Assembly: GCF_029263155.1 (NCBI RefSeq)
Contig: NZ_JAJCYB010000046.1
Span: 62,001-126,000, forward strand
Origin: Pseudonocardia sp.
Lineage (GTDB): Bacteria; Actinomycetota; Actinomycetes; Mycobacteriales; Pseudonocardiaceae
Length of the DNA: 64,000 nt
Reading direction: 5' to 3'
Notes under the pieces: model-generated
What the model saw: only the letters and a program-made list of their open reading frames with translations
The model's database searches: none
Told to the model about the DNA's origin: nothing
Program-made: the position numbers and the translations under genes
In this document: positions 1 to 64,000 of the stretch, one piece after another
Position numbering within the stretch: position 1 is the stretch's first letter
How the letters are laid out: the number at the start of each line of letters is the position of its first letter

Positions 1-73
1 GCACAAACCCCGCCGCTGTGACGTTGTCCAGCGGCACGACGACGACGAACTGCAGTTCACGAGGGTGGGGACG

Positions 74-376
74 ATGGCAACCGACTACGACGCTCCGCGG
101 CGCAACGAGACCGACGACATGGCGGAGGACTCGCTCGACGAGTTGAAGGCTCGTCGCAACGAGGCGCAGTCGTCCGTGGTCGACGTCGACGAGACCGACA
201 CGGCCGAGAGCTTCGAGCTCCCGGGTGCCGACCTGTCCGGCGAGGAGCTCACCGTCAAGGTTCTCCCGAAGCAGGCCGACGAGTTCACCTGCGCCAGCTG
301 CTTCCTTGTGCACCACCGCAGCCGGCTCGCCGAGAGCAACGGCAGCCAGTACATCTGCCGCGACTGCGCCGCCTGA
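74..376 (+). CDS. DUF4193 family small acidic protein
   Basis: The 100-residue product matches the actinobacterial DUF4193 family (Rv2699c type) along its length. It has an acidic N-terminal half and a C-terminal half with CASCFLVHHRSRLA and CRDCA, a C-x2-C plus C-x2-C pattern that suggests a small zinc ribbon. Its function is unknown. I chose the ATG at 74, after a GAGG-type ribosome site; an in-frame GTG at 65 is possible but the family begins MATDYDAPRR. It opens a gene block with the same order as in mycobacteria. Confidence 0.9.
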   Translation: MATDYDAPRRNETDDMAEDSLDELKARRNEAQSSVVDVDETDTAESFELPGADLSGEELTVKVLPKQADEFTCASCFLVHHRSRLAESNGSQYICRDCAA

Positions 377-388
377 GCTCCGATCGCC

Positions 389-420
389 GACGCCCCCGGA
401 CCCCGCAGGTCGGGGGCGTC
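389..420. terminator. Bidirectional hairpin between DUF4193 and DUF3093
   Basis: Perfect 10-bp stem, GACGCCCCCG (389-398) paired with CGGGGGCGTC (411-420), with a 12-nt loop. It lies between two convergent genes and has no T tract, as is common for GC-rich actinobacterial terminators. Confidence 0.7.
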
Positions 421-462
421 ACCGCGTTCCGGGGTGGCTGTGCCGCGGGGTGGATGTGCAGC

Positions 463-951
463 TCAGCGTCCGAGCGCGGCCAGCAAGCGGTCGGGATCCG
501 ACACGCTGATCACCCAGTACGGCACGTCCGCGTCCGGGTCGGTGATCTCCAGGCGCACCACGGGCCGGATCCAGGCGCGGTGCAGCAGGTGGGCTGCCGG
601 GTCCAGGTCGGGACCCAGCGCCACCTGCTTGGCGTCGCGGTCGCGGATCACCTCGACCCGGCCGATGCTGTCCACCGCGACCGACTCCTCGCCCGCGTGC
701 AGCCGCCCCTCGCGGACCCGCACCCGGGTGCGACCCAGCCACACCAGCACGCCGACCGCCACCGGGACCACCACCGCGTAGCCGATCCACGACCGCAGAC
801 CCGGGTAGCCCATGTGGATCTCGGCGCCGAGCAGGGCCGCCACGCCGACCGCCGGCAGGTACCACCACCACGGCACGGACAACCGCTCGTCGAACCCGGG
901 GATGCCGGACGTCGCAGGTTTCGGCGTCGATGGGTGCTCGTTCACAAGCAC
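463..951 (-). CDS. DUF3093 membrane protein
   Basis: A product of about 162 residues resembling DUF3093 (Rv2698 type). Two hydrophobic segments follow [14 protein letters not shown], and a soluble C-terminal domain ends in [12 protein letters not shown]. Its role is unknown. The frame is open further upstream, but that extension is arginine-rich and runs into dut, so I chose the GTG at 951; GTG at 945 is equally possible. No clear ribosome site is visible, so it may be leaderless. It is divergent from dut, as in mycobacteria. Confidence 0.75.
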
Positions 952-971
952 CGAGGGTAGCGTCGACCGTC

Positions 972-1547
972 GTGTCCGGCTCCGTCGATGCTCCCCAGCA
1001 GGCGCCGTCCACCGCACCGCCCGCCGCACCGCAGACGGCCGGGTCGTCGGTCGACGGGCGCGCCGCCGACGTGTCGCCATCCGACGTGTCGCCGCTGGAG
1101 GTTCCGGTCGTCCGGCTCGACCCGGCGCTGCCGCTGCCCTCCTACGCCCGCCCGGGCGACGCGGGGGCCGACCTGTCCTGCACCGCCGATCTCGTGCTCG
1201 CGCCCGGGGAACGCCGTCTCGTCGGCACCGGCGTCGCTCTGGCGCTCCCGCACGGGTACGCCGGGTTCGTGCACCCGCGGTCCGGGCTCGCCGCCCGCAC
1301 CGGGCTCTCGATCGTCAACGCCCCCGGCACCGTCGACTCCGGGTATCGCGGCGAGATCCGGGTCTGCCTGATCAACCTCGGCGGCGAGGAGGTGACGTTG
1401 CGGCGCGGTGACCGGATCGCCCAGCTCGTCGTCCAGCGGGTGGAGCAGGCCCGGTTCGTCGAGGTCCCCGCCCTGCCCGCGTCGGAGCGGGGCGCCGGGG
1501 GGCACGGCTCGACGGGCGGTCACGCCGCGCTGGGGGAGGCCCCGTGA
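972..1547 (+). CDS. dut: Deoxyuridine 5'-triphosphate nucleotidohydrolase (dUTPase)
   Basis: Hydrolyses dUTP to dUMP and pyrophosphate, keeping uracil out of DNA and supplying dUMP for thymidylate synthesis. All five trimeric dUTPase motifs are visible: [15 protein letters not shown], the [11 protein letters not shown] segment with the catalytic Asp, [10 protein letters not shown], and the C-terminal glycine-rich [12 protein letters not shown] that closes over the substrate. Its start is uncertain: GTG at 972 adds an Ala/Pro-rich leader, while GTG at 1071 or 1086 ([13 protein letters not shown]) gives a more standard length. The stop overlaps the next start by 4 nt. Confidence 0.92.
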
Positions 1548-3631
1548 CCGCCGACGCCCCGGGCCGTGTCGGCAGGCGCACCGGCGCCACCGGGGCGTTC
1601 CGCACGGGCTCGCACAAGGCGGCCCGACAGGCCGCGCGGGACTTCGGGCCCCACGACGCCGAGGACCTCGACCCGGGCGCGGCGCCCGCGCCGGGGACGG
1701 TCGACTTCGGGTCGGTCCGGGTGCCGGTGCCGGAGGGCGGCACGGTCACCGTCGAGCCCACCGCGAACGGGCGGTTGCAGGCCGTGCACGTCACGATGCC
1801 CGGCGGCCGGCTTTCGGTGAGCGCGCTCGCGGCCCCGAAGTCCTCCGCCCTGTGGCCCGAGCTGGTCGCCGAGATCGACACGTCGCTGCGCGACGGCGGC
1901 GCCCGGGTGCGGTCGTTCCAGGGTGAGTGGGGCCGTGAGCTGCACGCCCGCACCGGTGCCGCCAACTCGGTCTTCATCGGCGTCGACGGTGCCCGCTGGA
2001 TGCTGTACGGCGTCGCGACCGGTCCCGCGAGGTACGCCGTCGAGCTCGAGGCCGCGCTGCGCACCATGATCAAGGGTGCCGTCGTGGACCGCGGCCGCTC
2101 GCCCTACCCGGTACGCACCGTGCTCCCGCTCGTCGTCCCGGAGCATCTGGTCGCCGACGCTCCGGTCGAGGAACCGCCGCGGTCGGTCCCGGTCCCCCCG
2201 GCGGCCCCCGCGCCCGCGGCGGCCCCCGCGCCGCCCTCACCGCCGACGCGGCCCGTGCCCCCGCAGCGTCTCGTGGCCGCTCCGCGTGCGGTGGCCCCGA
2301 TCCGGACCGTGGAGCCCCGGACGGTGGAGCGCCGGACCGTGGAGGCCCGGACCGTGGAGGTCCGCCGGCCGGTGCCTCCTCGGGTCGTGCCGATCCCCGT
2401 GTCGGCGGACGCCACGCAGGCGCTCCCGGTGTCCCCCCGCGCCACCGCGCAGGCCGGTCGTCGGCCGGTCGATCCGCCGGCCCCCGCGCCTCCGCCCGCC
2501 GATCCGCCGACACCGCTGTGGGCGGCCCCGCCCGGGCCGGTCGGTGCGATCGAGCTCGGGCGGGACCCGGGCGACGACGTGAGCGTGGATCGGCCGCTGA
2601 ACGACGTCGTCACCCCGACCGAGTGGTGGCCCGCGATCCCCGCCGAGCCGGACGACGGCCCCGCGCCGGACCCGTGGGGCGGGTCGGGGGCGTCCACCGG
2701 GTTCGGCTCGCCGGTCGGCGAGGGTCCGCCGGCACCCGCCCCCGCGCCCCCAGCCCCGGCCGGGGCCGGCCGGCAGGCGGAGCGGGCCCGGTTCGACGAG
2801 ATCGGGACGCCGGCCACCGAGCAGTGGCCCGTCGTGCCGGTGGCGGGGCCGCCGCGCGGGTTCCCGCAGCCGCTCGGCCGCGGCGACCGGACCGAGCGGC
2901 GGCCTGCGGTGCCGTCACCCGAGGACGAACGCCGGATCGCCGAGGAGCCCACCGCCGGGGAGACGTTGTACGCCGAGCTGCGGGCCGGGCGGGCCGTCGA
3001 TCCCGAGCCGCCGGTCTCCGAACTCGTGTCGTTCGATTCCCTCGACGCCCAGCCGTCGGACGCCGAGCCGCTGTTCGCCGACCTGCTGCAGGCGCGGCGC
3101 CGCCCCGTCTCCGAGCCCGCCGAGCCCGCCGGACCGGCCGGTCGCCGTCGCGCGCCGGAGCAGGCCGGTCGCATCGCCGGGCGGCGCCGGGCCCCGGACG
3201 CACCGGCCCGGGCCGCCCCGGGCGGTGGTCGCCGCCGGGCCCCGGAACCGACCTCGTTCCCGGACGGGGCGCGTCGGCCCGACGACACCCTGGACCTCGC
3301 CGCGCTGGTCCGGGAACGGCCCGGGCGTCGCCGCGCCCGCTACGAGCCGGGGTCCGACGCCCGTGGCGCAGCGCGTGCCGGCGATGTCGACGGAGCGCCG
3401 TCCGGTCGGGGTGGGCGTCGGCGTGCCCCCGAGCCCGAGCCGCTTCCGCCGTCGGGAGCGGACACCACGCCGCTGCCGGTCGTGGCACCGCCCGCCCCGG
3501 GCCGCCACGGCCGCGCCGACCCGGATCCGGATCCGGATCCGCCGAGCACCCCCGGCGGGGACGGCCCCGCGCTCACCTACCGGCCCACCGGGCCCGCCCG
3601 CAACCCGGGCCGGCACCACCGGCCGGGCTGA
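1544..3631 (+). CDS. DUF3710 protein with a long low-complexity tail
   Basis: Residues about 30-200 form a DUF3710 domain (Rv2696c type), including GWGRELHA-like text around [11 protein letters not shown] and [14 protein letters not shown]. The remaining ~490 residues are Pro/Ala/Arg-rich and repetitive. They include a TVE(P/R/A/V)R repeat near residues 250-270, several GRRRAPE or GRRRAPD units between residues about 525 and 640, and a DPDPDPD stretch encoded by tandem GGATCC. Mycobacterial homologues are usually much shorter, so the tail is the odd part; it looks disordered and cationic. GTG at 1544 overlaps the dut stop (GTGA), implying coupling. Function unknown. Confidence 0.82.
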
Positions 3632-3647
3632 TCCGACGGCGGCCGGG

Positions 3648-4097
3648 TCACCCACGCGCGGACGCCTGGAGCCAGCCGAGCACCGCAGCGCGCCCGAGCA
3701 CGGCGGGATCGGCCCCGAGCGCGTCCAGCGTCGTGGTGTGCAACACGGCGACGGGCAGCAGCGCACGCCAGCGCCGGGCCTCGGCCGGCGGGTGCAGCGG
3801 GTCGCCGGACAACGCGACCACCCCGGCCGGGACACCGAGCCCGGCCGGTTCGCCGTCGGTGGGACCGGGCTCGGCCGCGGCCGCGTACCGGGGCGGCGGG
3901 GCCACCAGCGGCACGCCCGTCGACCGCAGCGGCCCGGCGAACGCCGTCCCGGACGAACACCTCGTCCGACGCCGATCCGGGCAGCACGACCGCCGCGCAC
4001 GGACGACCGTCCGGCGGGCGGAGCCACCGTTCGGCGCACGGCGGGGTGCACGCGGCCCGGTCCGCGGGACCGGACCCCGCCAGGCTCTGCGGGACAC
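3648..4097 (-). pseudogene. Decayed alpha/beta hydrolase (Rv2695-type position)
   Basis: The position and strand match the Rv2695 hydrolase-like gene of mycobacteria. The C-terminal part reads well in one frame (PAGVVALSGDPLHP, then HTTTLDALGADPAVLGRAA). The N-terminal strand VVLPGSASDEVFVR lies in another frame, and the frames meet at the CCC run near 3948-3950, where one base appears to be in excess. The central region with the nucleophile GxSxG is absent, so the fragment is also internally deleted compared with the ~230-residue family as I remember it. GTG at 4097 opens a continuous 149-codon frame, but its first half is arginine-rich and not protein-like. Probably non-functional; a sequencing error alone would not explain the missing centre. 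Confidence 0.55.
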
Positions 4098-4110
4098 GTT
4101 TCGCGGGAGT

Positions 4111-4125
4111 TACCCTTGCAGGGTA
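4111..4125. promoter_or_regulatory. Palindromic TACCCT-tgc-AGGGTA, probable divergent -10 elements
   Basis: A perfect 6-bp inverted repeat with a 3-nt spacer sits between the divergent hydrolase remnant and the OB-fold gene. On either strand it presents TACCCT, a plausible actinobacterial -10 hexamer, about 40 nt before the OB-fold start and about 15 nt before GTG 4097. It could instead be an operator. Confidence 0.45.
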
Positions 4126-4165
4126 GCGAGCCCGATGGCGGGCGCCGGTCGTGCTGGGAGTGAGA

Positions 4166-4543
4166 TTGAGTACCACCGACGGTGGCGCGTTCCGCAGGAT
4201 GCTCAAGAGGCTCACCAGCGACGTCGACACCCTGGACGCCGACGACCTCTCCGACGACGCCGAGAGGTCCGGGGCCCAACGGGCGTCGGACTGTGCCTGC
4301 GGCGACGAGGTCGAGGTGCTCGGTAGGCTGCGCAGCGTGGAGTTCTGCCCGCAGGACGCGGACGCGTCCCTGGAGGCGGAGCTGTTCGACGGCAGCGAGG
4401 GAGTCACGTTGATCTGGCTGGGCCGGCGGCGCATCCCGGGCATCGAACCGGGACGCACGATGCGGGTACGGGGGCGGCTCGCCGTCCGCGACGGGCGCAA
4501 GGTGCTCTACAACCCGTACTACGAGATCTGCCAGGCGCAGTGA
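4166..4543 (+). CDS. OB-fold nucleic-acid-binding protein
   Basis: A 125-residue homologue of the Rv2694c-type protein. The N-terminal third is acidic (DTLDADDLSDDAE). The rest is a small OB-fold of the tRNA-anticodon-binding class: VLGRLRSVEF, LEAELFDGSEGVTLIWLGRRRIPGIE, then MRVRGRLAVRDGRKVLYNPYYEI. It probably binds RNA or single-stranded DNA; the target is unknown. TTG at 4166 is chosen because GGGAG lies 6 nt upstream and homologues begin STTDGGAFRR; GTGs at 4151 and 4160 are in frame. The stop overlaps the DUF3159 start by 4 nt. Confidence 0.8.
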   Translation: MSTTDGGAFRRMLKRLTSDVDTLDADDLSDDAERSGAQRASDCACGDEVEVLGRLRSVEFCPQDADASLEAELFDGSEGVTLIWLGRRRIPGIEPGRTMRVRGRLAVRDGRKVLYNPYYEICQAQ

Positions 4544-5178
4544 CGGCGGGTCCCGAGGGCACCGCGCCCCAACGTCAGTTCCCCACGCTGCTCGAGCAGA
4601 TGGGCGGCGTGCCGGGCATCGTCGCCTCCACCATCCCGGTGGCCGTGTTCGTGGTGGCCAACATCGTCTTCGAGCTGCAGGCCGCGATCGTCTCCGCGGT
4701 GGTGGCCGGCGTCGCGGTCACGGTCTGGCGGATCGCTCGCAAGCAGGCGCTGCAGCCCGCCGTCTCCGGCCTGCTCGGCGTCGCCATCGCGGCGTTCATC
4801 GCCAGCCGCACGGGGGAGGCCCGCGGGTTCTACCTGCCCGGCCTGATCGCCAGCGCCACGTTCGGGCTCGCGTTCCTCGTGTCGGTGCTCGTGCGCCGCC
4901 CGCTCGCCGGGGTGATCTGGCACGGGATCAACGGCGACGGCCAGGGCTGGCGCCGCAACCCGGCGCTGCTGCGTGCCTACACCTGGGCCAGCCTGCTGTG
5001 GACGCTGGTGTTCGCGTCCCGGGTCGTGCTGCAGGGGCTGCTCTACGACGCCAACGAGGAGACCTGGCTCGGCGTCGCCCGCCTGGCCATGGGTTACCCG
5101 CTCACGGGCCTGGCCCTGCTGTTCACGATCTGGGCCGTCCGCCGCGCCACCCGCACGCCCGCGCCCGCCGCCGGTTGA
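4540..5178 (+). CDS. DUF3159 integral membrane protein
   Basis: A 212-residue membrane protein of family DUF3159 (Rv2693c type) with about five hydrophobic helices and the signature LLEQMGGVPGI near the N-terminus. A conserved polar loop, ARGFYLPGLI, and the segment GINGDGQGWRRNP separate the helices. Function unknown; a transport or sensing role is possible because ceoB/ceoC lie next door. GTG at 4540 overlaps the OB-fold stop (GTGA), so the two genes are translationally coupled. Confidence 0.85.
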   Translation: MTAGPEGTAPQRQFPTLLEQMGGVPGIVASTIPVAVFVVANIVFELQAAIVSAVVAGVAVTVWRIARKQALQPAVSGLLGVAIAAFIASRTGEARGFYLPGLIASATFGLAFLVSVLVRRPLAGVIWHGINGDGQGWRRNPALLRAYTWASLLWTLVFASRVVLQGLLYDANEETWLGVARLAMGYPLTGLALLFTIWAVRRATRTPAPAAG

Positions 5179-5744
5179 CCCCGCGGGGCCGCGGAGAACC
5201 GCTCGTCCCGGCGGGGTGCCCGCGCTGATGCCGGTTCACCGTCGCCCCGCCCGGCCAGCACCACCCGACGGGGCGCGTCCGGAACCGCGGACGGGTCGAG
5301 GAGCGGACGTCCGGCTCCGCCGGTCCCGACCCGCCGCTGGTGGCGGTGACCCCGAGCGCGGTGGATGATCGCCGTCCCGGAACCGCCGGGTGTGTCTCGG
5401 GCCGTCGGGTGTTCCGAGACGCTGATCTCGGGGCGGGGGCGGCGGTGATCGGTGCGCAGGTCCGACGGGCGTGGTCCGGTTCGCGGATGTGCCGGGTCTC
5501 TGCTGGCCGGCGTGGGGCGCCTGTGGTGCAGCTCGCCGTCCCGTCCCGTCCCGGGACGTGCCGTGGTGGCGGGTGGGTCCGGTCCTGGTCGCCGGGGTGA
5601 TCGGCGTGTCGGAACCGGGAGGTGTGCGTCGTGCGGTTCCGGGTTCCGATTCGGTGATCATGGTCCGGGCTGGCGGGCATGATCGGCGTGGTGGAACCGG
5701 TGGGCGTGTCCTGGCGCGCGGAGCGTTCCCGGACGCCGATCATC
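5179..5744. repeat. Non-coding region with degenerate ATGATCGGCGT repeats
   Basis: No credible gene is seen on either strand. Variants of a unit like TGATCGGCGT-n-GGAACCGG recur near 5368, 5446, 5597 and 5680, and reverse-complement copies (ACGCCGATCAT, or GACGCTGATC) occur near 5420 and 5733. The best pair, ATGATCGGCGT at 5679-5689 and ACGCCGATCAT at 5733-5743, is a perfect 11-bp inverted repeat around a 43-nt centre. This resembles clustered extragenic palindromes. Confidence 0.55.
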
Positions 5745-5826
5745 GCTCCCGGCTCCCGGCTCCCGGCTCCCGGCTCCCGGCTCCCGGCTCCCGGCTCCCG
5801 GCTCCCGGCTCCCGGCCCCCGGCCCC
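5745..5826. repeat. Tandem 7-bp repeat GGCTCCC
   Basis: Nine exact GGCTCCC units start at 5751 and continue to 5813. They are preceded by one near-unit (CGCTCCC) and followed by decayed GGCCCCC and GGCCCC units. A 7-bp period would shift any reading frame, so it is not a protein repeat. It lies about 100 bp beyond the 3' end of ceoC. Confidence 0.9.
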
Positions 5827-5928
5827 GAAACAGGCCTGTAGCTCCGCCAGCTGCCTCGAGTCGCGCCGCTGGGTCGCGCCGCTGGGTCCCGCCGCCGGGT
5901 CCCGCCGCCCGACCCGGGCGGGCCCCGC

Positions 5929-6585
5929 TCAGCGTTCCAGGGCGGCGCGGATGTCCTCCTCCACCGCCGCGGTGGCGACGAGGACGAGCTCGTCGCCGGG
6001 TTCGAGCGCGTCGTCGCCCTGGGGAACGATCACGCGCCCGCCGCGCAGGATCACCACCAGCGCGGAATCGACGGGCAGCTTCACCGACCGCACCGGGCGC
6101 CCGGCCAGCGGCGTGTCGGCGGGCAGCGTCACCTCGACCAGGTTGGCCTGGCCCTGTCGGAAGGTGAGCAGCCGGACGAGGTCACCCACCGCCACCGCCT
6201 CCTCCACCAGGGCGGCGAGCAGGCGCGGCGTCGACACGGCGACGTCGACACCCCAGTTGCCGCCGAAGAGCCACTCGTTGCGCGGGTCGTTCACGCGGGC
6301 GACGACGCGGCGCACCGCGAACTCGGTCTTGGCCAGCAGCGACACGACCAGGTTGACCTTGTCGTCGCCGGTGGCGGCGATCATGACGTCGCAGCTCTCG
6401 ATGTCGGCGTCCTCCAGCGAGGACAGCTCGCACGCGTCCGCGTGCACCCACTCGGCCGCCTCGACGGCCTCCGGCTCGATCTGGGACAGCTCCCGCTCGA
6501 TGAGCATCACCTGGTGCTTGTTCTCCAACAGCTCCAGGGCGATCGAGCGTCCGACGGCCCCGGCCCCGGCGATGGCGACGCGCAT
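5929..6585 (-). CDS. ceoC: TrkA-family potassium uptake regulatory protein (CeoC-like)
   Basis: A 218-residue cytoplasmic gating subunit for Trk/Ktr-type K+ uptake. It has an N-terminal Rossmann RCK-N domain with the dinucleotide motif GAGAVGRS (residues about 7-14) and a C-terminal TrkA-C ligand domain (residues about 135-218, ending DELVLVATAAVEEDIRAALER). NAD(H) or nucleotide binding is expected to control the channel. ATG at 6585 follows the ceoB stop by 2 nt, so the pair is cotranscribed, as in Rv2691-Rv2692. No channel subunit gene lies in the window. Confidence 0.9.
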   Translation of the reverse strand: MRVAIAGAGAVGRSIALELLENKHQVMLIERELSQIEPEAVEAAEWVHADACELSSLEDADIESCDVMIAATGDDKVNLVVSLLAKTEFAVRRVVARVNDPRNEWLFGGNWGVDVAVSTPRLLAALVEEAVAVGDLVRLLTFRQGQANLVEVTLPADTPLAGRPVRSVKLPVDSALVVILRGGRVIVPQGDDALEPGDELVLVATAAVEEDIRAALER

Positions 6586-6587
6586 GA

Positions 6588-7256
6588 TCAGCCTTCCTGG
6601 GGGGCGGCGGCCGCGGCCGCGGTGACGTCGCTGACGGTGCCCGACACGGCGGCCACGTAGACCGTGTCCTCCGCCTGCACGACGGTGTCGGGCTTGGGCA
6701 GCACGCCGGTGCCGAAGCGCACGACGAAGGCCACCCGGCAGCCCGCGACGCCCTCCAGCTCCTTGATCGAGTGGCCGACCCAGTCCTCGTGCAGCGGTAG
6801 CGGCAGGATCGCCACGGTGCCCGAGGGTTCCCGCCACGCCGAGGCCACGCCGTCGGGCATCAGCATCCGCATCAGCCGGTCGGTGCTCCAGGGCACCGTG
6901 GCCACGGTCGGGATGCCGAGGCGCTCGTAGACCGCGGCGCGCTTCTCGTCGTAGATGCGGGCCACTACGCGCTCGACGCCGAAGCTCTCCCGCGCGACGC
7001 GGGCGGCGATGATGTTGGAGTTGTCCCCGCTGGACACCGCGGCGAACGCCTGCGCGCGCTCGACCCCGGCCTCGACCAGGACCTCCCGGTGGAAGCCCTG
7101 TCCGACGACCTGCCGGCCGTGGAAGTCCGCGCCCAGCCTGCGAAATGCCTGCGGGTCCTTGTCGATCACCGCCACCTCGTGGCCGAGCCGCTCCAGGCCC
7201 GCGACGAGCGCCGACCCGACCCGGCCGCATCCCATGATCACCACGTACACGCGCAC
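6588..7256 (-). CDS. ceoB: TrkA-family potassium uptake regulatory protein (CeoB-like)
   Basis: A 222-residue partner of CeoC with the same two-domain plan: an RCK-N Rossmann fold with GCGRVGSAL near the N-terminus and the acidic AVIDKDPQAF that follows, then a TrkA-C domain with VLPKPDTVVQAEDTVYVAA near the end. GTG at 7256 is chosen because GGAG lies just upstream, giving VRVYVVIMGCGRVGS. It is divergent from the APC-family permease gene, with a 130-bp shared intergenic region. An alanine-rich tail (TAAAAAAPQEG) is unremarkable. Confidence 0.9.
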   Translation of the reverse strand: MRVYVVIMGCGRVGSALVAGLERLGHEVAVIDKDPQAFRRLGADFHGRQVVGQGFHREVLVEAGVERAQAFAAVSSGDNSNIIAARVARESFGVERVVARIYDEKRAAVYERLGIPTVATVPWSTDRLMRMLMPDGVASAWREPSGTVAILPLPLHEDWVGHSIKELEGVAGCRVAFVVRFGTGVLPKPDTVVQAEDTVYVAAVSGTVSDVTAAAAAAPQEG

Positions 7257-7388
7257 CGTCCTCCTGCGTCGGGCGCACGCTATCGCGGACGGCCCGCCTC
7301 GCACACCGCTCGTCCCGGCCCGCGCCCTGGACCGGACCCACCCGGGCCTCCTCCGTCGGTCCTTCCGTTCCCGGCATAGGCTGCGCGG

Positions 7389-9401
7389 GTGTCCACGCTC
7401 GCCACAGCGGTGAAGCGCATCCTGGTCGGGCGGCCGCAGCGCAGCGATCGGCTCAGCAATCAGCTCCTGCCCAAACGGATCGCGCTGCCGGTCTTCGCCT
7501 CCGACGCGATGTCGTCGGTGGCGTACGCGCCGGAGGAGATCTTCCTGACGCTGTCGATCGTGGGGATCTCCTCCTACGTCTTCTCGCCGTGGGTCGGCGC
7601 GGCGGTCGCGGTCGTGCTGCTCACGGTCGTCACCAGCTACCGGCAGAACGTGCGGGCCTATCCGTCGGGCGGGGGGGACTACGAGGTCGCCACCGTCAAC
7701 CTGGGCCGCAGGGCCGGCCTGACCGTGGCGAGCGCGCTGCTGGTCGACTACACGCTCACGGTCGCGGTGTCGATCTCGGCGGCGGCGGCGAACGTCGGCG
7801 CGCTCGTGCCGTTCGTCGGGGAGAACAAGGTGGCCTTCGCGGTCGCGACGATCGTCGTGCTCACCGCGGTGAACCTGCGGGGTGTGCGCGAGTCGGGCGT
7901 GGCGTTCGCGATCCCGACCTATGCGTTCATGTTCGGCATCGGGACGCTGATCATCTGGGGCCTGACGCGGATCCTGCTGCTGGGTGACGACGTGCGGGCC
8001 GCCAGCGCCGACCTCGAGCTGGTGTCCCAGGGTGACGCCCTCACCGGCCTGGCGATCGCCCTGCTGGTGCTGCGCTCGTTCACCCAGGGCTGCGCGGCGC
8101 TCACCGGTGTGGAGGCCATCAGCAACGGGGTGCCCGCGTTCCGCAAGCCCAAGTCGCGCAACGCCGCCACCACGCTGCTGCTGCTCGGCGTCATCTCGGC
8201 CGCGATGTTCATGGGTCTGATCGCGTTGGGCCAGCTGACCGGCGCGAAGATCGCCGAGGATCCCGTCCTCCAGTTCCCGGGGGCGGAGGGCTACGTCCAG
8301 CAGACGCTGGTGGCGCAGCTGGCGGCCGCGGTGTTCGACACCTTCCCGCCGGGCTTCTTCCTCGTCGTCGTGGTCACCGCCCTCATCCTGGTGCTCGCCG
8401 CCAACACCGCCTACAACGGCTTCCCGGTGCTCGGCTCGATCCTGAGCCAGGACCGCTACCTGCCGCGCCAGCTGCACACCCGCGGCGACCGCCTCGCGTT
8501 CTCCAACGGCATCGTCGCCCTCGCCGCCGTCGCGATCCTGCTGGTGATCGGTTTCCAGGCCGAGGTCACGCGGCTCATCGCGCTCTACACGGTGGGTGTG
8601 TTCACCTCGTTCACCCTCAGCCAGTTCGGCATGCTCCGGCACTGGAACCGCCTGCTCGCCACCGAGAAGGACCCCTCGGAGCGGTCCCGGATGCTGCGCT
8701 CCCGGCTGATCAACGGCTTCGGCGCCGCCATGACCGGTGTGGTGCTGGTCGTCGTGCTGATCACGAAGTTCACGCGCGGCGCCTGGATCGCCATCGCCGC
8801 GATGGCGGTGTTCTACGCCCTCATGCAGGCCATCCAGAAGCACTACGACCGCGTGTCGGCGGAACTGGTCGCGGGCGACGGTGACGGTGTGCTGCCCTCG
8901 CGCAACCACGCGATCGTGCTCGTCTCCACCCTGCACAAGCCGACCCTGCGGGCGGTCGCCTACGCCCGCGCCACCCGGCCCGACGTGCTGGAGGCCGTCA
9001 CCGTCAACGTCGACGACGCCGACACCCGCAAGCTGGTGCGCGACTGGGACAAGCGCAAGATCCCGGTGGCGCTCAAGGTCGTCGAGTCGCCGTACCGGGA
9101 GATCACCAAACCGGTGCTGGACTACGTCAAGCGCATCCGCAGCGACAACCCGCGCGACGTGGTCACCGTCTTCATCCCCGAGTACGTCGTCGGCCACTGG
9201 TGGGAGCAGATCCTGCACAACCAGAGCGCGCTGCGGCTCAAGGGCCGGCTGCTGTTCCAGCCCGGCGTGATGGTCACGAGCGTGCCGTGGCAGCTCGTGT
9301 CCTCCGAACGGGTGGTGGCGCGCCGCCCGGAGACCCCGCCCGGCTCGTCCCGCCGCGGCTACGAATCACCCGACAAGGGCAGGGACAGGGCATCGAGATG
9401 A
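7389..9401 (+). CDS. APC-superfamily amino-acid-type permease (Rv2690c-like)
   Basis: A 670-residue membrane protein with about 12 hydrophobic segments between residues 40 and 480, including the conserved early segment FASDAMSSVAYAPEEI. A soluble C-terminal domain of about 170 residues follows, starting at NHAIVLVSTLHKP, which resembles a nucleotide-binding stress-type fold. The substrate is unknown: homologues are annotated as amino-acid permeases, while the cytosolic tail recalls KUP-like and cation carriers. Placement beside ceoB/ceoC is conserved in actinobacteria, so an ion-linked role is plausible. GTG start at 7389; the stop overlaps the next gene's ATG by 4 nt. Confidence 0.85.
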   Translation: MSTLATAVKRILVGRPQRSDRLSNQLLPKRIALPVFASDAMSSVAYAPEEIFLTLSIVGISSYVFSPWVGAAVAVVLLTVVTSYRQNVRAYPSGGGDYEVATVNLGRRAGLTVASALLVDYTLTVAVSISAAAANVGALVPFVGENKVAFAVATIVVLTAVNLRGVRESGVAFAIPTYAFMFGIGTLIIWGLTRILLLGDDVRAASADLELVSQGDALTGLAIALLVLRSFTQGCAALTGVEAISNGVPAFRKPKSRNAATTLLLLGVISAAMFMGLIALGQLTGAKIAEDPVLQFPGAEGYVQQTLVAQLAAAVFDTFPPGFFLVVVVTALILVLAANTAYNGFPVLGSILSQDRYLPRQLHTRGDRLAFSNGIVALAAVAILLVIGFQAEVTRLIALYTVGVFTSFTLSQFGMLRHWNRLLATEKDPSERSRMLRSRLINGFGAAMTGVVLVVVLITKFTRGAWIAIAAMAVFYALMQAIQKHYDRVSAELVAGDGDGVLPSRNHAIVLVSTLHKPTLRAVAYARATRPDVLEAVTVNVDDADTRKLVRDWDKRKIPVALKVVESPYREITKPVLDYVKRIRSDNPRDVVTVFIPEYVVGHWWEQILHNQSALRLKGRLLFQPGVMVTSVPWQLVSSERVVARRPETPPGSSRRGYESPDKGRDRASR

Positions 9402-10612
9402 CGAGCACGACCGGCACGCTGGACTGGACCGACCGCATCCTCGACCTCGACGTCGGGCCGGTCGCGCACGGCGGGCACTGTGTCGCCCGCGTCGACGGCC
9501 GCGTCGTGTTCGTGCGGCACGCGTTGCCCGGCGAGCGGGTGCGGGTCGTCGTCACCGAGGACGGCGGTGGCGGGTTCTGCCGCGCCGACGCCGTCGTGGT
9601 GCTCGACGCCTCGCCGCACCGCGTGCCGGCGCCGTGCGACTGGGCCCGCGCCGGGGGTTGCGGGGGCTGCGACCTGCAGCACGCCGACCCGGCGGCCCAG
9701 CGCGAGCTCAAGGCCGCCGTGCTGGCCGAGCAGTTGCAGCGCCTCGCCGGGATCGTGCGGCCCACCCCGGTGGAGGAGCTGCCGGGCGGGCCCCTGGGCT
9801 GGCGGCACCGGGTACGGCTGGCCGTCGACGAGTCCGGGCGGGCGGGCCTGCGCGCCCACCGCAGCCACGACGTGCTGCCGATCGCCGACTGCCCGCTGGC
9901 TCCGGCCGGCGCCCTGCCCGACGTGCTCGGTCACACCTTCGAACCGGGCGGCGAGGTGGGGGTGGCCGCCGACGCGGACGGGATCGTGCACATCGACGCG
10001 CCCGGCGTGCACGCCGGTGGGTTCCCCGACGACGGCGCGGTCGTGCAGCGGGCGATCGGCCGCGAGTGGCGGCTGTCGCCCGGGGTGTTCTGGCAGGTGC
10101 ACCCGGCGCTGCCGGACACCCTCGCGGCCGTCGTCGGCGAGTGGGCCGCCGCCCCCCAGGGCGGGGTGGCCTGGGACCTCTACGGCGGGGTCGGGCTGTT
10201 CGCCGCCGTGCTGGCCGGGCAGGTCGGGCCGGGCGGGCACGTCACCGTCGTCGAGTCCGCGCGCACGGCCGTGGCGGACGGCCGGGTGGCGCTCGCCGAC
10301 CTCCCGCAGGTGAGCTGGCGGGTCGGTCGCGTCGAGCGGCTGGTCCCCGAGCTGGACGGGCGATCGCTGTCCGGCCGCCCGGACGTCGTCGTCGCCGACC
10401 CGCCGCGCAAGGGTCTGGGCCGGGCGCTGGTCGACGCGCTGGCGGCCCGCGGTCCCGCCCGCGTCGTGCACGTGGCCTGCGATCCCGCGGCGCTGGCCCG
10501 CGACGTCGCCCTGTTCGCCGGGCACGGCTACGAGCTGGCCGGGCTGCGCGCGTTCGACGCCTTCCCGATGACCCACCACTTCGAGTGCGTGGCCCTGTTC
10601 GCACGGCCGTAG
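9398..10612 (+). CDS. TrmA/RlmD-family RNA m5U methyltransferase
   Basis: A 404-residue SAM-dependent RNA uridine-C5 methyltransferase (Rv2689c type). An N-terminal TRAM domain (residues about 1-60) is followed by iron-sulfur cysteines in CDWARAGGCGGCDLQH and a Rossmann methyltransferase domain with DLYGGVGLFA. The catalytic cysteine is in HVACDPAALARD and the general base is probably the Glu of HFECVALF. The exact target, tRNA U54 or an rRNA uridine, cannot be told from sequence. ATG at 9398 overlaps the permease stop (ATGA). Confidence 0.9.
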   Translation: MTSTTGTLDWTDRILDLDVGPVAHGGHCVARVDGRVVFVRHALPGERVRVVVTEDGGGGFCRADAVVVLDASPHRVPAPCDWARAGGCGGCDLQHADPAAQRELKAAVLAEQLQRLAGIVRPTPVEELPGGPLGWRHRVRLAVDESGRAGLRAHRSHDVLPIADCPLAPAGALPDVLGHTFEPGGEVGVAADADGIVHIDAPGVHAGGFPDDGAVVQRAIGREWRLSPGVFWQVHPALPDTLAAVVGEWAAAPQGGVAWDLYGGVGLFAAVLAGQVGPGGHVTVVESARTAVADGRVALADLPQVSWRVGRVERLVPELDGRSLSGRPDVVVADPPRKGLGRALVDALAARGPARVVHVACDPAALARDVALFAGHGYELAGLRAFDAFPMTHHFECVALFARP

Positions 10613-10678
10613 CGGGTGATCGAGCCCCGGGGCCGGGGCTGCCGCCCGTGGCCGTCGCCCGCGCGGGATGATCGGCCG

Positions 10679-11521
10679 GTGGACGTCGACGACCTCGCCC
10701 GGCACCTCGACGGCTGGGCGCCCGGGCCCCGGCTGAGCACCGGGCGGATCGGCGCGTGGCCGGGGGAGGCGTTCGCCGCGCTGCTCGACCGGGAGGCACC
10801 CGGGCCGGAGCTGCCGCCGCTGTGGCACTGGTTCCACCTGCTCGACCACCCCGCGCAGGCCGAGCTGGGCGAGGACGGGCACCCCGCGCACGGCCGGTTC
10901 CTGCCGCCGCTGCCCGACCGCAGGCGGATGTTCGCCGGTGGGCGCCTGGAGGTCCGGGCCCCGCTGCGGGTCGGTGACGAGGTGACGCGCCGGTCGTCGC
11001 TGGTCGCGGCCACGCCGAAGGCCGGGCGCAGCGGGGCGATGGTGCTGGTGACGCAGCGCCACGAGTTCGCGGTGGAAGGCGCGACGGCCGTCGTCGAGGA
11101 GCAGGACTTCGCCTACCGCAGCCAGCCGGCAGGCGTCGCCCGGCCACTACCGTCGCCGCCCGCCGACCGGTCCGAGGGTGCGGGGGAGTGGCGGGCCGAG
11201 CTGCTCCCGGACGCCGCGCTGCTGTTCCGCTTCAGCGCGCTGACCTACAACACCCACCGCATCCACTACGACCACCCCTACGTCACGGAGGTCGAGGGCT
11301 ACCCCGGTCTCGTCGTGCACGGTCCGCTGCTGGCGCTGCTGCTGCTGGAGCTGCCGCGCCGGTTCGCGCCGCGGCGTCGCGTCACCGGGTTCGCCTACCG
11401 GCTGCGGCAACCCGTGATCGCCGGATCCACGGTGGTGGCCCGGGGGTCGGCGGACGGCGGCCTGCGGGCAGGCGTGCGCGGCCACCCGGCGGCGGTGACG
11501 GCCACCCTGACCCTGGCCTGA
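10679..11521 (+). CDS. Hot-dog-fold acyl-CoA hydratase-like protein (HTD2/FAS1-dehydratase type)
   Basis: A 280-residue protein with two MaoC/HTD2-like hot-dog halves. The C-terminal half contains the hydratase motif YNTHRIHYDHPY followed by EGYPGLVVHGPLLA, typical of type-2 hydroxyacyl-thioester dehydratases and mesaconyl-C4-CoA hydratase relatives. It probably hydrates an enoyl-CoA or dehydrates a 3-hydroxyacyl-CoA; the substrate is unknown. GTG at 10679 (VDVDDLARHLDGW) fits the family start better than the earlier in-frame start at 10616. It lies 67 nt after the methyltransferase gene on the same strand. Confidence 0.8.
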   Translation: MDVDDLARHLDGWAPGPRLSTGRIGAWPGEAFAALLDREAPGPELPPLWHWFHLLDHPAQAELGEDGHPAHGRFLPPLPDRRRMFAGGRLEVRAPLRVGDEVTRRSSLVAATPKAGRSGAMVLVTQRHEFAVEGATAVVEEQDFAYRSQPAGVARPLPSPPADRSEGAGEWRAELLPDAALLFRFSALTYNTHRIHYDHPYVTEVEGYPGLVVHGPLLALLLLELPRRFAPRRRVTGFAYRLRQPVIAGSTVVARGSADGGLRAGVRGHPAAVTATLTLA

Positions 11522-11746
11522 TCGGGTCCGCCGGCCACCACGTGGCGGCGGGGCCCTCCCGCGCACCGAGTCGCGTCTCGCGCACGTCCGGCGGTGCGCG
11601 GGTGACGGGGAGGTGCGCGGGACACCCGTGAGGCGGACGGCTCCGTGGTGCGGGTGCGGGGTGGCCGTGCGGTGCGGGGAGGTCGTCGCGCGGTGGCACC
11701 GACCCCGGTTCGCGGGGCGGGTGGCGGGGCGCGGGACCATGTCGGG

Positions 11747-14344
11747 GTGACCAGTACCGCCCCCGCCTCCGTCCCCCGCGCCACCGGCCGCCCGCACGGC
11801 CCGCACACCGTCGAGCAGCGCATCGCCGACGAGCTGGGCGTCCGCCCGAACCAGGTGGCCGCGGCCGTCGGGCTGCTCGACGGCGGCGCCACGGTGCCGT
11901 TCATCGCGCGGTACCGCAAGGAGGCCACCGGCACCCTCGACGACGCGCAGCTGCGCACGCTGGAGGAGCGCCTGGGATACCTGCGGGAGCTGGAGGAGCG
12001 GCGCAGCGCCGTGCTGGAGGAGGTCGGGAAGCAGGGCAAGCTGACCCCGGAGCTGGAGGAGCGGATCCGGGCCGCGGAGTCCAAGGCCCGGCTGGAGGAC
12101 GTCTACCTGCCGTTCAAGCCCAAGCGCCGCACCAAGGCGATGGCCGCACGCGAGGCCGGGCTCGAGCCGCTGGCCGACGCGCTGCTCGGCGACCCGTCGC
12201 TCGACCCGCAGGTGACCGCCGCCGGCTACGTCACCGAGCAGGTCGCCGACGCCGCCGCGGCGCTGGAGGGGGCGCGGGCGATCCTCGTCGAGCGCTTCGC
12301 CGAGGACGCCGACCTCATCGGCGGGCTCCGCGAGCGCATGTGGACCCGTGGCGTGCTCGTCACGAAGGTCCGGGAGGGGAAGGAGGTCGAGGGCGCCAAG
12401 TTCGCCGACTACTTCGACTTCTCCGAGCCGTTCACGAAGCTCCCCTCCCACCGGATCCTGGCGGCCCTGCGCGGGGAGAAGGAGGAGATCCTCGACCTCT
12501 CCCTCGAACCGTCCGCCGAGCCGGCCGAGCCGGGGGTCCGGACCGACTACGAGGCCACGGTCGCCGCCGCGTTCGGGATCGACGACCGGGGCCGCCCGGC
12601 CGACAGGTGGCTCGGGGAGGTCGTGCGCTGGGCGTGGCGCACCCGCATCCTGCTGCACCTGGGCATCGACATCCGGGTGCGGCTGCGCACCGTCGCCGAG
12701 GAGGGCGCGATCGGGGTGTTCGCCACCAACCTGCGCGACCTGCTCCTGGCCGCACCGGCCGGCAGCCGGGCCACGATGGGCCTGGACCCCGGCCTGCGCA
12801 CGGGGGTGAAGGTCGCCGTCGTCGACGCGACCGGCAAGGTCGTGGCCACCGACACGATCTACCCGCACGAGCCGCGTCGCGACTGGAAGGGCGCGCTCGC
12901 CGCCCTCACGAGGCTGGCCGCCGCGCACGACGTCGAGCTCGTCGCGGTCGGCAACGGCACCGCGTCGCGGGAGACCGACCAGCTCGCCCGCGAGCTCGCC
13001 ACCGCCAACCCCGCGCTCAAGCTGACCCCCGTGATGGTGAGCGAGGCGGGGGCCTCGGTGTACTCGGCGTCGGCGGTCGCCTCGGCCGAACTGCCCGACC
13101 TCGACGTGTCGCTGCGCGGCGCGGTCTCCATCGCGCGGCGCCTGCAGGACCCGCTCGCCGAGCTCGTCAAGATCGACCCGAAGTCGATCGGGGTGGGCCA
13201 GTACCAGCACGACCTGACCGAGGCGGCCCTGTCGCGCTCGCTGGACGCGGTGGTCGAGGACTGCGTGAACGCCGTGGGCGTCGACGTCAACACCGCGTCG
13301 GTGCCGCTGCTGCGGCGGGTGTCGGGCATCACCGAGGGGCTCGCCACGCAGATCGTGGCGCACCGCGACACGCACGGACCGTTCCGCACCCGTACGGCCC
13401 TGACCGACGTGCCGCGGCTGGGCCCGAAGGCGTTCGAGCAGTGCGCGGGCTTCCTGCGCATCCGTGGGGGCGACGACCCCGTCGACATGTCCGGCGTGCA
13501 CCCGGAGGCGTACCCGGTCGTCCGCCGCATCCTGGCGGCGGCCAGGACCGACGTGGCGTCGCTGATCGGCAACGCCGCCACGCTCCGGTCGTTGCGCGCC
13601 ACGGACTTCGTCGACGAGAACTTCGGCCTGCCCACCGTCTCCGACATCCTCGGCGAGCTGGAGAAGCCCGGCCGCGACCCGCGCCCCGCGTTCCGCACCG
13701 CCACGTTCGCCGACGGTGTCCACAGGATCTCGGACCTGCGTGTGGGGATGCTGCTGGAGGGCCAGGTCACCAACGTGGCCGCGTTCGGCGCGTTCGTCGA
13801 CGTCGGGGTGCACCAGGACGGCCTCGTGCACGTGTCGGCGATGTCGAAGGACTTCGTGTCCGACCCGCGGGAGGTGGTGAAGAACGGCGACGTGGTCCGC
13901 GTCAAGGTGATGGAGGTCGACGAGGCCCGCAAGCGCATCTCCCTGACGCTGCGCCTGGACGACGAGCCCGGCGCCGGCGGCAGGCCGACCCGGGGTGGCC
14001 CGCGGGGCGAGCGCCAGGGCGGGTCGGGCGGTGAGAGGTCACGCGGCGGGAAGCCCGGCGATGGGAGGTCCGGCGGCGGGAGGTCCGGCGGTGGGAGGTC
14101 CGGCGGTGGGAGGTCCGACGGCCGGAACCAGGGCGGTGGAGCGGCCCCGGACGGTGGTGACCGTCGGGGCGGACCCCGCGGTGCGGGAAGCGGGTCACGG
14201 AAGGGCGACGCCAGGGGCGGTGGCCGACCGGCGGCGCAGAGCGGTCGCGGCGGCAGCTCCGGCGGCGCTGGTGGGCCGGGCAACAGCGCCATGGCCGACG
14301 CCCTGCGCCGTGCCGGCCTGGCCGACGACCCGAAGAAGAAGTAG
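11747..14344 (+). CDS. tex: Tex-family RNA-binding transcription accessory protein
   Basis: An 865-residue Tex protein, a nucleic-acid scaffold linked to transcription. It has an N-terminal HTH-rich Tex domain ([13 protein letters not shown] onward), a YqgF/RNase-H-like domain starting near residue 342 ([16 protein letters not shown]), helix-hairpin-helix units around residues 510-560 ([13 protein letters not shown]), and an S1 domain near 661-735 ([21 protein letters not shown]). The last ~125 residues are Gly/Arg/Ser-rich with SGGGR repeats, encoded by tandem ~18-bp units at 14060-14120; this RGG-like tail exceeds the core family. GTG at 11747 is preferred over an upstream start at 11645. 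Confidence 0.93.
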
Positions 14345-14347
14345 CCG

Positions 14348-14770
14348 TTGCACCTCGGGTTGGTGGCGATCGTCGTCGACGACTACGACCCCGCGCTCGA
14401 CTTCTTCGTCGGAGCGCTCGGCTTCGAGCTCGTGGAGGACTCGCCGTCGCTGACCGACGACGGGCGCCCCAAGCGGTGGGTGGTGGTCCGGCCACCGGGC
14501 GCCGCGACCGGCCTCCTGCTGGCCCGCGCCGACGGCGCGGCGCAGTCGGCGGCGGTCGGCACCCAGTTCGCCGGCCGCGTGGGGCTGTTCCTGCGGGTCG
14601 AGGACTTCGCCGCGTCCCACGCTCGGATGGTCACCGCCGGCGTGCGGTTCGTGTCGGCCCCGCGGGACGAGCCGTACGGCCGGGTGGCGGTCTTCCTCGA
14701 CATCGCGGGCAACAGGTGGGACCTGCTGGGCCCGCCGCCGACGGGTGTGCCGGTGGCCGGCGGGCCGTGA
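14348..14770 (+). CDS. VOC/glyoxalase-superfamily protein
   Basis: A 140-residue single VOC module: HLGLVAIVVDDYDPALDFFVGALGF at the start, then LFLRVEDFAASHARMVTAGV and FLDIAGNRWDLLGPP at the end. The potential metal ligands are an N-terminal His and the Asp/Asn region near the C-terminus, so metal binding is uncertain. Function unknown; members range from lyases and dioxygenases to resistance proteins. The TTG start at 14348 comes 3 nt after the tex stop, suggesting cotranscription. Confidence 0.8.
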   Translation: MHLGLVAIVVDDYDPALDFFVGALGFELVEDSPSLTDDGRPKRWVVVRPPGAATGLLLARADGAAQSAAVGTQFAGRVGLFLRVEDFAASHARMVTAGVRFVSAPRDEPYGRVAVFLDIAGNRWDLLGPPPTGVPVAGGP

Positions 14771-14788
14771 GGTGGGTCGGTGCCCGAA

Positions 14789-14836
14789 CGGAACCTGGTT
14801 GCTGTTCGGCGACGCCGGAGCAGCAATGAGGTTCCG
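14789..14836. terminator. Large dyad between convergent VOC and HAD genes
   Basis: The 16-bp arms CGGAACCTGGTTGCTG (14789-14804) and CAGCAATGAGGTTCCG (14821-14836) pair with two mismatches around a 16-nt loop. The position between convergent stops fits a shared terminator. Confidence 0.65.
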
Positions 14837-14856
14837 CTCGAGCGACCTGTGGCCCG

Positions 14857-15603
14857 TCAGTGTCCGCGCGGTGATCGCCGCGGTTGCGGCGGAGCCGCCT
14901 CGTCCCGCAGCCGGCCCGTCGCCAGCAGCGCCACGACACCGTCGACGTCCGACAGGTCGTCGAGCACGTGGTGGGCACCGGCGTCCGCCAGCTCCGCGGC
15001 GGAGGCCGGCCCGGTCGCCACCCCGACCGCCGTGACGCCGGCGGCCAGCGCCGCGCCGACGTCGTGGACCGTGTCGCCGACGACGACGACCTCGGTGAAC
15101 TCCCCGTGCGCGGCCTCCGCCCGGCCCCGGCTGCGCAGGACGAGTTCGGACCGGACGGGGTGGTCGTCGCCGTACCCGCCCACGGCGGTGTCGAGGTACG
15201 GGTCGAGGCCGAACGCGGCGACCTTCCCGATCCCGACGGCGCGGATGTTGCCGGTGACCAGCGTCTGCACGACCCCCGGCCGCCGGTGCAGGGCCGCGAG
15301 CACGTCGGGCACCCCGGGCAGCAGGGTGCCGCGCGCGGCCATCAGGTGCGCCCGGGCCGCCGACTCGGCGCCGTAGCGCGCGAAGAACGGCCGCAGGTAC
15401 GGCCCGGCGTCGGCGATCCCGTGCTGGGCGAACAGCTCGGGGGCGAGCGACAGGTCGGTGCGCCCGGCCGCCTGCAGGTCCCCGGCCCACGCCACCCCCG
15501 TGACGGCCGTGAAGGCCGCGGCGAAGGCCTCCACCCCGACCCCGCCGCCCACGAGCAGGGTGCGGTCGACGTCCCACTGGATCAGCCGGGCGGGAGGGAG
15601 CAC
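14857..15603 (-). CDS. HAD-family hydrolase (phosphatase-like)
   Basis: A product of about 248 residues with HAD motif I QWDVDRTLL (nucleophile Asp and acid/base Asp), motif II LVTGN, and motif IV VVVGDTVHDVGAALAAG. The cap region resembles phosphoglycolate-phosphatase-like members. It should hydrolyse a phosphomonoester; the substrate is unknown. Start options: GTG at 15603 (used here, 14 nt after the upstream stop) or 15633, which would overlap the phosphatase gene by 17 nt. Confidence 0.8.
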   Translation of the reverse strand: MLPPARLIQWDVDRTLLVGGGVGVEAFAAAFTAVTGVAWAGDLQAAGRTDLSLAPELFAQHGIADAGPYLRPFFARYGAESAARAHLMAARGTLLPGVPDVLAALHRRPGVVQTLVTGNIRAVGIGKVAAFGLDPYLDTAVGGYGDDHPVRSELVLRSRGRAEAAHGEFTEVVVVGDTVHDVGAALAAGVTAVGVATGPASAAELADAGAHHVLDDLSDVDGVVALLATGRLRDEAAPPQPRRSPRGH

Positions 15604-15616
15604 GCCGCCGATGCTG

Positions 15617-16378
15617 TCACGCCGCCGGCGCACGCACCGGGCTGAGCAGCCGGTCGGAGAGCCGGGCCAGGGTGTCGGCGCCCACCCCGTGCGTCGCCAG
15701 CCACCCGGCGGCGCCGCCGTCCACCGCGTCGAGCTCGTCGAGCACGGCCTCCAGCGCGCCGACGTGCACGCCCATCAGTGCGCGGTTGCGCGGAGCGCGG
15801 ATCCCGGCACCCTGCAGCGCCGCCCACAGCCGCGGCAGGTTGGCCTCGGTGCGCAGGTAGTCGGCGACGACGTCGGAGCGGCGCACCCCCACCGCGCGCA
15901 GCAGCACGGCGACGACGATGCCGGTGCGGTCCTTGCCCGCGGTGCAGTGCACCAGCACCGGTCCGGGCGAGCCGGCGACCAGCCCGACGATGACCGCGAT
16001 CCTGGCCGCGGCGTCGCGCACGAGCATGCGGTAGGCGGTGCCGAGGTCGTGGTGCCCGGACCGGTCGGCGAGCGCCGGCGCGAGGTCTGCCCCCATCGGG
16101 ACCCGGTGCACGGCGGTGCCCGGCGCGTCGAGCGGGTGCGGTCCGGTGCCGAGGTCGGGAGGGCCGACGGACGAGGCCCGGGGTGGTTGCGACGAGTGCT
16201 CCTCGGCCGTCCGCAGGTCGACGACGACGGCGGGCGGCCAGATCGCGACGTCGCTGCCCGCGCCACCCCCGGGGAGTGGCACCTCGCTGCGGTAGAGCAC
16301 GCCGCGGCGCACGATCCGGCCGTCGTCGGTGCGCAGGCCCCGCAGGTCGCGCAGGTTGGTGGGCGCAGGGGAGCTCAT
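15617..16378 (-). CDS. Tyrosine/dual-specificity protein phosphatase family protein
   Basis: A 253-residue phosphatase of the Y_phosphatase3 class. It has the P-loop VHCTAGKDRTG (C-x5-R, catalytic Cys and Arg) and upstream VVVDLRTAEEH, which places the usual general-acid region. The N-terminus NLRDLRGLRTDDGRIVRRGVLYRS is typical of the class (NFRDLGG). ATG at 16378 is selected; the frame extends upstream without typical sequence. It is the first gene of a two-gene unit with the HAD hydrolase. The physiological substrate, phosphotyrosine protein or phosphoinositide, is unknown. Confidence 0.88.
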   Translation of the reverse strand: MSSPAPTNLRDLRGLRTDDGRIVRRGVLYRSEVPLPGGGAGSDVAIWPPAVVVDLRTAEEHSSQPPRASSVGPPDLGTGPHPLDAPGTAVHRVPMGADLAPALADRSGHHDLGTAYRMLVRDAAARIAVIVGLVAGSPGPVLVHCTAGKDRTGIVVAVLLRAVGVRRSDVVADYLRTEANLPRLWAALQGAGIRAPRNRALMGVHVGALEAVLDELDAVDGGAAGWLATHGVGADTLARLSDRLLSPVRAPAA

Positions 16379-16589
16379 GGGATCCAGGGTCCCGGGGCCG
16401 GGTGAACGGCACGCGACATCGTGACCGACGGCGCATGTGACCTCCGCTGACACCACCCCGCCTTCCGGGTGAGTGCCGTCACCTGGGACTATGTGAGGAC
16501 GATGGTGCGTTGAGGGCCATCAGAGACCGCAACGGCCAGGCAGATCTCGTGCAGGGGGCCCGCGGGCTCGCCCGCGGGTACGCCGACGT

Positions 16590-18353
16590 GTGCCCGCTGA
16601 CTGCGACGAAAGACCTGACTTGAGTCTGTACGACCACGAGAACGTGCCCACCTTCGCCGACCTGCCGCTGCGCGCCGAGCTGAAGTCGGTCGTCGAGGAG
16701 CTGGGCTACACCCAGCCCAGCCCGATCCAGGCCGAGGCCATCACGCCGCTTGTCGAGGGCCGTGACCTGCTCGGTCAGGCGGCCACCGGCACCGGCAAGA
16801 CGGCGGCGTTCGCGCTGCCCATGCTGGAGCGCCTGTCGGACCTGCGCCCCGGCCGTGAGCGCGGCGCCGCGCCGTTCGGCCTGATCCTGGCCCCGACGCG
16901 CGAGCTGGCGCTGCAGGTGTCCGAGGCGGTCACCCGCTACGGTTCGCACCTGCGCACCCGCGTGCTCACCGTCTACGGCGGCGCGCCCGTCGGCCCGCAA
17001 CTCAAGGGCCTGCACCAGGGCGTCGACGTCGTCGTGGCCACGCCCGGCCGCGCGATCGACCTGATGAACCGGGGCGCGCTCAAGCTCCACGACCTAGAGA
17101 TGGTCGTCCTCGACGAGGCCGACGAGATGCTCGACATGGGCTTCGTCGAGGACATCGAGACGCTGCTCGACGCCACCCCCGACAGCCGGCAGGTCGTGCT
17201 GTTCAGCGCCACCATGCCGCGCCGCATCGAGACCCTCGCGCAGAAGTACCTGCGCGAGCCGGTCACCGTGCGGATCGCCCGCGAGGAGCAGGTCGCGGGC
17301 GAGGCGCCGCAGGTGCGCCAGACCGCGTACCTGGTGCCGCGCAGCCACACCACCGCCGCGCTCGGGCGCGTGCTGGAGGCCGAGCGCCCGACGGCCGCCA
17401 TCGTCTTCTGCCGCACCCGTCTCGACGTCGACGCCGTCACCGAGACGCTCACCGGGCGCGGTCTGCGCGCCGAGGCGCTGCACGGCGGCATGGACCAGGA
17501 GCACCGCACCCGGGTCGTCGAGCGGCTGCGCAGCGGGCGCACCGAGCTGCTCGTCGCCACCGACGTGGCGGCCCGCGGCCTGGACATCGACCTGCTCACC
17601 CACGTCGTCAACCACGACGTCCCGCAGAGCTCCGAGGCCTACGTGCACCGCATCGGGCGGGTCGGGCGGGCCGGGCGCGAGGGCGTCGCGATCACGCTCG
17701 CGCCGCCGTCGAAGGTCTACGCGCTGCGCAACGTCGAGCGGCTCACCGGGCAGCCGATCGTCATGGCCCCGGTGCCCACCGCAGCCGACCTGCGGGCCGC
17801 CCGCCTGGAGCGCACCCGTGACGCGCTCCGTACCGCACTCACCGACGACGCGCCTTCCGACGACACGCCCGCCGACGACGACGGTGTGCGCGCCATGATC
17901 GCCGGGCTGGCCGAGGACTTCGACCCGGTCGACGTCGCCGCCGCCGCCGTGCGGCTCATGGCGCAGGCCGCGGGGTCGCCCGACGACGGCGAGGACATCC
18001 CCGTCGTCACCGCCCCGCGCGCCGGGGGCCGGGACCCCCGCGGCCCGCGCGAGCCCCGCGGTCGCGGCGGCGCGGCCGGCACCCGCGAGCCGAAGGCCGG
18101 CACCACGCGGCTGTTCGTCAACGCGGGGCGGGCCAGCGGTGTGCGCCCGCAGGACATCGTGGGTGCGCTGGCCAACGAGTCCAACCTGACCGGCCGCGAC
18201 ATCGGCGCCATCCAGATCCACGAGCGCCACGCCCTGGTCGAGATCCCCGAGCACACGGCCGACGACGTTCTGCGCAGCCTCAAGGGCACGACGACCCTGA
18301 AGGGCCGCCGGGCCAACATCCGCCGCGACCGAGGCTTCGCGACAGCCCGCTAG
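16590..18353 (+). CDS. DEAD-box RNA helicase with DbpA-type RNA-binding domain
   Basis: ATP-dependent RNA helicase of the DeaD/CsdA class, about 587 residues. Q motif PSPIQAEAI, Walker A ATGTGKT, PTRELALQV, DEAD box VLDEADEMLDMGF, SAT, ATDVAARGLDID and HRIGRVGRAG are all present. Residues about 505-580 (TTRLFVNAGRASGVRP to RANIRRDR) form the DbpA RNA-binding domain. It likely remodels structured RNA during ribosome assembly or cold stress. Start uncertain: GTG 16590 or TTG 16620. A leader of about 130 nt lies before the start, and a very strong hairpin follows the stop. Confidence 0.92.
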   Translation: MPADCDERPDLSLYDHENVPTFADLPLRAELKSVVEELGYTQPSPIQAEAITPLVEGRDLLGQAATGTGKTAAFALPMLERLSDLRPGRERGAAPFGLILAPTRELALQVSEAVTRYGSHLRTRVLTVYGGAPVGPQLKGLHQGVDVVVATPGRAIDLMNRGALKLHDLEMVVLDEADEMLDMGFVEDIETLLDATPDSRQVVLFSATMPRRIETLAQKYLREPVTVRIAREEQVAGEAPQVRQTAYLVPRSHTTAALGRVLEAERPTAAIVFCRTRLDVDAVTETLTGRGLRAEALHGGMDQEHRTRVVERLRSGRTELLVATDVAARGLDIDLLTHVVNHDVPQSSEAYVHRIGRVGRAGREGVAITLAPPSKVYALRNVERLTGQPIVMAPVPTAADLRAARLERTRDALRTALTDDAPSDDTPADDDGVRAMIAGLAEDFDPVDVAAAAVRLMAQAAGSPDDGEDIPVVTAPRAGGRDPRGPREPRGRGGAAGTREPKAGTTRLFVNAGRASGVRPQDIVGALANESNLTGRDIGAIQIHERHALVEIPEHTADDVLRSLKGTTTLKGRRANIRRDRGFATAR

Positions 18354-18366
18354 CCCCCGCGGTTCC

Positions 18367-18427
18367 GCACTTCGGAGCCACACTGCTGATTCCGCGCCCG
18401 CGAAACAGCACTGTGGCTCCGAAGTGC
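18367..18427. terminator. Very long palindromic terminator
   Basis: A perfect 16-bp arm, GCACTTCGGAGCCACA (18367-18382), pairs with TGTGGCTCCGAAGTGC (18412-18427). The stem continues 5 bp further inside after one mismatch, leaving a 17-nt loop, and TTT follows on the + strand. It ends the helicase gene 14 nt after its stop. The length and perfection suggest a dispersed palindromic element used as a terminator. Confidence 0.8.
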
Positions 18428-18501
18428 TTTCGGGGTGCACGGGTGGGTGGGATGTGTGCGAACGTCTCCGGGGGCGGGCGGTGCGCTGTTAGCTTGCGGC
18501 C

Positions 18502-19911
18502 GTGGGGCGGAGTCTGCGTGCTGTCGTCGTGGTGGCCGTGCTCGCCGTCGTGGGGTGCTCGGTCACCGTGCCCGGTACGCCTGCCCCGGCACGTGGGGTC
18601 CCCGTCGCCGACCTGCCCTTCGACGACGCCGAGCGGATCCTCGCCGAGCAGATGGCGATCGTGCGCGGGTGGGACGCGTGCGCCACGCTGGACGTGGCCG
18701 CCGCCGAGCGGCTCACCGGGGCCGTCGCGTTCTCCGTGCGCCCGGTACGGGGGTTCGACGGCTGCGAGGTGGCGCTCGAGGTCGCCGGCACCGATCGGTT
18801 CTCCTACGTCTCGGTCGAGGCCGGCGAGGTCGAACCCGGTCCGGGGCCGGACGCCGAGGCGGGCGGGCGCCGCTTCCCGGCGATCGCGCCTGCCGACGGG
18901 GCCGAGCGGCGCGCCGAGTGCGGCTACGCCCGTCCGGTCGGGTCCGGCTGGGGCGTGCTGGTGCGCGGGGAGGTCGTCGACGACCCCGCCGCGTCCTGCG
19001 CGCTCGCACGCGGCTACCTCGCCGAGATCCTCGGCCGGGTCGACGCCCCGCCCCGCCGGGCCGCCGCGGGCACCGACCCGGCCTTCACCATCGGTGGGCA
19101 GGACCCGTGCGCGGCGCTCGCGCTGCTGGTGCCGGACGCGGTGGACGTCACCGTCACCGGCCCGCGGCGCTGCGGCGCGGGCGACGTCGAGGTGGCGTTC
19201 GGACTGCAGCAGTTCGAGACCGACGTCGCCGGCACCGTGTCGAGGATCCCGGGCGGGCGGCTGGAGTCCGTCGAGGAGAGCGAAGCCGGGTGCACGGTGA
19301 CCCGGCAGGCCAGCGACACCACGCTGCTCGCCCCGTCGCTGCCGTACCTGCACCGCGAGACGCTGGCCGTCGGTGCCGTCGACTGCGACACCGCGCGGGG
19401 TCACCTGGCCCGCATCGAGTCGACCCTGCCCGGTCCGGCCACCCCCGCGACGGGGGCGCTCGCACTCGGCTCGCTGGAGGGTTTCCCGGTGGCCGCGGAC
19501 GTGGGCGCACCGTTCGACCCGTGCGCGACCGTCGGTTGGTCGGCGTTCCCCGCCGACCTGCGGCCCGCGGGGATCGATCCGCGCCCGTTCCCCGCACCGG
19601 TCGATGCCGGCACGCTCTACCGCGTGGGCTGCGACTACGCGTCGGACGCCATCGCGTCCGTCCTGAGCTGGGGACCGCCCACCGGCGGCTACAGCATCGA
19701 CCCCGCGGTGCGGCCGGGTAGCGCCACGCAGTTCGGTGGCCGGCCGGGCCTGGAGCACCGGTCGCTGCAGGGGCAGGCGCCGCTGTGCCTGTCCACCATG
19801 GCGCTGGGCAACGGGCTGGCCAGCATCGTCACCCTCGCCCGGGACACGCGGGCCGACCTGTGCGCGGCGAACCGCACCGTACTGGAGACGCTGGCCCCGC
19901 TGGTGCCGTGA
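18502..19911 (+). CDS. Secreted lipoprotein with three DUF3558-like units
   Basis: A 469-residue protein beginning with a signal peptide and lipobox ([14 protein letters not shown], Cys about residue 19), so it is probably anchored outside the membrane. Three related segments each open with a Cys after an Asp/Pro/Ala context (DACATL, DPCAAL, DPCATVG) and contain a second cysteine about 30-60 residues later ([21 protein letters not shown]). This recalls DUF3558 lipoproteins of Pseudonocardiaceae, which normally have one such unit. Function unknown. GTG start at 18502, downstream of the long palindrome. Confidence 0.7.
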
Positions 19912-20005
19912 CGACCCGCCCACCCGCACGAGTCGCGGGGTGGCGCGGACGTCGCGGCCGCGAGGGGGAAACTGGGGCCACCACCACGTCAGGAGCATGC
20001 AACTC

Positions 20006-21679
20006 ATGAGCGACATCAAGCCCCGTTCCCGCGACGTCACCGACGGCCTGGAGCGCACCGCCGCCCGCGGCATGCTGCGCGCGGTCGGGATGCGCGACGA
20101 GGACTTCGGCAAGCCGCAGATCGGCATCGCGTCGAGCTGGAACGAGATCACCCCGTGCAACCTGTCGTTGCAGCGCCTGGGCCTCGCGGCCAAGGAGGGC
20201 GTGCACCGCGCGGGCGGGTTCCCGATGGAGTTCGGCACGATCTCGGTGTCCGACGGCATCTCGATGGGCCACATCGGGATGCACTGGTCGCTGGTGAGCC
20301 GCGAGGTCATCGCCGACTCCGTGGAGACGGTCGTGCAGGCCGAGCGGCTCGACGGCACCGTGCTGCTCGCCGGCTGCGACAAGTCCCTGCCCGGGATGCT
20401 GATGGCCGCCGCGCGCCTCGACCTGGCCGCCGTGTTCCTCTACGCCGGGTCGATCATGCCCGGGTACGTGGGGGAGCGGGAGGTGACCATCGCCGACGCG
20501 TTCGAGGCCGTCGGCGCGTGTGCCCGTGGGCTGATCACGCGCGAGGAGGTCGACGCCATCGAGCGCGCGATCTGCCCCGGCGAGGGCGCCTGCGGGGGCA
20601 TGTACACCGCGAACACGATGGCGTCCGCGGCCGAGGCGCTGGGCATGGCGCTGCCCGGTTCGGCCAGCCCGCCCGCGGTCGACCGGCGCCGCGACGGGAT
20701 CGCGCGGGCGTCCGGCGAGGCCGTCATCGGGATGATCGAGAAGGGGATCACGGCCCGGCAGATCCTCACCAAGGAGGCCTTCGAGAACGCGATCGCGGTG
20801 GTGATGGCGTTCGGCGGGTCCACCAACGCGGTGCTGCACCTGCTCGCGATCGCGTGGGAGGCCGGCGTGCCGCTGGAACTGGCCGACTTCACCCGCATCG
20901 GTGACCGCGTGCCGCACCTGGCCGACGTCAAGCCGTTCGGGGCGCACGTGATGTCCACCGTCGACCGGGTGGGCGGCGTCCCCGTCGTGATGAAGGCGCT
21001 GCTCGACGCCGGGCTGCTGCACGGCGAGGTGCTGACCTGCACCGGGTCCACGCTCGCCGAGAACCTCGCCGAGATCGACCCGCCCGACCTCGACGGCGAC
21101 ATCCTGCGCGCACTGTCGAACCCGATCCACCCCACCGGCGGCATCACGATCCTGCACGGCTCGCTCGCGCCCGAGGGGGCCGTGGTCAAGAGCGCCGGGT
21201 TCGACTCGTCGCGGTTCGAGGGCACCGCGCGCGTGTTCGACGGCGAACAGGGCGCCATGGACGCCGTGCCCGACCTGCAGCCCGGCGACGTCGTCGTCAT
21301 CCGGTACGAGGGGCCCACGGGCGGGCCGGGGATGCGGGAGATGCTCGCCGTCACCGGCGCGATCAAGGGCGCGGGCCTGGGTAAGGACGTCCTGCTGCTC
21401 ACCGACGGCCGGTTCTCCGGCGCGACCACCGGGCTGTGCGTGGGCCACGTGGCGCCCGAGGCCGTCGACGGCGGGCCGATCGCGCTCGTCGCCGACGGCG
21501 ACCGGATCGTGCTGGACATGGCGGCCCGCACCCTGGACCTGCTCGTCGACGACGCGGAGCTGGCCCGCCGCCGCGAGGCCTGGACCCCGCCCACCCCCAC
21601 GGCCGAGCTGCGCCGCGGGGTGCTGGGCAAGTACGCCAAGCTCGTCGGGTCGGCGTCGCAGGGGGCGGTCTGCTCCTGA
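20006..21679 (+). CDS. ilvD: Dihydroxy-acid dehydratase
   Basis: Dehydrates 2,3-dihydroxy-isovalerate and -methylvalerate to the 2-oxo acids in valine and isoleucine synthesis, using an iron-sulfur cluster. The 557-residue length is right, and the three cluster cysteines are visible: [10 protein letters not shown] (~50), [10 protein letters not shown] (~124) and [13 protein letters not shown] (~195). [10 protein letters not shown] and [11 protein letters not shown] mark the C-terminal domain. ATG at 20006 sits 10 nt after AGGAG; ATG at 19997 is too close to that site. Sugar-acid dehydratases are related, but the PCNLSL and AGCDKSLPG motifs favour IlvD. Confidence 0.93.
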
Positions 21680-21728
21680 TCCGCGGCGTACCGGTAGAAG
21701 GCCGCGGCGGCGCGCACGTCGTCGTTCG

Positions 21729-22565
21729 TCAGGACGGGGTAGCCGCTGGTCGGACGCATGTCGTCCCCCGGGCCGAGGCGAGGATCTCGGCATCGACCAC
21801 CGAGCGCGCGGTGACGTAGAGCCCGTGCGGTGCGCCCTCGACGAGCCGGAAGGCCGCGTGGGGGAGCAGCGTCGCCGTCGGTCGGCCGGTGAGGTCGATC
21901 GGCGCGGAGGCGTCGGCGTCACCGTGCAGGACACGCACCGGGATCCGGATCGCGCGCAGGTCCTCGGTGAGGTCGGTGGTGGTGAACGCGCGCAGGCAGG
22001 CGATCTGCACCTCCAGCGGCGTGGCGAGGATCGCGCGGATCCCGTCGTCGACCAGCGCCCGTGACACCCACGAGCCGGCGCCGCCGGTGGCGAAGTAGGC
22101 CGGTGCCGAGTCGTGGAACCAGCGCGGCCGGTCGGCGGCCAGGTCGGCGACCATCGCCTCGACGAACGCCTCCCCGACCGACCCGGCCAGGTGCGGTGTC
22201 ATCGCACCGAGGAACACCGCCCGCGCGGCCCGGCCGGTGCCCGACCGCCCCAGCCAGCGCGCCACCTCGCAGGTGCCCATGCTGTGCGCGACGACGGTGA
22301 GGTCGCGCAGGTCGAGATCCTCCACCAGCCCGGCGAGGTCCCCGGCGAGGGTGTCCAGGTCGTACCCGGTACTCGCCACGTCGGAGCGGCCGTGGCCGCG
22401 TCGGTCGGGCGCCACGCACCGGAACCCGGCCGCCACGAGTGAGCGCATCTGGTACTCCCACATCGCCGAGCTCAGCGACCACGCGTGCACCAGCAGCACG
22501 GGCGGCCCGTCGCCGACGTCGATGTGGAACAGCCGCGTCCCGTCGGCTGCGTCGCGGTAGGGCAT
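21729..22565 (-). CDS. Alpha/beta-hydrolase fold protein
   Basis: A 278-residue single-domain hydrolase. Oxyanion region VLLVHAWSLSS, RRGHGRSD, nucleophile elbow VVAHSMGT, Asp in LHGDADASAP and His in VEGAPHGLY complete the triad. It resembles chloroperoxidase- and esterase-like enzymes; substrate unknown. ATG at 22565 has GGAGAG just upstream. It is convergent with ilvD, leaving 49 nt between the stops. Confidence 0.85.
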   Translation of the reverse strand: MPYRDAADGTRLFHIDVGDGPPVLLVHAWSLSSAMWEYQMRSLVAAGFRCVAPDRRGHGRSDVASTGYDLDTLAGDLAGLVEDLDLRDLTVVAHSMGTCEVARWLGRSGTGRAARAVFLGAMTPHLAGSVGEAFVEAMVADLAADRPRWFHDSAPAYFATGGAGSWVSRALVDDGIRAILATPLEVQIACLRAFTTTDLTEDLRAIRIPVRVLHGDADASAPIDLTGRPTATLLPHAAFRLVEGAPHGLYVTARSVVDAEILASARGTTCVRPAATPS

Positions 22566-22737
22566 CGGTCTCTCCTCCGACGGTGTGTCCGGCCGCGCCG
22601 AGCCTGCCGTCGTGCGGGAGGCCGCGGGACAGCCCGGCGACGGGCACGGCCCTCCGCCGTTCGACGGACAGCGGTGTGCCCGGAGCAGCCCGTGGTCCCG
22701 CACGGACACCCGCTGAGCGGCCACTACGCTGCCGCCC

Positions 22738-23247
22738 ATGGTGAAGACCCGGGAGATCCGCGAGATGGAGCAGGCCGCCGCCACGGTCGGGGACCTGCTC
22801 GCCGACGCCGTCGGCGCCACGCTGGAGCACCGCACGCCCGAGGCGGCGCGCGAGGCCGCGGCCGAGCTCGTCGGCGTCGACGACCGGGCGTCGCCGCAGA
22901 CCCAGGGCGGGCCCGCGCAGCTGATGGGCATGCTGACGCTGGTCCGCTGGCTGGGCCTGGTGCGGGACGCGACGCCCGAGCGGGGATCGCGGGTCGACGA
23001 GGCGCTCGACCGCGTGGGCGAGCTGCTCGGGTCGCGCTACCGCGCCCGGGCCCGGTACGTGGCGGGCGCGCTGGAGAGCGAGGAGGCCGCGGTCGAGGTG
23101 CCCGCGGCGCAGTCCGCGCTGCAGGAGGAGTTCCTGCCGGCCCTGACCTGGCTCGTGGCCGGTGCGGTCGCCGAGTTCGGGGACGGCGACGTCGCCTGGC
23201 TGCGCGGGCTGGAGAACGGGACGACGGTCGCCGACATGTTCGGCTAG
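22738..23247 (+). CDS. Hypothetical helical protein
   Basis: I do not recognise this 169-residue protein. It is Ala/Glu/Arg-rich, predicted largely helical, with no signal peptide and only weak hydrophobic stretches (PALTWLVAGAVAEF). It starts at ATG 22738 and is convergent with the monooxygenase gene that follows. Codon use looks like its neighbours, so it is probably a real gene. Confidence 0.6.
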   Translation: MVKTREIREMEQAAATVGDLLADAVGATLEHRTPEAAREAAAELVGVDDRASPQTQGGPAQLMGMLTLVRWLGLVRDATPERGSRVDEALDRVGELLGSRYRARARYVAGALESEEAAVEVPAAQSALQEEFLPALTWLVAGAVAEFGDGDVAWLRGLENGTTVADMFG

Positions 23248-23263
23248 TGCCGCCCCGCCCGGG

Positions 23264-23581
23264 TCAGGCGATGCGGCGCAGCTGCTGGATCACCAGCGGG
23301 CCGTCGAGCAGGTCGTCCATGGCGGCCAGGAACGTCGCGATGTGCGCGGTGGCGAGGTGGGCCTCCAGGTGGGCCGCGCTCTCCCAGTTCTCGTAGAAGT
23401 AGAAGACGGCCGGGTCGTCGGCGCCCTGGTGCAGGGCGTAGGTGACGTACCCGTCCTCCTTGCTGGTGGGCTCGACCAGCGCCTCGAGCGCCTCGCGCAG
23501 CGCCTGCTCCTTGCCGGGCTTGGCACGGGCGTTCGCGATGACGGTCAGCAGTTCGCGGTTGGCGTCGGTGGGGATCGACAC
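23264..23581 (-). CDS. ABM-domain (antibiotic biosynthesis monooxygenase-like) protein
   Basis: A 105-residue protein with a single dimeric alpha/beta-barrel ABM domain: LLTVIANARAKPGKEQALREAL, DGYVTYALHQGADDPAVFYFYENW, HLATAHIATFLAAMDDLL. Such proteins act as quinol monooxygenases, haem-degrading enzymes or stress proteins; the His of LATAHIA is a typical pocket residue. GTG at 23581 follows an AGGAG site. Confidence 0.85.
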   Translation of the reverse strand: MSIPTDANRELLTVIANARAKPGKEQALREALEALVEPTSKEDGYVTYALHQGADDPAVFYFYENWESAAHLEAHLATAHIATFLAAMDDLLDGPLVIQQLRRIA

Positions 23582-23690
23582 GGGAATCTCCTCGGGGCTC
23601 GACGGTGAACGACGATCACGGTAGTGATCGATCGAACCGGTAGCGTCACGGCGGCGAAGATGTGAGTGGCACCACACGAGGGAGCGGTTC

Positions 23691-24611
23691 ATGGTCGAGG
23701 AGACCGGGTTCGACAGCCACGGCACGCGGTGCGCGGCCTGGTACCTGCGGGCCGGGAGCGACGCGCTCACCGGCTCGCGAGGCCGCCCGTGCGTGGTGAT
23801 GGCCCACGGGTTCGGCGCCACCCGCGACGCCGGGCTGCTGCCCTTCGCCGAGCGGTTCGCCGAGGCCGGCGCCGACGTCCTCGTCTTCGACTACCGCGGC
23901 TACGGCACCTCCGAGGGCACGCCGCGCCAGAACGTGTGGCACGTGCGGCACCGCGAGGACTACCACTCGGCCATCGCCCACGCGCGCGGCCTCGACGGCG
24001 TCGACCCGGACCGCATCGTGCTGTGGGGCAGCTCGTACTCCGGCGGGCACGTCGTGCCGGTCGCGGCGAAGGACGGCCAGGTCGCGGCCGTGATCTCGCA
24101 GGGCGCCGCCATGGACGGGCTCGCGGCGCTGCTGGAGATCGGCCGCTACGCCGGGATCGGGCAGTTGCTCAGGCTGACCGGGCATGCGCTGCGCGACATC
24201 GCCGGCTCGCTGCTGGGCCGCGAGCCGCACCTGATCCCGGTGGTCGGCCCGCCCGGCTCGCTCGCCGCCATCACCGCGGAGGGGGCCGAGACCGGCTACC
24301 GCTCGATCATGGGCCCGACGTTCCGCAACGAGATGTGTGCCCGCGGTGCCCTGCTCATCCCGCTCAACCGGCCGGTCACTGCGGCGTCGAAGCTGCGGGC
24401 TCCGATCTTCCTGGTCGTGGCGGCCGACGACAACATCGCCCCGCCCGCGGCCGTGCGCGCCGTCGCCGCGAAGGCGGGCGCGGGCTCGGAGATCCTGGAG
24501 CTGCCGTCGGGGCACTTCGACATCTACACCGGAGCACTCTTCGAGCGATCTGTGTTGGCGCAGGTCGAGTTCTTTCAGCGTACGTTGCGAGTGACGGCGT
24601 CGACCGGGTGA
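23691..24611 (+). CDS. Alpha/beta hydrolase of the S15/dienelactone-hydrolase-like type
   Basis: A 306-residue hydrolase. CVVMAHGFGATRDAG gives the oxyanion loop, FDYRGYGTSEG follows, the nucleophile elbow is LWGSSYSGGH, and the acid and base are in VAADDNIAPP and LPSGHFDIY. The G-S-S-Y-S-G-G elbow is typical of peptidase-S15-like hydrolases. Substrate unknown. ATG at 23691; divergent from the ABM gene. It is the last intact chromosomal gene before the insertion-sequence region. Confidence 0.85.
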   Translation: MVEETGFDSHGTRCAAWYLRAGSDALTGSRGRPCVVMAHGFGATRDAGLLPFAERFAEAGADVLVFDYRGYGTSEGTPRQNVWHVRHREDYHSAIAHARGLDGVDPDRIVLWGSSYSGGHVVPVAAKDGQVAAVISQGAAMDGLAALLEIGRYAGIGQLLRLTGHALRDIAGSLLGREPHLIPVVGPPGSLAAITAEGAETGYRSIMGPTFRNEMCARGALLIPLNRPVTAASKLRAPIFLVVAADDNIAPPAAVRAVAAKAGAGSEILELPSGHFDIYTGALFERSVLAQVEFFQRTLRVTASTG

Positions 24612-24695
24612 CCGGAGTTCCAGCACAGCGCATACTCGCCTGAATATGTTGCGTGGCGGATTTCGCGTCGTTGCTCTAGCTCCAAAGCCGTTCAG

Positions 24696-24905
24696 TTAGG
24701 CCGGTGGCGGCGCTGTCAAGATCATCGTGATGTCGATGGTGATCACTGCGGAACGGCTGCGTCCGCGGTGACGGCCCTGGGCGGTGCTGGCGACGTATTT
24801 GGAGATCGCGCGTTTGACCACGCGTGGGTCGGTCCGGACTCGGCGGGCGGGAAGGAGCTGGTCCAGGACGTGGCGGCCGATCGTGCCGACGAGATCGAGC
24901 GCCGG
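24696..24905 (-). pseudogene. C-terminal fragment of an IS4-type transposase
   Basis: Translation on the minus strand gives LDLVGTIGRHVLDQLLP, then PRVVKRAISKY and a short tail ending at a TAA at 24696-24698. The PRVVKR(A/K)xSKY signature is, from memory, the C-terminal end of an actinobacterial IS4-family transposase. Only about 70 residues remain, and the upstream sequence switches without a gap into an unrelated gene remnant, marking the break point near 24905. Confidence 0.55.
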
Positions 24906-25236
24906 ACGAAGGGGAGCACCACGATCGCGGCGGTGTGCGGTTCGAGCAGCCGGAGCCGGGCGCTGACCGGTCGGCTCGGTCCTGACGAGTCTGCGGAGGT
25001 CACTGCAAGGACGGTCGGATGCCGCTGGTCGAGATGATCAGTTGCGCCGCTCGGTCGGCGCGAACGAGGGAGTCGCCGGTGGCGCGGCAGACCAAGACGT
25101 CGACCGGTCGCCCGACGAACACGCCCCGGTCGGTTGCGCAAATCGCGGTGGCCCGACTGGTCGTTCCGACGCCACCGGCAACTCCGGCCACCGACCGTCG
25201 GGCGGACTGCCGGATCGTCCCATTCGTAAGTTCCAC
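24905..25236 (-). pseudogene. Broken FlpE/CpaE-like pilus-assembly ATPase fragment
   Basis: GTG at 25236 with GGAGGCG upstream opens a frame reading RRSVAGVAGGVGTTSRATA (Walker-A-like, deviant), DRGVFVGRPVDVLVCRATGD and RADRAAQLI. It stops at 25000, but a one-base shift near 25012 recovers VLAVTSADSSG and EPHTAAIVVLPFVRR, typical of the next part of the same protein. That part then ends at the transposase fragment. So the gene is frameshifted and truncated by an insertion. Family assignment to TadZ/FlpE-type proteins rests on memory of the motif. Confidence 0.5.
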
Positions 25237-25336
25237 GCTCTCGCCTCCATTGCTGGTGGGCGAAGTGCACGTTTCGGGATGAGCGGTCGCGTGGTCGGCC
25301 GTGGCTTCTTCGTGGTCACGCTGGCGGTGATGGTTC

Positions 25337-25431
25337 CCAGGCTCAACACTGAGCCTGGAAGAGATCAGGTTGTCGGCGGCAGCTGAAAACTGAACAGGGC
25401 GTGGCGACACCTGATCAGTTTTCGGCTGCCG
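25337..25431. repeat. Two adjacent dyads left of IS1380
   Basis: CCAGGCTCA-acac-TGAGCCTGG (25337-25358) is a perfect 9-bp hairpin. CGGCAGCTGAAAACTGA (25377-25393) pairs with TCAGTTTTCGGCTGCCG (25415-25431) with one mismatch. The second may be a leftover end of another insertion sequence. No gene is seen between 25237 and 25478. Confidence 0.55.
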
Positions 25432-25481
25432 TTGACACAGGTCGGTAGTCGGCCGATTGCAAGAACGATCCGATGCACTAG

Positions 25482-27157
25482 CCCCGGCTCTTTCATGAGT
25501 CGGTCGGCGTGTCGATGCCTGGATAGACGAAGTGCCTCGCTACCAGGGGAAACTGTGCTTGCTGAGGGCGCAGTCCACTCTGACGGAGAGGCACTTTCGA
25601 GGTGCAGGCTACAACGACCCGGCCGAGGATCACGGCAACCGCGGACGGGGAGGGTGTGGTGTCGCATGCCGGGTCGCGGCTGCTCGCCGACCTCGCGAAC
25701 CGGACCACGCTGACCGCGCAGCTCGCCGAGGAACTGGCCGGGCCGCGCAAGCCGCGAGCCCGGCACGATCCGGGTCGGGTGCTGGTCGATATGGCTGTAG
25801 CGGTCGCTGACGGCGCGACGACGATCTCGGATGTCGCGGTGCTCGCCGATCAGGCCGAGTTGTTCGGGTCGGTGGCGTCGGACTCGACGTGTTGGCGGCT
25901 GCTCGATCAGCTCGACACCACCCGGCTGGGCGCGGTCGCGCGGGCTCGGGCCGCGGCGCGGGAGGTCATGTGGGCGCAGCGCGCCGAGCTCACCGGGGCG
26001 CCGTTCCCGCCCGCGATGGCGGCCGGGCGGGAGCTGCCCGGGCTGGTGATCGACCTCGACGCCTCGATCGTGGTCTGTCACAGCGAGAAGGAGCACGCGG
26101 CGCCGACGTTCAAGAAGACCTTCGGCCACCACCCCATGCTCGCGTTCTGCGACAACACCGGCGAGTTCCTCGCCGCGCAGCTGCGCCGCGGGAACGCGGG
26201 CAGCAACACCGCCGCCGACCACATCGCGGTGCTCGACGCCGCGCTCATCCAGCTCCCCGACGCCCACCGCCACGGCACCCCGATCCTGGTCCGCGCCGAC
26301 ACCGCCGGCTGCACCCGGGAGTTCCTCGCTCACGTCCGCAGCCGCCGCGACGACGCGGTGAGCTGCGAGTTCTCGGTCGGCTGGGCGATCAGAGACAAGG
26401 AACGGGCCGCGATCAGCGCGATCCCCAAGACGGTGTGGACAGGCGCGATCGACACCGACGGCGGGCACCGCGACGGAGCCGGGCTGGCCGAGATCACCGG
26501 CGTCCTGCCCGCTCGATCGTTGTCCGGCTACCCGGTCGGAACACGAGTGGTCGTGCGCCGCGAGCGTCCGCACCCCGGAGCGCAGCTCGACGCGTTCGAG
26601 GAACGAGACGGGGTGGCGCTACACCGCGTTCGCCACCGACACCCGCGTCGGGCAACTCGCCCGCCTCGATGCTCGGCACCGCGCGCACGCCCGGATCGAG
26701 GACCGCATCCGCTGCGCGAAAGACGCCGGACTGGACCACTTCCCGTCCCGCTCGTTCGCGATCAATCAAGCATGGCTTGCCGTGGTCATGCTCGCCGTTG
26801 ACCTCCTCACCTGGACCCAGCACCTGCTCCTGCACGGCGAACTGGCCAAGGCCGAGCCGAAGACGCTGCGCTACCGGCTGCTCCACGTCGCCGCGAGGCT
26901 CACCCGCGGGCAACGCCGAACCTGGCTGCGCATCCAGCGTGCCTGGCCCTGGGCGCGGGACCTGGCTGCAGCGTTCACCCGGCTCGTCACGCTGCCCATC
27001 CCTGCTGGTTGATCTTCTATCCCAACACGACGAGCGGCGGGAGCCACCGGCAGAACAGCACGCCGGTCACCTCGACATGCCCACCCACCGGCACGGTTCA
27101 ACGAACATCAACCAGCTCGATCACAAGATCAGCCGACGGCTCCGTGAATCACCGGGG
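25482..27157 (+). mobile_element. IS1380-family insertion sequence
   Basis: Ends read CCCCGG...TTCA inward on the left (25482) and the matching CCGGGG on the right (27157), an imperfect terminal inverted repeat. A 4-bp CTAG lies immediately outside the left end (25478-25481), and CTAG also follows the right end once the later IS5 insertion is removed, as expected for a 4-bp target duplication. The element is about 1.68 kb and carries one transposase gene. Confidence 0.7.
25602..27012 (+). pseudogene. IS1380-family transposase, single-base frameshift
   Basis: About 470 residues across two frames. The first frame covers the DDE core start: LPGLVIDLDASIVVCHSEKE, TFGHHPMLAFCDNTGEFLA, then ILVRADTAGCTREFL and GTRVVVRRERPHPGAQLDAFEE. 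At the GGGG run 26610-26613 one extra G throws it out of frame. Removing it continues into WRYTAFATDTRVGQLARLDARH and EDRIRCAKDAGLDHFPSR, finishing at 27012. Either the element is dead or this is a homopolymer sequencing error. Confidence 0.8.
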
Positions 27158-27947
27158 CTAGGGCGTGTCTCCTAATGCCTGGAGCCAGGTGACGATGGCC
27201 TTGAGGACGGCGCCACCGCGGAAGGTCAGTGCGAGCTTGTCGTAGCGAGTCGCGAGCCCGCGCCACTGTTTGACGGTGCAGAACCCGCGCTCGACGACGT
27301 TGCGGTTGCGGTAGTCCACGGCGTCGAACGCTGGTGGGCGGCCGCCGCGAGACCCGCGACGTTTGCGGTGTCCTTGCTGGTCAGCCGGTTCAGCGATGAC
27401 CGCGACGATCCGTCGTGCCCGGAGGTGGCGGCGGATCGCCCGCGATGAGTAGGCCTTGTCTGCACGCATCCGGTCCGGGCGGGTCCGCGGCCGGCCCGGG
27501 CCGAGCCGGGCGATGCTGAGGTGGCGCATCAGGTGCGGGAACATCGGGGCGTCCCCGGCCTGGCCCGGGCCGATGAGGACCACCAAGGGGTAGCCGTGGC
27601 CGTCGACAATCTGATGGATCTTCGTCGACAGCCCGCCGCGGGACCGGCCCAAAGCGTGGTCAGCGGGTTCGACCAGCAGATTGTTGTAGTTCGATCTCGC
27701 CCCCCGTGTCCCGGGAGAGGTTCGCCGCGTGCTGATGCGCCCGGATGATCGTGGAATCAACCCCGGCGTCCCAGTTCACGATCCCGGCGCCGTCCGCGAC
27801 GCTCAACAGCGCCGCGAGCACCTGATCCCAGGTGCCGTCACCGCTGTAGCGGCGGTGCCGCTTCCACAAGGTCTGCCAGGGCCCGAACACCGCCGGGACA
27901 TCACGCCACGGCAGCCCGCATCGGTACCGGTAGATGATCCCTTCGAC
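27158..27947 (-). pseudogene. IS5 transposase, C-terminal and central part
   Basis: Reads EGIIYRYRCGLPWRDVPA, FGPWQTLWKRHRRY, NWDAGVDSTIIRAH (first catalytic Asp), then after a frame change at the GGGGGG run near 27700 continues GRSRGGLSTKIHQIVDGHG, RADKAYSS (second Asp) and RNVVERGFCTVKQWR (Glu). The overlap of two frames at a G6 run resembles programmed frameshifting in IS427-group elements. The N-terminal 37 residues are displaced to 29253-29363 by the IS3 insertion, so it cannot be expressed whole. Confidence 0.8.
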
Positions 27948-27977
27948 TGAGCTTCCCCCGGTTCGCCGGAGTGCGGG

Positions 27978-28880
27978 TTACCTGTCGGCGTCGCGCTGGG
28001 TGCGACGATAGTCGTCTTCGTACTCGTCGGGTGAGAGCCCGCCGAGGCGGGCCTGGATCCGGCGCGGGTTGTACCAGCCGTCGAGGTAGCGGATCAGGGC
28101 GTGCTCGGCGTCGCGGCGGGTTGTGAAGGTGGTGCCGGGCCAGTAGAGCAGCTCGATCTTGAGGGTGGACCACAGGTTCTCGGCGAGGGCGTTGTCGTAG
28201 CTGTCCCCTGTGGACCCGGTCGACGGGGCGACACCGGCGTCGACCAGGCGCTGGGTGAGTCGCAGCGCCGTGTACTGGGCTCCCTTGTCGCTGTGAAAGA
28301 TCAACTGGCCGGGGCGCAGGTCCCGCGAGCGCAGGGCGTGGTTGAGCGCGGTGAGGACCAGCGCGGTCGTCGCACGGGGGTCGGTGGCCCAGCCGACGAC
28401 CCGGTTGGAGAACGCGTCACGCACCGAGGCCAGCCACAACACGCCCTCGCCGGTGACGATCCGGGTCAGGTCGGCCACCCAGACGCGGTTCGGCGCGGTC
28501 GCGGTGAAGTCGCGTTCGAGCAGGTCCGGCGCCGGCCGGTGGGCGGGGTTCTGCCGGGTCGAGCCGCCCTTCCAGCCGCGGCGCAGGTGGGCGCCCTGTA
28601 GGCCGTGCTCGCGCATGATCCGCTCGACGCGCTTGCGGCCGACGTGCACGCCCTGGCGGCGCAGCTCGAGCCAGACCCGCGGGGAGCCGTAGGTGGTGGC
28701 GAACTCGCTGATCGAGCGGATCTTCACGATTTGCTCGAGCAGGACGGCGTCGTCGAGCTGCCGCTGCGATGGTGACGCGCGGCGGGCGCGCCAGTCGTAG
28801 TAGGTCGAGGCCGCGATGTTCAGGACCCGTAGTACGAGACCGGCGGGGAAGTCATGGGCGTCGACGAAGCTCATGACCAC
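27978..28880 (-). CDS. IS3-family transposase OrfB (DDE integrase)
   Basis: A 300-residue OrfB with an HTH_21-type lead (FPAGLVLRVLNIAASTYYDWRAR) and an rve integrase core. Catalytic residues are in VADLTRIVTGEG (D), HSDKGAQYTALR (D) and YDNALAENLWSTLKIEL (E). It overlaps orfA by 10 nt in the -1 frame, so OrfAB is probably made by programmed frameshifting. The frame is intact and the element may be mobile. Confidence 0.92.
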   Translation of the reverse strand: MVMSFVDAHDFPAGLVLRVLNIAASTYYDWRARRASPSQRQLDDAVLLEQIVKIRSISEFATTYGSPRVWLELRRQGVHVGRKRVERIMREHGLQGAHLRRGWKGGSTRQNPAHRPAPDLLERDFTATAPNRVWVADLTRIVTGEGVLWLASVRDAFSNRVVGWATDPRATTALVLTALNHALRSRDLRPGQLIFHSDKGAQYTALRLTQRLVDAGVAPSTGSTGDSYDNALAENLWSTLKIELLYWPGTTFTTRRDAEHALIRYLDGWYNPRRIQARLGGLSPDEYEDDYRRTQRDADR

Positions 28881-29182
28881 CTCCGGGTCGGGCCGATCTC
28901 GCTGGCGAAATAGGCGCTCGCCGCGCGCAGGACCTCGTTGACCCGCCGCAGCTCGGCGTTCTCCTTCGCCAACCGCCGGTTCTCGGCGAGCATGTCGGTC
29001 GACGGCCGATCATCGCGCTCGCCCTTGTCGGCCTCCGCTTGGCGGACCCAGTTGCGCAGGGCCTCGTGATGCACCCCGAGCTGCTGCGCGAGCCCGCGGA
29101 ACGTCGGGCGGGGGTCGGACTCCCGATACAGCCGGACCGCTCGTTCGCGCAGCTCATCGGGGTACTTCTTCGGTGCGGGCAC
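28871..29182 (-). CDS. IS3-family transposase OrfA (helix-turn-helix)
   Basis: A 103-residue OrfA: PKKYPDELRERAVRLYRES and GLAQQLGVHHEALRNWVRQ form the HTH_Tnp_1 DNA-binding domain, followed by a leucine-zipper-like coiled coil (LAENRRLAKENAELRRVNEV) used for multimerisation with OrfB. It directs recognition of the terminal repeats. Confidence 0.9.
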   Translation of the reverse strand: MPAPKKYPDELRERAVRLYRESDPRPTFRGLAQQLGVHHEALRNWVRQAEADKGERDDRPSTDMLAENRRLAKENAELRRVNEVLRAASAYFASEIGPTRRWS

Positions 29183-29252
29183 CAGTGCCTTCCTTCCTGG
29201 TTCTCAAGATCGAACCAGTGTTCAGACACTCCGGCAAAGCGGGGGAACCTCA

Positions 29253-29363
29253 GACCACCCGGCGGTCATCGCGGAACGGCCGTCCCCGACGACCCGCCGA
29301 CGAGGGCAGCAACGGGGCGATCAGAGCCCACTCGGCATCGTCGAGCACCGCAGTCCGAGACAT
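29253..29363 (-). pseudogene. IS5 transposase N-terminal fragment
   Basis: ATG at 29363 reads MSRTAVLDDAEWALIAPLLP, then GRRGRPFRDDRRVV, the start of the DUF4096 domain of IS5 transposases. It is cut after the GTC codon by the IS3 element; joining it to the GAAGGG codons at 27944 restores the protein across the target duplication. Confidence 0.8.
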
Positions 29364-29413
29364 CGATCAAGCATCACCCACACGAGCCGCCCCGTTTGGG
29401 AGACACGCCCTAG

Positions 29414-29617
29414 TTGATGAGGCGTTGGTCAGGCTCCGGATCCGAGTTCGAGTACACGACCGACCAGATCGGCGCTCGGCGCGTCGATGACGCCCACTGG
29501 GTGGTGACCGTGCGGCTCGAGGGCACCTTCCCGGGTGGTGTCGCCGAGCTCGACTACCGGTTCACACTGCTGGATGACCTCGTCGCCGAACTCGTCATCG
29601 CCAACCACGCAGCCTGA
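29414..29617 (+). pseudogene. C-terminal fragment of an NTF2-like (SnoaL-type) protein
   Basis: The frame begins at the IS boundary and reads TTDQIGARRVDDAHWVVTVRLEG, GGVAELDYRFTLLDD and VAELVIANHAA, like the last strands of SnoaL/DUF4440 proteins. The N-terminal half is missing, so this is most likely a gene truncated by the insertion cascade. The following 29618-29859 holds no gene I can support. Confidence 0.55.
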
Positions 29618-29859
29618 CCGAACCCGCGCCACCCCGAGCTTCAGCGGAGAGAAGAATGTGGGGCGGATGGCCCGGTGGCGGGCGCTGCTGTCGACCATCC
29701 TCTGCGGAGCGATGCCGGCAAGGTCCGGCGTGGGGAGCTGCGCAACGAGCGGTCAAAGGGAGGGGCGGGAAGGCCCTGGCGATGCCGTGGCCCGGCCGGA
29801 TGTCGTCGCCCTCCCAGGGTTGAGCAGGTAGGGGGCCGGGCGGCCCCCGATCTGTCGCC

Positions 29860-30672
29860 TCACTTGAGGAGGAAGCCCGCGTCCACGGGGAGGGTCACGC
29901 CGGTGACCCACTTCGCCTCGTCCGACACGAGCCATGTGATCACCGATGACACGTCGGCCATTGGCATCGCGTCGACCGGCATCAGGTTGCCCCGCATGGC
30001 GTCGCCGAGCTCGGGGTTCGCCTCCAGCCATGCCGGGAAGAAGTCGTTGTTCGACATGGGGCTGTCCACGCCGGTCGGGTGGATCGTATTGACCCTGATC
30101 CGTGCGGCTGCCAGCTCCCGCGCCAGGGTCCTCATCAGACCGACGACGCCATGCTTGGCCGCGGTGTAGTGCGTGCATCCCGCGACGCCCTTGAGCCCGG
30201 CGATGGAGGACGTGATGACGATCGACCCGCCGTTTCCGGCCGCGAGCATGTGCGGGACGACCGCTCGGCAGGACTTGAACACGCCGGTGAGGTTGACATC
30301 GATCATGTCGTCCCACTGCTCGTCGCTCAACGCCCACGTGGTGTCGGAGAGGCTGAGGATTCCGGCGTTGGCCAGCAGCACGTCGATACGGTCGAACTCG
30401 CGCATCGCGGTGTCCGCCACCTGCTGCATCGCCGCGGTGTCCCGCACGTCGGCCTGGAGGGCGACACAGCGCCGGTCCTGCTGCTCGACGAGTTTGACCG
30501 TCTCGTCGAGGTCGGCGGCGTCCGCGAGCGGGAAGGGCACCGATGCGATGTCCGACGCGATGTCGCAGACGACCACGTCCGCCCCCTCGCGTGCGAGTGC
30601 CACCGCGTGGGAGCGACCCTGTCCGCGCGCGCCACCGGTGATCACGGCGACCTTGCCGTCGAGCTTGCCCAT
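29860..30672 (-). CDS. Mycofactocin-coupled SDR family oxidoreductase
   Basis: A 270-residue short-chain dehydrogenase. Cofactor motif TGGARGQGRSHAVALAREGADVV, NAG in LLANAGI, catalytic Ser in VITSSIAGLKG, and YxxxK in CTHYTAAKHGVVG. The GGARGQGRSHA start and the longer loop after the acidic CDI residues are those of mycofactocin-associated SDRs, which keep a non-exchangeable NAD(H). It probably oxidises an alcohol of the locus substrate. ATG at 30672 has AGGAAG upstream; it follows the TIM-barrel gene by 51 nt in one operon. A close paralogue lies at 40092. Confidence 0.88.
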   Translation of the reverse strand: MGKLDGKVAVITGGARGQGRSHAVALAREGADVVVCDIASDIASVPFPLADAADLDETVKLVEQQDRRCVALQADVRDTAAMQQVADTAMREFDRIDVLLANAGILSLSDTTWALSDEQWDDMIDVNLTGVFKSCRAVVPHMLAAGNGGSIVITSSIAGLKGVAGCTHYTAAKHGVVGLMRTLARELAAARIRVNTIHPTGVDSPMSNNDFFPAWLEANPELGDAMRGNLMPVDAMPMADVSSVITWLVSDEAKWVTGVTLPVDAGFLLK

Positions 30673-30723
30673 GTCCGTCTTCCTGCCTGTGGGGTTGCGT
30701 GGAGCGCGTGTCGCCCAGGGTTC

Positions 30724-31545
30724 TCAGGGCGCCAGTAGCTGGTCGAGATATGCCTTGCTGATCTCGGCGGCCCGCTGGGGGTCGCCGTCGTAGGAGTCCA
30801 ACTCGACGATCAGCCAGCCGTCGTAACGGACCTCGCGCAGCGCCGCGACCACGTCCGCGAAGTCGATCTCTCCCTGGCCGAGCGGCAGGAAGGCGAACGG
30901 GTCGGGCCGCAGGTCCTTGAGATGGACGTGGCGGACCCGGTCCGGGTAGCGGCGGATCAGCGCGGCCGGGTCCCCGCCGCCGGCCACCAGGTGTGCGGTG
31001 TCGGGGCAGAACCCGATCCGCGACCGCTTCATGACCATGTCGAGCTCGTCGGGGCTCTCCACCATCGTCGTGAGGTGGGGGTGGTAGCAGGCCTGCAGGC
31101 CGTGGCCGGTCGCGATGTCGGTCACCGCGTCGAGTGCCTCGGCCAGCCGGTCGTAGTCCTCGGCCGGGTTGCCGCTGCTGCGCCGGGCGCCCCCGCCGAC
31201 GACGAGGTGCTCCGCGCCGAAGGCGGCACCGAGCTCGGCGGTGACGGAGATCCGGTGGAGCTCGTCGGGCAGGGCGTCCCGGTAGACGAAGTTCCCACCG
31301 GCGTAGACACTGACCAGGCGAAGCCCGGTCTCCGCCAGCAGGGCCCGGAACGCGGCCGGGTCGTCAGCGAGGTCGGCGAGGTTCCCGTCGAACATCTCGA
31401 CGCCGGCGTACCCCGCGGCGGCGATGTCGCGCAGCGCCTGGTGCATCGACCCGGCGGCGCGGTAGTGCAGGTTCTTCACGCTGGTGACGCCGGTGGCGTC
31501 GGCCACCACGCCGCCCCAGGTGATCGAATGGCATCCGCTCCGCAC
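30724..31545 (-). CDS. Xylose-isomerase-like TIM-barrel sugar isomerase/epimerase
   Basis: A 273-residue AP-endonuclease-2/IolE-type TIM barrel. Metal or acid residues are likely in YAGVEMFDGN, HPHLTTMVES, FCPDTAHLVAGGGD, HVHLKDLRPDP and LIVELDSYDGD. The family includes inosose dehydratases and sugar epimerases; GQGEIDF is typical of IolE-like members. GTG at 31545 follows AGGAGG, and the promoter -10 overlaps the earlier ATG at 31572, which excludes that start. First gene of the operon with the SDR, divergent from the ROK regulator. Confidence 0.87.
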   Translation of the reverse strand: MRSGCHSITWGGVVADATGVTSVKNLHYRAAGSMHQALRDIAAAGYAGVEMFDGNLADLADDPAAFRALLAETGLRLVSVYAGGNFVYRDALPDELHRISVTAELGAAFGAEHLVVGGGARRSSGNPAEDYDRLAEALDAVTDIATGHGLQACYHPHLTTMVESPDELDMVMKRSRIGFCPDTAHLVAGGGDPAALIRRYPDRVRHVHLKDLRPDPFAFLPLGQGEIDFADVVAALREVRYDGWLIVELDSYDGDPQRAAEISKAYLDQLLAP

Positions 31546-31571
31546 GACAACCTCCTGTGTTCCGTATGTCA

Positions 31572-31601
31572 TCTAATGTCGTTGGCGTGCAGAAGTCAAC
31601 G
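31572..31601 (-). promoter_or_regulatory. Promoter P1 with shared TTGACTTCTGC box
   Basis: On the minus strand: GTTGACTTCTGCACG with -35 TTGACT (31595-31600), a 17-nt spacer and -10 TTAGAT (31572-31577), about 20 nt before the ribosome site region of the TIM-barrel gene. The TCTGC extension beyond -35 recurs at three other promoters of the locus. The site also forms GTCAA-cgc-TTGAC with the opposite strand (31596-31608). Confidence 0.7.
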
Positions 31602-31765
31602 CTTGACATACTGAACTTGAAAGGGTCGCCACGGCGGGACGGCGGCCGCAGCGAGCGGGCGACGCACGGAACGTCGTCCGGCGTCGACCGCCGGCCCGTC
31701 CGCACACGGTAGGCTCTCCCCGGCGCGAATCCGCGGCCTCGGGCCGGACATGCGGGGGGAAGGCG

Positions 31766-33034
31766 ATGACCGCGACCGACCGGGGAGCGAGTCTTCCCCC
31801 GGAGCAGTTGGACGCACTGGTCACGGTCCTCGACATGGTGCGCTCCGGTGAGGCGTGCACGCGGCCTGAGCTGGGCCGGCGGTCGGGCCTGGGACGAACC
31901 GTCGTCACCCAGCGGGTCGGCCACCTCATCGATTCCGGGCTCGTCGAGGAGGGCTCGCTCGGTCCGTCGACCGGCGGACGTGCACCTCGCCAGCTGCGCT
32001 TCCGAGCCGAGGCCGGGGCCGTGCTCGTCGCCGAGCTGGGGGCCACCAGCATCGGCGTCGGCATCACCGACCTGGCGGGCAGGCTGCTGCACCACAGCGA
32101 GCGTCCCTGGGACATCGCCGCCGGACCCGAGGCTTCGCTGGAGCAGGTGGAGGCGTCCTTCGACGAGCTCCGCGCGAAGCCTGACATCCCAAAGGTGTGG
32201 GGAATCGGGATCGGCGTCCCCGGGCCGGTCGAGATGGCCACCGGACGCCCCGTCGCGCCGCCGATCATGCCCGGATGGGACCGCTATCCCGTGCGCGACC
32301 GGCTCGGCGCGCAGTACGGCGTGCCGGTGTGCGTCGACAACGAGGTCAACGCGATGGCACTCGGCGAGTACCGGGCAGGCCTCGGCCAAGGCTTGCGGGA
32401 CCTCATCTACCTCAAGCTCGGCACGGGTATCGGAGCAGGCCTGATCTCCGGCGGCCGGCCCCATCGCGGGGCGCAGGGCTGCGCGGGGGACGTCGGGCAC
32501 GTCGCCGTCGTCGACGACACCGACGTCGTCTGCCGGTGCGGCAACGTCGGCTGCCTCGAGGCGCTCGCCGGAGGAGCCGCACTGGCGCGCGACGCGACCA
32601 CCGCCGCCACCGGCGGGCAGAGCCCGTTGCTGGCCGAGCGGCTCGCCGCCCAGGGCCACCTGAAGGCCGAGGACGTCGCTCGGGCCGCGGAGTACGGCGA
32701 TCCGGTGTCGGTCGAGCTGCTCACCCGCTCGGGACGCCTGGTCGGGACGATGCTGGCCACCCTGGTCAACTTCTACAACCCGTCGCTGGTGGTCATCGGC
32801 GGCGGCGTGGCGGCGTCGGGCGACCTGCTGCTCTCCGCGATCCGGCAGGCGGTCTACCGGCGCTCGCTCCCGCTCGCCACCCGTAACCTCCGGATCGCCC
32901 GGTCCCCCCTCGACGACCGGGCCGGGCTGATGGGTGCGGGCTTCATGGTTGTGGACGAACTGTTCTCCACCGCCCGGATCGGTACCTGGATCGCGGACGG
33001 TTCCCCGGCGGGGCGCCCGGAACTCACCGCGTGA
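31766..33034 (+). CDS. ROK-family transcriptional regulator
   Basis: A 422-residue NagC/XylR-type repressor. An N-terminal winged helix-turn-helix (residues about 18-75, ACTRPELGRRSGLGRTVVTQRV) is followed by a sugar-kinase-like ROK domain with VWGIGIGVPGPVE, VDNEVNAMALGEYRAG and GTGIGAGLI. The zinc-type motif CRCGNVGCLEAL is present. It likely binds a sugar or sugar-like effector and controls the divergent P1 and other promoters with the shared box. The 3' end overlaps convergent ubiX by 11 nt. Confidence 0.9.
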   Translation: MTATDRGASLPPEQLDALVTVLDMVRSGEACTRPELGRRSGLGRTVVTQRVGHLIDSGLVEEGSLGPSTGGRAPRQLRFRAEAGAVLVAELGATSIGVGITDLAGRLLHHSERPWDIAAGPEASLEQVEASFDELRAKPDIPKVWGIGIGVPGPVEMATGRPVAPPIMPGWDRYPVRDRLGAQYGVPVCVDNEVNAMALGEYRAGLGQGLRDLIYLKLGTGIGAGLISGGRPHRGAQGCAGDVGHVAVVDDTDVVCRCGNVGCLEALAGGAALARDATTAATGGQSPLLAERLAAQGHLKAEDVARAAEYGDPVSVELLTRSGRLVGTMLATLVNFYNPSLVVIGGGVAASGDLLLSAIRQAVYRRSLPLATRNLRIARSPLDDRAGLMGAGFMVVDELFSTARIGTWIADGSPAGRPELTA

Positions 33035-33611
33035 CGCGTGCGTCCGCGATCCCGTTCCACCGGTGGGCTGCCCCGACCTCGAGATCGAACAGGTCGAGGA
33101 CACGGCCGACGGTGTGGTCGACGATCTCCTCCAGCGAGCGCGGGCGGATGTAGAAGGCGGGCACCGGTGGCGCGATGATCGCACCCAGCTCGCTCAGCTC
33201 GGCCATCGTCCGCAGGTGGTTGCGGTGCAGAGGCGTCTCCCGCACCATCAGGACCAGACGGCGCCGCTCCTTCAGCACGACATCCGCCGCGCGAGTCAGC
33301 AGGCCGGACGTCGTCCCGGCGGCGATCTCCGACATCGACTTCACCGAGCACGGGGCCACGACCATCCCCAGCGTGCGGAACGATCCGCTGGCGATGCTCG
33401 CCCCGATGTCGTGGTGGGGGTGCACCACGTCGGCGAGGCGTTCCAGGTCGCCCGCCGTCACGTCGGCCTCGTGCGCCAGGGTCGTGTGCCCGGCCTTGCT
33501 GACCACGAGGTGCGTCTGGACGGGCCCGTCACGCAATAGCTCCAGGATGCGCAGCCCGTAGACGGCGCCGGAGGCACCCGAGATGCCGACGATCAGCCGG
33601 GGGGCGCTCAT
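33024..33611 (-). CDS. UbiX-family flavin prenyltransferase
   Basis: A 195-residue UbiX homologue that makes prenylated FMN, the cofactor of UbiD decarboxylases. FMN-binding GISGASGAVYG at the N-terminus, VVAPCSVKSMSEIAAG in the centre and RRLVLMVRETPLH before the dimethylallyl-phosphate site are present. Its start overlaps the UbiD stop by 4 nt (ATGA). It is the last gene of a six-gene minus-strand operon starting at 38766. Confidence 0.93.
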   Translation of the reverse strand: MSAPRLIVGISGASGAVYGLRILELLRDGPVQTHLVVSKAGHTTLAHEADVTAGDLERLADVVHPHHDIGASIASGSFRTLGMVVAPCSVKSMSEIAAGTTSGLLTRAADVVLKERRRLVLMVRETPLHRNHLRTMAELSELGAIIAPPVPAFYIRPRSLEEIVDHTVGRVLDLFDLEVGAAHRWNGIADARVTR

Positions 33612-35035
33612 CGGGACAACCGCTCCAGCCAGTCCGCCGGGGCGGGCTCGGTCAGGCTCTCGACGTCGAGCTCCAGCTCACCCGGCACCCGGATCCGGGT
33701 GAAGGTCATCTCCGGGACACTGAGCGGGACGGTGGCGTCGAGCCCCATCTTGGCGCCCACCCCGTCGACCGTGGAGGGATCGAGCTTCGAGCCCTGCGTC
33801 CCGGCGACGACGACCAGGTCACGGTCGGCCTGGAAGCGTGTCGCCACCGCCCACTCGACCTCGGTGGGGTTGTGCACGTCCACGTCGGTGTCCACCACCG
33901 TGACGTGCTTGACGTCGTAGTGCACGGCGAGCGCGCCGAGGATGACGTTCTTGGCCTCGCCCTCCGAACGCTTGTCGATCTGCACGGCCAGGTGGTAGCG
34001 GCAGGTACCGCCGCGCGAGAGGTGCACGTCCCGGACCGAGGGGAAGCTGCGGCGCAGGTCCGACAGGAACGACGCCTCACGGGGAATGCCCCCGAGCAGC
34101 AGGTGCTCCATGCTGCCGCCCACGATGGTGTGGAACAGCGGCCGGCGCCGGTGGGTCACCGCGGTCACCTCGATCACGTGCCGCAACGCGCGCTCGCCGT
34201 AGTACTGCGGGAACTCGCCGAAGGGGCCCTCGGCCTCGCGGACGTCGGCGAGCAGCCGGCCCTCCAGGACGATCTCGGCGTCGGCCGGCACCCGGACGTC
34301 ACTGGTCAGGCAGCGGGTCACCGGCAGCGCCGAGCCGCGCAGGGCGCCGGAGATCTCCAGCTCGTCGTGCCCGATCGGCACGATCGCCTGCGAGGCCAGC
34401 AACGTCAGCGGGTCCACCCCGATGACGACGGCCACGTCGAGATCGCGCCCGGCAGCTTCCTGCTCCTGGAAGAACGCCAGCGTGTGCCGCGGGAGCAGCA
34501 GCGCGCCGAGCCGATCCCGGCCGCTCACCTGCAACCGGTGGATCGCGACGTTCTGGACGCCGGTGTCCGGATGACGGGTGATCAGCAGGCCGGCGGTGAT
34601 GTAGGCGCCGCGGTCGTGCTCGTTGTGGGTGGGGATCGGGAGCAGGCGGGTGAGGTCGACCTCGTGGTGCACGACCTGCTGGCAGGGCGGGTCGGTGACC
34701 TCGCGGCTGGGCACCGGCTCGAGGCACGCCTGCTCGAATCGGCGCAGCAGCTCGGACTGGGGTACGTCCATCGCCTCGGCCATCCAGGCCCGCTGAAGGA
34801 GCAGCCCGGACACCACGGGGACCGGGTGGCCCCCGGGGCGCGGGAACGCCGTGGCGCTGGTGCCCTCGAGCCGGTTGGCCAGCCCGGCGACACCGTGGAC
34901 CAGGTCCATGCCGGGGCTGCCCAGGGTGAGCCGCCCGGTCCGTCGGAGTTGGTCGAGCCAGCCGCGCATACTCGCGCCGACCGGAGGGGCAGGGACCGTC
35001 GCCCCCGCGGGGGGCGCACTCGGGTGCGCGGTCAT
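33608..35035 (-). CDS. UbiD-family prenyl-FMN-dependent decarboxylase
   Basis: A 475-residue UbiD-family enzyme, expected to decarboxylate (or reversibly carboxylate) an aromatic or alpha,beta-unsaturated acid. The active-site region REAEGPFGEFPQYYG carries the conserved glutamate, with IHRLQVSGRDRLGALL and the REASFLSDLRRSFP region also family-like. The N-terminal ~20 residues are Ala/Pro-rich; ATG at 34969 is an alternative start, but ATG at 35035 overlaps the upstream stop (ATGA). Pairing with UbiX shows the cofactor is made locally. The natural substrate may be a hydroxybenzoate, but this is not shown. Confidence 0.92.
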   Translation of the reverse strand: MTAHPSAPPAGATVPAPPVGASMRGWLDQLRRTGRLTLGSPGMDLVHGVAGLANRLEGTSATAFPRPGGHPVPVVSGLLLQRAWMAEAMDVPQSELLRRFEQACLEPVPSREVTDPPCQQVVHHEVDLTRLLPIPTHNEHDRGAYITAGLLITRHPDTGVQNVAIHRLQVSGRDRLGALLLPRHTLAFFQEQEAAGRDLDVAVVIGVDPLTLLASQAIVPIGHDELEISGALRGSALPVTRCLTSDVRVPADAEIVLEGRLLADVREAEGPFGEFPQYYGERALRHVIEVTAVTHRRRPLFHTIVGGSMEHLLLGGIPREASFLSDLRRSFPSVRDVHLSRGGTCRYHLAVQIDKRSEGEAKNVILGALAVHYDVKHVTVVDTDVDVHNPTEVEWAVATRFQADRDLVVVAGTQGSKLDPSTVDGVGAKMGLDATVPLSVPEMTFTRIRVPGELELDVESLTEPAPADWLERLSR

Positions 35036-35925
35036 CGGATCACTCCTTCGTCATGGGACCGTTGCCCGACCCCGTCGAGGAGCGGGCGCAGGAAGCGCGC
35101 GGACTCGGCGGCGAGCGCGTCCATAGACGGGGCGACCGGCCGCCACAGCGACACCGCGCGGGCGATCTCGCGGACCGTCGGGAGGAACGACTCGACGACG
35201 ACGGCGCCGGTGTAACCGACCTCGTCGAGCGCCTCGACCGTCCCGGGCCAGTCCGTGTGTCCGCTGCCGGGGGTACCGCGGTCGTTCTCCGAGGCCTGCA
35301 CGGCGAGGATCCGGCTTCCGGCGGCCCGCACGGCCCCGGGCAGGCTCTTCTCCTCGATGTTCATGTGGAAGGTGTCGAGCAGCAGGCCGACGTGTGCGGC
35401 ACCGATGTCGTCACAGAGCCGCAGCCCCTGCTCCACGGTGTTGACCAGGTCGGTCTCGAACCGGTTGAGGGGCTCGACGGCCAGCCCGACTCCCGCCTGC
35501 GCCGCGACCGCCGCGACCGCGCGCAGGCTCTCGACAGCGCGATCCCACTGAGCCTGCCGCTCGCCCCGATCGAGCAGCCGCGCCTGACCGGTCGGGGCGT
35601 ACATCGGGCCGCTGACCAGCGGGCTCTGCACCTCGGCGGCGAACGCGATGCAGTGCTCCAGGTAGTCGCGCCCGGCGCGGCGGTGCGCAGAGTCCTCGTG
35701 CGAGACGTCGCGGCCGGGTCCGAACGCCCCACACACCAGGACGGACAGCCCCTCGGCACGTGCTGTCCGGGCGACCTGCGCCGCGGTCAGCACGGTGGGG
35801 TCCTCGATGCAGACCTCCACGAGGTCGTACCCCCATCCGCGGACCTTGCCGAACAGGTGGAGGTCCTGGTCGGAGAACGGGGAGGCGAGCACGAAGGTGC
35901 TCAGGCCGATCGGGTGCGCGGCCAC
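35032..35925 (-). CDS. D-tagatose/D-psicose 3-epimerase-like TIM barrel
   Basis: A 297-residue sugar epimerase-like enzyme. Metal/catalytic residues are seen in LAVEPLNRFETDL (Glu), LLDTFHMNIEE (Asp and His), VQASENDRGTPGSGHTDW (His) and VVVESF (Glu), the set used by ketose 3-epimerases for Mn-dependent C3 epimerisation. It follows the next TIM-barrel gene by 1 nt and overlaps ubiD by 4 nt. Confidence 0.88.
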   Translation of the reverse strand: MAAHPIGLSTFVLASPFSDQDLHLFGKVRGWGYDLVEVCIEDPTVLTAAQVARTARAEGLSVLVCGAFGPGRDVSHEDSAHRRAGRDYLEHCIAFAAEVQSPLVSGPMYAPTGQARLLDRGERQAQWDRAVESLRAVAAVAAQAGVGLAVEPLNRFETDLVNTVEQGLRLCDDIGAAHVGLLLDTFHMNIEEKSLPGAVRAAGSRILAVQASENDRGTPGSGHTDWPGTVEALDEVGYTGAVVVESFLPTVREIARAVSLWRPVAPSMDALAAESARFLRPLLDGVGQRSHDEGVIR

Positions 35926-35926
35926 C

Positions 35927-36793
35927 TCAGCCCTTCCCGTCCAGCGCCCGCCGGGCCCGCACCTGCTGCTCGACGGCGCGCAGCGTCCGGATCGCGCGCT
36001 CGGTGTAGCGGTCGAAGAACTCCTCCTGGCGTCCGGAGGCGAACGGGTCGGCCGCGGCGGGTAGCAGCTCGAAGCTGAGGTACCCGCGGTAGTCGATGTC
36101 GATCAGCACGTCGACGATCGGCTCGAAGTCGATGAGCGCCCCACCGGGAGCGGTGCGGTCGGAGTCGGCCAGGTGCACGTGCTGCAGCACCCCGGCGCTG
36201 GCCCGGAACGCCTCGACGATCGAGGACTCCTCGATGTTCATGTGGAACGTGTCGCCCTGCACGCCGCCGTTGGCGAGACCGGTGGCCGCCCACAGCGCAC
36301 GGGCCTGCTCGAGCCGGTTGAGGAAGTAGGACTCGTAACGGTTCCAACACTCCAGGGAGAAGCTGACGCCCTGTTGCGCGGCGTACTCGCCCGCGGTGCG
36401 GATCGACTCGACCGCCCACGTCCACTCGTCGGCGGGATCGGCCAGCGGGGCCGTCTTCATGCAGGCGGTCGGGTGCACGACGACGGTCGGGCAGCCCATC
36501 ACGGCCGCGAAGTCCGCGAGGTCCTTCACGTACTCGATCGCGCGGGCCCGCTGGGCGGCGGCGGGGTGGACGAGGTCCCGCTCGGCGGTGTAGATCGAGC
36601 AGATGCTGCTGACGGCGATGCCCGCATCGGCCGTGCGACGCGCGACCTGCCGAGGATCGATGCGCTCGGGCTCGCCGACGATCTCGATGGCGTCGTAACC
36701 GAAGCGGGCGACGCGCTCGACCGACTCGGCGAGGTCCTCCCCGACGTATACCAGTGAGTTGTAGGCGTACCGGAACGGGGTGTCGGTGCTCAT
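35927..36793 (-). CDS. TIM-barrel sugar isomerase/epimerase
   Basis: A 288-residue xylose-isomerase-like barrel. FGYDAIEIVGEPERID begins the barrel; SLECWNRYES, QGDTFHMNIEE, VHLADSDR and LSFELLP carry the likely metal-binding Glu/Asp/His residues. It is a diverged paralogue of the 35032 gene, sharing DTFHMNIEE. One of five such barrels in the ROK locus. Confidence 0.87.
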   Translation of the reverse strand: MSTDTPFRYAYNSLVYVGEDLAESVERVARFGYDAIEIVGEPERIDPRQVARRTADAGIAVSSICSIYTAERDLVHPAAAQRARAIEYVKDLADFAAVMGCPTVVVHPTACMKTAPLADPADEWTWAVESIRTAGEYAAQQGVSFSLECWNRYESYFLNRLEQARALWAATGLANGGVQGDTFHMNIEESSIVEAFRASAGVLQHVHLADSDRTAPGGALIDFEPIVDVLIDIDYRGYLSFELLPAAADPFASGRQEEFFDRYTERAIRTLRAVEQQVRARRALDGKG

Positions 36794-36808
36794 CTGGGCT
36801 CCAGGTAC

Positions 36809-37729
36809 TCAGGCGACGATCAGTGGGCGCAACGTGCGATGGGCGATCTCGAGCCCGGTCCGGACCTTCTCCTCGGTGCCACCCCAGACCGGGTCCTCGT
36901 GCTCGACCGACAGCACGCCGTCGAAGCCGCCCTCGTAGAGCGCGTCGACGACACCGCGCCAGTCGACCTGGCCGAGGCCGGGGACCCGGTAACGCCACCA
37001 GCCGACGTCCCACGGGTCCTCGCGGACCACGGCCCGGCCGGGCCAGCCGTACCGGTTGCGCTGCGCGGGGAAGAGCTGGACGTCCTTGGCCTGGGCGTGG
37101 GGGATCCGGTCCACGTACGGGCGCAGGGCCTCGACCGGGTCGATACCCATCCACACCAGGTGCGACGGATCGTAGTTGAGGTAGAGGCCCAGCGAGAACA
37201 TCCACTCCCACAGCTCGGGGGAGTAGGCGAGGTTGCCGGGGTAGCCGTCGGGGTGCCAGCCCTCCATCACGCAGTTCTCGATCACCAGCTTCACCCCGCG
37301 CTCGCCGGCGCGGTCGACGAGCGGGGCGAAGACCGTCTCGGCGTCGCGGAGGTTCTCGGCGACGGTGCGTCCGGGATGGCGTCCGACGAAGGTGCCGACA
37401 CAGGGGCAGCCGAGCAGCGCGGCGGCGTCGATGCACGCGGCGACGTGGGAGTTGACGGCGGCGCGCTCGGTGGGGTCGGGATGCAGGTTGTTGTCGTAGT
37501 AGGCGAGCGAGGACACGGTCAGGCCGTTCTTGTCGACCAGTGCCCGGGTCTCGTCGGCGTGCCCGGAGCCGAACCCGGCCACGTCGAGGTGGGTGGCGGT
37601 GAACGGCCGCGCTCCGAGGTCGGGCCAGGCGGCAACCTCGAGTGCCTCGTAGTCGTGCAGGCCCGCCCACTCGGCGATCTCGGCCAGCGAGCGGTCGGGC
37701 AGGCACGCGGTCAGGAACCCGAGCTTCAC
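36809..37729 (-). CDS. TIM-barrel sugar isomerase/epimerase
   Basis: A 306-residue barrel beginning KLGFLTACLPDRSLAEIAEWA. Candidate active-site residues lie in VIENCVMEGWHPDG, YDPSHLVWMGID, AKDVQLFP and LSVEHEDPVWGG. The C-terminal VEHEDP...RTLRPLI is typical of enzymes found with Gfo/Idh dehydrogenases in C-glycoside and cyclitol pathways. The GTG at 37729 overlaps the Gfo/Idh stop by 4 nt (GTGA); upstream frame extension is not coding. Confidence 0.87.
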   Translation of the reverse strand: MKLGFLTACLPDRSLAEIAEWAGLHDYEALEVAAWPDLGARPFTATHLDVAGFGSGHADETRALVDKNGLTVSSLAYYDNNLHPDPTERAAVNSHVAACIDAAALLGCPCVGTFVGRHPGRTVAENLRDAETVFAPLVDRAGERGVKLVIENCVMEGWHPDGYPGNLAYSPELWEWMFSLGLYLNYDPSHLVWMGIDPVEALRPYVDRIPHAQAKDVQLFPAQRNRYGWPGRAVVREDPWDVGWWRYRVPGLGQVDWRGVVDALYEGGFDGVLSVEHEDPVWGGTEEKVRTGLEIAHRTLRPLIVA

Positions 37730-38766
37730 GAGGGGACCTCCACCCATGTCGAGGACTGCGACGACGTGACGACGGCGTCGGTGAGCCGGGCGGCCCGCAG
37801 CCCGTCGGCGAATGTGGGCAGCCCGTCGGGAGTGTCCCCGCCGATCGCGGCGTAGGTGTCCGCGACGAAGGCGTTGAAACAGTCCTGATATCCCTGGGGG
37901 TGGCCCGGCGGCAGGATCGACTGGCGCGGGGAGAGCCCCGGCGACCCGCGGTGCAGGACGCGGGTCTCGGCGGCGTTGCTGATGCGGACGGTCTCCGGGT
38001 TCTCCTGGTCGAAGCGGTACGACGCGTCGAAGCCGTCGAGCGCGAGGATCAGCCCGTTCTTGTGCCCGGCGGCGACCTGACTGACCACCACCGAGCCGGA
38101 TACTCCCCGGTCGGTGGTGAACTGCATCGTCGTCTGCGCGCCGGAGCCGGTGGTCCGGGCACTGAGCTGCGCGATCCGCTGGCCGCTGACGAACTCCACC
38201 AGGTCGCACCAGTGCACCCCGATGTCGGCGAAGGCGCGGAACTCGCCGCCCTCGCCGTGCTCGCCGCGCCATCCGGCCGGGGCGCCGGCCACCTGCCAGT
38301 CCTGCAGGTAGGACCCGTGCATCAGGTGCAGCGGACCGCCTTCCCCGGCGGCGACGCGGGACCGGATCGCCCGGACGCCCGGGTAGAAGCGGTAGACGAA
38401 GGGCACGGAGGCGACCACCCCCGCCGCCGCGGCCCGGTCGGCGAGCAGCCCGGCGTCCGCCAGTCGTACCGCGAGCGGTTTCTCGCAGATCACCGGCTTG
38501 CCGGCCTCGATCGCCCGGCTCGCCAGGTCCAGGTGCAGCGAGTTCGGTGTGCAGACGTGCACAACGTCGACGTCGTCGGCCTCGATCAGTTCCCGCACGC
38601 TGTCCGCGCCGGTCTGGGCGCCCAGCCGGGAGGCGGCTGCGGCGGTGCGCTGCGGTGTCGAGGCGACCACCCGTTGCACGGTGCTCCCCGCAGCGCGTAC
38701 CGCGTGCGCGTGCACCGTCCCGATAAAGCCGGCACCGATGATTCCGGCGCGTAGTGTGTCACTCAT
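37726..38766 (-). CDS. Gfo/Idh/MocA-family NAD(P)-dependent oxidoreductase
   Basis: A 346-residue dehydrogenase, first gene of the minus-strand operon. Rossmann motif GIIGAGFIGTVHAHAV, the substrate-handling ICEKPLAV with catalytic Lys, and DIGVHWCDL with the active-site His are present. Such enzymes oxidise a sugar ring hydroxyl, often C3, or a cyclitol. Together with the downstream TIM barrels it could run an oxidation-elimination sequence like C-glycoside cleavage; this is inference. The leader to promoter P2 is about 175 nt. Confidence 0.9.
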   Translation of the reverse strand: MSDTLRAGIIGAGFIGTVHAHAVRAAGSTVQRVVASTPQRTAAAASRLGAQTGADSVRELIEADDVDVVHVCTPNSLHLDLASRAIEAGKPVICEKPLAVRLADAGLLADRAAAAGVVASVPFVYRFYPGVRAIRSRVAAGEGGPLHLMHGSYLQDWQVAGAPAGWRGEHGEGGEFRAFADIGVHWCDLVEFVSGQRIAQLSARTTGSGAQTTMQFTTDRGVSGSVVVSQVAAGHKNGLILALDGFDASYRFDQENPETVRISNAAETRVLHRGSPGLSPRQSILPPGHPQGYQDCFNAFVADTYAAIGGDTPDGLPTFADGLRAARLTDAVVTSSQSSTWVEVPS

Positions 38767-38947
38767 CGGGGCGCAGCTCCAAGTGCGTCGGGGACGGTGC
38801 CGGGGCAGGCGACCGCGAACGGCGGGATGGGTGACCGGCGCGTCGGGCGACCCGGTGCCCGCGGTGGGACGCAGCCCCCGGTGGCAGGGTCGCGCGGTGT
38901 GCCGCTACCGGTCGAACCGCGGATGTGGCCGGCGGCCGACTGCTCGC

Positions 38948-38978
38948 ACGGTATTGATTGAAACGTGCAGAAGTCAAC
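38948..38978 (-). promoter_or_regulatory. Promoter P2 with shared TTGACTTCTGC box
   Basis: Minus strand GTTGACTTCTGCACG (complement of 38964-38978) is identical over 15 bp to P1. -35 TTGACT at 38972-38977; a possible -10 TACCGT lies at 38948-38953 with an 18-nt spacer. It faces the Gfo/Idh-UbiD-UbiX operon. Confidence 0.6.
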
Positions 38979-39100
38979 CCTCCACATGACTGCGAAGCGC
39001 GCCCGATCGCGGTGTCCGCACGGAGTGTCGGGGCCCGCGGGGCGTTCTGGTAGGCGTTCTACATGCGAGAACACCTGATGCCGACTATGGCTTCGAAGAG

Positions 39101-39130
39101 GTTGACATCTGCTTGTCAGAGACATAAGAC
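39101..39130 (+). promoter_or_regulatory. Promoter P3 with shared TTGACATCTGC box
   Basis: GTTGACATCTGC with -35 TTGACA (39102-39107), a 17-nt spacer and -10 TAAGAC (39125-39130). It drives the plus-strand isomerase-SDR-reductase genes and is divergent from P2, about 120 bp apart. Confidence 0.7.
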
Positions 39131-39199
39131 TGCGGTCTCGCGATCGAAGCGACCCCGGTCACACCACGGTGGTCGCCCTGCCGTCTCGAAGGAGCGCCT

Positions 39200-39229
39200 G
39201 TGCCAACCGTCGCCCGGAGCGGGTCGTGA
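39200..39229 (+). CDS. Nine-residue upstream ORF coupled to the isomerase gene
   Basis: GTG at 39200 is preceded by AAGGAG with a 5-nt spacing, stronger than the ribosome site of the gene itself. It encodes MPTVARSGS and stops at TGA 39227-39229, which overlaps the GTG start at 39226 (GTGA). This arrangement suggests translational coupling through a leader peptide; alternatively it is chance. Confidence 0.4.
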   Translation: MPTVARSGS

Positions 39230-40095
39230 GCCCGTCGCTGCGCTACACCGCCGAGGTTCTGCCCTACCACGACCATCCCCTCGACGTGGCCGTGCGCGAG
39301 CTGGCCGGGCTCGGCTTCACCGAGGTCAACCTCTGGTCCTCGGCCCATCCGCTCGCCGACCACGTGGGCCCCGGCGACGACCCGGGTGCGATCCGGCGGA
39401 TGCTCGACCGCCACGGCGTGCGTCCGTGCGGCCTGACGATGTACGGCCGGACCCGCGACGAGATGCTGGAGCGGATCGAGTTCGCCGCCGCGCTCGGCAT
39501 CGACACGGTGGTCTTCGACTGCGAGGCGGACTATCCGGACTTCGTGGCGACCTTCCTCCCGCCTCTGGTCGAGGCGGCGGCGCGGCACGGGGTGCGGATC
39601 GCCGTGGAGAACCACCTCACCGTCCCGTTCTCGGCCGACTTCGAGTCCGGCGCGGGCGAGCAGCAGCGCTGGTCGGAGGGGGTCGACACGCTCGCTCAGA
39701 TCCGCCGCCTGGTCACCGACATCGACGACCCGCACCTCGGGATCTGCCTCGCGCCCCCGCACCTGTGGGTCGTCGGGGACTCGATCAGCGAGGCGATCAC
39801 GTTCCTGGCCGAGCGCAAACGCTTGTTCTACTACTACGTGTGGGACATCGACCGTGCCTACCGGCGCGGCGTCGACGGGCTCAACTTCGGGCCCGGTGAG
39901 CGGCAGCTCCCGCGTCCCGGAGGGACCATCGACCACGCGGTCCCGCTGGGCACGCTCGCCCGGGTCGGCTACCGCGGACCGGTGAGCCTGAAGTGCCACG
40001 GCACCGCTGGCTGGCCACGGCAGAGGATCACCGAGGCGCTGTCGGCCGCGGACACCTACGTACGTTCCTGCCTGCCGGTCGTCGAGGCGTCGTGA
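39226..40095 (+). CDS. TIM-barrel sugar isomerase/epimerase
   Basis: A 289-residue barrel starting SPSLRYTAEVLPYHDHPLD. Likely active-site residues are in DTVVFDCEADYPD, RIAVENHLTVPF, GICLAPPHLW, YYYVWDIDRAY and SLKCHGTAG; the His/Asp pattern at LAPPHLW differs from the D-x-x-H of its paralogues, so its chemistry may differ. GTG at 39226 has GGAGCG upstream; the frame is open from 39169. Its stop overlaps the SDR start by 4 nt (GTGA). Confidence 0.82.
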   Translation: MSPSLRYTAEVLPYHDHPLDVAVRELAGLGFTEVNLWSSAHPLADHVGPGDDPGAIRRMLDRHGVRPCGLTMYGRTRDEMLERIEFAAALGIDTVVFDCEADYPDFVATFLPPLVEAAARHGVRIAVENHLTVPFSADFESGAGEQQRWSEGVDTLAQIRRLVTDIDDPHLGICLAPPHLWVVGDSISEAITFLAERKRLFYYYVWDIDRAYRRGVDGLNFGPGERQLPRPGGTIDHAVPLGTLARVGYRGPVSLKCHGTAGWPRQRITEALSAADTYVRSCLPVVEAS

Positions 40096-40904
40096 AGCGG
40101 CTGGAGGGCAAGGTCGCGATCATCACCGGCGGCGCCAGGGGGCAGGGCCGCTCACACGCGGTCACCCTCGCCGCCGAGGGGGCGGACGTGGTGATCTGCG
40201 ACGTGCCGGGCGACATCGCCACCGTCGAGTACCCGATGGGTACCGCGGCCGACCTCGCCGAGACGGTCGCGCTGGTGCAGGCGCAGGGTGGCCGGTGTGT
40301 CGCCGTGGAGGCCGACGTGCGGGACACCGCGCAGGTCCGCGCCATGGCGGACAGGTGCATGGCCGAGTTCGGCCGGGTCGACGTCCTGGTGGCCAACGCC
40401 GGTGTCATGAGCGCGGCGGACAGCACCTGGGACCTCACCGACGAGCAGTGGCAGGACATGCTCGACGTCAACCTCACGGGGGTCTGGAAGACCTGCCGTG
40501 CCGTCGTCCCGCACCTGCGGGCGGGCGGGCGGGGTGGCGCGATCGTGATCACGGGCTCGACCGGGGGCCTGCGTGCGGTGGCCGGGTGCACGCACTACAA
40601 CGCGGCCAAGCACGGCGGCATCGCGCTGATGACCACGCTCGCCTGGGAGCTGGCGCCGGAGTTCATCCGGGTCAACGTGGTGCACCCGACCGGGGTCGAC
40701 ACCGACATGTCGAACAACCCCTGGTTCGTCGAGTGGCTCGAGCAGCACGAGGAACTCGCCGGTCCCATGCGCGGCAACCGGATGCCGGTCGAGGTCGTCA
40801 CGCCCGCGGACGTGTCCCGCACGATCGCCTGGCTGGTGTCCGACGACGCCCGCTACGTGACCGGCCAGCAGATCCGGGTCGACGCCGGGTTCATGATCAA
40901 ATGA
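40092..40904 (+). CDS. Mycofactocin-coupled SDR family oxidoreductase
   Basis: A 270-residue paralogue of the 29860 protein: TGGARGQGRSHAVTLAAEGADVV at the cofactor site, LVANAGVMS, catalytic Ser in VITGSTGGLRAVAG and YxxxK in HYNAAKHGGIA. PTGVDTDMSNN is shared with the paralogue. Mycofactocin biosynthesis genes are not in this window, so the electron carrier would come from elsewhere. GTG at 40092 overlaps the previous stop; its own stop overlaps the reductase start (ATGA). Confidence 0.88.
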   Translation: MKRLEGKVAIITGGARGQGRSHAVTLAAEGADVVICDVPGDIATVEYPMGTAADLAETVALVQAQGGRCVAVEADVRDTAQVRAMADRCMAEFGRVDVLVANAGVMSAADSTWDLTDEQWQDMLDVNLTGVWKTCRAVVPHLRAGGRGGAIVITGSTGGLRAVAGCTHYNAAKHGGIALMTTLAWELAPEFIRVNVVHPTGVDTDMSNNPWFVEWLEQHEELAGPMRGNRMPVEVVTPADVSRTIAWLVSDDARYVTGQQIRVDAGFMIK

Positions 40905-42334
40905 GCGGGACGAGCGCGCTCCCGGGTGTGCGTGTGGCCGTCGTCGGGTCCGGCCCGGCCGGCGCCTTCGCCGCCGCGCAGCTGCTGGCGACCCCGGGCG
41001 CGGCGATCGAGGTGCACGTGTTTGACCGCCTGCCGACCCCGTGGGGCCTGGTCCGTGCCGGGGTGGCCCCGGACCACCCCAAGATCAAGTCTGTGACCCG
41101 GGTCTTCGAGCGGAACGCGCTGCTCCCGGGTTTCCACCTGCACGGCAACGTGCACGTCGGCCGCGACGTCTCCCACGACGAGCTGGTCGGCCACTTCCAC
41201 GCCGTGCTCTACGCGACCGGGGCTCCGGACGACCGCCGCCTCGGAGTACCGGGCGAGGAGCTCGCCGGGAGCCACAGCGCCACCGAGTTCGTCGGCTGGT
41301 ACAACGGCCACCCCGATGTCGCCGGCGCCCACTTCGACCTGTCCGCACGTCGGGCGGTGGTGGTGGGCAACGGCAACGTCGCGCTGGACGTGGTGCGGAT
41401 GCTCGCGCTGGACACCGACGAGCTGGCCCGCACCGACATCGCCGACGCCGCCCTCGACGCGCTCGCGGCCAGCCGCGTGGAGGAGATCGTCGTCCTCGGC
41501 CGGCGCGGACCGGCGGACGCCGCGTTCACCACCCCGGAGCTGCGCGAGCTCGGCCGGATCGCCGACTGCGAGGTCGTCGTCGATCCGGCCGACCTGGCTG
41601 CGGACGCGGTCGGCGGCACCGGCGGGTCGTTCGGGCCGAGGGTCGCGGACAACCTCGAGGTGCTGGCCGAGTACGCCGCGCGCAGGCCTGCCGGGACACG
41701 TAGGCGCATCGTGCTGCGGTTCCGGGTGTTCCCGGTCGAGCTGACCGGGACCGGCCGGGTCACCGGTGTGCGCCTCGGGCACAACGAGCTCGTCGGGCCG
41801 GCCGGCGGTCCGTCGGTGCCGGTGCCGACCGGCCGTCTCTCCGTGGTCGACGCCGGTCTGGTCCTGCGGTCGATCGGCTACGTCGGGCGTGCGGTGCCGG
41901 GAGTGCCGTTCGACGCCGCGACCGGCCGGATCGACAACGTCCGGGGCCGGGTCCGCGACCCGGTGTCGGGCACCCCGTTGCCGGGGGTCTACACCGCGGG
42001 CTGGATCAAGCGCGGCCCGTCCGGTGTCATCGGGACGAACAAGAAGTGTGCCCAGGAGACGGTGTCGCTGCTGGTGGAGGACCTCGTCGCGGGCCGGCTC
42101 CACGGGCGGTCCCCGGACCCGGCCGAGCGCCTCCTCGATCGGCTGGGGCGACGTGGGGTGGAGGTCGTCTCCCGGGAGGGCTGGTCGGCGATCGACGCGC
42201 ACGAGCGGGCACTCGGCGAGCCCCTGTCCCGTCCCCGGGTCAAGCTCGTGCACCTCGATGCGCTCCTCTCCCGTGCCGCCGCGGGGACCGGCGTGCCGGC
42301 GGTGGGCGAGGGGGGTTCCGCGACGGACGATTGA
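40901..42334 (+). CDS. FprA-type NAD(P)H:ferredoxin oxidoreductase
   Basis: A 477-residue adrenodoxin-reductase-like flavoprotein. FAD motif VAVVGSGPAGAFAA, FDRLPTPWGLVRAGVAPDHP, NADPH motif VVVGNGNVALDVVRML, and the C-terminal GWIKRGPSGVIGTNKKCA are all diagnostic. It transfers electrons from NADPH to ferredoxin and most likely serves the P450 at 46444 via the neighbouring ferredoxins. It ends the isomerase-SDR-reductase operon. Confidence 0.92.
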   Translation: MSGTSALPGVRVAVVGSGPAGAFAAAQLLATPGAAIEVHVFDRLPTPWGLVRAGVAPDHPKIKSVTRVFERNALLPGFHLHGNVHVGRDVSHDELVGHFHAVLYATGAPDDRRLGVPGEELAGSHSATEFVGWYNGHPDVAGAHFDLSARRAVVVGNGNVALDVVRMLALDTDELARTDIADAALDALAASRVEEIVVLGRRGPADAAFTTPELRELGRIADCEVVVDPADLAADAVGGTGGSFGPRVADNLEVLAEYAARRPAGTRRRIVLRFRVFPVELTGTGRVTGVRLGHNELVGPAGGPSVPVPTGRLSVVDAGLVLRSIGYVGRAVPGVPFDAATGRIDNVRGRVRDPVSGTPLPGVYTAGWIKRGPSGVIGTNKKCAQETVSLLVEDLVAGRLHGRSPDPAERLLDRLGRRGVEVVSREGWSAIDAHERALGEPLSRPRVKLVHLDALLSRAAAGTGVPAVGEGGSATDD

Positions 42335-42369
42335 TTTGTCGATCCCGTCCCCTCTACTGCATCGGGACG

Positions 42370-42400
42370 ATTGACATCTGCACACGGTATGCATAAGAAT
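42370..42400 (+). promoter_or_regulatory. Promoter P4 with shared TTGACATCTGC box and long leader
   Basis: ATTGACATCTGCACA: -35 TTGACA (42371-42376), a 17-nt spacer, -10 TAAGAA (42394-42399). It precedes the ABC transporter-P450 operon. The expected transcript has a leader of about 225 nt (to 42630), rich in pyrimidines and CCGGT-type self-complementary segments. Confidence 0.72.
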
Positions 42401-42630
42401 GACTCCAGAGCGCCTGATCCGATACTGCCGGCGCACCCGATGACGCCGAAGACCTGAATCGCTCGGCGCCGGAGCGCGACCGTTTCCTCACGAAGGACCG
42501 GTCGCCCTTCCGGCAGGTCACGGTGTGCCCGTGCCCGCTCCGGCGCTCCTTTCCGCCCGTTCTGGACTTTCCCCCGGTGGACCGTTTCCCGGTCCCCTCT
42601 CTCCCCCTCCCGTCAAACAAAGGAGTCAAC

Positions 42631-43608
42631 ATGCGACGGATCGGAAGGCGCCCGTTCGTGGCGCTCGTAGCCGTTGTGACGGCCGGAACGCTGGCCGCCT
42701 GCGGGGGTACCTCCGCAGAACCGGCCGGGGCCCCGGGCCAGGTGACGCCGGTGAGCGCGACGGTCCTGGCCGCCTCGACACTGGCGCCGGTCTACGCGGG
42801 TGTCGAGAACGGCTTCTTCAGCGAAGCGGGCATCGACCTGGCACTCACCCAGGCCGCGCCGTCGGCGGTCGTGCCCGCCGTCGTCAGCGGTTCCACCACG
42901 TTCGGCTACCTGGCGATCCCGTCGATCCTGCTGGCCGCCAGCAAGGACCTGCCGATCAAGATCGTGGCCAACGCGGGTGCCTCGCCGGACTCACCGGTGG
43001 TCGTCCCCAACGCCAGCGCGGTCCAGACGTACGCGGACCTCGCGGGCAAGCGGATCGCCGTGCCGAACCTCGGCGGGCTGGGCCAGTTCGCCGTGGTCGG
43101 CGCGTTGCTCAACAACGGCGTGGACCCGGCGGGCGTGCAGCTGCTCGAGGTCCCCTTCGGCGACATGGAGGCCGCGCTCGACCGTGGCACCGTCGACGCG
43201 GCCTGGCTCATCCAGCCCTTCGCGGCCCTCGCGGAGCAGCACGGCAAGACCCGCTCGCTCGGGTCCTCGGTCGAGGCGGCGGACATGGCCGCCATGGGCA
43301 GTGCCTACTTCTTCACGCTCGACGAGACCGTCACGAAGAACCCGGACATGGTCGGCAGGTTCGTCGACGCGGTGAAGCGCTCCAACGCCTACGGCCTGGA
43401 GAACGTCGACGAGATGGTCGACATCGTGCCGTCCTTCGCCCAGATCCCGCCCGAGGTCCTCGGCCCGAAGCTGGTCAGCGCCACCTACGGCGAGATCCCC
43501 GTCGACCAGCTCAAGCGGGTCAACGACTTCATGGTGGCCAACGGGTTCCTGACCAAGTCCGTCGACGTCGACGCCCTCGTCTGGACGGGCGCCACTGCCG
43601 GTCGATGA
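42631..43608 (+). CDS. ABC transporter substrate-binding lipoprotein (SsuA/NMT1 type)
   Basis: A 325-residue periplasmic-type binding protein with a signal peptide and lipobox TLAACGG (Cys about residue 25). VYAGVENGFFSEAGIDLALTQ is the hallmark start of the NMT1/SsuA fold, and LAGKRIAVPNLGGLGQF follows. Ligand unknown: the family binds nitrate, sulfonates, taurine, pyrimidine precursors and aromatic acids such as phthalate. ATG at 42631 sits 5 nt after AGGAG. Confidence 0.9.
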   Translation: MRRIGRRPFVALVAVVTAGTLAACGGTSAEPAGAPGQVTPVSATVLAASTLAPVYAGVENGFFSEAGIDLALTQAAPSAVVPAVVSGSTTFGYLAIPSILLAASKDLPIKIVANAGASPDSPVVVPNASAVQTYADLAGKRIAVPNLGGLGQFAVVGALLNNGVDPAGVQLLEVPFGDMEAALDRGTVDAAWLIQPFAALAEQHGKTRSLGSSVEAADMAAMGSAYFFTLDETVTKNPDMVGRFVDAVKRSNAYGLENVDEMVDIVPSFAQIPPEVLGPKLVSATYGEIPVDQLKRVNDFMVANGFLTKSVDVDALVWTGATAGR

Positions 43609-43617
43609 CCGGCCCGA

Positions 43618-43652
43618 CGGTCACCGGCCGCGGTTCACGCGGCCGCTGACCG
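43618..43652 (+). terminator. Intra-operon hairpin after the binding-protein gene
   Basis: CGGTCACCGGCCGCG (43618-43632) pairs with CGCGGCCGCTGACCG (43638-43652) with one mismatch and a 5-nt loop. It would protect or partly terminate the transcript, allowing more binding protein than permease. A smaller hairpin, CCGGTC-gat-GACCGG, overlaps the stop codon at 43598-43612. Confidence 0.65.
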
Positions 43653-43673
43653 GGACGTCGATGAGGAGGAGCG

Positions 43674-44495
43674 GTGAGCGAGATGCTGAGGGAACGCACG
43701 ACTGAGGTACGGGCGCGCGCGGTCGTCGGGCGGTCCGCCTACGGCCTGCTGGGCGTCGCGGGCGTGCTGGTGGTCCTGCAGGCGATGTCCGTGCTCGAGA
43801 TCGTGGACCGCAACACATTCCCACCCGTCACCGAGGACATCGCGGTGCTGGCGGAGCAGATGACCACGGCGACGTTCTGGTCCGCCGTCGGGAGCACGAT
43901 GATCGGCTGGGCGGTCGGTCTGGGCCTGGCGATCCTCATCGCGGTGCCGGTGGGCGTGCTGGTGGGGTCGTTCCCGCTGGCCTACCGGGCCTTCCGGATC
44001 CCGATCGAGTTCCTGCGCCCGATCCCCTCGGTCGCGCTCATCCCGCTCGCGGTGCTGCTGTTCGGGACGGGCATGGAATTCAAGCTCTTCCTGATCGTCT
44101 TCGCCTCGATCTGGCCGATCCTCATCCAGGTGCTCTACGGCGTGCAGGACGTCGACCCCGTCGCCAGCGACACGGCCCGCTCCTTCGGCTTCGGCCCGGT
44201 GAGCCGTCTGGTGCGGGTGACTTTGCCCAGCGCGCTGCCCTATGCGGCAACCGGCCTGCGCATCTCCGCCTCGATCGCGCTCGTGCTGGCGATCACCGCG
44301 GAGATCGTGGTCGGCGCCCCCGGCCTGGGCGGACTGATCAACTCGGCCCAGCAGGGAGGCTCCTACACCGTCATGTACGCGCTCATCCTCGCCACCGGAC
44401 TGCTCGGCTGGGGCGTCAACGTCGCCCTGGAACGCGGTGAACGGCGGGTCCTGCACTGGCACGTCTCGCACCGTCCGACAGGAGCCGAACTGTGA
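43674..44495 (+). CDS. ABC transporter permease (SsuC/NitT type)
   Basis: A 273-residue BPD_transp_1 permease with about six membrane helices. The ATPase-coupling loop reads DVDPVASDTARSFGFGPVSRLVRVTLPSA, ending in the conserved LPxA. It should form the channel with the adjacent permease. GTG at 43674 has AGGAGGAG upstream; its stop overlaps the next start (GTGA). Confidence 0.9.
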   Translation: MSEMLRERTTEVRARAVVGRSAYGLLGVAGVLVVLQAMSVLEIVDRNTFPPVTEDIAVLAEQMTTATFWSAVGSTMIGWAVGLGLAILIAVPVGVLVGSFPLAYRAFRIPIEFLRPIPSVALIPLAVLLFGTGMEFKLFLIVFASIWPILIQVLYGVQDVDPVASDTARSFGFGPVSRLVRVTLPSALPYAATGLRISASIALVLAITAEIVVGAPGLGGLINSAQQGGSYTVMYALILATGLLGWGVNVALERGERRVLHWHVSHRPTGAEL

Positions 44496-45274
44496 GGGCA
44501 CACCGTGGGGCGGCGGGCACGGCGCTGGAGATCGCCGTCCCCATCCTGATCTTGCTCGGTTGGGGGGTGTGGTCCGCGCAGGCCGGAAGCCTCTACTTCC
44601 CGCCCCTGACCGAGATCCTGCAGGCCTTCTGGAACATCCTGCTGCTGGAGCGGTTCGTCAGCGACGTGCTGCCGAGCCTCAGCCGGCTGATGGTCGGATA
44701 CGTGCTCGGGGTCGGCCTGGGCATCGTGGCGGGCTTCCTGCTCGGGCTGTCGGAGACCCTGACCCGGATCACCGGACCGCTCGTGCACTTCATGCGCGCC
44801 CTGCCGGCACCGGCGATCCTGCCCTTCGCCCTGCTGGTCTTCGGCCTGGGTGACGCCATGAAGATCAGCCTGATCGCCTTCGGGTGCTTCTTCCCGGTGC
44901 TGCTGACAACCATCGACGGGGTCCGCGGCATCGAGCCGGACTACCTCGCCGCAACCAGGGTGTACGGGATCAGCCGGAGGGACCGGCTGTGGCACGTGAT
45001 GCTGCCGGCGGCGCTTCCGCAGATTGTCGGGGGAATGCGCACCAGCCTGTCGCTGGGGTTCATCCTCGTCGTGATCAGCGAGATGGTCGCGGCGACATCG
45101 GGGATCGGTTACTTCGTCCTGCAGGCCCAGCGCACCTACGAGCTGCCGAACATGTGGGCGGGAATGATCCTGCTCGGCATTCTCGGATACCTCGTCAACG
45201 TCGTCTTCGTCCTTGTGGAGCGGCGGGTGCTGCGCTGGCACCGGGGAGCACGAGCAACAGCGGACGCGCAGTGA
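44492..45274 (+). CDS. ABC transporter permease (SsuC/NitT type)
   Basis: A 260-residue second permease with six predicted helices and the coupling loop EPDYLAATRVYGISRRDRLWHVMLPAALPQ. The presence of two different permease genes suggests a heterodimeric channel, whereas SsuC/TauC systems usually use one gene twice. Coupled to the first permease by a 4-nt overlap. Confidence 0.9.
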   Translation: MRAHRGAAGTALEIAVPILILLGWGVWSAQAGSLYFPPLTEILQAFWNILLLERFVSDVLPSLSRLMVGYVLGVGLGIVAGFLLGLSETLTRITGPLVHFMRALPAPAILPFALLVFGLGDAMKISLIAFGCFFPVLLTTIDGVRGIEPDYLAATRVYGISRRDRLWHVMLPAALPQIVGGMRTSLSLGFILVVISEMVAATSGIGYFVLQAQRTYELPNMWAGMILLGILGYLVNVVFVLVERRVLRWHRGARATADAQ

Positions 45275-45308
45275 GCCTCGTCCACCCGACGTCGAGAGGA
45301 GCCGAACA

Positions 45309-46151
45309 ATGCTCGAGATCCACCACCTGAGCAAGACCTACGGAACGGGGGCCGCCGCCACAACGGCCGTCGGTGACGTCTCGTTCACCGTCGAGAAGGG
45401 CGAGTTCGTCTGCGTCGTGGGCCCATCGGGATGCGGCAAGACGACCCTGCTCAAGTGCATGTCGGGGCTGCTGACGCCGACCTCGGGCGAGGCGCGGCTG
45501 CACGGCGTCCGCATCGACAGCCCACCCCGGCAGATGGCGCTGGTCTTCCAGGACTACAGCCGGTCGCTGTTCCCCTGGATGACCACGCGGCAGAACATCA
45601 TGTTCCCGCTGAAGAACAAGAACCCCGACCGGAAGACCGCCCGCAAGCTGGCCGACCAGGCCGCCGAATCGGTTGGTCTCGGGGGCTTCGGCGACCGCTA
45701 CCCGTGGCAGCTCTCCGGCGGTATGCAGCAGCGGGTGGCGATCGCCCGGGCGCTGGCCTACCAGCCCGAGATCCTGCTCATGGACGAGCCGTTCGCCTCC
45801 GTCGACGCTCAGACACGCGTGGACCTCGAGGACCTGACGCTGCGGCTGCGGAACGACTACGGCGTGACCGTGGTGTTCGTGACCCACGACATCGACGAGT
45901 CGGTCTACCTCGCCGACCGCGTCGTGATGCTCACGCAACGTCCCACGAAGGTCGGGGAGATCCTCGATGTCGACCTGCCGCGCCCGCGCGACCAGGTGGC
46001 GACCAAGGAGCTGCCTCGCTTCGCCGAGCTGCGGGCACACGTCTACACCGCGATGAAGCGCCCGGGGGCGGCCGAGCTGCGCCCACCCGTCGATGCGCCG
46101 GCGCCCCCGCGCGACACCGGTCTCACCGCGGAGATGAACCTGCAGCACTGA
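45309..46151 (+). CDS. ABC transporter ATP-binding protein (SsuB/NitT type)
   Basis: A 280-residue ATPase with Walker A GPSGCGKTT, Q-loop VFQDYSRSLFPW, signature LSGGMQQRVAIARAL, Walker B ILLMDEPFASVD and the H-loop VFVTHDIDES. The VTHD(I/V)xEA-like segment and FPWM(T)T motif are typical of nitrate/sulfonate/aromatic-acid importers. ATG at 45309 after GAGGAGCCGAAC; the frame is open upstream into the permease but not coding. The last ~30 residues are Pro/Ala-rich. Confidence 0.92.
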   Translation: MLEIHHLSKTYGTGAAATTAVGDVSFTVEKGEFVCVVGPSGCGKTTLLKCMSGLLTPTSGEARLHGVRIDSPPRQMALVFQDYSRSLFPWMTTRQNIMFPLKNKNPDRKTARKLADQAAESVGLGGFGDRYPWQLSGGMQQRVAIARALAYQPEILLMDEPFASVDAQTRVDLEDLTLRLRNDYGVTVVFVTHDIDESVYLADRVVMLTQRPTKVGEILDVDLPRPRDQVATKELPRFAELRAHVYTAMKRPGAAELRPPVDAPAPPRDTGLTAEMNLQH

Positions 46152-46192
46152 GCCGTGCTGCGTACCGCAACCCACCCCACGCCAGGAGAATC

Positions 46193-46402
46193 ATGCGCAT
46201 CGTCGCCGTCGACATGGACCTCTGCGAAGGCCACGGCAAGTGCTATCTGACGGCTCCGGATCTGCTCCGGCCGCAGGACGACGCCGGTCGTGCGGAGTTT
46301 TTCGCCGACCCGATCGACCCCGCCGACACCGTCCGGTTCCGGCGCGCCGACGGGGCAGTCCTCGGGTGCCCGGAGCGGGCGCTGTCGTGGGCCGAGGCCT
46401 GA
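46193..46402 (+). CDS. [3Fe-4S]-type ferredoxin for P450
   Basis: A 69-residue ferredoxin too short to stand out among longer overlapping frames. DLCEGHGKCYLTAPDLL (C-x5-C) and VLGCPERALSW (C-P) give three cluster cysteines, with position 2 of the usual four-cysteine set replaced, as in actinobacterial P450 ferredoxins. ATG at 46193 has AGGAG 4 nt upstream. Directly precedes the P450 gene and likely donates electrons to it. Confidence 0.88.
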   Translation: MRIVAVDMDLCEGHGKCYLTAPDLLRPQDDAGRAEFFADPIDPADTVRFRRADGAVLGCPERALSWAEA

Positions 46403-46443
46403 CCGGTCCCCCGGGACCCCGGGACACATCGAGAGGAACCAGC

Positions 46444-47688
46444 ATGAGCCTGTACACCCAGTTCGACCACTACAACCCGCCGATCGGTCCGGACGGCACG
46501 CCCTACGAGTTCTACGAGGCGCTGCGCGATGAGGCGCTGCAGACCGATACCCCGATCGGCTGGAGCGAGGTGTACGGCGGCTTCTGGGTGGTGACGGGGT
46601 GGGCCGAGGCCAAGGAGATCCAGCGCAACAACACCGCGTTCTCCAACGCGGGGACGACGTTCCCGACCTACGACACCCCCAACGACCGGCCCCTGATGCT
46701 CGCCGGCAGCGATGACCCCCAGCACGCCAAGTACCGCAAGTTCGTGCAGGCGCGTTTCTCGCCGGGCCAGGCCCAGGGTTTTGCCTACCGGCTGCGGGTG
46801 GTCACCAACGAGCTCATCGACTCCTTCATCGACCGCGGTCGCTTCGACCTGGCCGACGGTTTCACGAACGAGCTGCCCGCCCGGCTGACGGCGATCATGG
46901 GCGGCCTGCCCGAGTCCGACACCGGCCTGTACCGCACCTGGGTGCACGCCGCGGCGCAACTCTCGGTGGCCAAGTCGGGCGCGTCCGCGGCCTACATCCG
47001 GGAGCTCGACGAGTACTTCCAGACCAAGATCGAGGACTGGCGCTCGCGTCCGGACGGCGACTACATGGCGATGATCGCCCAGGGCCATATCGACGGTGAG
47101 CCCCTCAGCGACGCCGAGGTCAAGGGCTTCTTCTTCGGACTCCTGCTCGGCGCCATCGACAACACCTCCTACCTGCTCGCCAGCATGTTCTGGCGGCTGT
47201 CGTGGGACCACGAGCTGCGCCGCAGGCTGGTGCGCCACCCGGAGCTACTGCCCAGCGCCATCGACGAGTTCCTGCGGTTCTACTCACCCGGCATCTCCGG
47301 GCGCCTGGTCCTCGAGCGCATCACCCTCGGCGGGGTCACGATGGAGCCGGGCCAGCAGGTCGTCATGCTCCACCAGGTCGAGAACCGTGACCCCCGCGAG
47401 TTCGAGCACCCCGACGTGTTCGTGCCGGACCGCTCGCCCAACCGCCACTTCGCGCTCGGCCTGGGAATCCACCGCTGCCTGGGGATGCACATCCTTCGGG
47501 TCGAGGCCCAGGTCATGGCCGAGGAGTTCTTCAAGCGCATCCCGGAGTGGCGGTTGGACCCGGACCGTCCGGCGCGCTGGTACGCCGGCCAGGTCAGCGG
47601 GATGGCGACGGTGCCGATCGTGTTCCCTCCCGGCGGCGGACTCCCCGAGCCCGGCTGGGTCCCCGGCCGCGAACCGGCCCACGCATGA
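46444..47688 (+). CDS. Cytochrome P450 monooxygenase
   Basis: A 414-residue soluble bacterial P450. ExxR is in DEFLRFYS; the haem-thiolate loop is FALGLGIHRCLGMH with Cys345. The I-helix oxygen-activation motif reads LGAIDNTSY: Asp239 is followed by Asn240 where most P450s have Thr. P450cin (CYP176A1) carries a similar Asn. The enzyme probably hydroxylates or O-dealkylates the locus substrate, fed by the ferredoxins at 46193 and 49196 and the reductase at 40901. ATG at 46444 follows GAGAGGA. Its stop overlaps the next ATG by 4 nt. Confidence 0.93.
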   Translation: MSLYTQFDHYNPPIGPDGTPYEFYEALRDEALQTDTPIGWSEVYGGFWVVTGWAEAKEIQRNNTAFSNAGTTFPTYDTPNDRPLMLAGSDDPQHAKYRKFVQARFSPGQAQGFAYRLRVVTNELIDSFIDRGRFDLADGFTNELPARLTAIMGGLPESDTGLYRTWVHAAAQLSVAKSGASAAYIRELDEYFQTKIEDWRSRPDGDYMAMIAQGHIDGEPLSDAEVKGFFFGLLLGAIDNTSYLLASMFWRLSWDHELRRRLVRHPELLPSAIDEFLRFYSPGISGRLVLERITLGGVTMEPGQQVVMLHQVENRDPREFEHPDVFVPDRSPNRHFALGLGIHRCLGMHILRVEAQVMAEEFFKRIPEWRLDPDRPARWYAGQVSGMATVPIVFPPGGGLPEPGWVPGREPAHA

Positions 47689-49175
47689 GCGCGGGGGGCG
47701 TGCAGGCACGCACCCCGTCGCCCGGCGCGACGGTCGAGGGGCCGGTGCCCGTGACCGCGGAGTCCCGCCCGTTCATGGTGCGCAGGGGCGATCTGGACGC
47801 CGCGGGGTTCGTCGTCGAGGAGTACTTCCTCGCCGGTACGGCCAACGTCTACGACTGGGGCCCGGAGGGGACGTCGGAGAGTCCGGTCGTGCGCACACCT
47901 GCCGCGCCGTACCGCACGCGGATGCTCATCCGCAGGCCGGTGGACCCGACCCGGTTCAGCGGGAACGTTTGGGTCGAGCTGAGCAACCCCTCCCGTGCGC
48001 ACGACATCGAGCTGCAATGGTGCGCGGCGACCGACAAGTTCCTGCGCGACGGTGACGTGCACGTGGCGTTGACGATCAAGCCCATCGCGGTTGCCGCGCT
48101 GCAGCGTTTCGACCCGGTCCGCTATGCGTCGCTGTCGATGGCCAACCCGCTGCCACCGCAGGAGCAGACGGTCGGCTCGCTGCCGGGCGAGCCCGGCTAC
48201 GACGAGAACCTCTCGAAGCTCTCCGAGAACGGGTTGGCCTGGGACATCATCAGCCAGGTCGGACTGCTGATGCGCAGCGGAGATCACGCCGGGTCGCTGC
48301 GGGGCTACGACGTCCGGCACGTGTTCGCCACCGGCGTCTCCCAGACCGGATTCTTCCTCAACACGTGGACGGCGAACTTCTCCGGCCCGGCCGCGGCGGC
48401 CGCGGGCGGGCCGGTCTACGACGGCGTCGTCGCGTTCATCGGCGCGGGGAAGACGGTGCCGATCAACCAGGCGCTCGCGGCCACCGGGCCCGACGACCCG
48501 CGCAGCGCGCTGCCCGCCGGGCACGTCCCCTTCATCCGCGCCGACTCGCAGAGCGAGCCGTTCACCCTCGACGGGTACCGGACGCGCCGGCCCGACAGCG
48601 ACGACCCTGCGGACCCCTACCGGCTCTACGAGTACGCCGGCACCTCCCATGGCTGGTCGGATATCTACAACCACCAGGCACCGCTCGCCGACGTGCTAGC
48701 CGCAGGTGCCGCGCCGCTGACCTTCGCCACCTGCGCGGAGCACACCTGGAACAGCCTGCCGCGGCAGTACCTCGAACCGGCGGTGCTGGCCAACATGGAG
48801 CGCTGGGTCGCCGACGGGCTCGCCCCGCCGCGGCAGGCCGAGCCGCTCCGGATCCTGGAGCCGGGTACCCCGCGGGCCCGTTTCGAGACCGACGAGCACG
48901 GCAACGTGCTCGGCGGGGTGCGCACGCCCTATGTGGACGTGCCGACCCGCACCTACCACGACCGCGCCACCGACTCGTCCCCGCGCGATCTCGGGCGCTT
49001 CTTCGGTCACGAGGTGCGGTTCGGGAGCGCGGTGCTCGAGCAGCTCTACGGTGGCCACGCCGACTACGTGGCTCGGGTGGACGCGGCAGTGGCGGAGATG
49101 CTGGCCCAACGCTGGGTGGAGCCGGCCGAGGCCGAGCACATCCGCGCGCACGCGCGTTACACAGCGATCCCCTAG
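47685..49175 (+). CDS. Large alpha/beta hydrolase domain protein (Abhydrolase_10-like)
   Basis: A 496-residue enzyme of the family annotated 'alpha/beta hydrolase domain-containing'. The nucleophile elbow is VFATGVSQTGFFLNTW; RADSQSEPF and YEYAGTSHGWSD supply the probable acid and His. N-terminal strands include RMLIRRPVDPTRFSGNVWVEL. No signal peptide is seen. It could hydrolyse an ester or lactone in the pathway. ATG at 47685 overlaps the P450 stop (ATGA), so it is coupled to P450 expression. Confidence 0.82.
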   Translation: MSAGGVQARTPSPGATVEGPVPVTAESRPFMVRRGDLDAAGFVVEEYFLAGTANVYDWGPEGTSESPVVRTPAAPYRTRMLIRRPVDPTRFSGNVWVELSNPSRAHDIELQWCAATDKFLRDGDVHVALTIKPIAVAALQRFDPVRYASLSMANPLPPQEQTVGSLPGEPGYDENLSKLSENGLAWDIISQVGLLMRSGDHAGSLRGYDVRHVFATGVSQTGFFLNTWTANFSGPAAAAAGGPVYDGVVAFIGAGKTVPINQALAATGPDDPRSALPAGHVPFIRADSQSEPFTLDGYRTRRPDSDDPADPYRLYEYAGTSHGWSDIYNHQAPLADVLAAGAAPLTFATCAEHTWNSLPRQYLEPAVLANMERWVADGLAPPRQAEPLRILEPGTPRARFETDEHGNVLGGVRTPYVDVPTRTYHDRATDSSPRDLGRFFGHEVRFGSAVLEQLYGGHADYVARVDAAVAEMLAQRWVEPAEAEHIRAHARYTAIP

Positions 49176-49195
49176 GACGAATCGGACGGAACGGC

Positions 49196-49453
49196 ATGGC
49201 ATACGTGATCGGTCAGGCGTGCATCGGCGAGAAGCGCGGGGAGTGCGTTCCCGTCTGTCCGGTGGATTGCATCCATCCGACACCCGACGAGGCGGGCTAC
49301 GCGAGCGCGGAGCAGCTGTACATCAACCCCGACGAGTGCATCGACTGCGAGGCTTGTAAGGACGCGTGCCCGGTGAACGCGATCAGCCACGAGGAGTTCC
49401 TGACGGTGGATCTGCAGCGCTTCATCGAGATCAACGCGGCTTTCTACCGGTGA
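49196..49453 (+). CDS. 7Fe/8Fe-type ferredoxin (FdxA-like)
   Basis: An 85-residue ferredoxin: ACIGEKRGECVPVCPVDCIHP in the first half and DECIDCEACKDACPVNAI in the second. The second set is C-x2-C-x2-C-x3-CP. The first, C-x7-C-x3-CP, is characteristic of a [3Fe-4S] plus [4Fe-4S] protein. ATG at 49196. A second electron carrier in the same operon as the P450; it may serve another oxidase or link to the FprA-type reductase. Confidence 0.9.
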   Translation: MAYVIGQACIGEKRGECVPVCPVDCIHPTPDEAGYASAEQLYINPDECIDCEACKDACPVNAISHEEFLTVDLQRFIEINAAFYR

Positions 49454-49465
49454 GAGGACGAGGAC

Positions 49466-49621
49466 GTGGCAAAGACGCGCCTGAAGTGCCCATGCGGCGA
49501 GATGATCACCGCGCCGGACGAGGATCTACTCGTCGAGCGGGCCTACGCGCACCTGGCCGCGGAGCATCCCGCGCTGGCCGACACCTACACGCGCGACGAA
49601 GTCCTCTTCATGGCGTACTGA
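49466..49621 (+). CDS. DUF1059-like small protein
   Basis: A 51-residue protein starting GTG 49466 after GAGGACGAGG: KTRLKCPCGEMITAPDED, then VERAYAHLAAEHPALADTYTRDEVLFMAY. The N-terminal C-x-C and the DEDLLVERAYAHLAAEHP helix match DUF1059-type proteins. Function unknown; the CPCG turn could bind metal. It lies 12 nt after the ferredoxin and 4 nt before the next in-frame ATG region, so it belongs to the operon. Confidence 0.65.
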   Translation: MAKTRLKCPCGEMITAPDEDLLVERAYAHLAAEHPALADTYTRDEVLFMAY

Positions 49622-49673
49622 GCGCATGCGGGGGCCGGCACCGATGACACGTTCGACGAAGCGAGGCGGGGGA

Positions 49674-50939
49674 ATGGTGGATACCGCAGTCCGGATGGTC
49701 GGAGTCGCGGGGGAGCAGTGGGACTCGCTGGTCGCGGTGCTCGACCTCATCCGGCGGGACGAGGCACGCACTCGCGCCGAGCTCGGACGGCAGCTCGCCC
49801 TCGGGCGGTCATTGGTTACCCAGCGGGTGGGTCAGCTGATCGGAAGCGGGTTGGTGGAGGAGGGCTCGCTCGGATCGTCCACCGGCGGACGGGCCCCCCG
49901 CGAGCTGCGCTTCCGGGCTTCGGCCGGCACCGTGCTCGTGGCCGAGCTGGGGGTGACGAAAGTGAGTGTCGGCCGCACGGATCTGTCCGGCGCCCTGATC
50001 GAGCATCACGAGCAGGCCTGGGACATCGCGCAGGGACCGGATGCCTCGCTCCGTCAGATTGGCGACCTGTTCGACACGTTCGGCCACCGCGAACCGGTCT
50101 GGGGCATCGGGTTGGGCGTGCCGGGTCCGGTGGAGTTCCTCTCCGGCCGCCCGATCGCTCCGCCGATGATGCCGGGCTGGGACGGCTTCCCGGTCCGGGA
50201 CTGGCTGGCCGCCCGCTACGCCGCGCCGGTCTGGGTGGACAACGAGGTCAACGCCATGGCACTGGGCGAGTACCGGGCCGGCCTCGGTCGCGGCATCGAT
50301 GACCAGGTATTCGTCAAGATCGGGTCGGGTATCGGTGCGGGGCTCATCTCAGGTGGCCGCCTGCACCGGGGAGCGCAGGGATGCGCGGGCGACGTCGGGC
50401 ATGTGGCCGTCACCGATCCGGTCGGGACGATCTGCCGCTGCGGGAGAAGCGGCTGCCTGGAGGCCGTAGCCGGCGGGTACGCGCTGGTGCGGGATGCGAC
50501 GGCCGCCGCTGCGGAAGGACACAGCGAGCACCTCGCCGCCCGCCTGATGGCCATGGGCCGCCTGGAACCGCGAGACGTCACGGGCGCGGCGGAGTTCGGC
50601 GATCGCGTCGCGATGGAGCTGATGAATCGGGCGGGCCGCCGGATCGGGGAGATGCTCGCGACGCTGGTCAACTTCTACAATCCCTCACTGATCGTGGTCG
50701 GCGGGGGCGTCGCCGCTGTGGGGGACCAGCTGCTAGCGGCGATCCGGCAGAACGTGTATCAGCGATCCCTCCCGCTCGCGACGCGCGACCTGCGCATTGT
50801 TGCGTCCGAGCTGGACGACCGTGCCGGGCTCGTGGGCGCAGGACTGATGGTGATCGACGAGCTGTTCTCCAGCGAGCGAATCCGGTACTGGTTCGACTGC
50901 AGGACGCCGGCGGGCCGCCCCGAGCTTGCGGCATGCTGA
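49674..50939 (+). CDS. ROK-family transcriptional regulator (paralogue)
   Basis: A 421-residue regulator clearly related to the 31766 protein over its whole length: winged HTH (ARTRAELGRQLALGRSLVTQRV), identical DNEVNAMALGEYRAGLG and HRGAQGCAGDVGHVAV, and zinc motif CRCGRSGCLEAV. The start is uncertain (ATG 49674 used; 49626 and 49644 are in frame); 49674 aligns best with the paralogue. It ends the P450 operon, so it may be autoregulated through P4. Two ROK paralogues in one locus could sense different effectors or form a graded switch. Confidence 0.88.
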   Translation: MVDTAVRMVGVAGEQWDSLVAVLDLIRRDEARTRAELGRQLALGRSLVTQRVGQLIGSGLVEEGSLGSSTGGRAPRELRFRASAGTVLVAELGVTKVSVGRTDLSGALIEHHEQAWDIAQGPDASLRQIGDLFDTFGHREPVWGIGLGVPGPVEFLSGRPIAPPMMPGWDGFPVRDWLAARYAAPVWVDNEVNAMALGEYRAGLGRGIDDQVFVKIGSGIGAGLISGGRLHRGAQGCAGDVGHVAVTDPVGTICRCGRSGCLEAVAGGYALVRDATAAAAEGHSEHLAARLMAMGRLEPRDVTGAAEFGDRVAMELMNRAGRRIGEMLATLVNFYNPSLIVVGGGVAAVGDQLLAAIRQNVYQRSLPLATRDLRIVASELDDRAGLVGAGLMVIDELFSSERIRYWFDCRTPAGRPELAAC

Positions 50940-51005
50940 GCCGAGACCAGGGGCTGTGAGGCGGTGGGCAGCTGGGGTACGCACCTCTAGGTCTGCGTTC
51001 TACAG

Positions 51006-51674
51006 GACACGCTGCTCACCGCGCTGCTGGTGGCGCAGATCCTCAACGAGGCAGGTGCCGATCCGGGCGTCGTCGATGTCGTGACCACGGATCGGCTGGG
51101 GCCCGTCGACGCTGGTCGACAGGCTGTACCAGGCTGCAGAGCGGGTCCCGAACTACTCGCTCGAGCCGGGTGGGAACGACCTCTTCTCGTCCCGTGCAGG
51201 AGCCGAGCCGGCCGCGGCCGTGGACGGCGTGATGGTCGCGACGATGCGCAACAGGGGCCAGTCGTGCACCGCCACGAAGCGGTTCCTTGTCCACGACGAC
51301 GTCTTCGACGACCTCGCGGGCCCGTCGCTCGGATCGACGCGCTGGTCCACGGCGCGGTCGCCGAGGGGGGCCCGGCTGCTCACCGACGGCGAACGGCACG
51401 ACGGCCGGGCCTGCTTCTACCCGCCGATCGTGCTGAGCGATGTCCCGACCACTGCCACCGAATCCGGCCTCGTCGGCTACGTCTACGCGGGTGACATCGG
51501 TCGTGGGTTACGGATCGCCGAGCAATTCGACGTCGGTATGGCCGGGGCGAATCGCGGGCTGGTGCCCGACCCTCCGCGTTCGGCGGCATGAAGCAGTCGG
51601 GGCTCGGCCGTGAGGGCGGGTACGAGGGGATCTCCGAACACCACGAGACGCACTACATCGCTCTCGACTGGTGA
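51006..51674 (+). pseudogene. Decayed aldehyde dehydrogenase
   Basis: Pieces of a succinate-semialdehyde-type aldehyde dehydrogenase appear in order but in different frames and with gaps: TLLTALLVAQILNEAGADPG near 51008, NYSLEPGGND near 51150, MRNRGQSCTATKRFLVHDDVFDD with the catalytic Cys near 51250, and FGGMKQSGLGREGGYEGISE at the end. The N-terminal half is missing. It lies between the ROK operon and the convergent dioxygenase gene. Confidence 0.75.
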
Positions 51675-51733
51675 GCATCCGGCTCCCGAGGACTCCGGCC
51701 GTCGTGGCCCTCCTCGTCACCCCTTCGGTTTTG

Positions 51734-52828
51734 TCACTTCTTCGGCGGAAGGACCAAGTTCACGACGGTCCACCCGCCTTCGTCGTCACCGCGTCCGGCC
51801 GGCTCGTAGGCGTAGATCTCGGCCGCAACTCCTGGCCCGACGAGTCCCAGCATCACCAACCAGTTCTGGAACTCGTGACGTCCGTTGGCCAGCAGCGCGT
51901 ACGGTTCGAGGTCGCCGAGCTCGACGCCTCTCCCGGTCCCCAGCATGTCCAGGACGAACCTGTCGAACTCAGGGTCGATCTGTCCGAAACTGGCGCGGTC
52001 GGATCTGCGCGACGGGCCGCCCGTTGCCAGGATCGCGACGCGTCGTCCTGCCATCTCGACGACGATCCGCAGGACCTCGCCGAACGCCCGGGCGCCGAAC
52101 GGCGAGAAGCCCCGTTCGGGCTGGGTGATGATCGGGATGACGGGTAGCTCGGGTCCGGGCAGCAGGATGTGCAGGGGGCTGAGGAGGTCGGCGTCGAGCC
52201 CGACGCGGTGGGACTCCTCGACCTCCAGCCCCTCGGCCCGAACGGCGTCGACCAGGGCGCGCGCGTAGGTGGGATCCCCGCGCAGTGCCAGTGCCGGATC
52301 GGCCGTCGTGGTCGACGCGCCGATCGTCGCACCCGTTCCGATGACGAATGCGCCGGTGACGAATCCGGGTGCCCGGGACTCGGCGACGACGATCATGACT
52401 TCGGGGTCGGCCGCGCGGATGTCCGCCGCCAGTCGGTCGTAGGCGGCCCTTCGCCGCCGGATGGCCTCCGCACCGGCCGAACCGGGAGACCTCGGTGGCG
52501 CCGGCACGTGCGAGCACCCTCCGGCGAAGACGACCTCGGCGGGGACCGGCAGGCGGGATGGCGGTTGGCCGCCTTCCCGCCGGGTGCGTCGGGTGAGGGC
52601 CGAGTCGTCGAGGCGGTCGATGAACCACTGCGCGGCCCGCAGACTCATCGCGCCGCCCACGCCGGCGGCCTGGAGGCGGTACCGGTCGCCGAGCGCGATC
52701 GTCTCGGCCCACTCGGCGTCGAGCCCGATCTGGGTTGCTGTCGCGCGCGGATCGGCCTGGAACCGGCGAAGCAGTTCGGCGTCGTCGGCCAGCGCGCGTA
52801 TCGCGTTCTCGATCTTCGAGGCGTCCAT
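51734..52828 (-). CDS. Extradiol ring-cleavage dioxygenase, fused LigA- and LigB-like domains
   Basis: A 364-residue class III extradiol dioxygenase. Residues about 1-75 (LLRRFQADPRATATQIGL) resemble a LigA small subunit, and the rest is a LigB catalytic domain: GGCSHVPAPP (His ligand), DADLLSPLHILLPGPELPVI (second His), LATGGPSRR and GRHEFQNWLVMLG (Glu ligand). It would open a catecholic ring using Fe(II). Single-chain LigA-LigB fusions occur in gallate dioxygenases. The likely upstream decarboxylation (UbiD) and oxidation steps are encoded in the ROK locus. ATG at 52828. Confidence 0.85.
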   Translation of the reverse strand: MDASKIENAIRALADDAELLRRFQADPRATATQIGLDAEWAETIALGDRYRLQAAGVGGAMSLRAAQWFIDRLDDSALTRRTRREGGQPPSRLPVPAEVVFAGGCSHVPAPPRSPGSAGAEAIRRRRAAYDRLAADIRAADPEVMIVVAESRAPGFVTGAFVIGTGATIGASTTTADPALALRGDPTYARALVDAVRAEGLEVEESHRVGLDADLLSPLHILLPGPELPVIPIITQPERGFSPFGARAFGEVLRIVVEMAGRRVAILATGGPSRRSDRASFGQIDPEFDRFVLDMLGTGRGVELGDLEPYALLANGRHEFQNWLVMLGLVGPGVAAEIYAYEPAGRGDDEGGWTVVNLVLPPKK

Positions 52829-52865
52829 CGGTGTCAGTCCTCGGTCCGGGGAGCAGGGCGGTTCG

Positions 52866-53432
52866 TCATCCGGAGGCTCCGGGTGAGGGCATGAGTGGTT
52901 CGAGGTGTGTCGCGGTGGTTGTGGGCTGCTCGGCGACCGCGGGAGGCGACGGACGTCGCCAGAAGAGCAGCAGCTGCACGGCTGCCGCACCGAGCCCCAG
53001 CCCCACGGTGACGGCTACCCGCTGCAGTGCGCAGGAGCCGCTCCCGCGGCCCCACCAGCGGTCCACGCTGGCGGTTCCGGCGCCGAGGGCGCTCACCGCG
53101 GTGGCCGCGGCGGCGAGAGTCAGCACGTACTCGTATCCCTCCGCGGTGATGAAGAATCCGTTCTCGGCATGGACCGACCGCGTGGCGACGGCCATGGTGC
53201 CGACCACTGCGGCCGCCGCCACCGGAGTCGCCGTGCCGACGAGCAGCAGGCCCCCGGCGCCGATCTCGACGGCTGCCGACGCCGCGGCCTGCAGCCTCGG
53301 CCGGGCGAACCCGATCGAGCCGAACCATCGCGCGGTGCCCTCGAGGCTCCGGCCGTGCCGGATCCCGTGAGCCACCATCGTCGAGCCGACACTGGCCCGC
53401 AGGACCAGCCCGGCGATCTCTGCACCGTTCAT
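52866..53432 (-). CDS. DoxX-like integral membrane protein
   Basis: A 188-residue protein with four hydrophobic helices. GLVLRASVGSTMVAHGIRHG starts the first, and FARPRLQAAASAAVEIGAGGLLLVG and VVGTMAVATRSVHAENGFF are typical of DoxX. Function in the family is uncertain, often linked to redox or sulfur metabolism. The 27-residue C-terminus is polar. It precedes the dioxygenase gene by 37 nt in one unit. Confidence 0.83.
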   Translation of the reverse strand: MNGAEIAGLVLRASVGSTMVAHGIRHGRSLEGTARWFGSIGFARPRLQAAASAAVEIGAGGLLLVGTATPVAAAAVVGTMAVATRSVHAENGFFITAEGYEYVLTLAAAATAVSALGAGTASVDRWWGRGSGSCALQRVAVTVGLGLGAAAVQLLLFWRRPSPPAVAEQPTTTATHLEPLMPSPGASG

Positions 53433-53505
53433 CGTTCGGTGTCCCCTCGTCTGTTGACGGAGTCGGTCACATGCGGCTCGGCGCACCGAGCGGGGCCCGG
53501 CACGG

Positions 53506-54606
53506 TCACCCCCTGCCGGTGGGGACCGAGGCGGCGAGCTGTCGTCCTGCCGCCATGAGCCAGCGGACGGGTTCGTCCTGCGCGGCCGCCGCGGTGCCCG
53601 CGAGGCGGGCCAGTTCCACGCACCCGCGCACCCCGGGCGGGGGTGGCACGGCGACCTGCCCGACCACGAGTGCGGTGTCGACGCCGAGGCCCGTCGCGGT
53701 GTCCAAGACGTGGCCGACGACCTTTCCCATCAAGGACTGGGCGTCGAGTCGCCCCTCGCCGGTGAGGACGAGATCGGCACCCTCCATGGCCCGCCGCAGC
53801 CCGGCCAACTCGGCGATCGTGGTTGCGCCCCCCGACAGCCGGGCGTCCCAGGCACTGGCCAGGCCGTAGGCCGTCCCGCCCGCGGCGCCGCTGCCGGGCG
53901 CGGCCGGCGCACCCCCGAGGACGTCGGCGAGCCGGCCCAGCCCCCGCTCCAACGTGGTGACGTCCTGCGCTGTGGCCCCCTTCTGCGGTCCGAACACCGC
54001 GGCTGCCCCGAACGGCCCCAACAGCGGAGCGGTGACGTCCACGAGGCACAGGACGCCACCGGCGGGCGCCGGGCGCAGGCCCGACAGGTCCACGTCGGCG
54101 AGGACGGCGAGTGCACCTCCGCCGGGGGGCAGCGGATCGCCGTGGGCGTCGAGGAAGCGGGCGCCCAGGGCGGTGAGTGCTCCGGCACCACCGTCGGTGG
54201 AGGCGGATCCGCCCAGCGTGACGATCAGCCGGGGCGCACCGGCGTCGGTGGCCGCGTCGAGGAGCTGGCCGAGGCCGGTGGTGGCGGCTCCGAGCGGGTC
54301 GAGCCGCCCCATCAGGGGCAGGCCGCAGGCCGTGGCGAGCTCGACGACGGCGGTGTCGTCGCCGAGCTCGAGCCAACCGGCGTCGACGGGCCGTCCGTCG
54401 GGCCCGGTCACCGTCCTGCTTCGACGGCGCGCACCGCGGTCGTTCGACGCGATCGTGTCGAGCGAGCCTTCGCCCCCGTCCGCGAGCGGAAGGTGGACGA
54501 CCTCGTCGCCGGGCCGCACCTCCCGCCACCCGTGGCCCACCGCCGCGGCGACGACCCTCGCCGAGGCGGAGCCCTTGAACGAGTCGGGCGCGATGACGAT
54601 CCGCAT
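53506..54606 (-). CDS. Glycerate 2-kinase (GlxK/GarK type)
   Basis: A 366-residue glycerate kinase: IVIAPDSFKGSASARVVAAAVGHGW at the start, LPLADGGEGSLDTI, GLGQLLDAATDAGAPRLIVTLGGSASTDGGAG and LTGEGRLDAQSLMGKV are family hallmarks. It phosphorylates D-glycerate to a phosphoglycerate, letting C3 products of sugar-acid cleavage enter glycolysis. ATG at 54606 follows the TIM-barrel stop by 1 nt, in the same operon. Confidence 0.93.
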   Translation of the reverse strand: MRIVIAPDSFKGSASARVVAAAVGHGWREVRPGDEVVHLPLADGGEGSLDTIASNDRGARRRSRTVTGPDGRPVDAGWLELGDDTAVVELATACGLPLMGRLDPLGAATTGLGQLLDAATDAGAPRLIVTLGGSASTDGGAGALTALGARFLDAHGDPLPPGGGALAVLADVDLSGLRPAPAGGVLCLVDVTAPLLGPFGAAAVFGPQKGATAQDVTTLERGLGRLADVLGGAPAAPGSGAAGGTAYGLASAWDARLSGGATTIAELAGLRRAMEGADLVLTGEGRLDAQSLMGKVVGHVLDTATGLGVDTALVVGQVAVPPPPGVRGCVELARLAGTAAAAQDEPVRWLMAAGRQLAASVPTGRG

Positions 54607-54607
54607 G

Positions 54608-55453
54608 TCAGCCGTCCAGGACGACGTCGAGGTAGCGCTGCGTCACGGTCGCGACCACCTCGTCGGGATCGGCGTCCCAGACGTCGGCGTTGAAAATCTC
54701 GACCTCGACATCGCCGAGGTAGCCCGCCGCCTCGACGGCCCGACGCAGTGCGCGGAAGTCGATGTGCCCGTCGCCCATGATTCCCCGGGAGAGCAGGGCG
54801 TCGGGCGGCAAGGGTGTGATCCAGTCGCACACCTGGAAGCTCGCGATGCGCCCGGTCGCTCGCGCGATCTGCGTCATGATCTCGGGGTCCCACCACACGT
54901 GGAAGGTGTCGACGACGACCCCGACCTCGTCGGCGGCGAAGCACTCGGCGATGTCGAGGGCCTGGGAGAGCGTGGAGAGCACCCCGCGGTCCGCACAGAA
55001 GATCGGATGCATCGGCTCCAGCGCCAGGCGCACGCGGCGCTCCCGGGCGTAGGGCACGAGAGCCGCGACACCGTCGGCGACCGAGTGACGCGCCCGCGAG
55101 AGATCGCGCGAGCCCGTGGGCAGCCCGCCGACGACCATCACCAGGCAGTCGGTGCCCAGCGCCGCGGCCTCGTCGATCGCGCGGCGGTTGTCGTCCAACG
55201 CCGCCTGCCGGCCGGTGGCCGTGGGATCGGTGAGGAACCCGCCGCGGCACAGCGAGGAGACACGCAGCCCGGCGTCGGTGACCAGCTGGACCGCCGCGCG
55301 CACCCCGATCTCGTGGACGGGCTCGCGCCACAACCCGATCGCCGGGAGTCCGGCGCGCACGCAGCCCTGCACCGCCTCGGCCACGGACCACCGGTTCGTC
55401 GTCTTCTGGTTGAGCGACAGCCGCGCCAGCCCGGATCCCGGGCCGCCGGTCAT
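54608..55453 (-). CDS. TIM-barrel sugar isomerase/epimerase
   Basis: A 281-residue AP-endonuclease-2-like barrel starting SLNQKTTNRWSVAEAVQGC. Active-site-like residues are in LALEPMHPIFCADRG, GVVVDTFHVWWDPE, FQVCDWITP and VEVEIFNADVW. Its ATG at 55453 overlaps the DUF993 stop (ATGA). It probably acts on the oxidised sugar or cyclitol made by the Gfo/Idh enzyme of this operon. Confidence 0.87.
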   Translation of the reverse strand: MTGGPGSGLARLSLNQKTTNRWSVAEAVQGCVRAGLPAIGLWREPVHEIGVRAAVQLVTDAGLRVSSLCRGGFLTDPTATGRQAALDDNRRAIDEAAALGTDCLVMVVGGLPTGSRDLSRARHSVADGVAALVPYARERRVRLALEPMHPIFCADRGVLSTLSQALDIAECFAADEVGVVVDTFHVWWDPEIMTQIARATGRIASFQVCDWITPLPPDALLSRGIMGDGHIDFRALRRAVEAAGYLGDVEVEIFNADVWDADPDEVVATVTQRYLDVVLDG

Positions 55454-56610
55454 CTGTGCACCCCGTTCACCTCGAGCCAGCAGCGCAGCCGGCCTGCCGC
55501 GAGCGACGGGTCGGGGAGCAGCCCGGCCTCGTCGGCGAGCCGGAACGCCTCGACCAGGTGCAGCACGCTGCGGGCGCTCTGCAGGCCCGCAACCATGGTG
55601 AAACCCGGCTGGTGACCCGAGAGCCACGCGAGGAAGGCGATCCCGGTCTTGTAGTGGAAGGTGGGCACGCCGAAGACGTGCCGGGCCAGTGCCAGAGTCG
55701 GGCCGAACGCCGCGTCGTACGCCGCGTCGTCGGCTGCGTCGAGCGCCTGGAGCGCCGCGGACGCCGCGGGCGCGATGGCGGCGAAGATGCCGAGGAGTGC
55801 GTCGCTGGCGTGGGACCCGTCGCCCCGGATCAGCTCGGGATAGTGGAAGTCGTCGCCGGTGTAGAGGCGCACCCCCTCCGGCAGTGCCGCTCGCAGGCGT
55901 ACCTCGTGCTCGGCGTCGAGCAGCGACACCTTGATGCCGTCCACCTGCGCCTGGTGGTCGCGGATCAGGTCGAGCACGACATCGGTGGCGAAGCCGACGT
56001 CCGACGAGCCCCAGTAGCCCTCGAGCCGGGGGTCGAACGCCTGCCCGAGCCAGTGCAGGATCACCGGCCCGTCGACCTGGGACAGGACGCGGTCGTAGAC
56101 GGCCCGATAGTGCTCGGGGGTGGTCGCCAGGGCCGCCAGCTGCCTGCTGGCCATCAGGATCACCTGGGCGCCGGCCTCCTGGACGACCGCGAGCTGCTGC
56201 TCATAGCCTGCGGTGACCTCGTCGAGACCGGTCGGCCGGGACGGCAGGTGGTCGGTGCCGGCGCCGGCGGCTATCCGGCCGCCGACCGAGCGCGCCTCTG
56301 CGGCGCTGCGTGTGATGAGCTCCTGCGCCGTGTGCCAGTCGAGGCCCATGCCGCGCTGCGCGGTGTCCATCGCCTCCGCGACACCGAGCCCGTAGGACCA
56401 CAGGTGCCTGCGGAACGCCAGCGTGCTGTCCCAGTCGAGGCTGACCGGTCTGCCCGGTCCGTCGTCGCGCAGCGGATCGGCCACGACGTGCGCGGCCGCG
56501 AACGCGATGCGGCTGTGCAGCGGCGCAGTCGGCCGCACCCAGGGGACCGGGTCGCGGAGCACGTGCTCCACGACGGTTCCGTCGCAGCGGGGAAGCCTGA
56601 CCGTGTCCAT
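55450..56610 (-). CDS. DUF993 aldolase-superfamily protein
   Basis: A 386-residue protein annotated in databases as dihydrodipicolinate-synthase-family DUF993. DWDSTLAFRRHLWSYGLGVAEAMDTAQRG, VILMASRQLAALA, LHWLGQAFDPRLEGYWGS and DGIKVSLLDAEHE (Lys candidate for a Schiff base) suggest a TIM-barrel lyase. Function unknown; clustering with Gfo/Idh, a sugar isomerase and glycerate kinase implies a keto-sugar or keto-acid aldol cleavage. Start overlaps the upstream stop by 1 nt (TGATG). Confidence 0.83.
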   Translation of the reverse strand: MDTVRLPRCDGTVVEHVLRDPVPWVRPTAPLHSRIAFAAAHVVADPLRDDGPGRPVSLDWDSTLAFRRHLWSYGLGVAEAMDTAQRGMGLDWHTAQELITRSAAEARSVGGRIAAGAGTDHLPSRPTGLDEVTAGYEQQLAVVQEAGAQVILMASRQLAALATTPEHYRAVYDRVLSQVDGPVILHWLGQAFDPRLEGYWGSSDVGFATDVVLDLIRDHQAQVDGIKVSLLDAEHEVRLRAALPEGVRLYTGDDFHYPELIRGDGSHASDALLGIFAAIAPAASAALQALDAADDAAYDAAFGPTLALARHVFGVPTFHYKTGIAFLAWLSGHQPGFTMVAGLQSARSVLHLVEAFRLADEAGLLPDPSLAAGRLRCWLEVNGVHR

Positions 56611-57758
56611 CAGGTGAGCGCCTTGAGCTCGACCCGGCAGCCCGATGCCGCAGACTGCAGGCCGGCCTCGGCGAGCTGGACACCACGCGCGCCGGCGAAC
56701 AGGTCGTACGGGTTGGGTGCGTCCTCCACGACGTGGCGGACGAACTGCTCCCACTGTGCCTTGAAGCCGTTGTCCATGACGGCGTTCGCCGGCACCTTCT
56801 GCCACTGGTCCCGGTAGCGCTCAGTCTCGACCAGGTCCGGGTTCCACACCGGCCGCGGGGTGTGCGCATGGGACTGGGCGACGCAGCGGTGCAACCCCGC
56901 GACCGCGCTGCCCAGCGTGCCGTCGACCTGGAACTCGACGAGCTCGTCGCGGTGCACGCGGACGCACCACGACGAGTTGAGCTGGGCGACGACCCCGCCG
57001 GCGAGTTCGAAGATGGCGTACGCCGCGTCGTCGGCGGTGGCGTCGTAGCGCTCGCCGTTCTCGTCCCAGCGCTCGGGGATGTGTGTCGCCGTCCTGGCCG
57101 TCACCGCCTCGACCCGGCCGAAGAGGTTCTCCAGCACGTAGTTCCAGTGACAGAACATGTCCGAGACGATCCCGCCGCCGTCCTGGCTGCGGTAGTTCCA
57201 GCTCGGGCGCTGCGCGGCCTGACCGTTCCCGTCGAACACCCAGTAGCCGAACTCCCCGCGGACCGAGAGGATCCTGCCGAAGAAGCCGCTCTCGACGAGC
57301 CGGCGCAGCTTGAGCAGGCCCGGCAGGTACAGCTTGTCGTGCACCACGCCGTTCTTCACGCCGGCGTCCTGAGCCAGGTGCGCGAGGCGCACGGCTCCTT
57401 CGAGCGAGTCGGAGGTCGGCTTCTCGGTGTAGATGTGACGTCCGGCGGCGATGGCCGCGGTGAGGGACTCCTCGCGCACGCTGGTCAGCTGCGCGTCGAA
57501 GTAGATCGGGTAGGCGTCGTCGGCGAGCGCGCCATCGAGGTCGGTCGTCCACCGGCCGAGACCGTGGGCCGCTGCGATCTCGGCGAGCCTCGTCTCTCTG
57601 CGGCCGACCAGGAGCGGCTCCAGCATGACGCGGCTGCCGTCGGAAAGCTCGACGCCGCCCTGGTCACGGATCGCCAGCACTGACCGCATGAGGTGCTGGC
57701 GGAGTCCCATCCGTCCGGTCACGCCGTTCATGACGACGCCCAGGGACCGTTGAGTCAT
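56610..57758 (-). CDS. Gfo/Idh/MocA-family oxidoreductase
   Basis: A 382-residue dehydrogenase and first gene of a five-gene catabolic operon. The Rossmann start GVVMNGVTGRMGLRQHL, catalytic-lysine motif IYTEKPTSD, the VHDKLYLPGLLKLRR loop and GIVSDMFCHWNYVLEN (active-site His) are recognisable. The nucleotide loop GVTGRMG differs from the common GxGxxG. It likely oxidises a sugar or sugar acid. ATG at 57758; a LacI-type operator lies 20 nt upstream. Confidence 0.88.
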   Translation of the reverse strand: MTQRSLGVVMNGVTGRMGLRQHLMRSVLAIRDQGGVELSDGSRVMLEPLLVGRRETRLAEIAAAHGLGRWTTDLDGALADDAYPIYFDAQLTSVREESLTAAIAAGRHIYTEKPTSDSLEGAVRLAHLAQDAGVKNGVVHDKLYLPGLLKLRRLVESGFFGRILSVRGEFGYWVFDGNGQAAQRPSWNYRSQDGGGIVSDMFCHWNYVLENLFGRVEAVTARTATHIPERWDENGERYDATADDAAYAIFELAGGVVAQLNSSWCVRVHRDELVEFQVDGTLGSAVAGLHRCVAQSHAHTPRPVWNPDLVETERYRDQWQKVPANAVMDNGFKAQWEQFVRHVVEDAPNPYDLFAGARGVQLAEAGLQSAASGCRVELKALT

Positions 57759-57778
57759 GTGGAGTCCTGTCCTGTCGA

Positions 57779-57796
57779 TTGGAAAGCGCTCTCCGG
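57779..57796. promoter_or_regulatory. LacI-type operator before the Gfo/Idh operon
   Basis: TTGGAAAGCGCTCTCCGG contains GGAAAGC-GCTCTCC, a LacI-family palindrome with one mismatch between arms. It lies 20 bp upstream of the operon start and is expected to bind the regulator encoded at 58168. Confidence 0.7.
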
Positions 57797-58167
57797 CACC
57801 GTAGGCGAAAACCCGCAGAATCTCAATCACGCGGGGCGGAATGGGCGTCGGCAGCGGGTCGTCGACGGAGAGGGTTAGCGGCGGCGCTGGGAGCGGCGAC
57901 CATTCCGCCGCTGCTCAGAGGGTCAGGGCGGGCGAGGTTGGCAGCATCGCGGCGTGCTCGGCGGCGCTGGCGTCGACCCGCGACCACGGCCGGCCGGTGA
58001 AGGAGTTCGAGCGGCTGCTCGACGGCTTCCAGCTGCTCGCCGCGGACCCGATCAGGCGCCGCCCTCCAGCGAGTGCGGGCGCGCCATCAGGCAAGCGCTT
58101 CCCGAAGACGGGAGAGCACCTACCGCCGCGACGGACGATCGGTTCCCGATGGCGACGACGTGGACCG
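57797..58167. other. Intergenic stretch without a supported gene
   Basis: The 371 bp between the operator and the LacI stop contain overlapping open frames, but none has a convincing start, ribosome site or recognisable protein. One short run reads RPVKEFERLLDGFQLLAADP, which may be the relic of a gene. Nothing else is seen. Confidence 0.4.
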
Positions 58168-59202
58168 CTAGCCCAACGACGGGGTGCTCTCCCGGATCAT
58201 GACCTCGCCCTGCACGGGATGGAGTCGAGGTCGCGCGCCCTCGGTCCCGACGACCAGGGACAGTGCGGTGCTGCCCATCTCCTCGAGGGGGAACCGCACC
58301 GTCGTGAGCGAGGGGGTGACATCGCGCAGCGTGACGATGTCGTCGAAGCCGGCGACGGCGAGGTCCGCGGGGCACCGCAGCCCGCGGGCGCGTAGGGCCG
58401 CCATCGCCCCGACCGCCATGACGTCGTTGACGGCCACCACGCAGGTGACGTCGAGGTTCGCATCGAGGACCTGTTGCAGCGCCTTGTACCCGCCGTCGCG
58501 CGTGAAGTCCGAGCGGATGACGTGCTGGGCGGGGAGCGGGATGTCCACACCGGTCAGCCCTTGGCGGAAGCCGTCCAGCCGGTCCCGTGCGGTGAGTAGC
58601 TCGGCAGGACCGGCGAGCACGGCGAACGTGCGGTGGCCCAGCCCGACCAGTGCCCTGGCCAGCGCATCTCCGCTCGCGCAGTTCTCCAGCATCACGGTGT
58701 CGACGGGGAGCCGGTTCTGGCTGATCATGGCCACGCGCCCGCCGCCGGCGCGGTAGCTGGCCACTTCGCGGGCGAGCTGGGCCATCTGTGCCGAGTCGTC
58801 GACGCGGCTCCCGGCGATGATCACAGCTCGGGCCCGCTGACCGCGCAGGGCTCCGACGAACTGCAGTTCACGCGCGGGATCCCGGCCCGTGCTGGCCAGG
58901 GTCACCAGCAGGCCCTCGCGGTCGGCGGCCTGGATTACCCCGGCCGCGATGGAGGAGAAGAACGGGTCGCCGATATCGTGGACCAGCAGGCCGACGACGT
59001 CGCTGCGGCCGCGGGCCACTGCCTGCGCGTGGGTGTTCGCGGTGTACTGCAACGCCATCGCCGCGTCGAGCACACGCTCCCGGAGATCGTCGCTCACCCG
59101 GCGGGTACTGCCGTTCAGGGCGCGCGACGCGGTCGCCAGGGACACCCCTGCGAGCTTCGCGACGTCCTCCAGCCGGACTGATCCGTCCATCCGGTCCGTC
59201 AT
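58168..59202 (-). CDS. LacI-family transcriptional regulator
   Basis: A 344-residue regulator: helix-turn-helix VRLEDVAKLAGVSLATASRALNG, hinge helix YTANTHAQAVARG, and a periplasmic-binding-protein-like effector domain with VGLLVHDIGDPFFSSIAAGV and AVAGFDDIVTLRDVTPSLT. ATG at 59202 follows GGGAGGTGG. Palindromic sites at 57779 and 59470 and a half-site at 59275 suggest it represses both flanking operons and itself; the effector is probably a sugar. Confidence 0.92.
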   Translation of the reverse strand: MTDRMDGSVRLEDVAKLAGVSLATASRALNGSTRRVSDDLRERVLDAAMALQYTANTHAQAVARGRSDVVGLLVHDIGDPFFSSIAAGVIQAADREGLLVTLASTGRDPARELQFVGALRGQRARAVIIAGSRVDDSAQMAQLAREVASYRAGGGRVAMISQNRLPVDTVMLENCASGDALARALVGLGHRTFAVLAGPAELLTARDRLDGFRQGLTGVDIPLPAQHVIRSDFTRDGGYKALQQVLDANLDVTCVVAVNDVMAVGAMAALRARGLRCPADLAVAGFDDIVTLRDVTPSLTTVRFPLEEMGSTALSLVVGTEGARPRLHPVQGEVMIRESTPSLG

Positions 59203-59274
59203 CGCCACCTCCCTGGATAAACCCCGACCGACAGGACCCGCACGGTCTCTGGCGCATCGATCGTTCCGCAGCGT

Positions 59275-59284
59275 AGCGCTTTCC
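59275..59284. promoter_or_regulatory. LacI-type half operator in the regulator promoter
   Basis: AGCGCTTTCC, the complement of GGAAAGCGCT at 57781. Only one arm is well conserved, so binding may be weak and autoregulatory. Confidence 0.5.
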
Positions 59285-59469
59285 TGCTGCTCCACGCGCC
59301 AGGGCTCGGTAGCGGCACGCGTACGAGAGGTCGTCGTGGCCGAGCGAACCCGGAACTCCTCTTCGCCGTCGGCGCACGCGCCGGACCAGCAGGTGAAAGC
59401 CACTAATCGGGTCCTGAAGCGTCCGCGGGATCTGAGCGCTTGACGTCGCACATAACTGCTGTCACAGTG

Positions 59470-59485
59470 TGGAAACCGCTTGCCT
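59470..59485. promoter_or_regulatory. LacI-type operator before the amidohydrolase gene
   Basis: TGGAAACCGCTTGCC has the LacI-like centre CCGCTT and arms GGAAACC/GCTTGCC matching at five of seven positions. It lies about 25 nt before the ATG at 59510, probably overlapping the promoter. Confidence 0.6.
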
Positions 59486-59509
59486 ACCAGATACGGAAGA
59501 GGGAGTTCG

Positions 59510-60856
59510 ATGACGAGCCTGCTCGACGAATCGGCGGTGACGCCTACTCCGGAAGCGCATGATGCCGCGATCATCGTCTCATCCGACAGCCACGTCAGTC
59601 CTCGATTCGAGGACCTGCGCGACTACTGCCCGGCGCAGTATCAGGACGACCTCGCCGAGTACATGCGCACGAACCAGGGCGACGGGAGCATGCAGGGCGA
59701 GTCGCCGGGCCGGCGGCGGCGCCAGGAGCTCAACGGCCTGACGGCCGGGCACTACGACATGGCCGTGCGGCTGGCCGACATGGACGCCGACGGCGTGGCG
59801 GCCGAGGTCGTCTTCCACGGCAGCTTCAGCCGCGACCCGTTCCCCTTCCACTTCGTCGGGCTGTCCGGCGTGGCGAAGACATCCCAGGCCGCTCGGTCGG
59901 CGCGGGAGTTCGAACTGAACGCCGTGGGCATCCGGCTCTACAACCGCTGGTTGGCGGAGTCGTGCTCACAGGCGCCAGAGCGGCTGATCGGTGCGGGTCA
60001 CCTGCCGATGTGGGAGATCGAGGCGGCGACCGCCGAACTGGAGTGGCTGGCCGGGGTGGGGATCCGCACGGTGAACTTCCCCGCCATGGCGCCCTCGGAC
60101 GGCCCGCAGTACGACTCGCCGGCGTGGACGCCGTTCTGGCGCGTGTGCGAGGAGTCGGGGATCGTGCTGAACACCCACGCGGGCGCGGCAGTGCCCGGCT
60201 TCTCCGAGTCGCTGCCGCACTCCCTGGCCCTGGCCCAGCTCGAGCAGTGCGGATGGCCGTCGCGGCGGGGCATGCAGCGCATGGTCATCGGTGGGGTCTT
60301 CGAGCGGCATCCCGGGGTGCGGCTGATGCTGACCGAGCAGCCGGGCAAGTGGTGGAGCCCGACGATCACCGACATGGACACCGCATGGATGGCCGGGCCG
60401 CCGATGATGCGGGGCGCGGTTCCGCAGCTGCCCAGCTACTACATGAAGCGCAACGTGTTCGTCGGAGCGAGCTTCATGGCCCACTTCGAGGCCGAGGACG
60501 CCCTCACCGAGGGATACGCGGACAACGTCGTATGGGGCCGCGACTATCCGCACCGGGAAGGTACGTGGGCCTTCAGCGAGGACCCGGCCGAGCCCAACCG
60601 CACCCATCTCGCACTCCGGGACGCCCTGGCCGGTCTGGACCTCGACGTGGTCCGGGGCATGGCCGGTGAGAACGGGGTGCGCCTGTTCCGGCTCGACCGG
60701 GCGACGCTCGTCGACGTGGCGAACCGGATCGGCGCGCCCACGGCCGCGCAGCTCGGTACGCCGCTCGACGGTTCCGAGCTCCAGGTCGCGGAGCGCTACC
60801 GCGACCACGACATCGACTACACGAGCGCGTTCCGCCGCCACGGCGCCTGGGCCTAG
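59510..60856 (+). CDS. Amidohydrolase-family metal-dependent hydrolase or decarboxylase
   Basis: A 448-residue protein of the Amidohydrolase_2 class: VSSDSHVSPRFEDLRDY (metal DxH-like), IVLNTHAGAAVPG, VFERHPGVRLMLTEQPGKWW and VVWGRDYPHREGTW (metal Asp). Members act as hydrolases or as gamma-resorcylate-type decarboxylases on aromatic acids. Function here is unknown; an aromatic role is plausible given the context. ATG at 59510 with GGGAG upstream, directly after a LacI-type operator. Confidence 0.85.
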   Translation: MTSLLDESAVTPTPEAHDAAIIVSSDSHVSPRFEDLRDYCPAQYQDDLAEYMRTNQGDGSMQGESPGRRRRQELNGLTAGHYDMAVRLADMDADGVAAEVVFHGSFSRDPFPFHFVGLSGVAKTSQAARSAREFELNAVGIRLYNRWLAESCSQAPERLIGAGHLPMWEIEAATAELEWLAGVGIRTVNFPAMAPSDGPQYDSPAWTPFWRVCEESGIVLNTHAGAAVPGFSESLPHSLALAQLEQCGWPSRRGMQRMVIGGVFERHPGVRLMLTEQPGKWWSPTITDMDTAWMAGPPMMRGAVPQLPSYYMKRNVFVGASFMAHFEAEDALTEGYADNVVWGRDYPHREGTWAFSEDPAEPNRTHLALRDALAGLDLDVVRGMAGENGVRLFRLDRATLVDVANRIGAPTAAQLGTPLDGSELQVAERYRDHDIDYTSAFRRHGAWA

Positions 60857-60954
60857 CGCTCTCCTCCACCGTCCCCCCGGGGCGCGGGTGCTCCTGACCG
60901 AGCGGTCGCGCCCCGGTGCGGGGCTGTGCTCCGGTTGCCCTGACGAGGGGAAGA

Positions 60955-61908
60955 ATGTTGCGCGCCGTTACCCGTCGAGTTCTCCATCTTCTCGGTGTCG
61001 TCCTCATCGTCAGTTTCGTCACGATGATCATGGTCGATCTGATCCCGGGCGATCCCGCGTCCGTCGTCCTGGGCGAGGGCGCCACCAGCGAGCAGCTGGA
61101 ACAGCTCCGTCAGCAGTGGAGTCTCGATGATCCGCTGCTGCTGCGCTATGCGGAGTGGCTGGCCGACCTCGTCCGGGGTGACCTCGGGACCTCGGTCATC
61201 ACCAACGACCCGGTTCTCAGCACGATCCTCGAACGTCTGCCGGTCACGCTTGAGATCGCCGCCATAGCACTCGTCATCGCCCTGGCGCTGGGGGTTCCGC
61301 TGGGGATCTGGACGGCCTCCCGGGCGGACACCTGGGTCGACCGTGCCGGGCTCCTGGCGACGTCACTGATGATCTCCCCTCCCGCGTTCCTGACCGGCCT
61401 GCTGCTGGCGTACATGTTCGCCGTCCAGCTCCATCTCCTTCCGGTGACCGGATGGTCCCCGATCAGCGACGGCCTGTCCGACAACCTCCGATCCGCGCTC
61501 CTGCCCGGCGTCGCGTTGTCGATCTACGAGACCGGCGTCGTGGCTCGGGTCCTCCGATCCGCCATGATCTCGACACTGGGTGAGGACTTCGTCTTCGCCG
61601 CGCACGCGCGGGGGCTGCCCCGGACCTATGTGCTGCTCCGCCACGCCCTGCGGCCGTCGCTGATCCCGCTGTTCACCGTCGTCGGCCTGATCCTGGCGCG
61701 GCTGATCGGGGGCACGATCATCGTCGAGGTCCTCTTCGCCCTACCCGGTATCGGGAACCTCCTCATCACCTCGATCCAGTCGCGCGACTTCACCGTGCTC
61801 CAGGGTGTCGTGGTCTTCGTGGCGCTGGGCTACGTCCTGGTGAACGCACTGGTCGATGTGCTCTACACCGTCATCGATCCCCGACTCAGGAACAGGGCAG
61901 CGGCATGA
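60955..61908 (+). CDS. Dipeptide/nickel-type ABC transporter permease (DppB-like)
   Basis: A 317-residue permease with an N-terminal helix (RVLHLLGVVLIVSFVTMIMVD) and IPGDPASVVLGEGATSEQLEQLR, typical of DppB, and about six helices in total. The coupling loop is LGEDFVFAAHARGLPRTYVLLRHALRPSL. ATG at 60955 follows GAGGGG; the frame opens earlier at 60916. It forms a channel with the DppC-like protein, overlapping it by 4 nt. Confidence 0.92.
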   Translation: MLRAVTRRVLHLLGVVLIVSFVTMIMVDLIPGDPASVVLGEGATSEQLEQLRQQWSLDDPLLLRYAEWLADLVRGDLGTSVITNDPVLSTILERLPVTLEIAAIALVIALALGVPLGIWTASRADTWVDRAGLLATSLMISPPAFLTGLLLAYMFAVQLHLLPVTGWSPISDGLSDNLRSALLPGVALSIYETGVVARVLRSAMISTLGEDFVFAAHARGLPRTYVLLRHALRPSLIPLFTVVGLILARLIGGTIIVEVLFALPGIGNLLITSIQSRDFTVLQGVVVFVALGYVLVNALVDVLYTVIDPRLRNRAAA

Positions 61909-62795
61909 GCGTCCGGACCTCCACCGCTCGGATCGGCCGGGTTGCGACGATGGTGGAACGTCGCCGTGCCCGCCGCGCCGGCCGCGGGCAGCTCCCTGTC
62001 GTGCTCGCGGCGACGTGGTTGGTGCTCGTCGTCCTGGCCGCCGTCGTGGCCGACTGGCTCCCGCTGCCGCACTACGACATCCCCGTCGGGCCGCCGAGAC
62101 AGCCCCCCGGAGCCGATGCGGTCCACCTGCTGGGTACCGATGAGTTCGGGCGCAGCCAGCTCGTCCGGCTCATGGTCGGGGCTCGCGTGTCACTGGCCGT
62201 GAGCGTCGGGGCGGTGCTGCTCAGCATCACCGCCGGTTGCGTTCTGGGCCTGATAGCCGGCTTCTATGCCCGTGCGGCGACGGTCATCGACCTTGTGCTC
62301 GATGCCGCCCTGGCCATTCCCGGGCTCGTGCTGCTGCTCGCGATGACCGCGGTCCTCGGGTCCGACCTGTGGACCCTCGGCCTGGGACTGGCGATCATCT
62401 CCGTACCACCTTTCGCACGGTTGGCGCGCGCCATCACGCTCTCCTACGCCGACCGCGAGTTCGTGACCGCCTCCAGGGTGCTCGGTGCCCGCGGTGTGCG
62501 GACCCTCTTCCGGGAGATCCTCCCGAACCTAGTGCTCCCCGTCGGGTCCTACGCGTTCGTCGTGGTCGCCTGGCTCATGGTCACCGAGGGCTCGCTGAGC
62601 TTCCTCGGCCTCGGGGTACCCCCGCCGAACCCGAGCTGGGGGGGCTCGATCGCATCCGGCCAGAGCTACCTCGCCACCGACCCTCATCTCGTGTTCCTGC
62701 CGGCGGCCGTCCTGCTCGCGACGATCTTCGCCTTCAACGTCGTCGGGGACCACTTCCACGACCGGTTCGGGGTCGAGCGCCCCGCCGGTACCTGA
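61905..62795 (+). CDS. Dipeptide/nickel-type ABC transporter permease (DppC-like)
   Basis: A 296-residue permease; LLGTDEFGRSQLVRLMVGARVSLAVSV is the DppC signature, the coupling loop is DREFVTASRVLGARGVRTLFREILPNL, and the C-terminus has SFLGLGVPPPNPSWGG. Six helices. The substrate could be a peptide, a glycoside or an oligosaccharide. No ATPase gene is seen before the window ends; it may lie further right. Confidence 0.92.
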   Translation: MSVRTSTARIGRVATMVERRRARRAGRGQLPVVLAATWLVLVVLAAVVADWLPLPHYDIPVGPPRQPPGADAVHLLGTDEFGRSQLVRLMVGARVSLAVSVGAVLLSITAGCVLGLIAGFYARAATVIDLVLDAALAIPGLVLLLAMTAVLGSDLWTLGLGLAIISVPPFARLARAITLSYADREFVTASRVLGARGVRTLFREILPNLVLPVGSYAFVVVAWLMVTEGSLSFLGLGVPPPNPSWGGSIASGQSYLATDPHLVFLPAAVLLATIFAFNVVGDHFHDRFGVERPAGT

Positions 62796-62837
62796 CCTTC
62801 GCCGCTCCCAGAAGCGATTTTCCCGGAAAGGCCAATG

Positions 62838-64000
62838 ATGTTCTCTCCTCAACGCATGCGCGGAACATTCGCCGTCCTGATCGCCGTCGTCGCGCTCGCC
62901 CTCGCGGGGTGCGGTGGCGGCGCACCCCCCGACGCCGGATCGGCACCGGCAGCCGGCGAGCCCCGGAGCGGGGGATCGGTCTCCTACCTGACGGCGTTCG
63001 ACGTCAAGAGCCTCGACCCGTTGCGGCTCACGGTCATCAACAGCCAGAACTACGAGGCCGTGCGGGCGCTGCCGATCTTCGACGCTCTCGTCTACGCGGA
63101 CGGGGCGACCGGCGAGGTGGTGATGCAGACCGCGGAGTCCTTCACCTCGGACGACAACCTGCGGTGGACACTCACGCTGAAGCCCGACATCACCTTCACC
63201 GACGGCACGCCGTACGACGCCGAGGCGGTCACGTTCAACTGGGACCGGCTGCGTGACCCACAGAACGCCGCCGGCAGTCTCGACACCGCGTCCAAGATCG
63301 ACTCGATCGCCGTCGAGGGTCCCCTCACCGTCACCGTCGTGCTCAAGCAGCCCAATAGCACCTTCCCGTCGTTCGTCGCCGGATCGCCGCTGACCCTCAT
63401 CGGGTCCCCGACGGCGATCCGGGCCGACGCCGAGGCCTTCGGGAACCAGCCCGTCGGTGCCGGTCCCTTCGTCCTCAAGCAGTGGGTCAAGAACGGGACC
63501 ATGACCCTGGAGCGCAATCCCGCCTACTGGAACGCGCCCTACCCCTACCTGGATGAGGTGGAGATCCGTACGGTCGCGGACGCCCAGCAGAGGTTCCAGA
63601 CACTGGCCGCCGGACAGGCGGAGTTGGACCTGTCCACACCTCAGTATCTGGAACAGGCCAAGCAGACTCCCGGTGTCGTCACCCAGCTGACCGACCAGAG
63701 CGGAGGCCGGCTGCTGGCGCTGAACAACGCGAGGGCGCCGTTCGACGACGGTCTCGCGCGCAAGGCGGTGGCATCCGCGCTGGACTACGGGACGCTCAAC
63801 GACATCCGCTTTCAGAACGCCGACCTGGCACCGGGGCCGTTCTTCGCCACGTCGTCGGAGCTCTTCGATCCCGCCCTGGCCTGGCCGCAGTTCGACCGGG
63901 AGGCGGCGCAGCGCATGTTCGACGAGTACGCGGCGACTAACGGTGCACCCCTCACCTTCACCATCACCTTCGACGCTCCGGACAGGCAGTCGGCCGAGGC
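62838..64000 (+). CDS. Extracellular solute-binding protein family 5, 3' end outside window
   Basis: At least 387 residues of an SBP_bac_5 lipoprotein. Signal peptide with lipobox LALAGCGGG (Cys about residue 24), then GGSVSYLTAFDVKSLDPL, LRWTLTLKPDITFTDGTPYDAEAVTFNWDRL and GAGPFVLKQW, all family hallmarks. It delivers the ligand to the DppBC-type permease. ATG at 62838 has AAAGG 6 nt upstream; ATG at 62835 is in frame. The gene continues beyond base 64000. Confidence 0.9.
   Translation, partial: MFSPQRMRGTFAVLIAVVALALAGCGGGAPPDAGSAPAAGEPRSGGSVSYLTAFDVKSLDPLRLTVINSQNYEAVRALPIFDALVYADGATGEVVMQTAESFTSDDNLRWTLTLKPDITFTDGTPYDAEAVTFNWDRLRDPQNAAGSLDTASKIDSIAVEGPLTVTVVLKQPNSTFPSFVAGSPLTLIGSPTAIRADAEAFGNQPVGAGPFVLKQWVKNGTMTLERNPAYWNAPYPYLDEVEIRTVADAQQRFQTLAAGQAELDLSTPQYLEQAKQTPGVVTQLTDQSGGRLLALNNARAPFDDGLARKAVASALDYGTLNDIRFQNADLAPGPFFATSSELFDPALAWPQFDREAAQRMFDEYAATNGAPLTFTITFDAPDRQSAE

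Follow-up and report, generated by a model that had tools for sequence, protein, structure and literature searches.

Organization and content of the locus

Furan acids are usually treated as heat-made sugar products that are handled by hmf genes. In the locus described here, a decarboxylase of predicted HmfF type shares an operon with a sugar-type dehydrogenase and TIM-barrel genes, and a regulon with a terpene-type P450; both associations are present in the window (the whole stretch of Pseudonocardia sp. DNA analysed, 64,000 nucleotides) and in a Pseudonocardia MAG. This raises the question as to whether one substrate joins all these activities or whether unrelated pathways share a switch. 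The cluster comprises about 20 genes within 29860..50939 (Table 1), the majority of them downstream of four matching promoters, and combines known kinds of enzyme in a new way. Pfam and NCBIfam profiles recover there every component named in the first-pass annotation: UbiD/UbiX, Gfo/Idh, five TIM barrels, two SDRs, P450, importer and hydrolase. All five TIM barrels match PF01261, four with 111-139 bits and the fifth with 73 bits (cut-off 31.1); the two ROK regulators are 68% identical to each other and the two SDRs 64%. Some gene starts call for correction: TIM1 may start alternatively at a GTG near 31545, the nominal P450 ORF at 46240 opens within a separate ferredoxin gene in a different frame and the P450 starts near 46444, and the true start of the Abhydrolase_10 protein, for which a PDB search at E 0.01 returned no relative, is probably near 47685.

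Table 1. Genes and operator sites of the cluster, in positions of the window.
Feature	Positions	Strand	Evidence
SDR1, mycofactocin-coupled short-chain dehydrogenase	29860..30672	-	TIGR03971 370.7 bits, cut-off 300
TIM1, IolE-like TIM barrel, H-P-H at strand 5	30724..31572	-	PF01261 139 bits; motif read from sequence
Operator/-35 copy 1, promoter of TIM1-SDR1	31589..31599	-	TTGACTTCTGC exact
ROK1 transcriptional regulator	31766..33034	+	PF00480 196 bits
UbiX flavin prenyltransferase	33024..33611	-	NF004685 259 bits (cut-off 188); TIGR00421 234 bits (cut-off 108.9)
UbiD, predicted HmfF-type furan-dicarboxylate decarboxylase	33608..35035	-	6h6v HmfF 464 bits; TIGR00148 344 bits (cut-off 244.9)
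TIM2, ketose-3-epimerase-like	35032..35925	-	NF051856 166 bits, under cut-off 300; PDB psicose 3-epimerase 130 bits
TIM3, IolO/epimerase-like TIM barrel	35927..36793	-	NF041099 159 bits, under cut-off 300
TIM4, TIM barrel paired with Gfo/Idh	36809..37729	-	PF01261 111 bits
Gfo/Idh/MocA dehydrogenase	37726..38766	-	PF01408 88 bits
Operator/-35 copy 2, promoter of Gfo-TIM4-TIM3-TIM2-UbiD-UbiX	38967..38977	-	Exact pattern match
Operator/-35 copy 3, promoter of TIM5-SDR2-FdR	39102..39112	+	Exact pattern match
TIM5, divergent TIM barrel, start uncertain	39169..40095	+	PF01261 73 bits
SDR2, mycofactocin-coupled short-chain dehydrogenase, start approximate	40095..40904	+	TIGR03971 364 bits (longer ORF 39993-40904)
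FdR, FAD-dependent ferredoxin reductase-like	40901..42334	+	PF07992 31 bits in longer ORF
Operator/-35 copy 4, promoter of transporter-P450 unit	42371..42381	+	Exact pattern match
ABC substrate-binding protein, SsuA/NMT1 type	42523..43608	+	PF09084 109 bits
ABC permease A	43674..44495	+	PF00528 72.5 bits
ABC permease B	44492..45274	+	PF00528 96.8 bits
ABC ATPase	45213..46151	+	PF00005 118 bits
Small ferredoxin adjoining P450	46193..46402	+	PF13370 31 bits, PF13459 29 bits, both above cut-off
P450, P450cin (CYP176-type) relative	46444..47688	+	449 bits to P450cin
Abhydrolase_10 protein, putative esterase, 542-aa ORF	47547..49175	+	PF20091 408 bits
Fdx, second ferredoxin	49196..49453	+	PF00037 41 bits, two stretches
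Small ORF, weak DUF1059-like match	49466..49621	+	16.7 bits, under cut-off 21.1
ROK2 regulator, ROK1 paralogue	49626..50939	+	PF00480 186 bits

A shared operator and conserved gene order

The four units of the cluster are very probably co-regulated. The pattern TTGACWTCTGC, a word chosen after inspection of these promoters and overlapping a -35 consensus, is matched exactly at only four sites of the 5.85-Mb genome, against about 1.1 copies expected from base composition and none for the pattern read backwards; every copy lies at one of the cluster's four promoters and overlies its predicted -35 box, copy 1 being followed 17 nt further on by a -10-like TTAGAT. In the Pseudonocardia relative, counterparts lie at three equivalent promoters, with two mismatches each for copies 2 and 3 (L056:4132 and L056:4251) and none for copy 4 (L056:5833). 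The first-pass annotation had read the region as one catabolic locus under ROK control; it does look coherent, and its two ROK regulators probably bind the operator over the four -35 boxes, from which a sugar-like inducer would release them.

The synteny search proposed at that stage finds most of the block again in the Pseudonocardia MAG, at 77-96% identity and with gene order largely conserved, and parts of it in conserved order in two further MAGs. The portion read of the Pseudonocardia contig, some 27 of its 33 kb, yielded no TIM1, TIM4, TIM5, SDR1, SDR2 or UbiX, so these genes may be accessory. In the Pseudonocardiales MAG BP_206, a Gfo-TIM4-ADH-TIM3-TIM2-P450 block with ROK1 has a complete hmf operon next to it on the same contig. 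TIM3 relatives occur at 76-86% in four MAGs. The importer type differs, being SsuA-type in the window and ribose-type in the BP MAGs; in Halalkalicoccus, TIM2, TIM3 and ADH accompany an ABC importer.

The UbiD decarboxylase and the link to furoate

Judged by homology, UbiX and UbiD probably perform a HmfF-type decarboxylation. The best solved match of UbiD is HmfF (PDB 6h6v) at 464 bits and 51.5% identity, the next distinct enzyme scoring 208 bits; R319 and R346 are kept, aligned to arginines that we presume to matter in HmfF. Likewise kept, as H311, is the furan-specificity histidine, H297 of HmfF (296 in chain numbering; excerpt of PMC7976604). A furoate operon, hmfD-A-E-B-C, is present on a separate contig (C43) of the same assembly, which is rated 5.98% contaminated; a genome search for TTGACWTCTGC gave no operator copy there. 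A benzoate-type acid as the UbiD substrate is not supported, in view of both the HmfF score and this operon. Among eight loci with UbiD relatives (60-73% identity), the fetched flanks of six contain a gene for the furoyl-CoA dehydrogenase large subunit, with none nearby at the Bosea and Azospirillum loci.

The cluster resembles the hmf (HMF/FDCA/furoate) pathway of Cupriavidus and Pseudomonas in its HmfF-type UbiD with a UbiX of its own and in the hmfD-A-E-B-C genes of the assembly, which in a relative share a contig with the Gfo/TIM/P450 block. It differs in that UbiD is found together with TIM/Gfo carbohydrate genes and with a P450, and in having ROK regulators where LysR/AraC are annotated in two hmf loci. 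It differs also in that the window gives no match to a GMC-type HMF/HMFCA oxidase and the regulon contains no recognised aldehyde dehydrogenase to complete oxidation to FDCA; a GMC oxidase is seen at only three of the eight UbiD-relative loci (L047, L094, L095) and is thus not universal near hmfF.

The Gfo/Idh and TIM-barrel genes

It is likely that these genes form a sugar or cyclitol module, the carbohydrate/cyclitol-type set for which they had initially been taken; the set recurs in other phyla. The best NCBIfam match of the Gfo/Idh is levoglucosan dehydrogenase (NF052479), at 139 bits, under the cut-off of 650. NCBIfam equivalog scoring, which covered TIM1, TIM2 and TIM3 but not TIM4, also stays under the cut-offs for IolE, IolO and ketose 3-epimerase: 133 of 290 bits for TIM1 against IolE, 166 of 300 for TIM2 and 159 of 300 for TIM3. 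The strand-7 metal histidine of TIM2 is a glutamine in all four aligned sequences, and TIM5, which has no PDB match, seems to be without the usual metal ligands. TIM4, adjoined by a Gfo match in 9 of 12 loci examined, would be a remote relative of 2-hydroxy-3-keto-glucal hydratase (8ro4, profile match of 57 bits; 91 bits to the uncharacterised 2zds). In the C-glycoside deglycosidase system, an accessory small subunit presumably adjoins the TIM barrel; none is recognised among the Pfam matches of the selected ORFs.

Excerpts of PMC7676230 and PMC10066097 state that levoglucosan use requires Gfo enzymes and TIM barrels, and an excerpt of PMC10628242 that some TIM-barrel enzymes cleave 3-keto-glycosides via β-elimination. 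The cluster is like both pathways (LgdA/B1/B2/C in the levoglucosan case) in combining a Gfo/Idh with several PF01261 TIM barrels, and like the latter also in the H-x-H/D/H/E pattern that TIM1 has in common with AtOGE (same excerpt) and in the possible remote kinship of TIM4 with 2-hydroxy-3-keto-glucal hydratase; it is unlike them in its family scores below cut-offs and in its extra P450, UbiD and SDR genes.

The P450, its redox partners and the SDRs

By sequence comparison, the P450 is a relative of P450cin, the 1,8-cineole hydroxylase, with 449 bits against at most 158 for other P450s among the PDB matches listed, and 52.2% identity over 395 positions. This exceeds 40% identity, which we take as the family rule that places it in CYP176 with P450cin. 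Its I-helix reads GAIDN, N240 aligning to P450cin N242, presumably the Asn that replaces the conserved I-helix Thr. Aromatic acids and ethers had been suggested for this P450; its closest relative among the PDB matches listed is instead a monoterpene-ether hydroxylase. The known substrate of P450cin is not a furan. A Rhodococcus plasmid with a 51% identical P450, reductase, flavodoxin and SDR genes adds to the likeness with CYP176A1 1,8-cineole catabolism, from which the cluster differs in having iron-sulphur ferredoxins beside the P450 rather than a flavodoxin, and in the position of the P450 inside a carbohydrate-type regulon. FdR has relatives (58-64%) near P450 genes in three BP MAGs. Both SDRs exceed the TIGR03971 cut-off of 300 (371 and 364 bits), and the genome encodes the mycofactocin radical SAM protein MftC (639 bits, cut-off 265).

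Proposed pathway and alternatives

The reading that we tentatively favour, at somewhat less than even chances, is a single inducible regulon for one conjugated substrate, in which a carbohydrate- or cyclitol-like part is joined to a small furanoid or terpenoid part. In this scheme, for which we infer the substrate, the order of the steps and what each TIM barrel does, uptake would be through the ABC importer, and the Abhydrolase_10 protein might cleave an ester. At the level of enzyme families, Gfo/Idh would act on the ring of the sugar or cyclitol and oxidise it to a keto sugar; elimination would fall to TIM1, hydration to TIM4 and epimerisation of the products to TIM2 and TIM3. The P450cin-type enzyme, supplied by FdR and ferredoxin, may hydroxylate the non-sugar part, the mycofactocin SDRs would oxidise the resulting alcohol, and UbiX/UbiD, on strong homology to HmfF, would convert 2,5-furandicarboxylate or a close analogue to 2-furoate, which HmfD-A-E-B-C from the other contig could take to 2-oxoglutarate by the chemistry known from hmf systems. 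If confirmed, such a regulon would suggest that furandicarboxylate has a natural source; it would also assign roles to orphan TIM barrels and a P450cin-like clade, and supply a promoter/operator set with exact sites open to testing. A long shot is that the cluster is specialised for taking a bicyclic ether or terpenoid, either glycosylated or bound to a cyclitol, through furan dicarboxylate into central metabolism; in the boldest form of this idea, the TIM barrels (among them the IolE-like eliminase, the Gln-metal epimerase TIM2 and the metal-ligand-less TIM5) would dehydrate a keto-sugar acid to furan dicarboxylate; HmfF/hmf would then be a carbohydrate-degrading branch, not a pathway for heat-made furans.

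It is somewhat unlikely that two separate pathways lie behind one switch, Gfo and the TIM barrels serving a sugar, anhydrosugar or cyclitol and UbiD/hmf, the P450 and the SDRs a furan, with substrates that co-occur unjoined, as levoglucosan and furans do in plant carbohydrate that has been heated or burnt. A similar Gfo/TIM set does stand alone, without P450 or UbiD, on a plasmid of Metabacillus (Bacillota), and at six loci UbiD relatives have hmf genes and no recognised TIM block (the two last fetched with the hmf check only). BP_205 and BP_206, two of four MAGs searched at E 1e-40, have TIM/P450 genes but no HmfF-type UbiD was found there, so UbiD is dispensable to the P450/TIM set in them, unless the MAGs are incomplete. 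The levoglucosan dehydrogenase match fits as well, given the levoglucosan requirement cited above, but lies far under its cut-off. Against separate pathways, UbiD, TIM2, TIM3 and Gfo stand in a single run of genes both in the window and in the Pseudonocardia MAG, which favours a shared substrate, and P450cin-type genes directly follow TIM2 in BP_206 and BP_205.

Less probable again is that the P450, ferredoxin and reductase O-demethylate or O-dealkylate a methylated sugar or cyclitol, as modelled on rhizopine or 6-O-methylgalactose use, for degradation by Gfo/Idh and the TIM barrels, with UbiD as a side branch. The Gfo/Idh, the IolE-like TIM1 and the ribose-type importers of the relatives belong to families that we take to resemble moc genes. 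An oxygenase with ferredoxin is a further likeness, a ferredoxin oxygenase complex having been proposed for the rhizopine moc system (a title cited in an excerpt of PMC10107442), and 6-O-methyl-D-galactose, demethylated by a P450 with ferredoxin and reductase and with a zinc ADH gene nearby (excerpt of PMC10033563), offers a precedent. The BP MAGs carry P450s, ferredoxin, reductase and a ribose-type importer, with a zinc ADH in BP_206 and BP_174. However, the cluster has a P450 where moc has its oxygenase, and HmfF/UbiX besides; demethylation leaves UbiD in the operon and the BP_206 hmf operon beside the block unexplained, and P450cin outscores the other P450s by a wide margin among the PDB matches listed for the P450.

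Highly improbable is the original model, in which an aromatic C- or O-glycoside loses its sugar, UbiD decarboxylates the aromatic acid and a LigB-type dioxygenase at 51734 cleaves the ring: β-elimination of 3-keto-glycosides by certain TIM-barrel enzymes (PMC10628242, excerpt) and the LigB-domain gene 0.8 kb past ROK2 speak for it, but UbiD is HmfF-type by homology, and the LigB gene lies outside the operator-defined unit, with no TTGACWTCTGC copy nearby and no match found in the syntenic Pseudonocardia locus. Of the proposed breakdown of an aromatic glycoside or cyclitol conjugate, the hand-off of ring products to LigAB and a benzoate-type UbiD are not supported; the carbohydrate/cyclitol-type set is.

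Proposed Role and Gene Content of the Cluster

The most economical account of the cluster at positions 29860-50939, and still a tentative one that may well prove wrong, is the catabolism, by way of furandicarboxylate, of a compound that combines a sugar or cyclitol with a furanoid or terpenoid. One portion of the substrate would resemble a sugar or cyclitol and the other would be a small furanoid or terpenoid, and the ring carbon would exit as furandicarboxylate, then furoate and finally 2-oxoglutarate. What can be read from the DNA itself is a shared promoter word, an HmfF-type decarboxylase, a furoate operon elsewhere in the assembly, a mycofactocin capacity and a physical link of furan-type genes to the rest of the set, described below; the substrate, the order of the steps, an ester cleavage, the site of P450 attack and the substrates of the SDRs are inferred. 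Each enzyme kind in the cluster is already known; among the matches listed from the open-licence PMC literature, no cluster with this gene combination was found.

The cluster comprises 21 assignable genes, next to which a 51-aa ORF has a match below threshold, and the gene inventory of the first-pass annotation is correct, its count of five TIM barrels included (five PF01261 matches; Table). The two ROK regulators (ROK1 and ROK2) are paralogues with 68% identity, as are the two mycofactocin SDRs with 64%, and the genome encodes the mycofactocin radical-SAM protein MftC (639 bits, cut-off 265). The Abhydrolase_10 protein has no relative in the PDB and no match in plasmid records, and its substrate class is thus a guess.

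Table. Features of the cluster and its surroundings (window positions unless a contig or locus is named).
Feature	Position	Strand	Detail
SDR1, TIM1, UbiX, UbiD, TIM2, TIM3, TIM4, Gfo		minus	genes
ROK1, TIM5, SDR2, FdR, four ABC-importer genes		plus	genes; FdR is ferredoxin-reductase-like
Small ferredoxin, P450, Abhydrolase_10, Fdx, ROK2		plus	genes; Fdx is the second ferredoxin
PF01261 match	30748-31431
PF01261 match	35086-35847
PF01261 match	36062-36721
PF01261 match	36848-37585
PF01261 match	39295-40017
TTGACWTCTGC	31589	minus	TIM1-SDR1 promoter
TTGACWTCTGC	38967	minus	Gfo-TIM4-TIM3-TIM2-UbiD-UbiX promoter
TTGACWTCTGC	39102	plus	TIM5-SDR2-FdR promoter
TTGACWTCTGC	42371	plus	ABC-ferredoxin-P450-Abhydrolase_10-Fdx-ROK2 promoter
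287-bp piece with SDR1 3' end	29690-29975		repeated at C46:130807-131093 (L054:8808-9094)
Transposase genes	25602-28880		DDE and IS3-family
ORF	51220-51591		aldehyde dehydrogenase profile, 31 positions only
Second carbohydrate-type set	53506-57830		glycerate kinase, TIM6, DUF993, Gfo2

A Promoter Word Shared by Four Units

First spotted by comparing the intergenic stretches of the cluster, the word TTGACWTCTGC has four exact copies in the 5,847,196-base genome, where about 1.1 are expected from base composition alone and the pattern read backwards is found zero times. By our reading, each copy is a -35-like box followed 17-18 nt on by a -10-like hexamer. Allowing one mismatch brings no further copy in the window, and window shuffles give a mean of 0.52 copies, with four reached in none of 100. 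As the word was picked with these promoters already in view and contains the -35 consensus, it is the genome-wide count and a relative that carry weight: in locus L056 of the Pseudonocardia MAG RYN_179, counterparts lie upstream of the transporter (no mismatches), FdR (two) and Gfo (two), and the exact word was not seen in the other loci compared alongside it. The four promoters would drive the four units as one regulon, with a ROK protein as the probable binder of the word.

The Decarboxylase and the Furoate Genes

Among solved structures, the cluster UbiD scores 464 bits against HmfF (6h6v, from Pelotomaculum), with 51.5% identity over 433 positions, and 208 bits against the next distinct enzyme. 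HmfF residue H297 (296 in chain numbering), reported as key for furan specificity in an excerpt of PMC7976604, aligns with H311 of the cluster enzyme, which by these alignments is HmfF-like. A vanillate-type UbiD is ruled out (VdcC model 282 bits against a cut-off of 650; best solved relative HmfF). An excerpt of a P. umsongensis paper describes HmfF as an FDCA decarboxylase feeding the route from 2-furoate to 2-ketoglutarate; hmfD-A-E-B-C lie in one run on another contig (C43) of the same assembly, which is rated 5.98% contaminated. The genome also has sixteen matches to a molybdopterin-hydroxylase large subunit, some being pairs of pieces at one place.

Outside the cluster's own kin, the comparison took in eight loci whose UbiD is a 60-73% identical relative (those labelled G125 and G231, and those of Dinoroseobacter, Paraburkholderia largidicola, Bosea, Azospirillum, Caballeronia and P. 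phymatum; six drawn from 31 plasmid records and two from genomes). A furoyl-CoA dehydrogenase large-subunit gene lies in the fetched flanks of six of them, among them P. largidicola, which supplied the query, and is absent from those of Bosea and Azospirillum. Where UbiD identity is 42-44%, none of the three loci read (about 20 kb each) has this gene.

The P450

The cluster P450 scores 449 bits against the 1,8-cineole hydroxylase P450cin and is 52.2% identical to it over 395 positions; the other solved P450s listed reach at most 158 bits. It keeps the I-helix Asn that in P450cin stands in place of the usual Thr. A P450-ferredoxin fusion is ruled out: the 482-aa ORF is the P450 called from a wrong start, and it overlaps a distinct ferredoxin gene that is read in a different frame. 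This ORF served as the P450 query in the BLAST sets, where a 39-aa piece named 'small' stood in a wrong frame; of the two, only the P450 hits enter any claim. Relatives are rare: a phylum sample of 396 genomes gave one (its own genome) at E 1e-80, and plasmid records gave two at E 1e-60. A genome-collection scan limited to two peptide patterns gave 11 loci, of which ten have 45-96% identity and the last 28%. Where the relative sits on a Rhodococcus plasmid, its neighbours are a reductase, a flavodoxin and an SDR, which look like a cineole cluster. In a rival reading, the P450 would remove O-methyl groups from a methylated sugar or cyclitol, a role modelled on the use of 6-O-methylgalactose or rhizopine.

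TIM Barrels and Sugar Chemistry

None of TIM1, TIM2 and TIM3 reaches an NCBIfam equivalog cut-off. TIM1 is IolE-like and, by our reading, carries H-P-H, D, H and E at its strand ends, matching the pattern described in an excerpt on the O-glycoside eliminase AtOGE (His132, His134, Asp163, His189, Glu233; PMC10628242). A profile built on TIM4 finds 2-hydroxy-3-keto-glucal hydratase at 57 bits, with an uncharacterised protein ranking higher at 91 bits. In TIM2, Gln replaces the strand-7 metal His in each of four aligned sequences, that of the window included, and TIM5, which has no PDB match, apparently lacks the usual metal ligands as read from its residues. The sugar chemistry proposed for the Gfo/Idh/MocA dehydrogenase (Gfo) and the barrels is plausible by analogy, because for levoglucosan it is established that Gfo enzymes and PF01261 barrels carry out oxidation, elimination, hydration and reduction (excerpts of PMC7676230 and PMC10066097). 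Gfo as levoglucosan dehydrogenase proper is ruled out (139 bits, cut-off 650).

Related Loci and Rival Readings

The nearest named relative among the genomes scanned is a Pseudonocardia MAG. RYN_179 (loci L056 and L071) keeps the window's gene order at 77-96% identity for ROK1, UbiD, TIM2, TIM3, Gfo, FdR, the transporter, P450, Abhydrolase_10, Fdx and ROK2; TIM1, TIM4, TIM5, SDR1, SDR2 and UbiX were not found in the part read, which covers about 27 of the 33 kb. MAGs BP_206 and BP_174 have Gfo-TIM4-Zn-ADH-TIM3-TIM2 with ROK1 divergent (TIM4 76-78%, TIM3 76-80%, TIM2 70-73%), and BP_205 is represented only by TIM3-TIM2 and TIM2-P450 fragments. Common to all three are FdR, Fdx, at least two genes of the P450cin type, a ribose-type importer and a gene for a GDSL-type esterase. 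The Gfo/TIM block of BP_206 adjoins hmfD-A-E-B-C on one contig (L079). A UbiD search of the four MAGs gave an 88% match in RYN_179, a 76% match with UbiX on another contig in BP_174, and none at E 1e-40 in BP_205 and BP_206; the links to furoate genes and to UbiD are thus drawn from different genomes. Searches in relatives are bound by identity or E-value cut-offs, so that distant copies can be missed, and each of the phylum searches covered a sample of 396 genomes.

Further away, a Metabacillus plasmid has two Gfo, a TIM4-like gene (26%), Zn-ADHs, TIM3 (47%), TIM1 (50%) and a ribose-type importer, and Halalkalicoccus has TIM2 (42%), TIM3 (46%), an ADH and an importer, and the flanks read show neither P450 nor UbiD in either case; a Gfo match stands beside TIM4 in nine of the 12 TIM4 loci compared. 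We read this as a widespread carbohydrate-type module to which some Pseudonocardiales have P450 and furan genes attached. Three genomes (the window, RYN_179 and BP_206) have furan-type genes (UbiD or hmf) in physical linkage with the Gfo/TIM/P450 set. A further rival reading is a shared switch for two pathways. Least supported is the earlier proposal of an aromatic-acid branch whose ring products pass to the LigB gene at 51734; that gene is ruled out of the unit, with no copy of the shared operator near it and no match found in the syntenic Pseudonocardia locus.

Surroundings of the Cluster

The transposase genes adjoin the left border of the cluster and are consistent with its acquisition by transfer. 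The second copy of the SDR1 piece, at 96% identity, lies on the same contig towards its other end and reflects either partial duplication in recent times or an effect of assembly. The ORF with the short aldehyde dehydrogenase match is possibly a gene remnant. The second carbohydrate-type set, beyond which lie a LacI regulator and ABC genes, is without the operator of the first cluster. On a Streptomyces sp. NBC_00564 plasmid (L038:1-36918), ROK, Gfo and TIM4 (68%) occur near a GH78 gene and genes for ring-hydroxylating dioxygenases, which again hints at a role of Gfo-TIM4 in breaking down glycosides.
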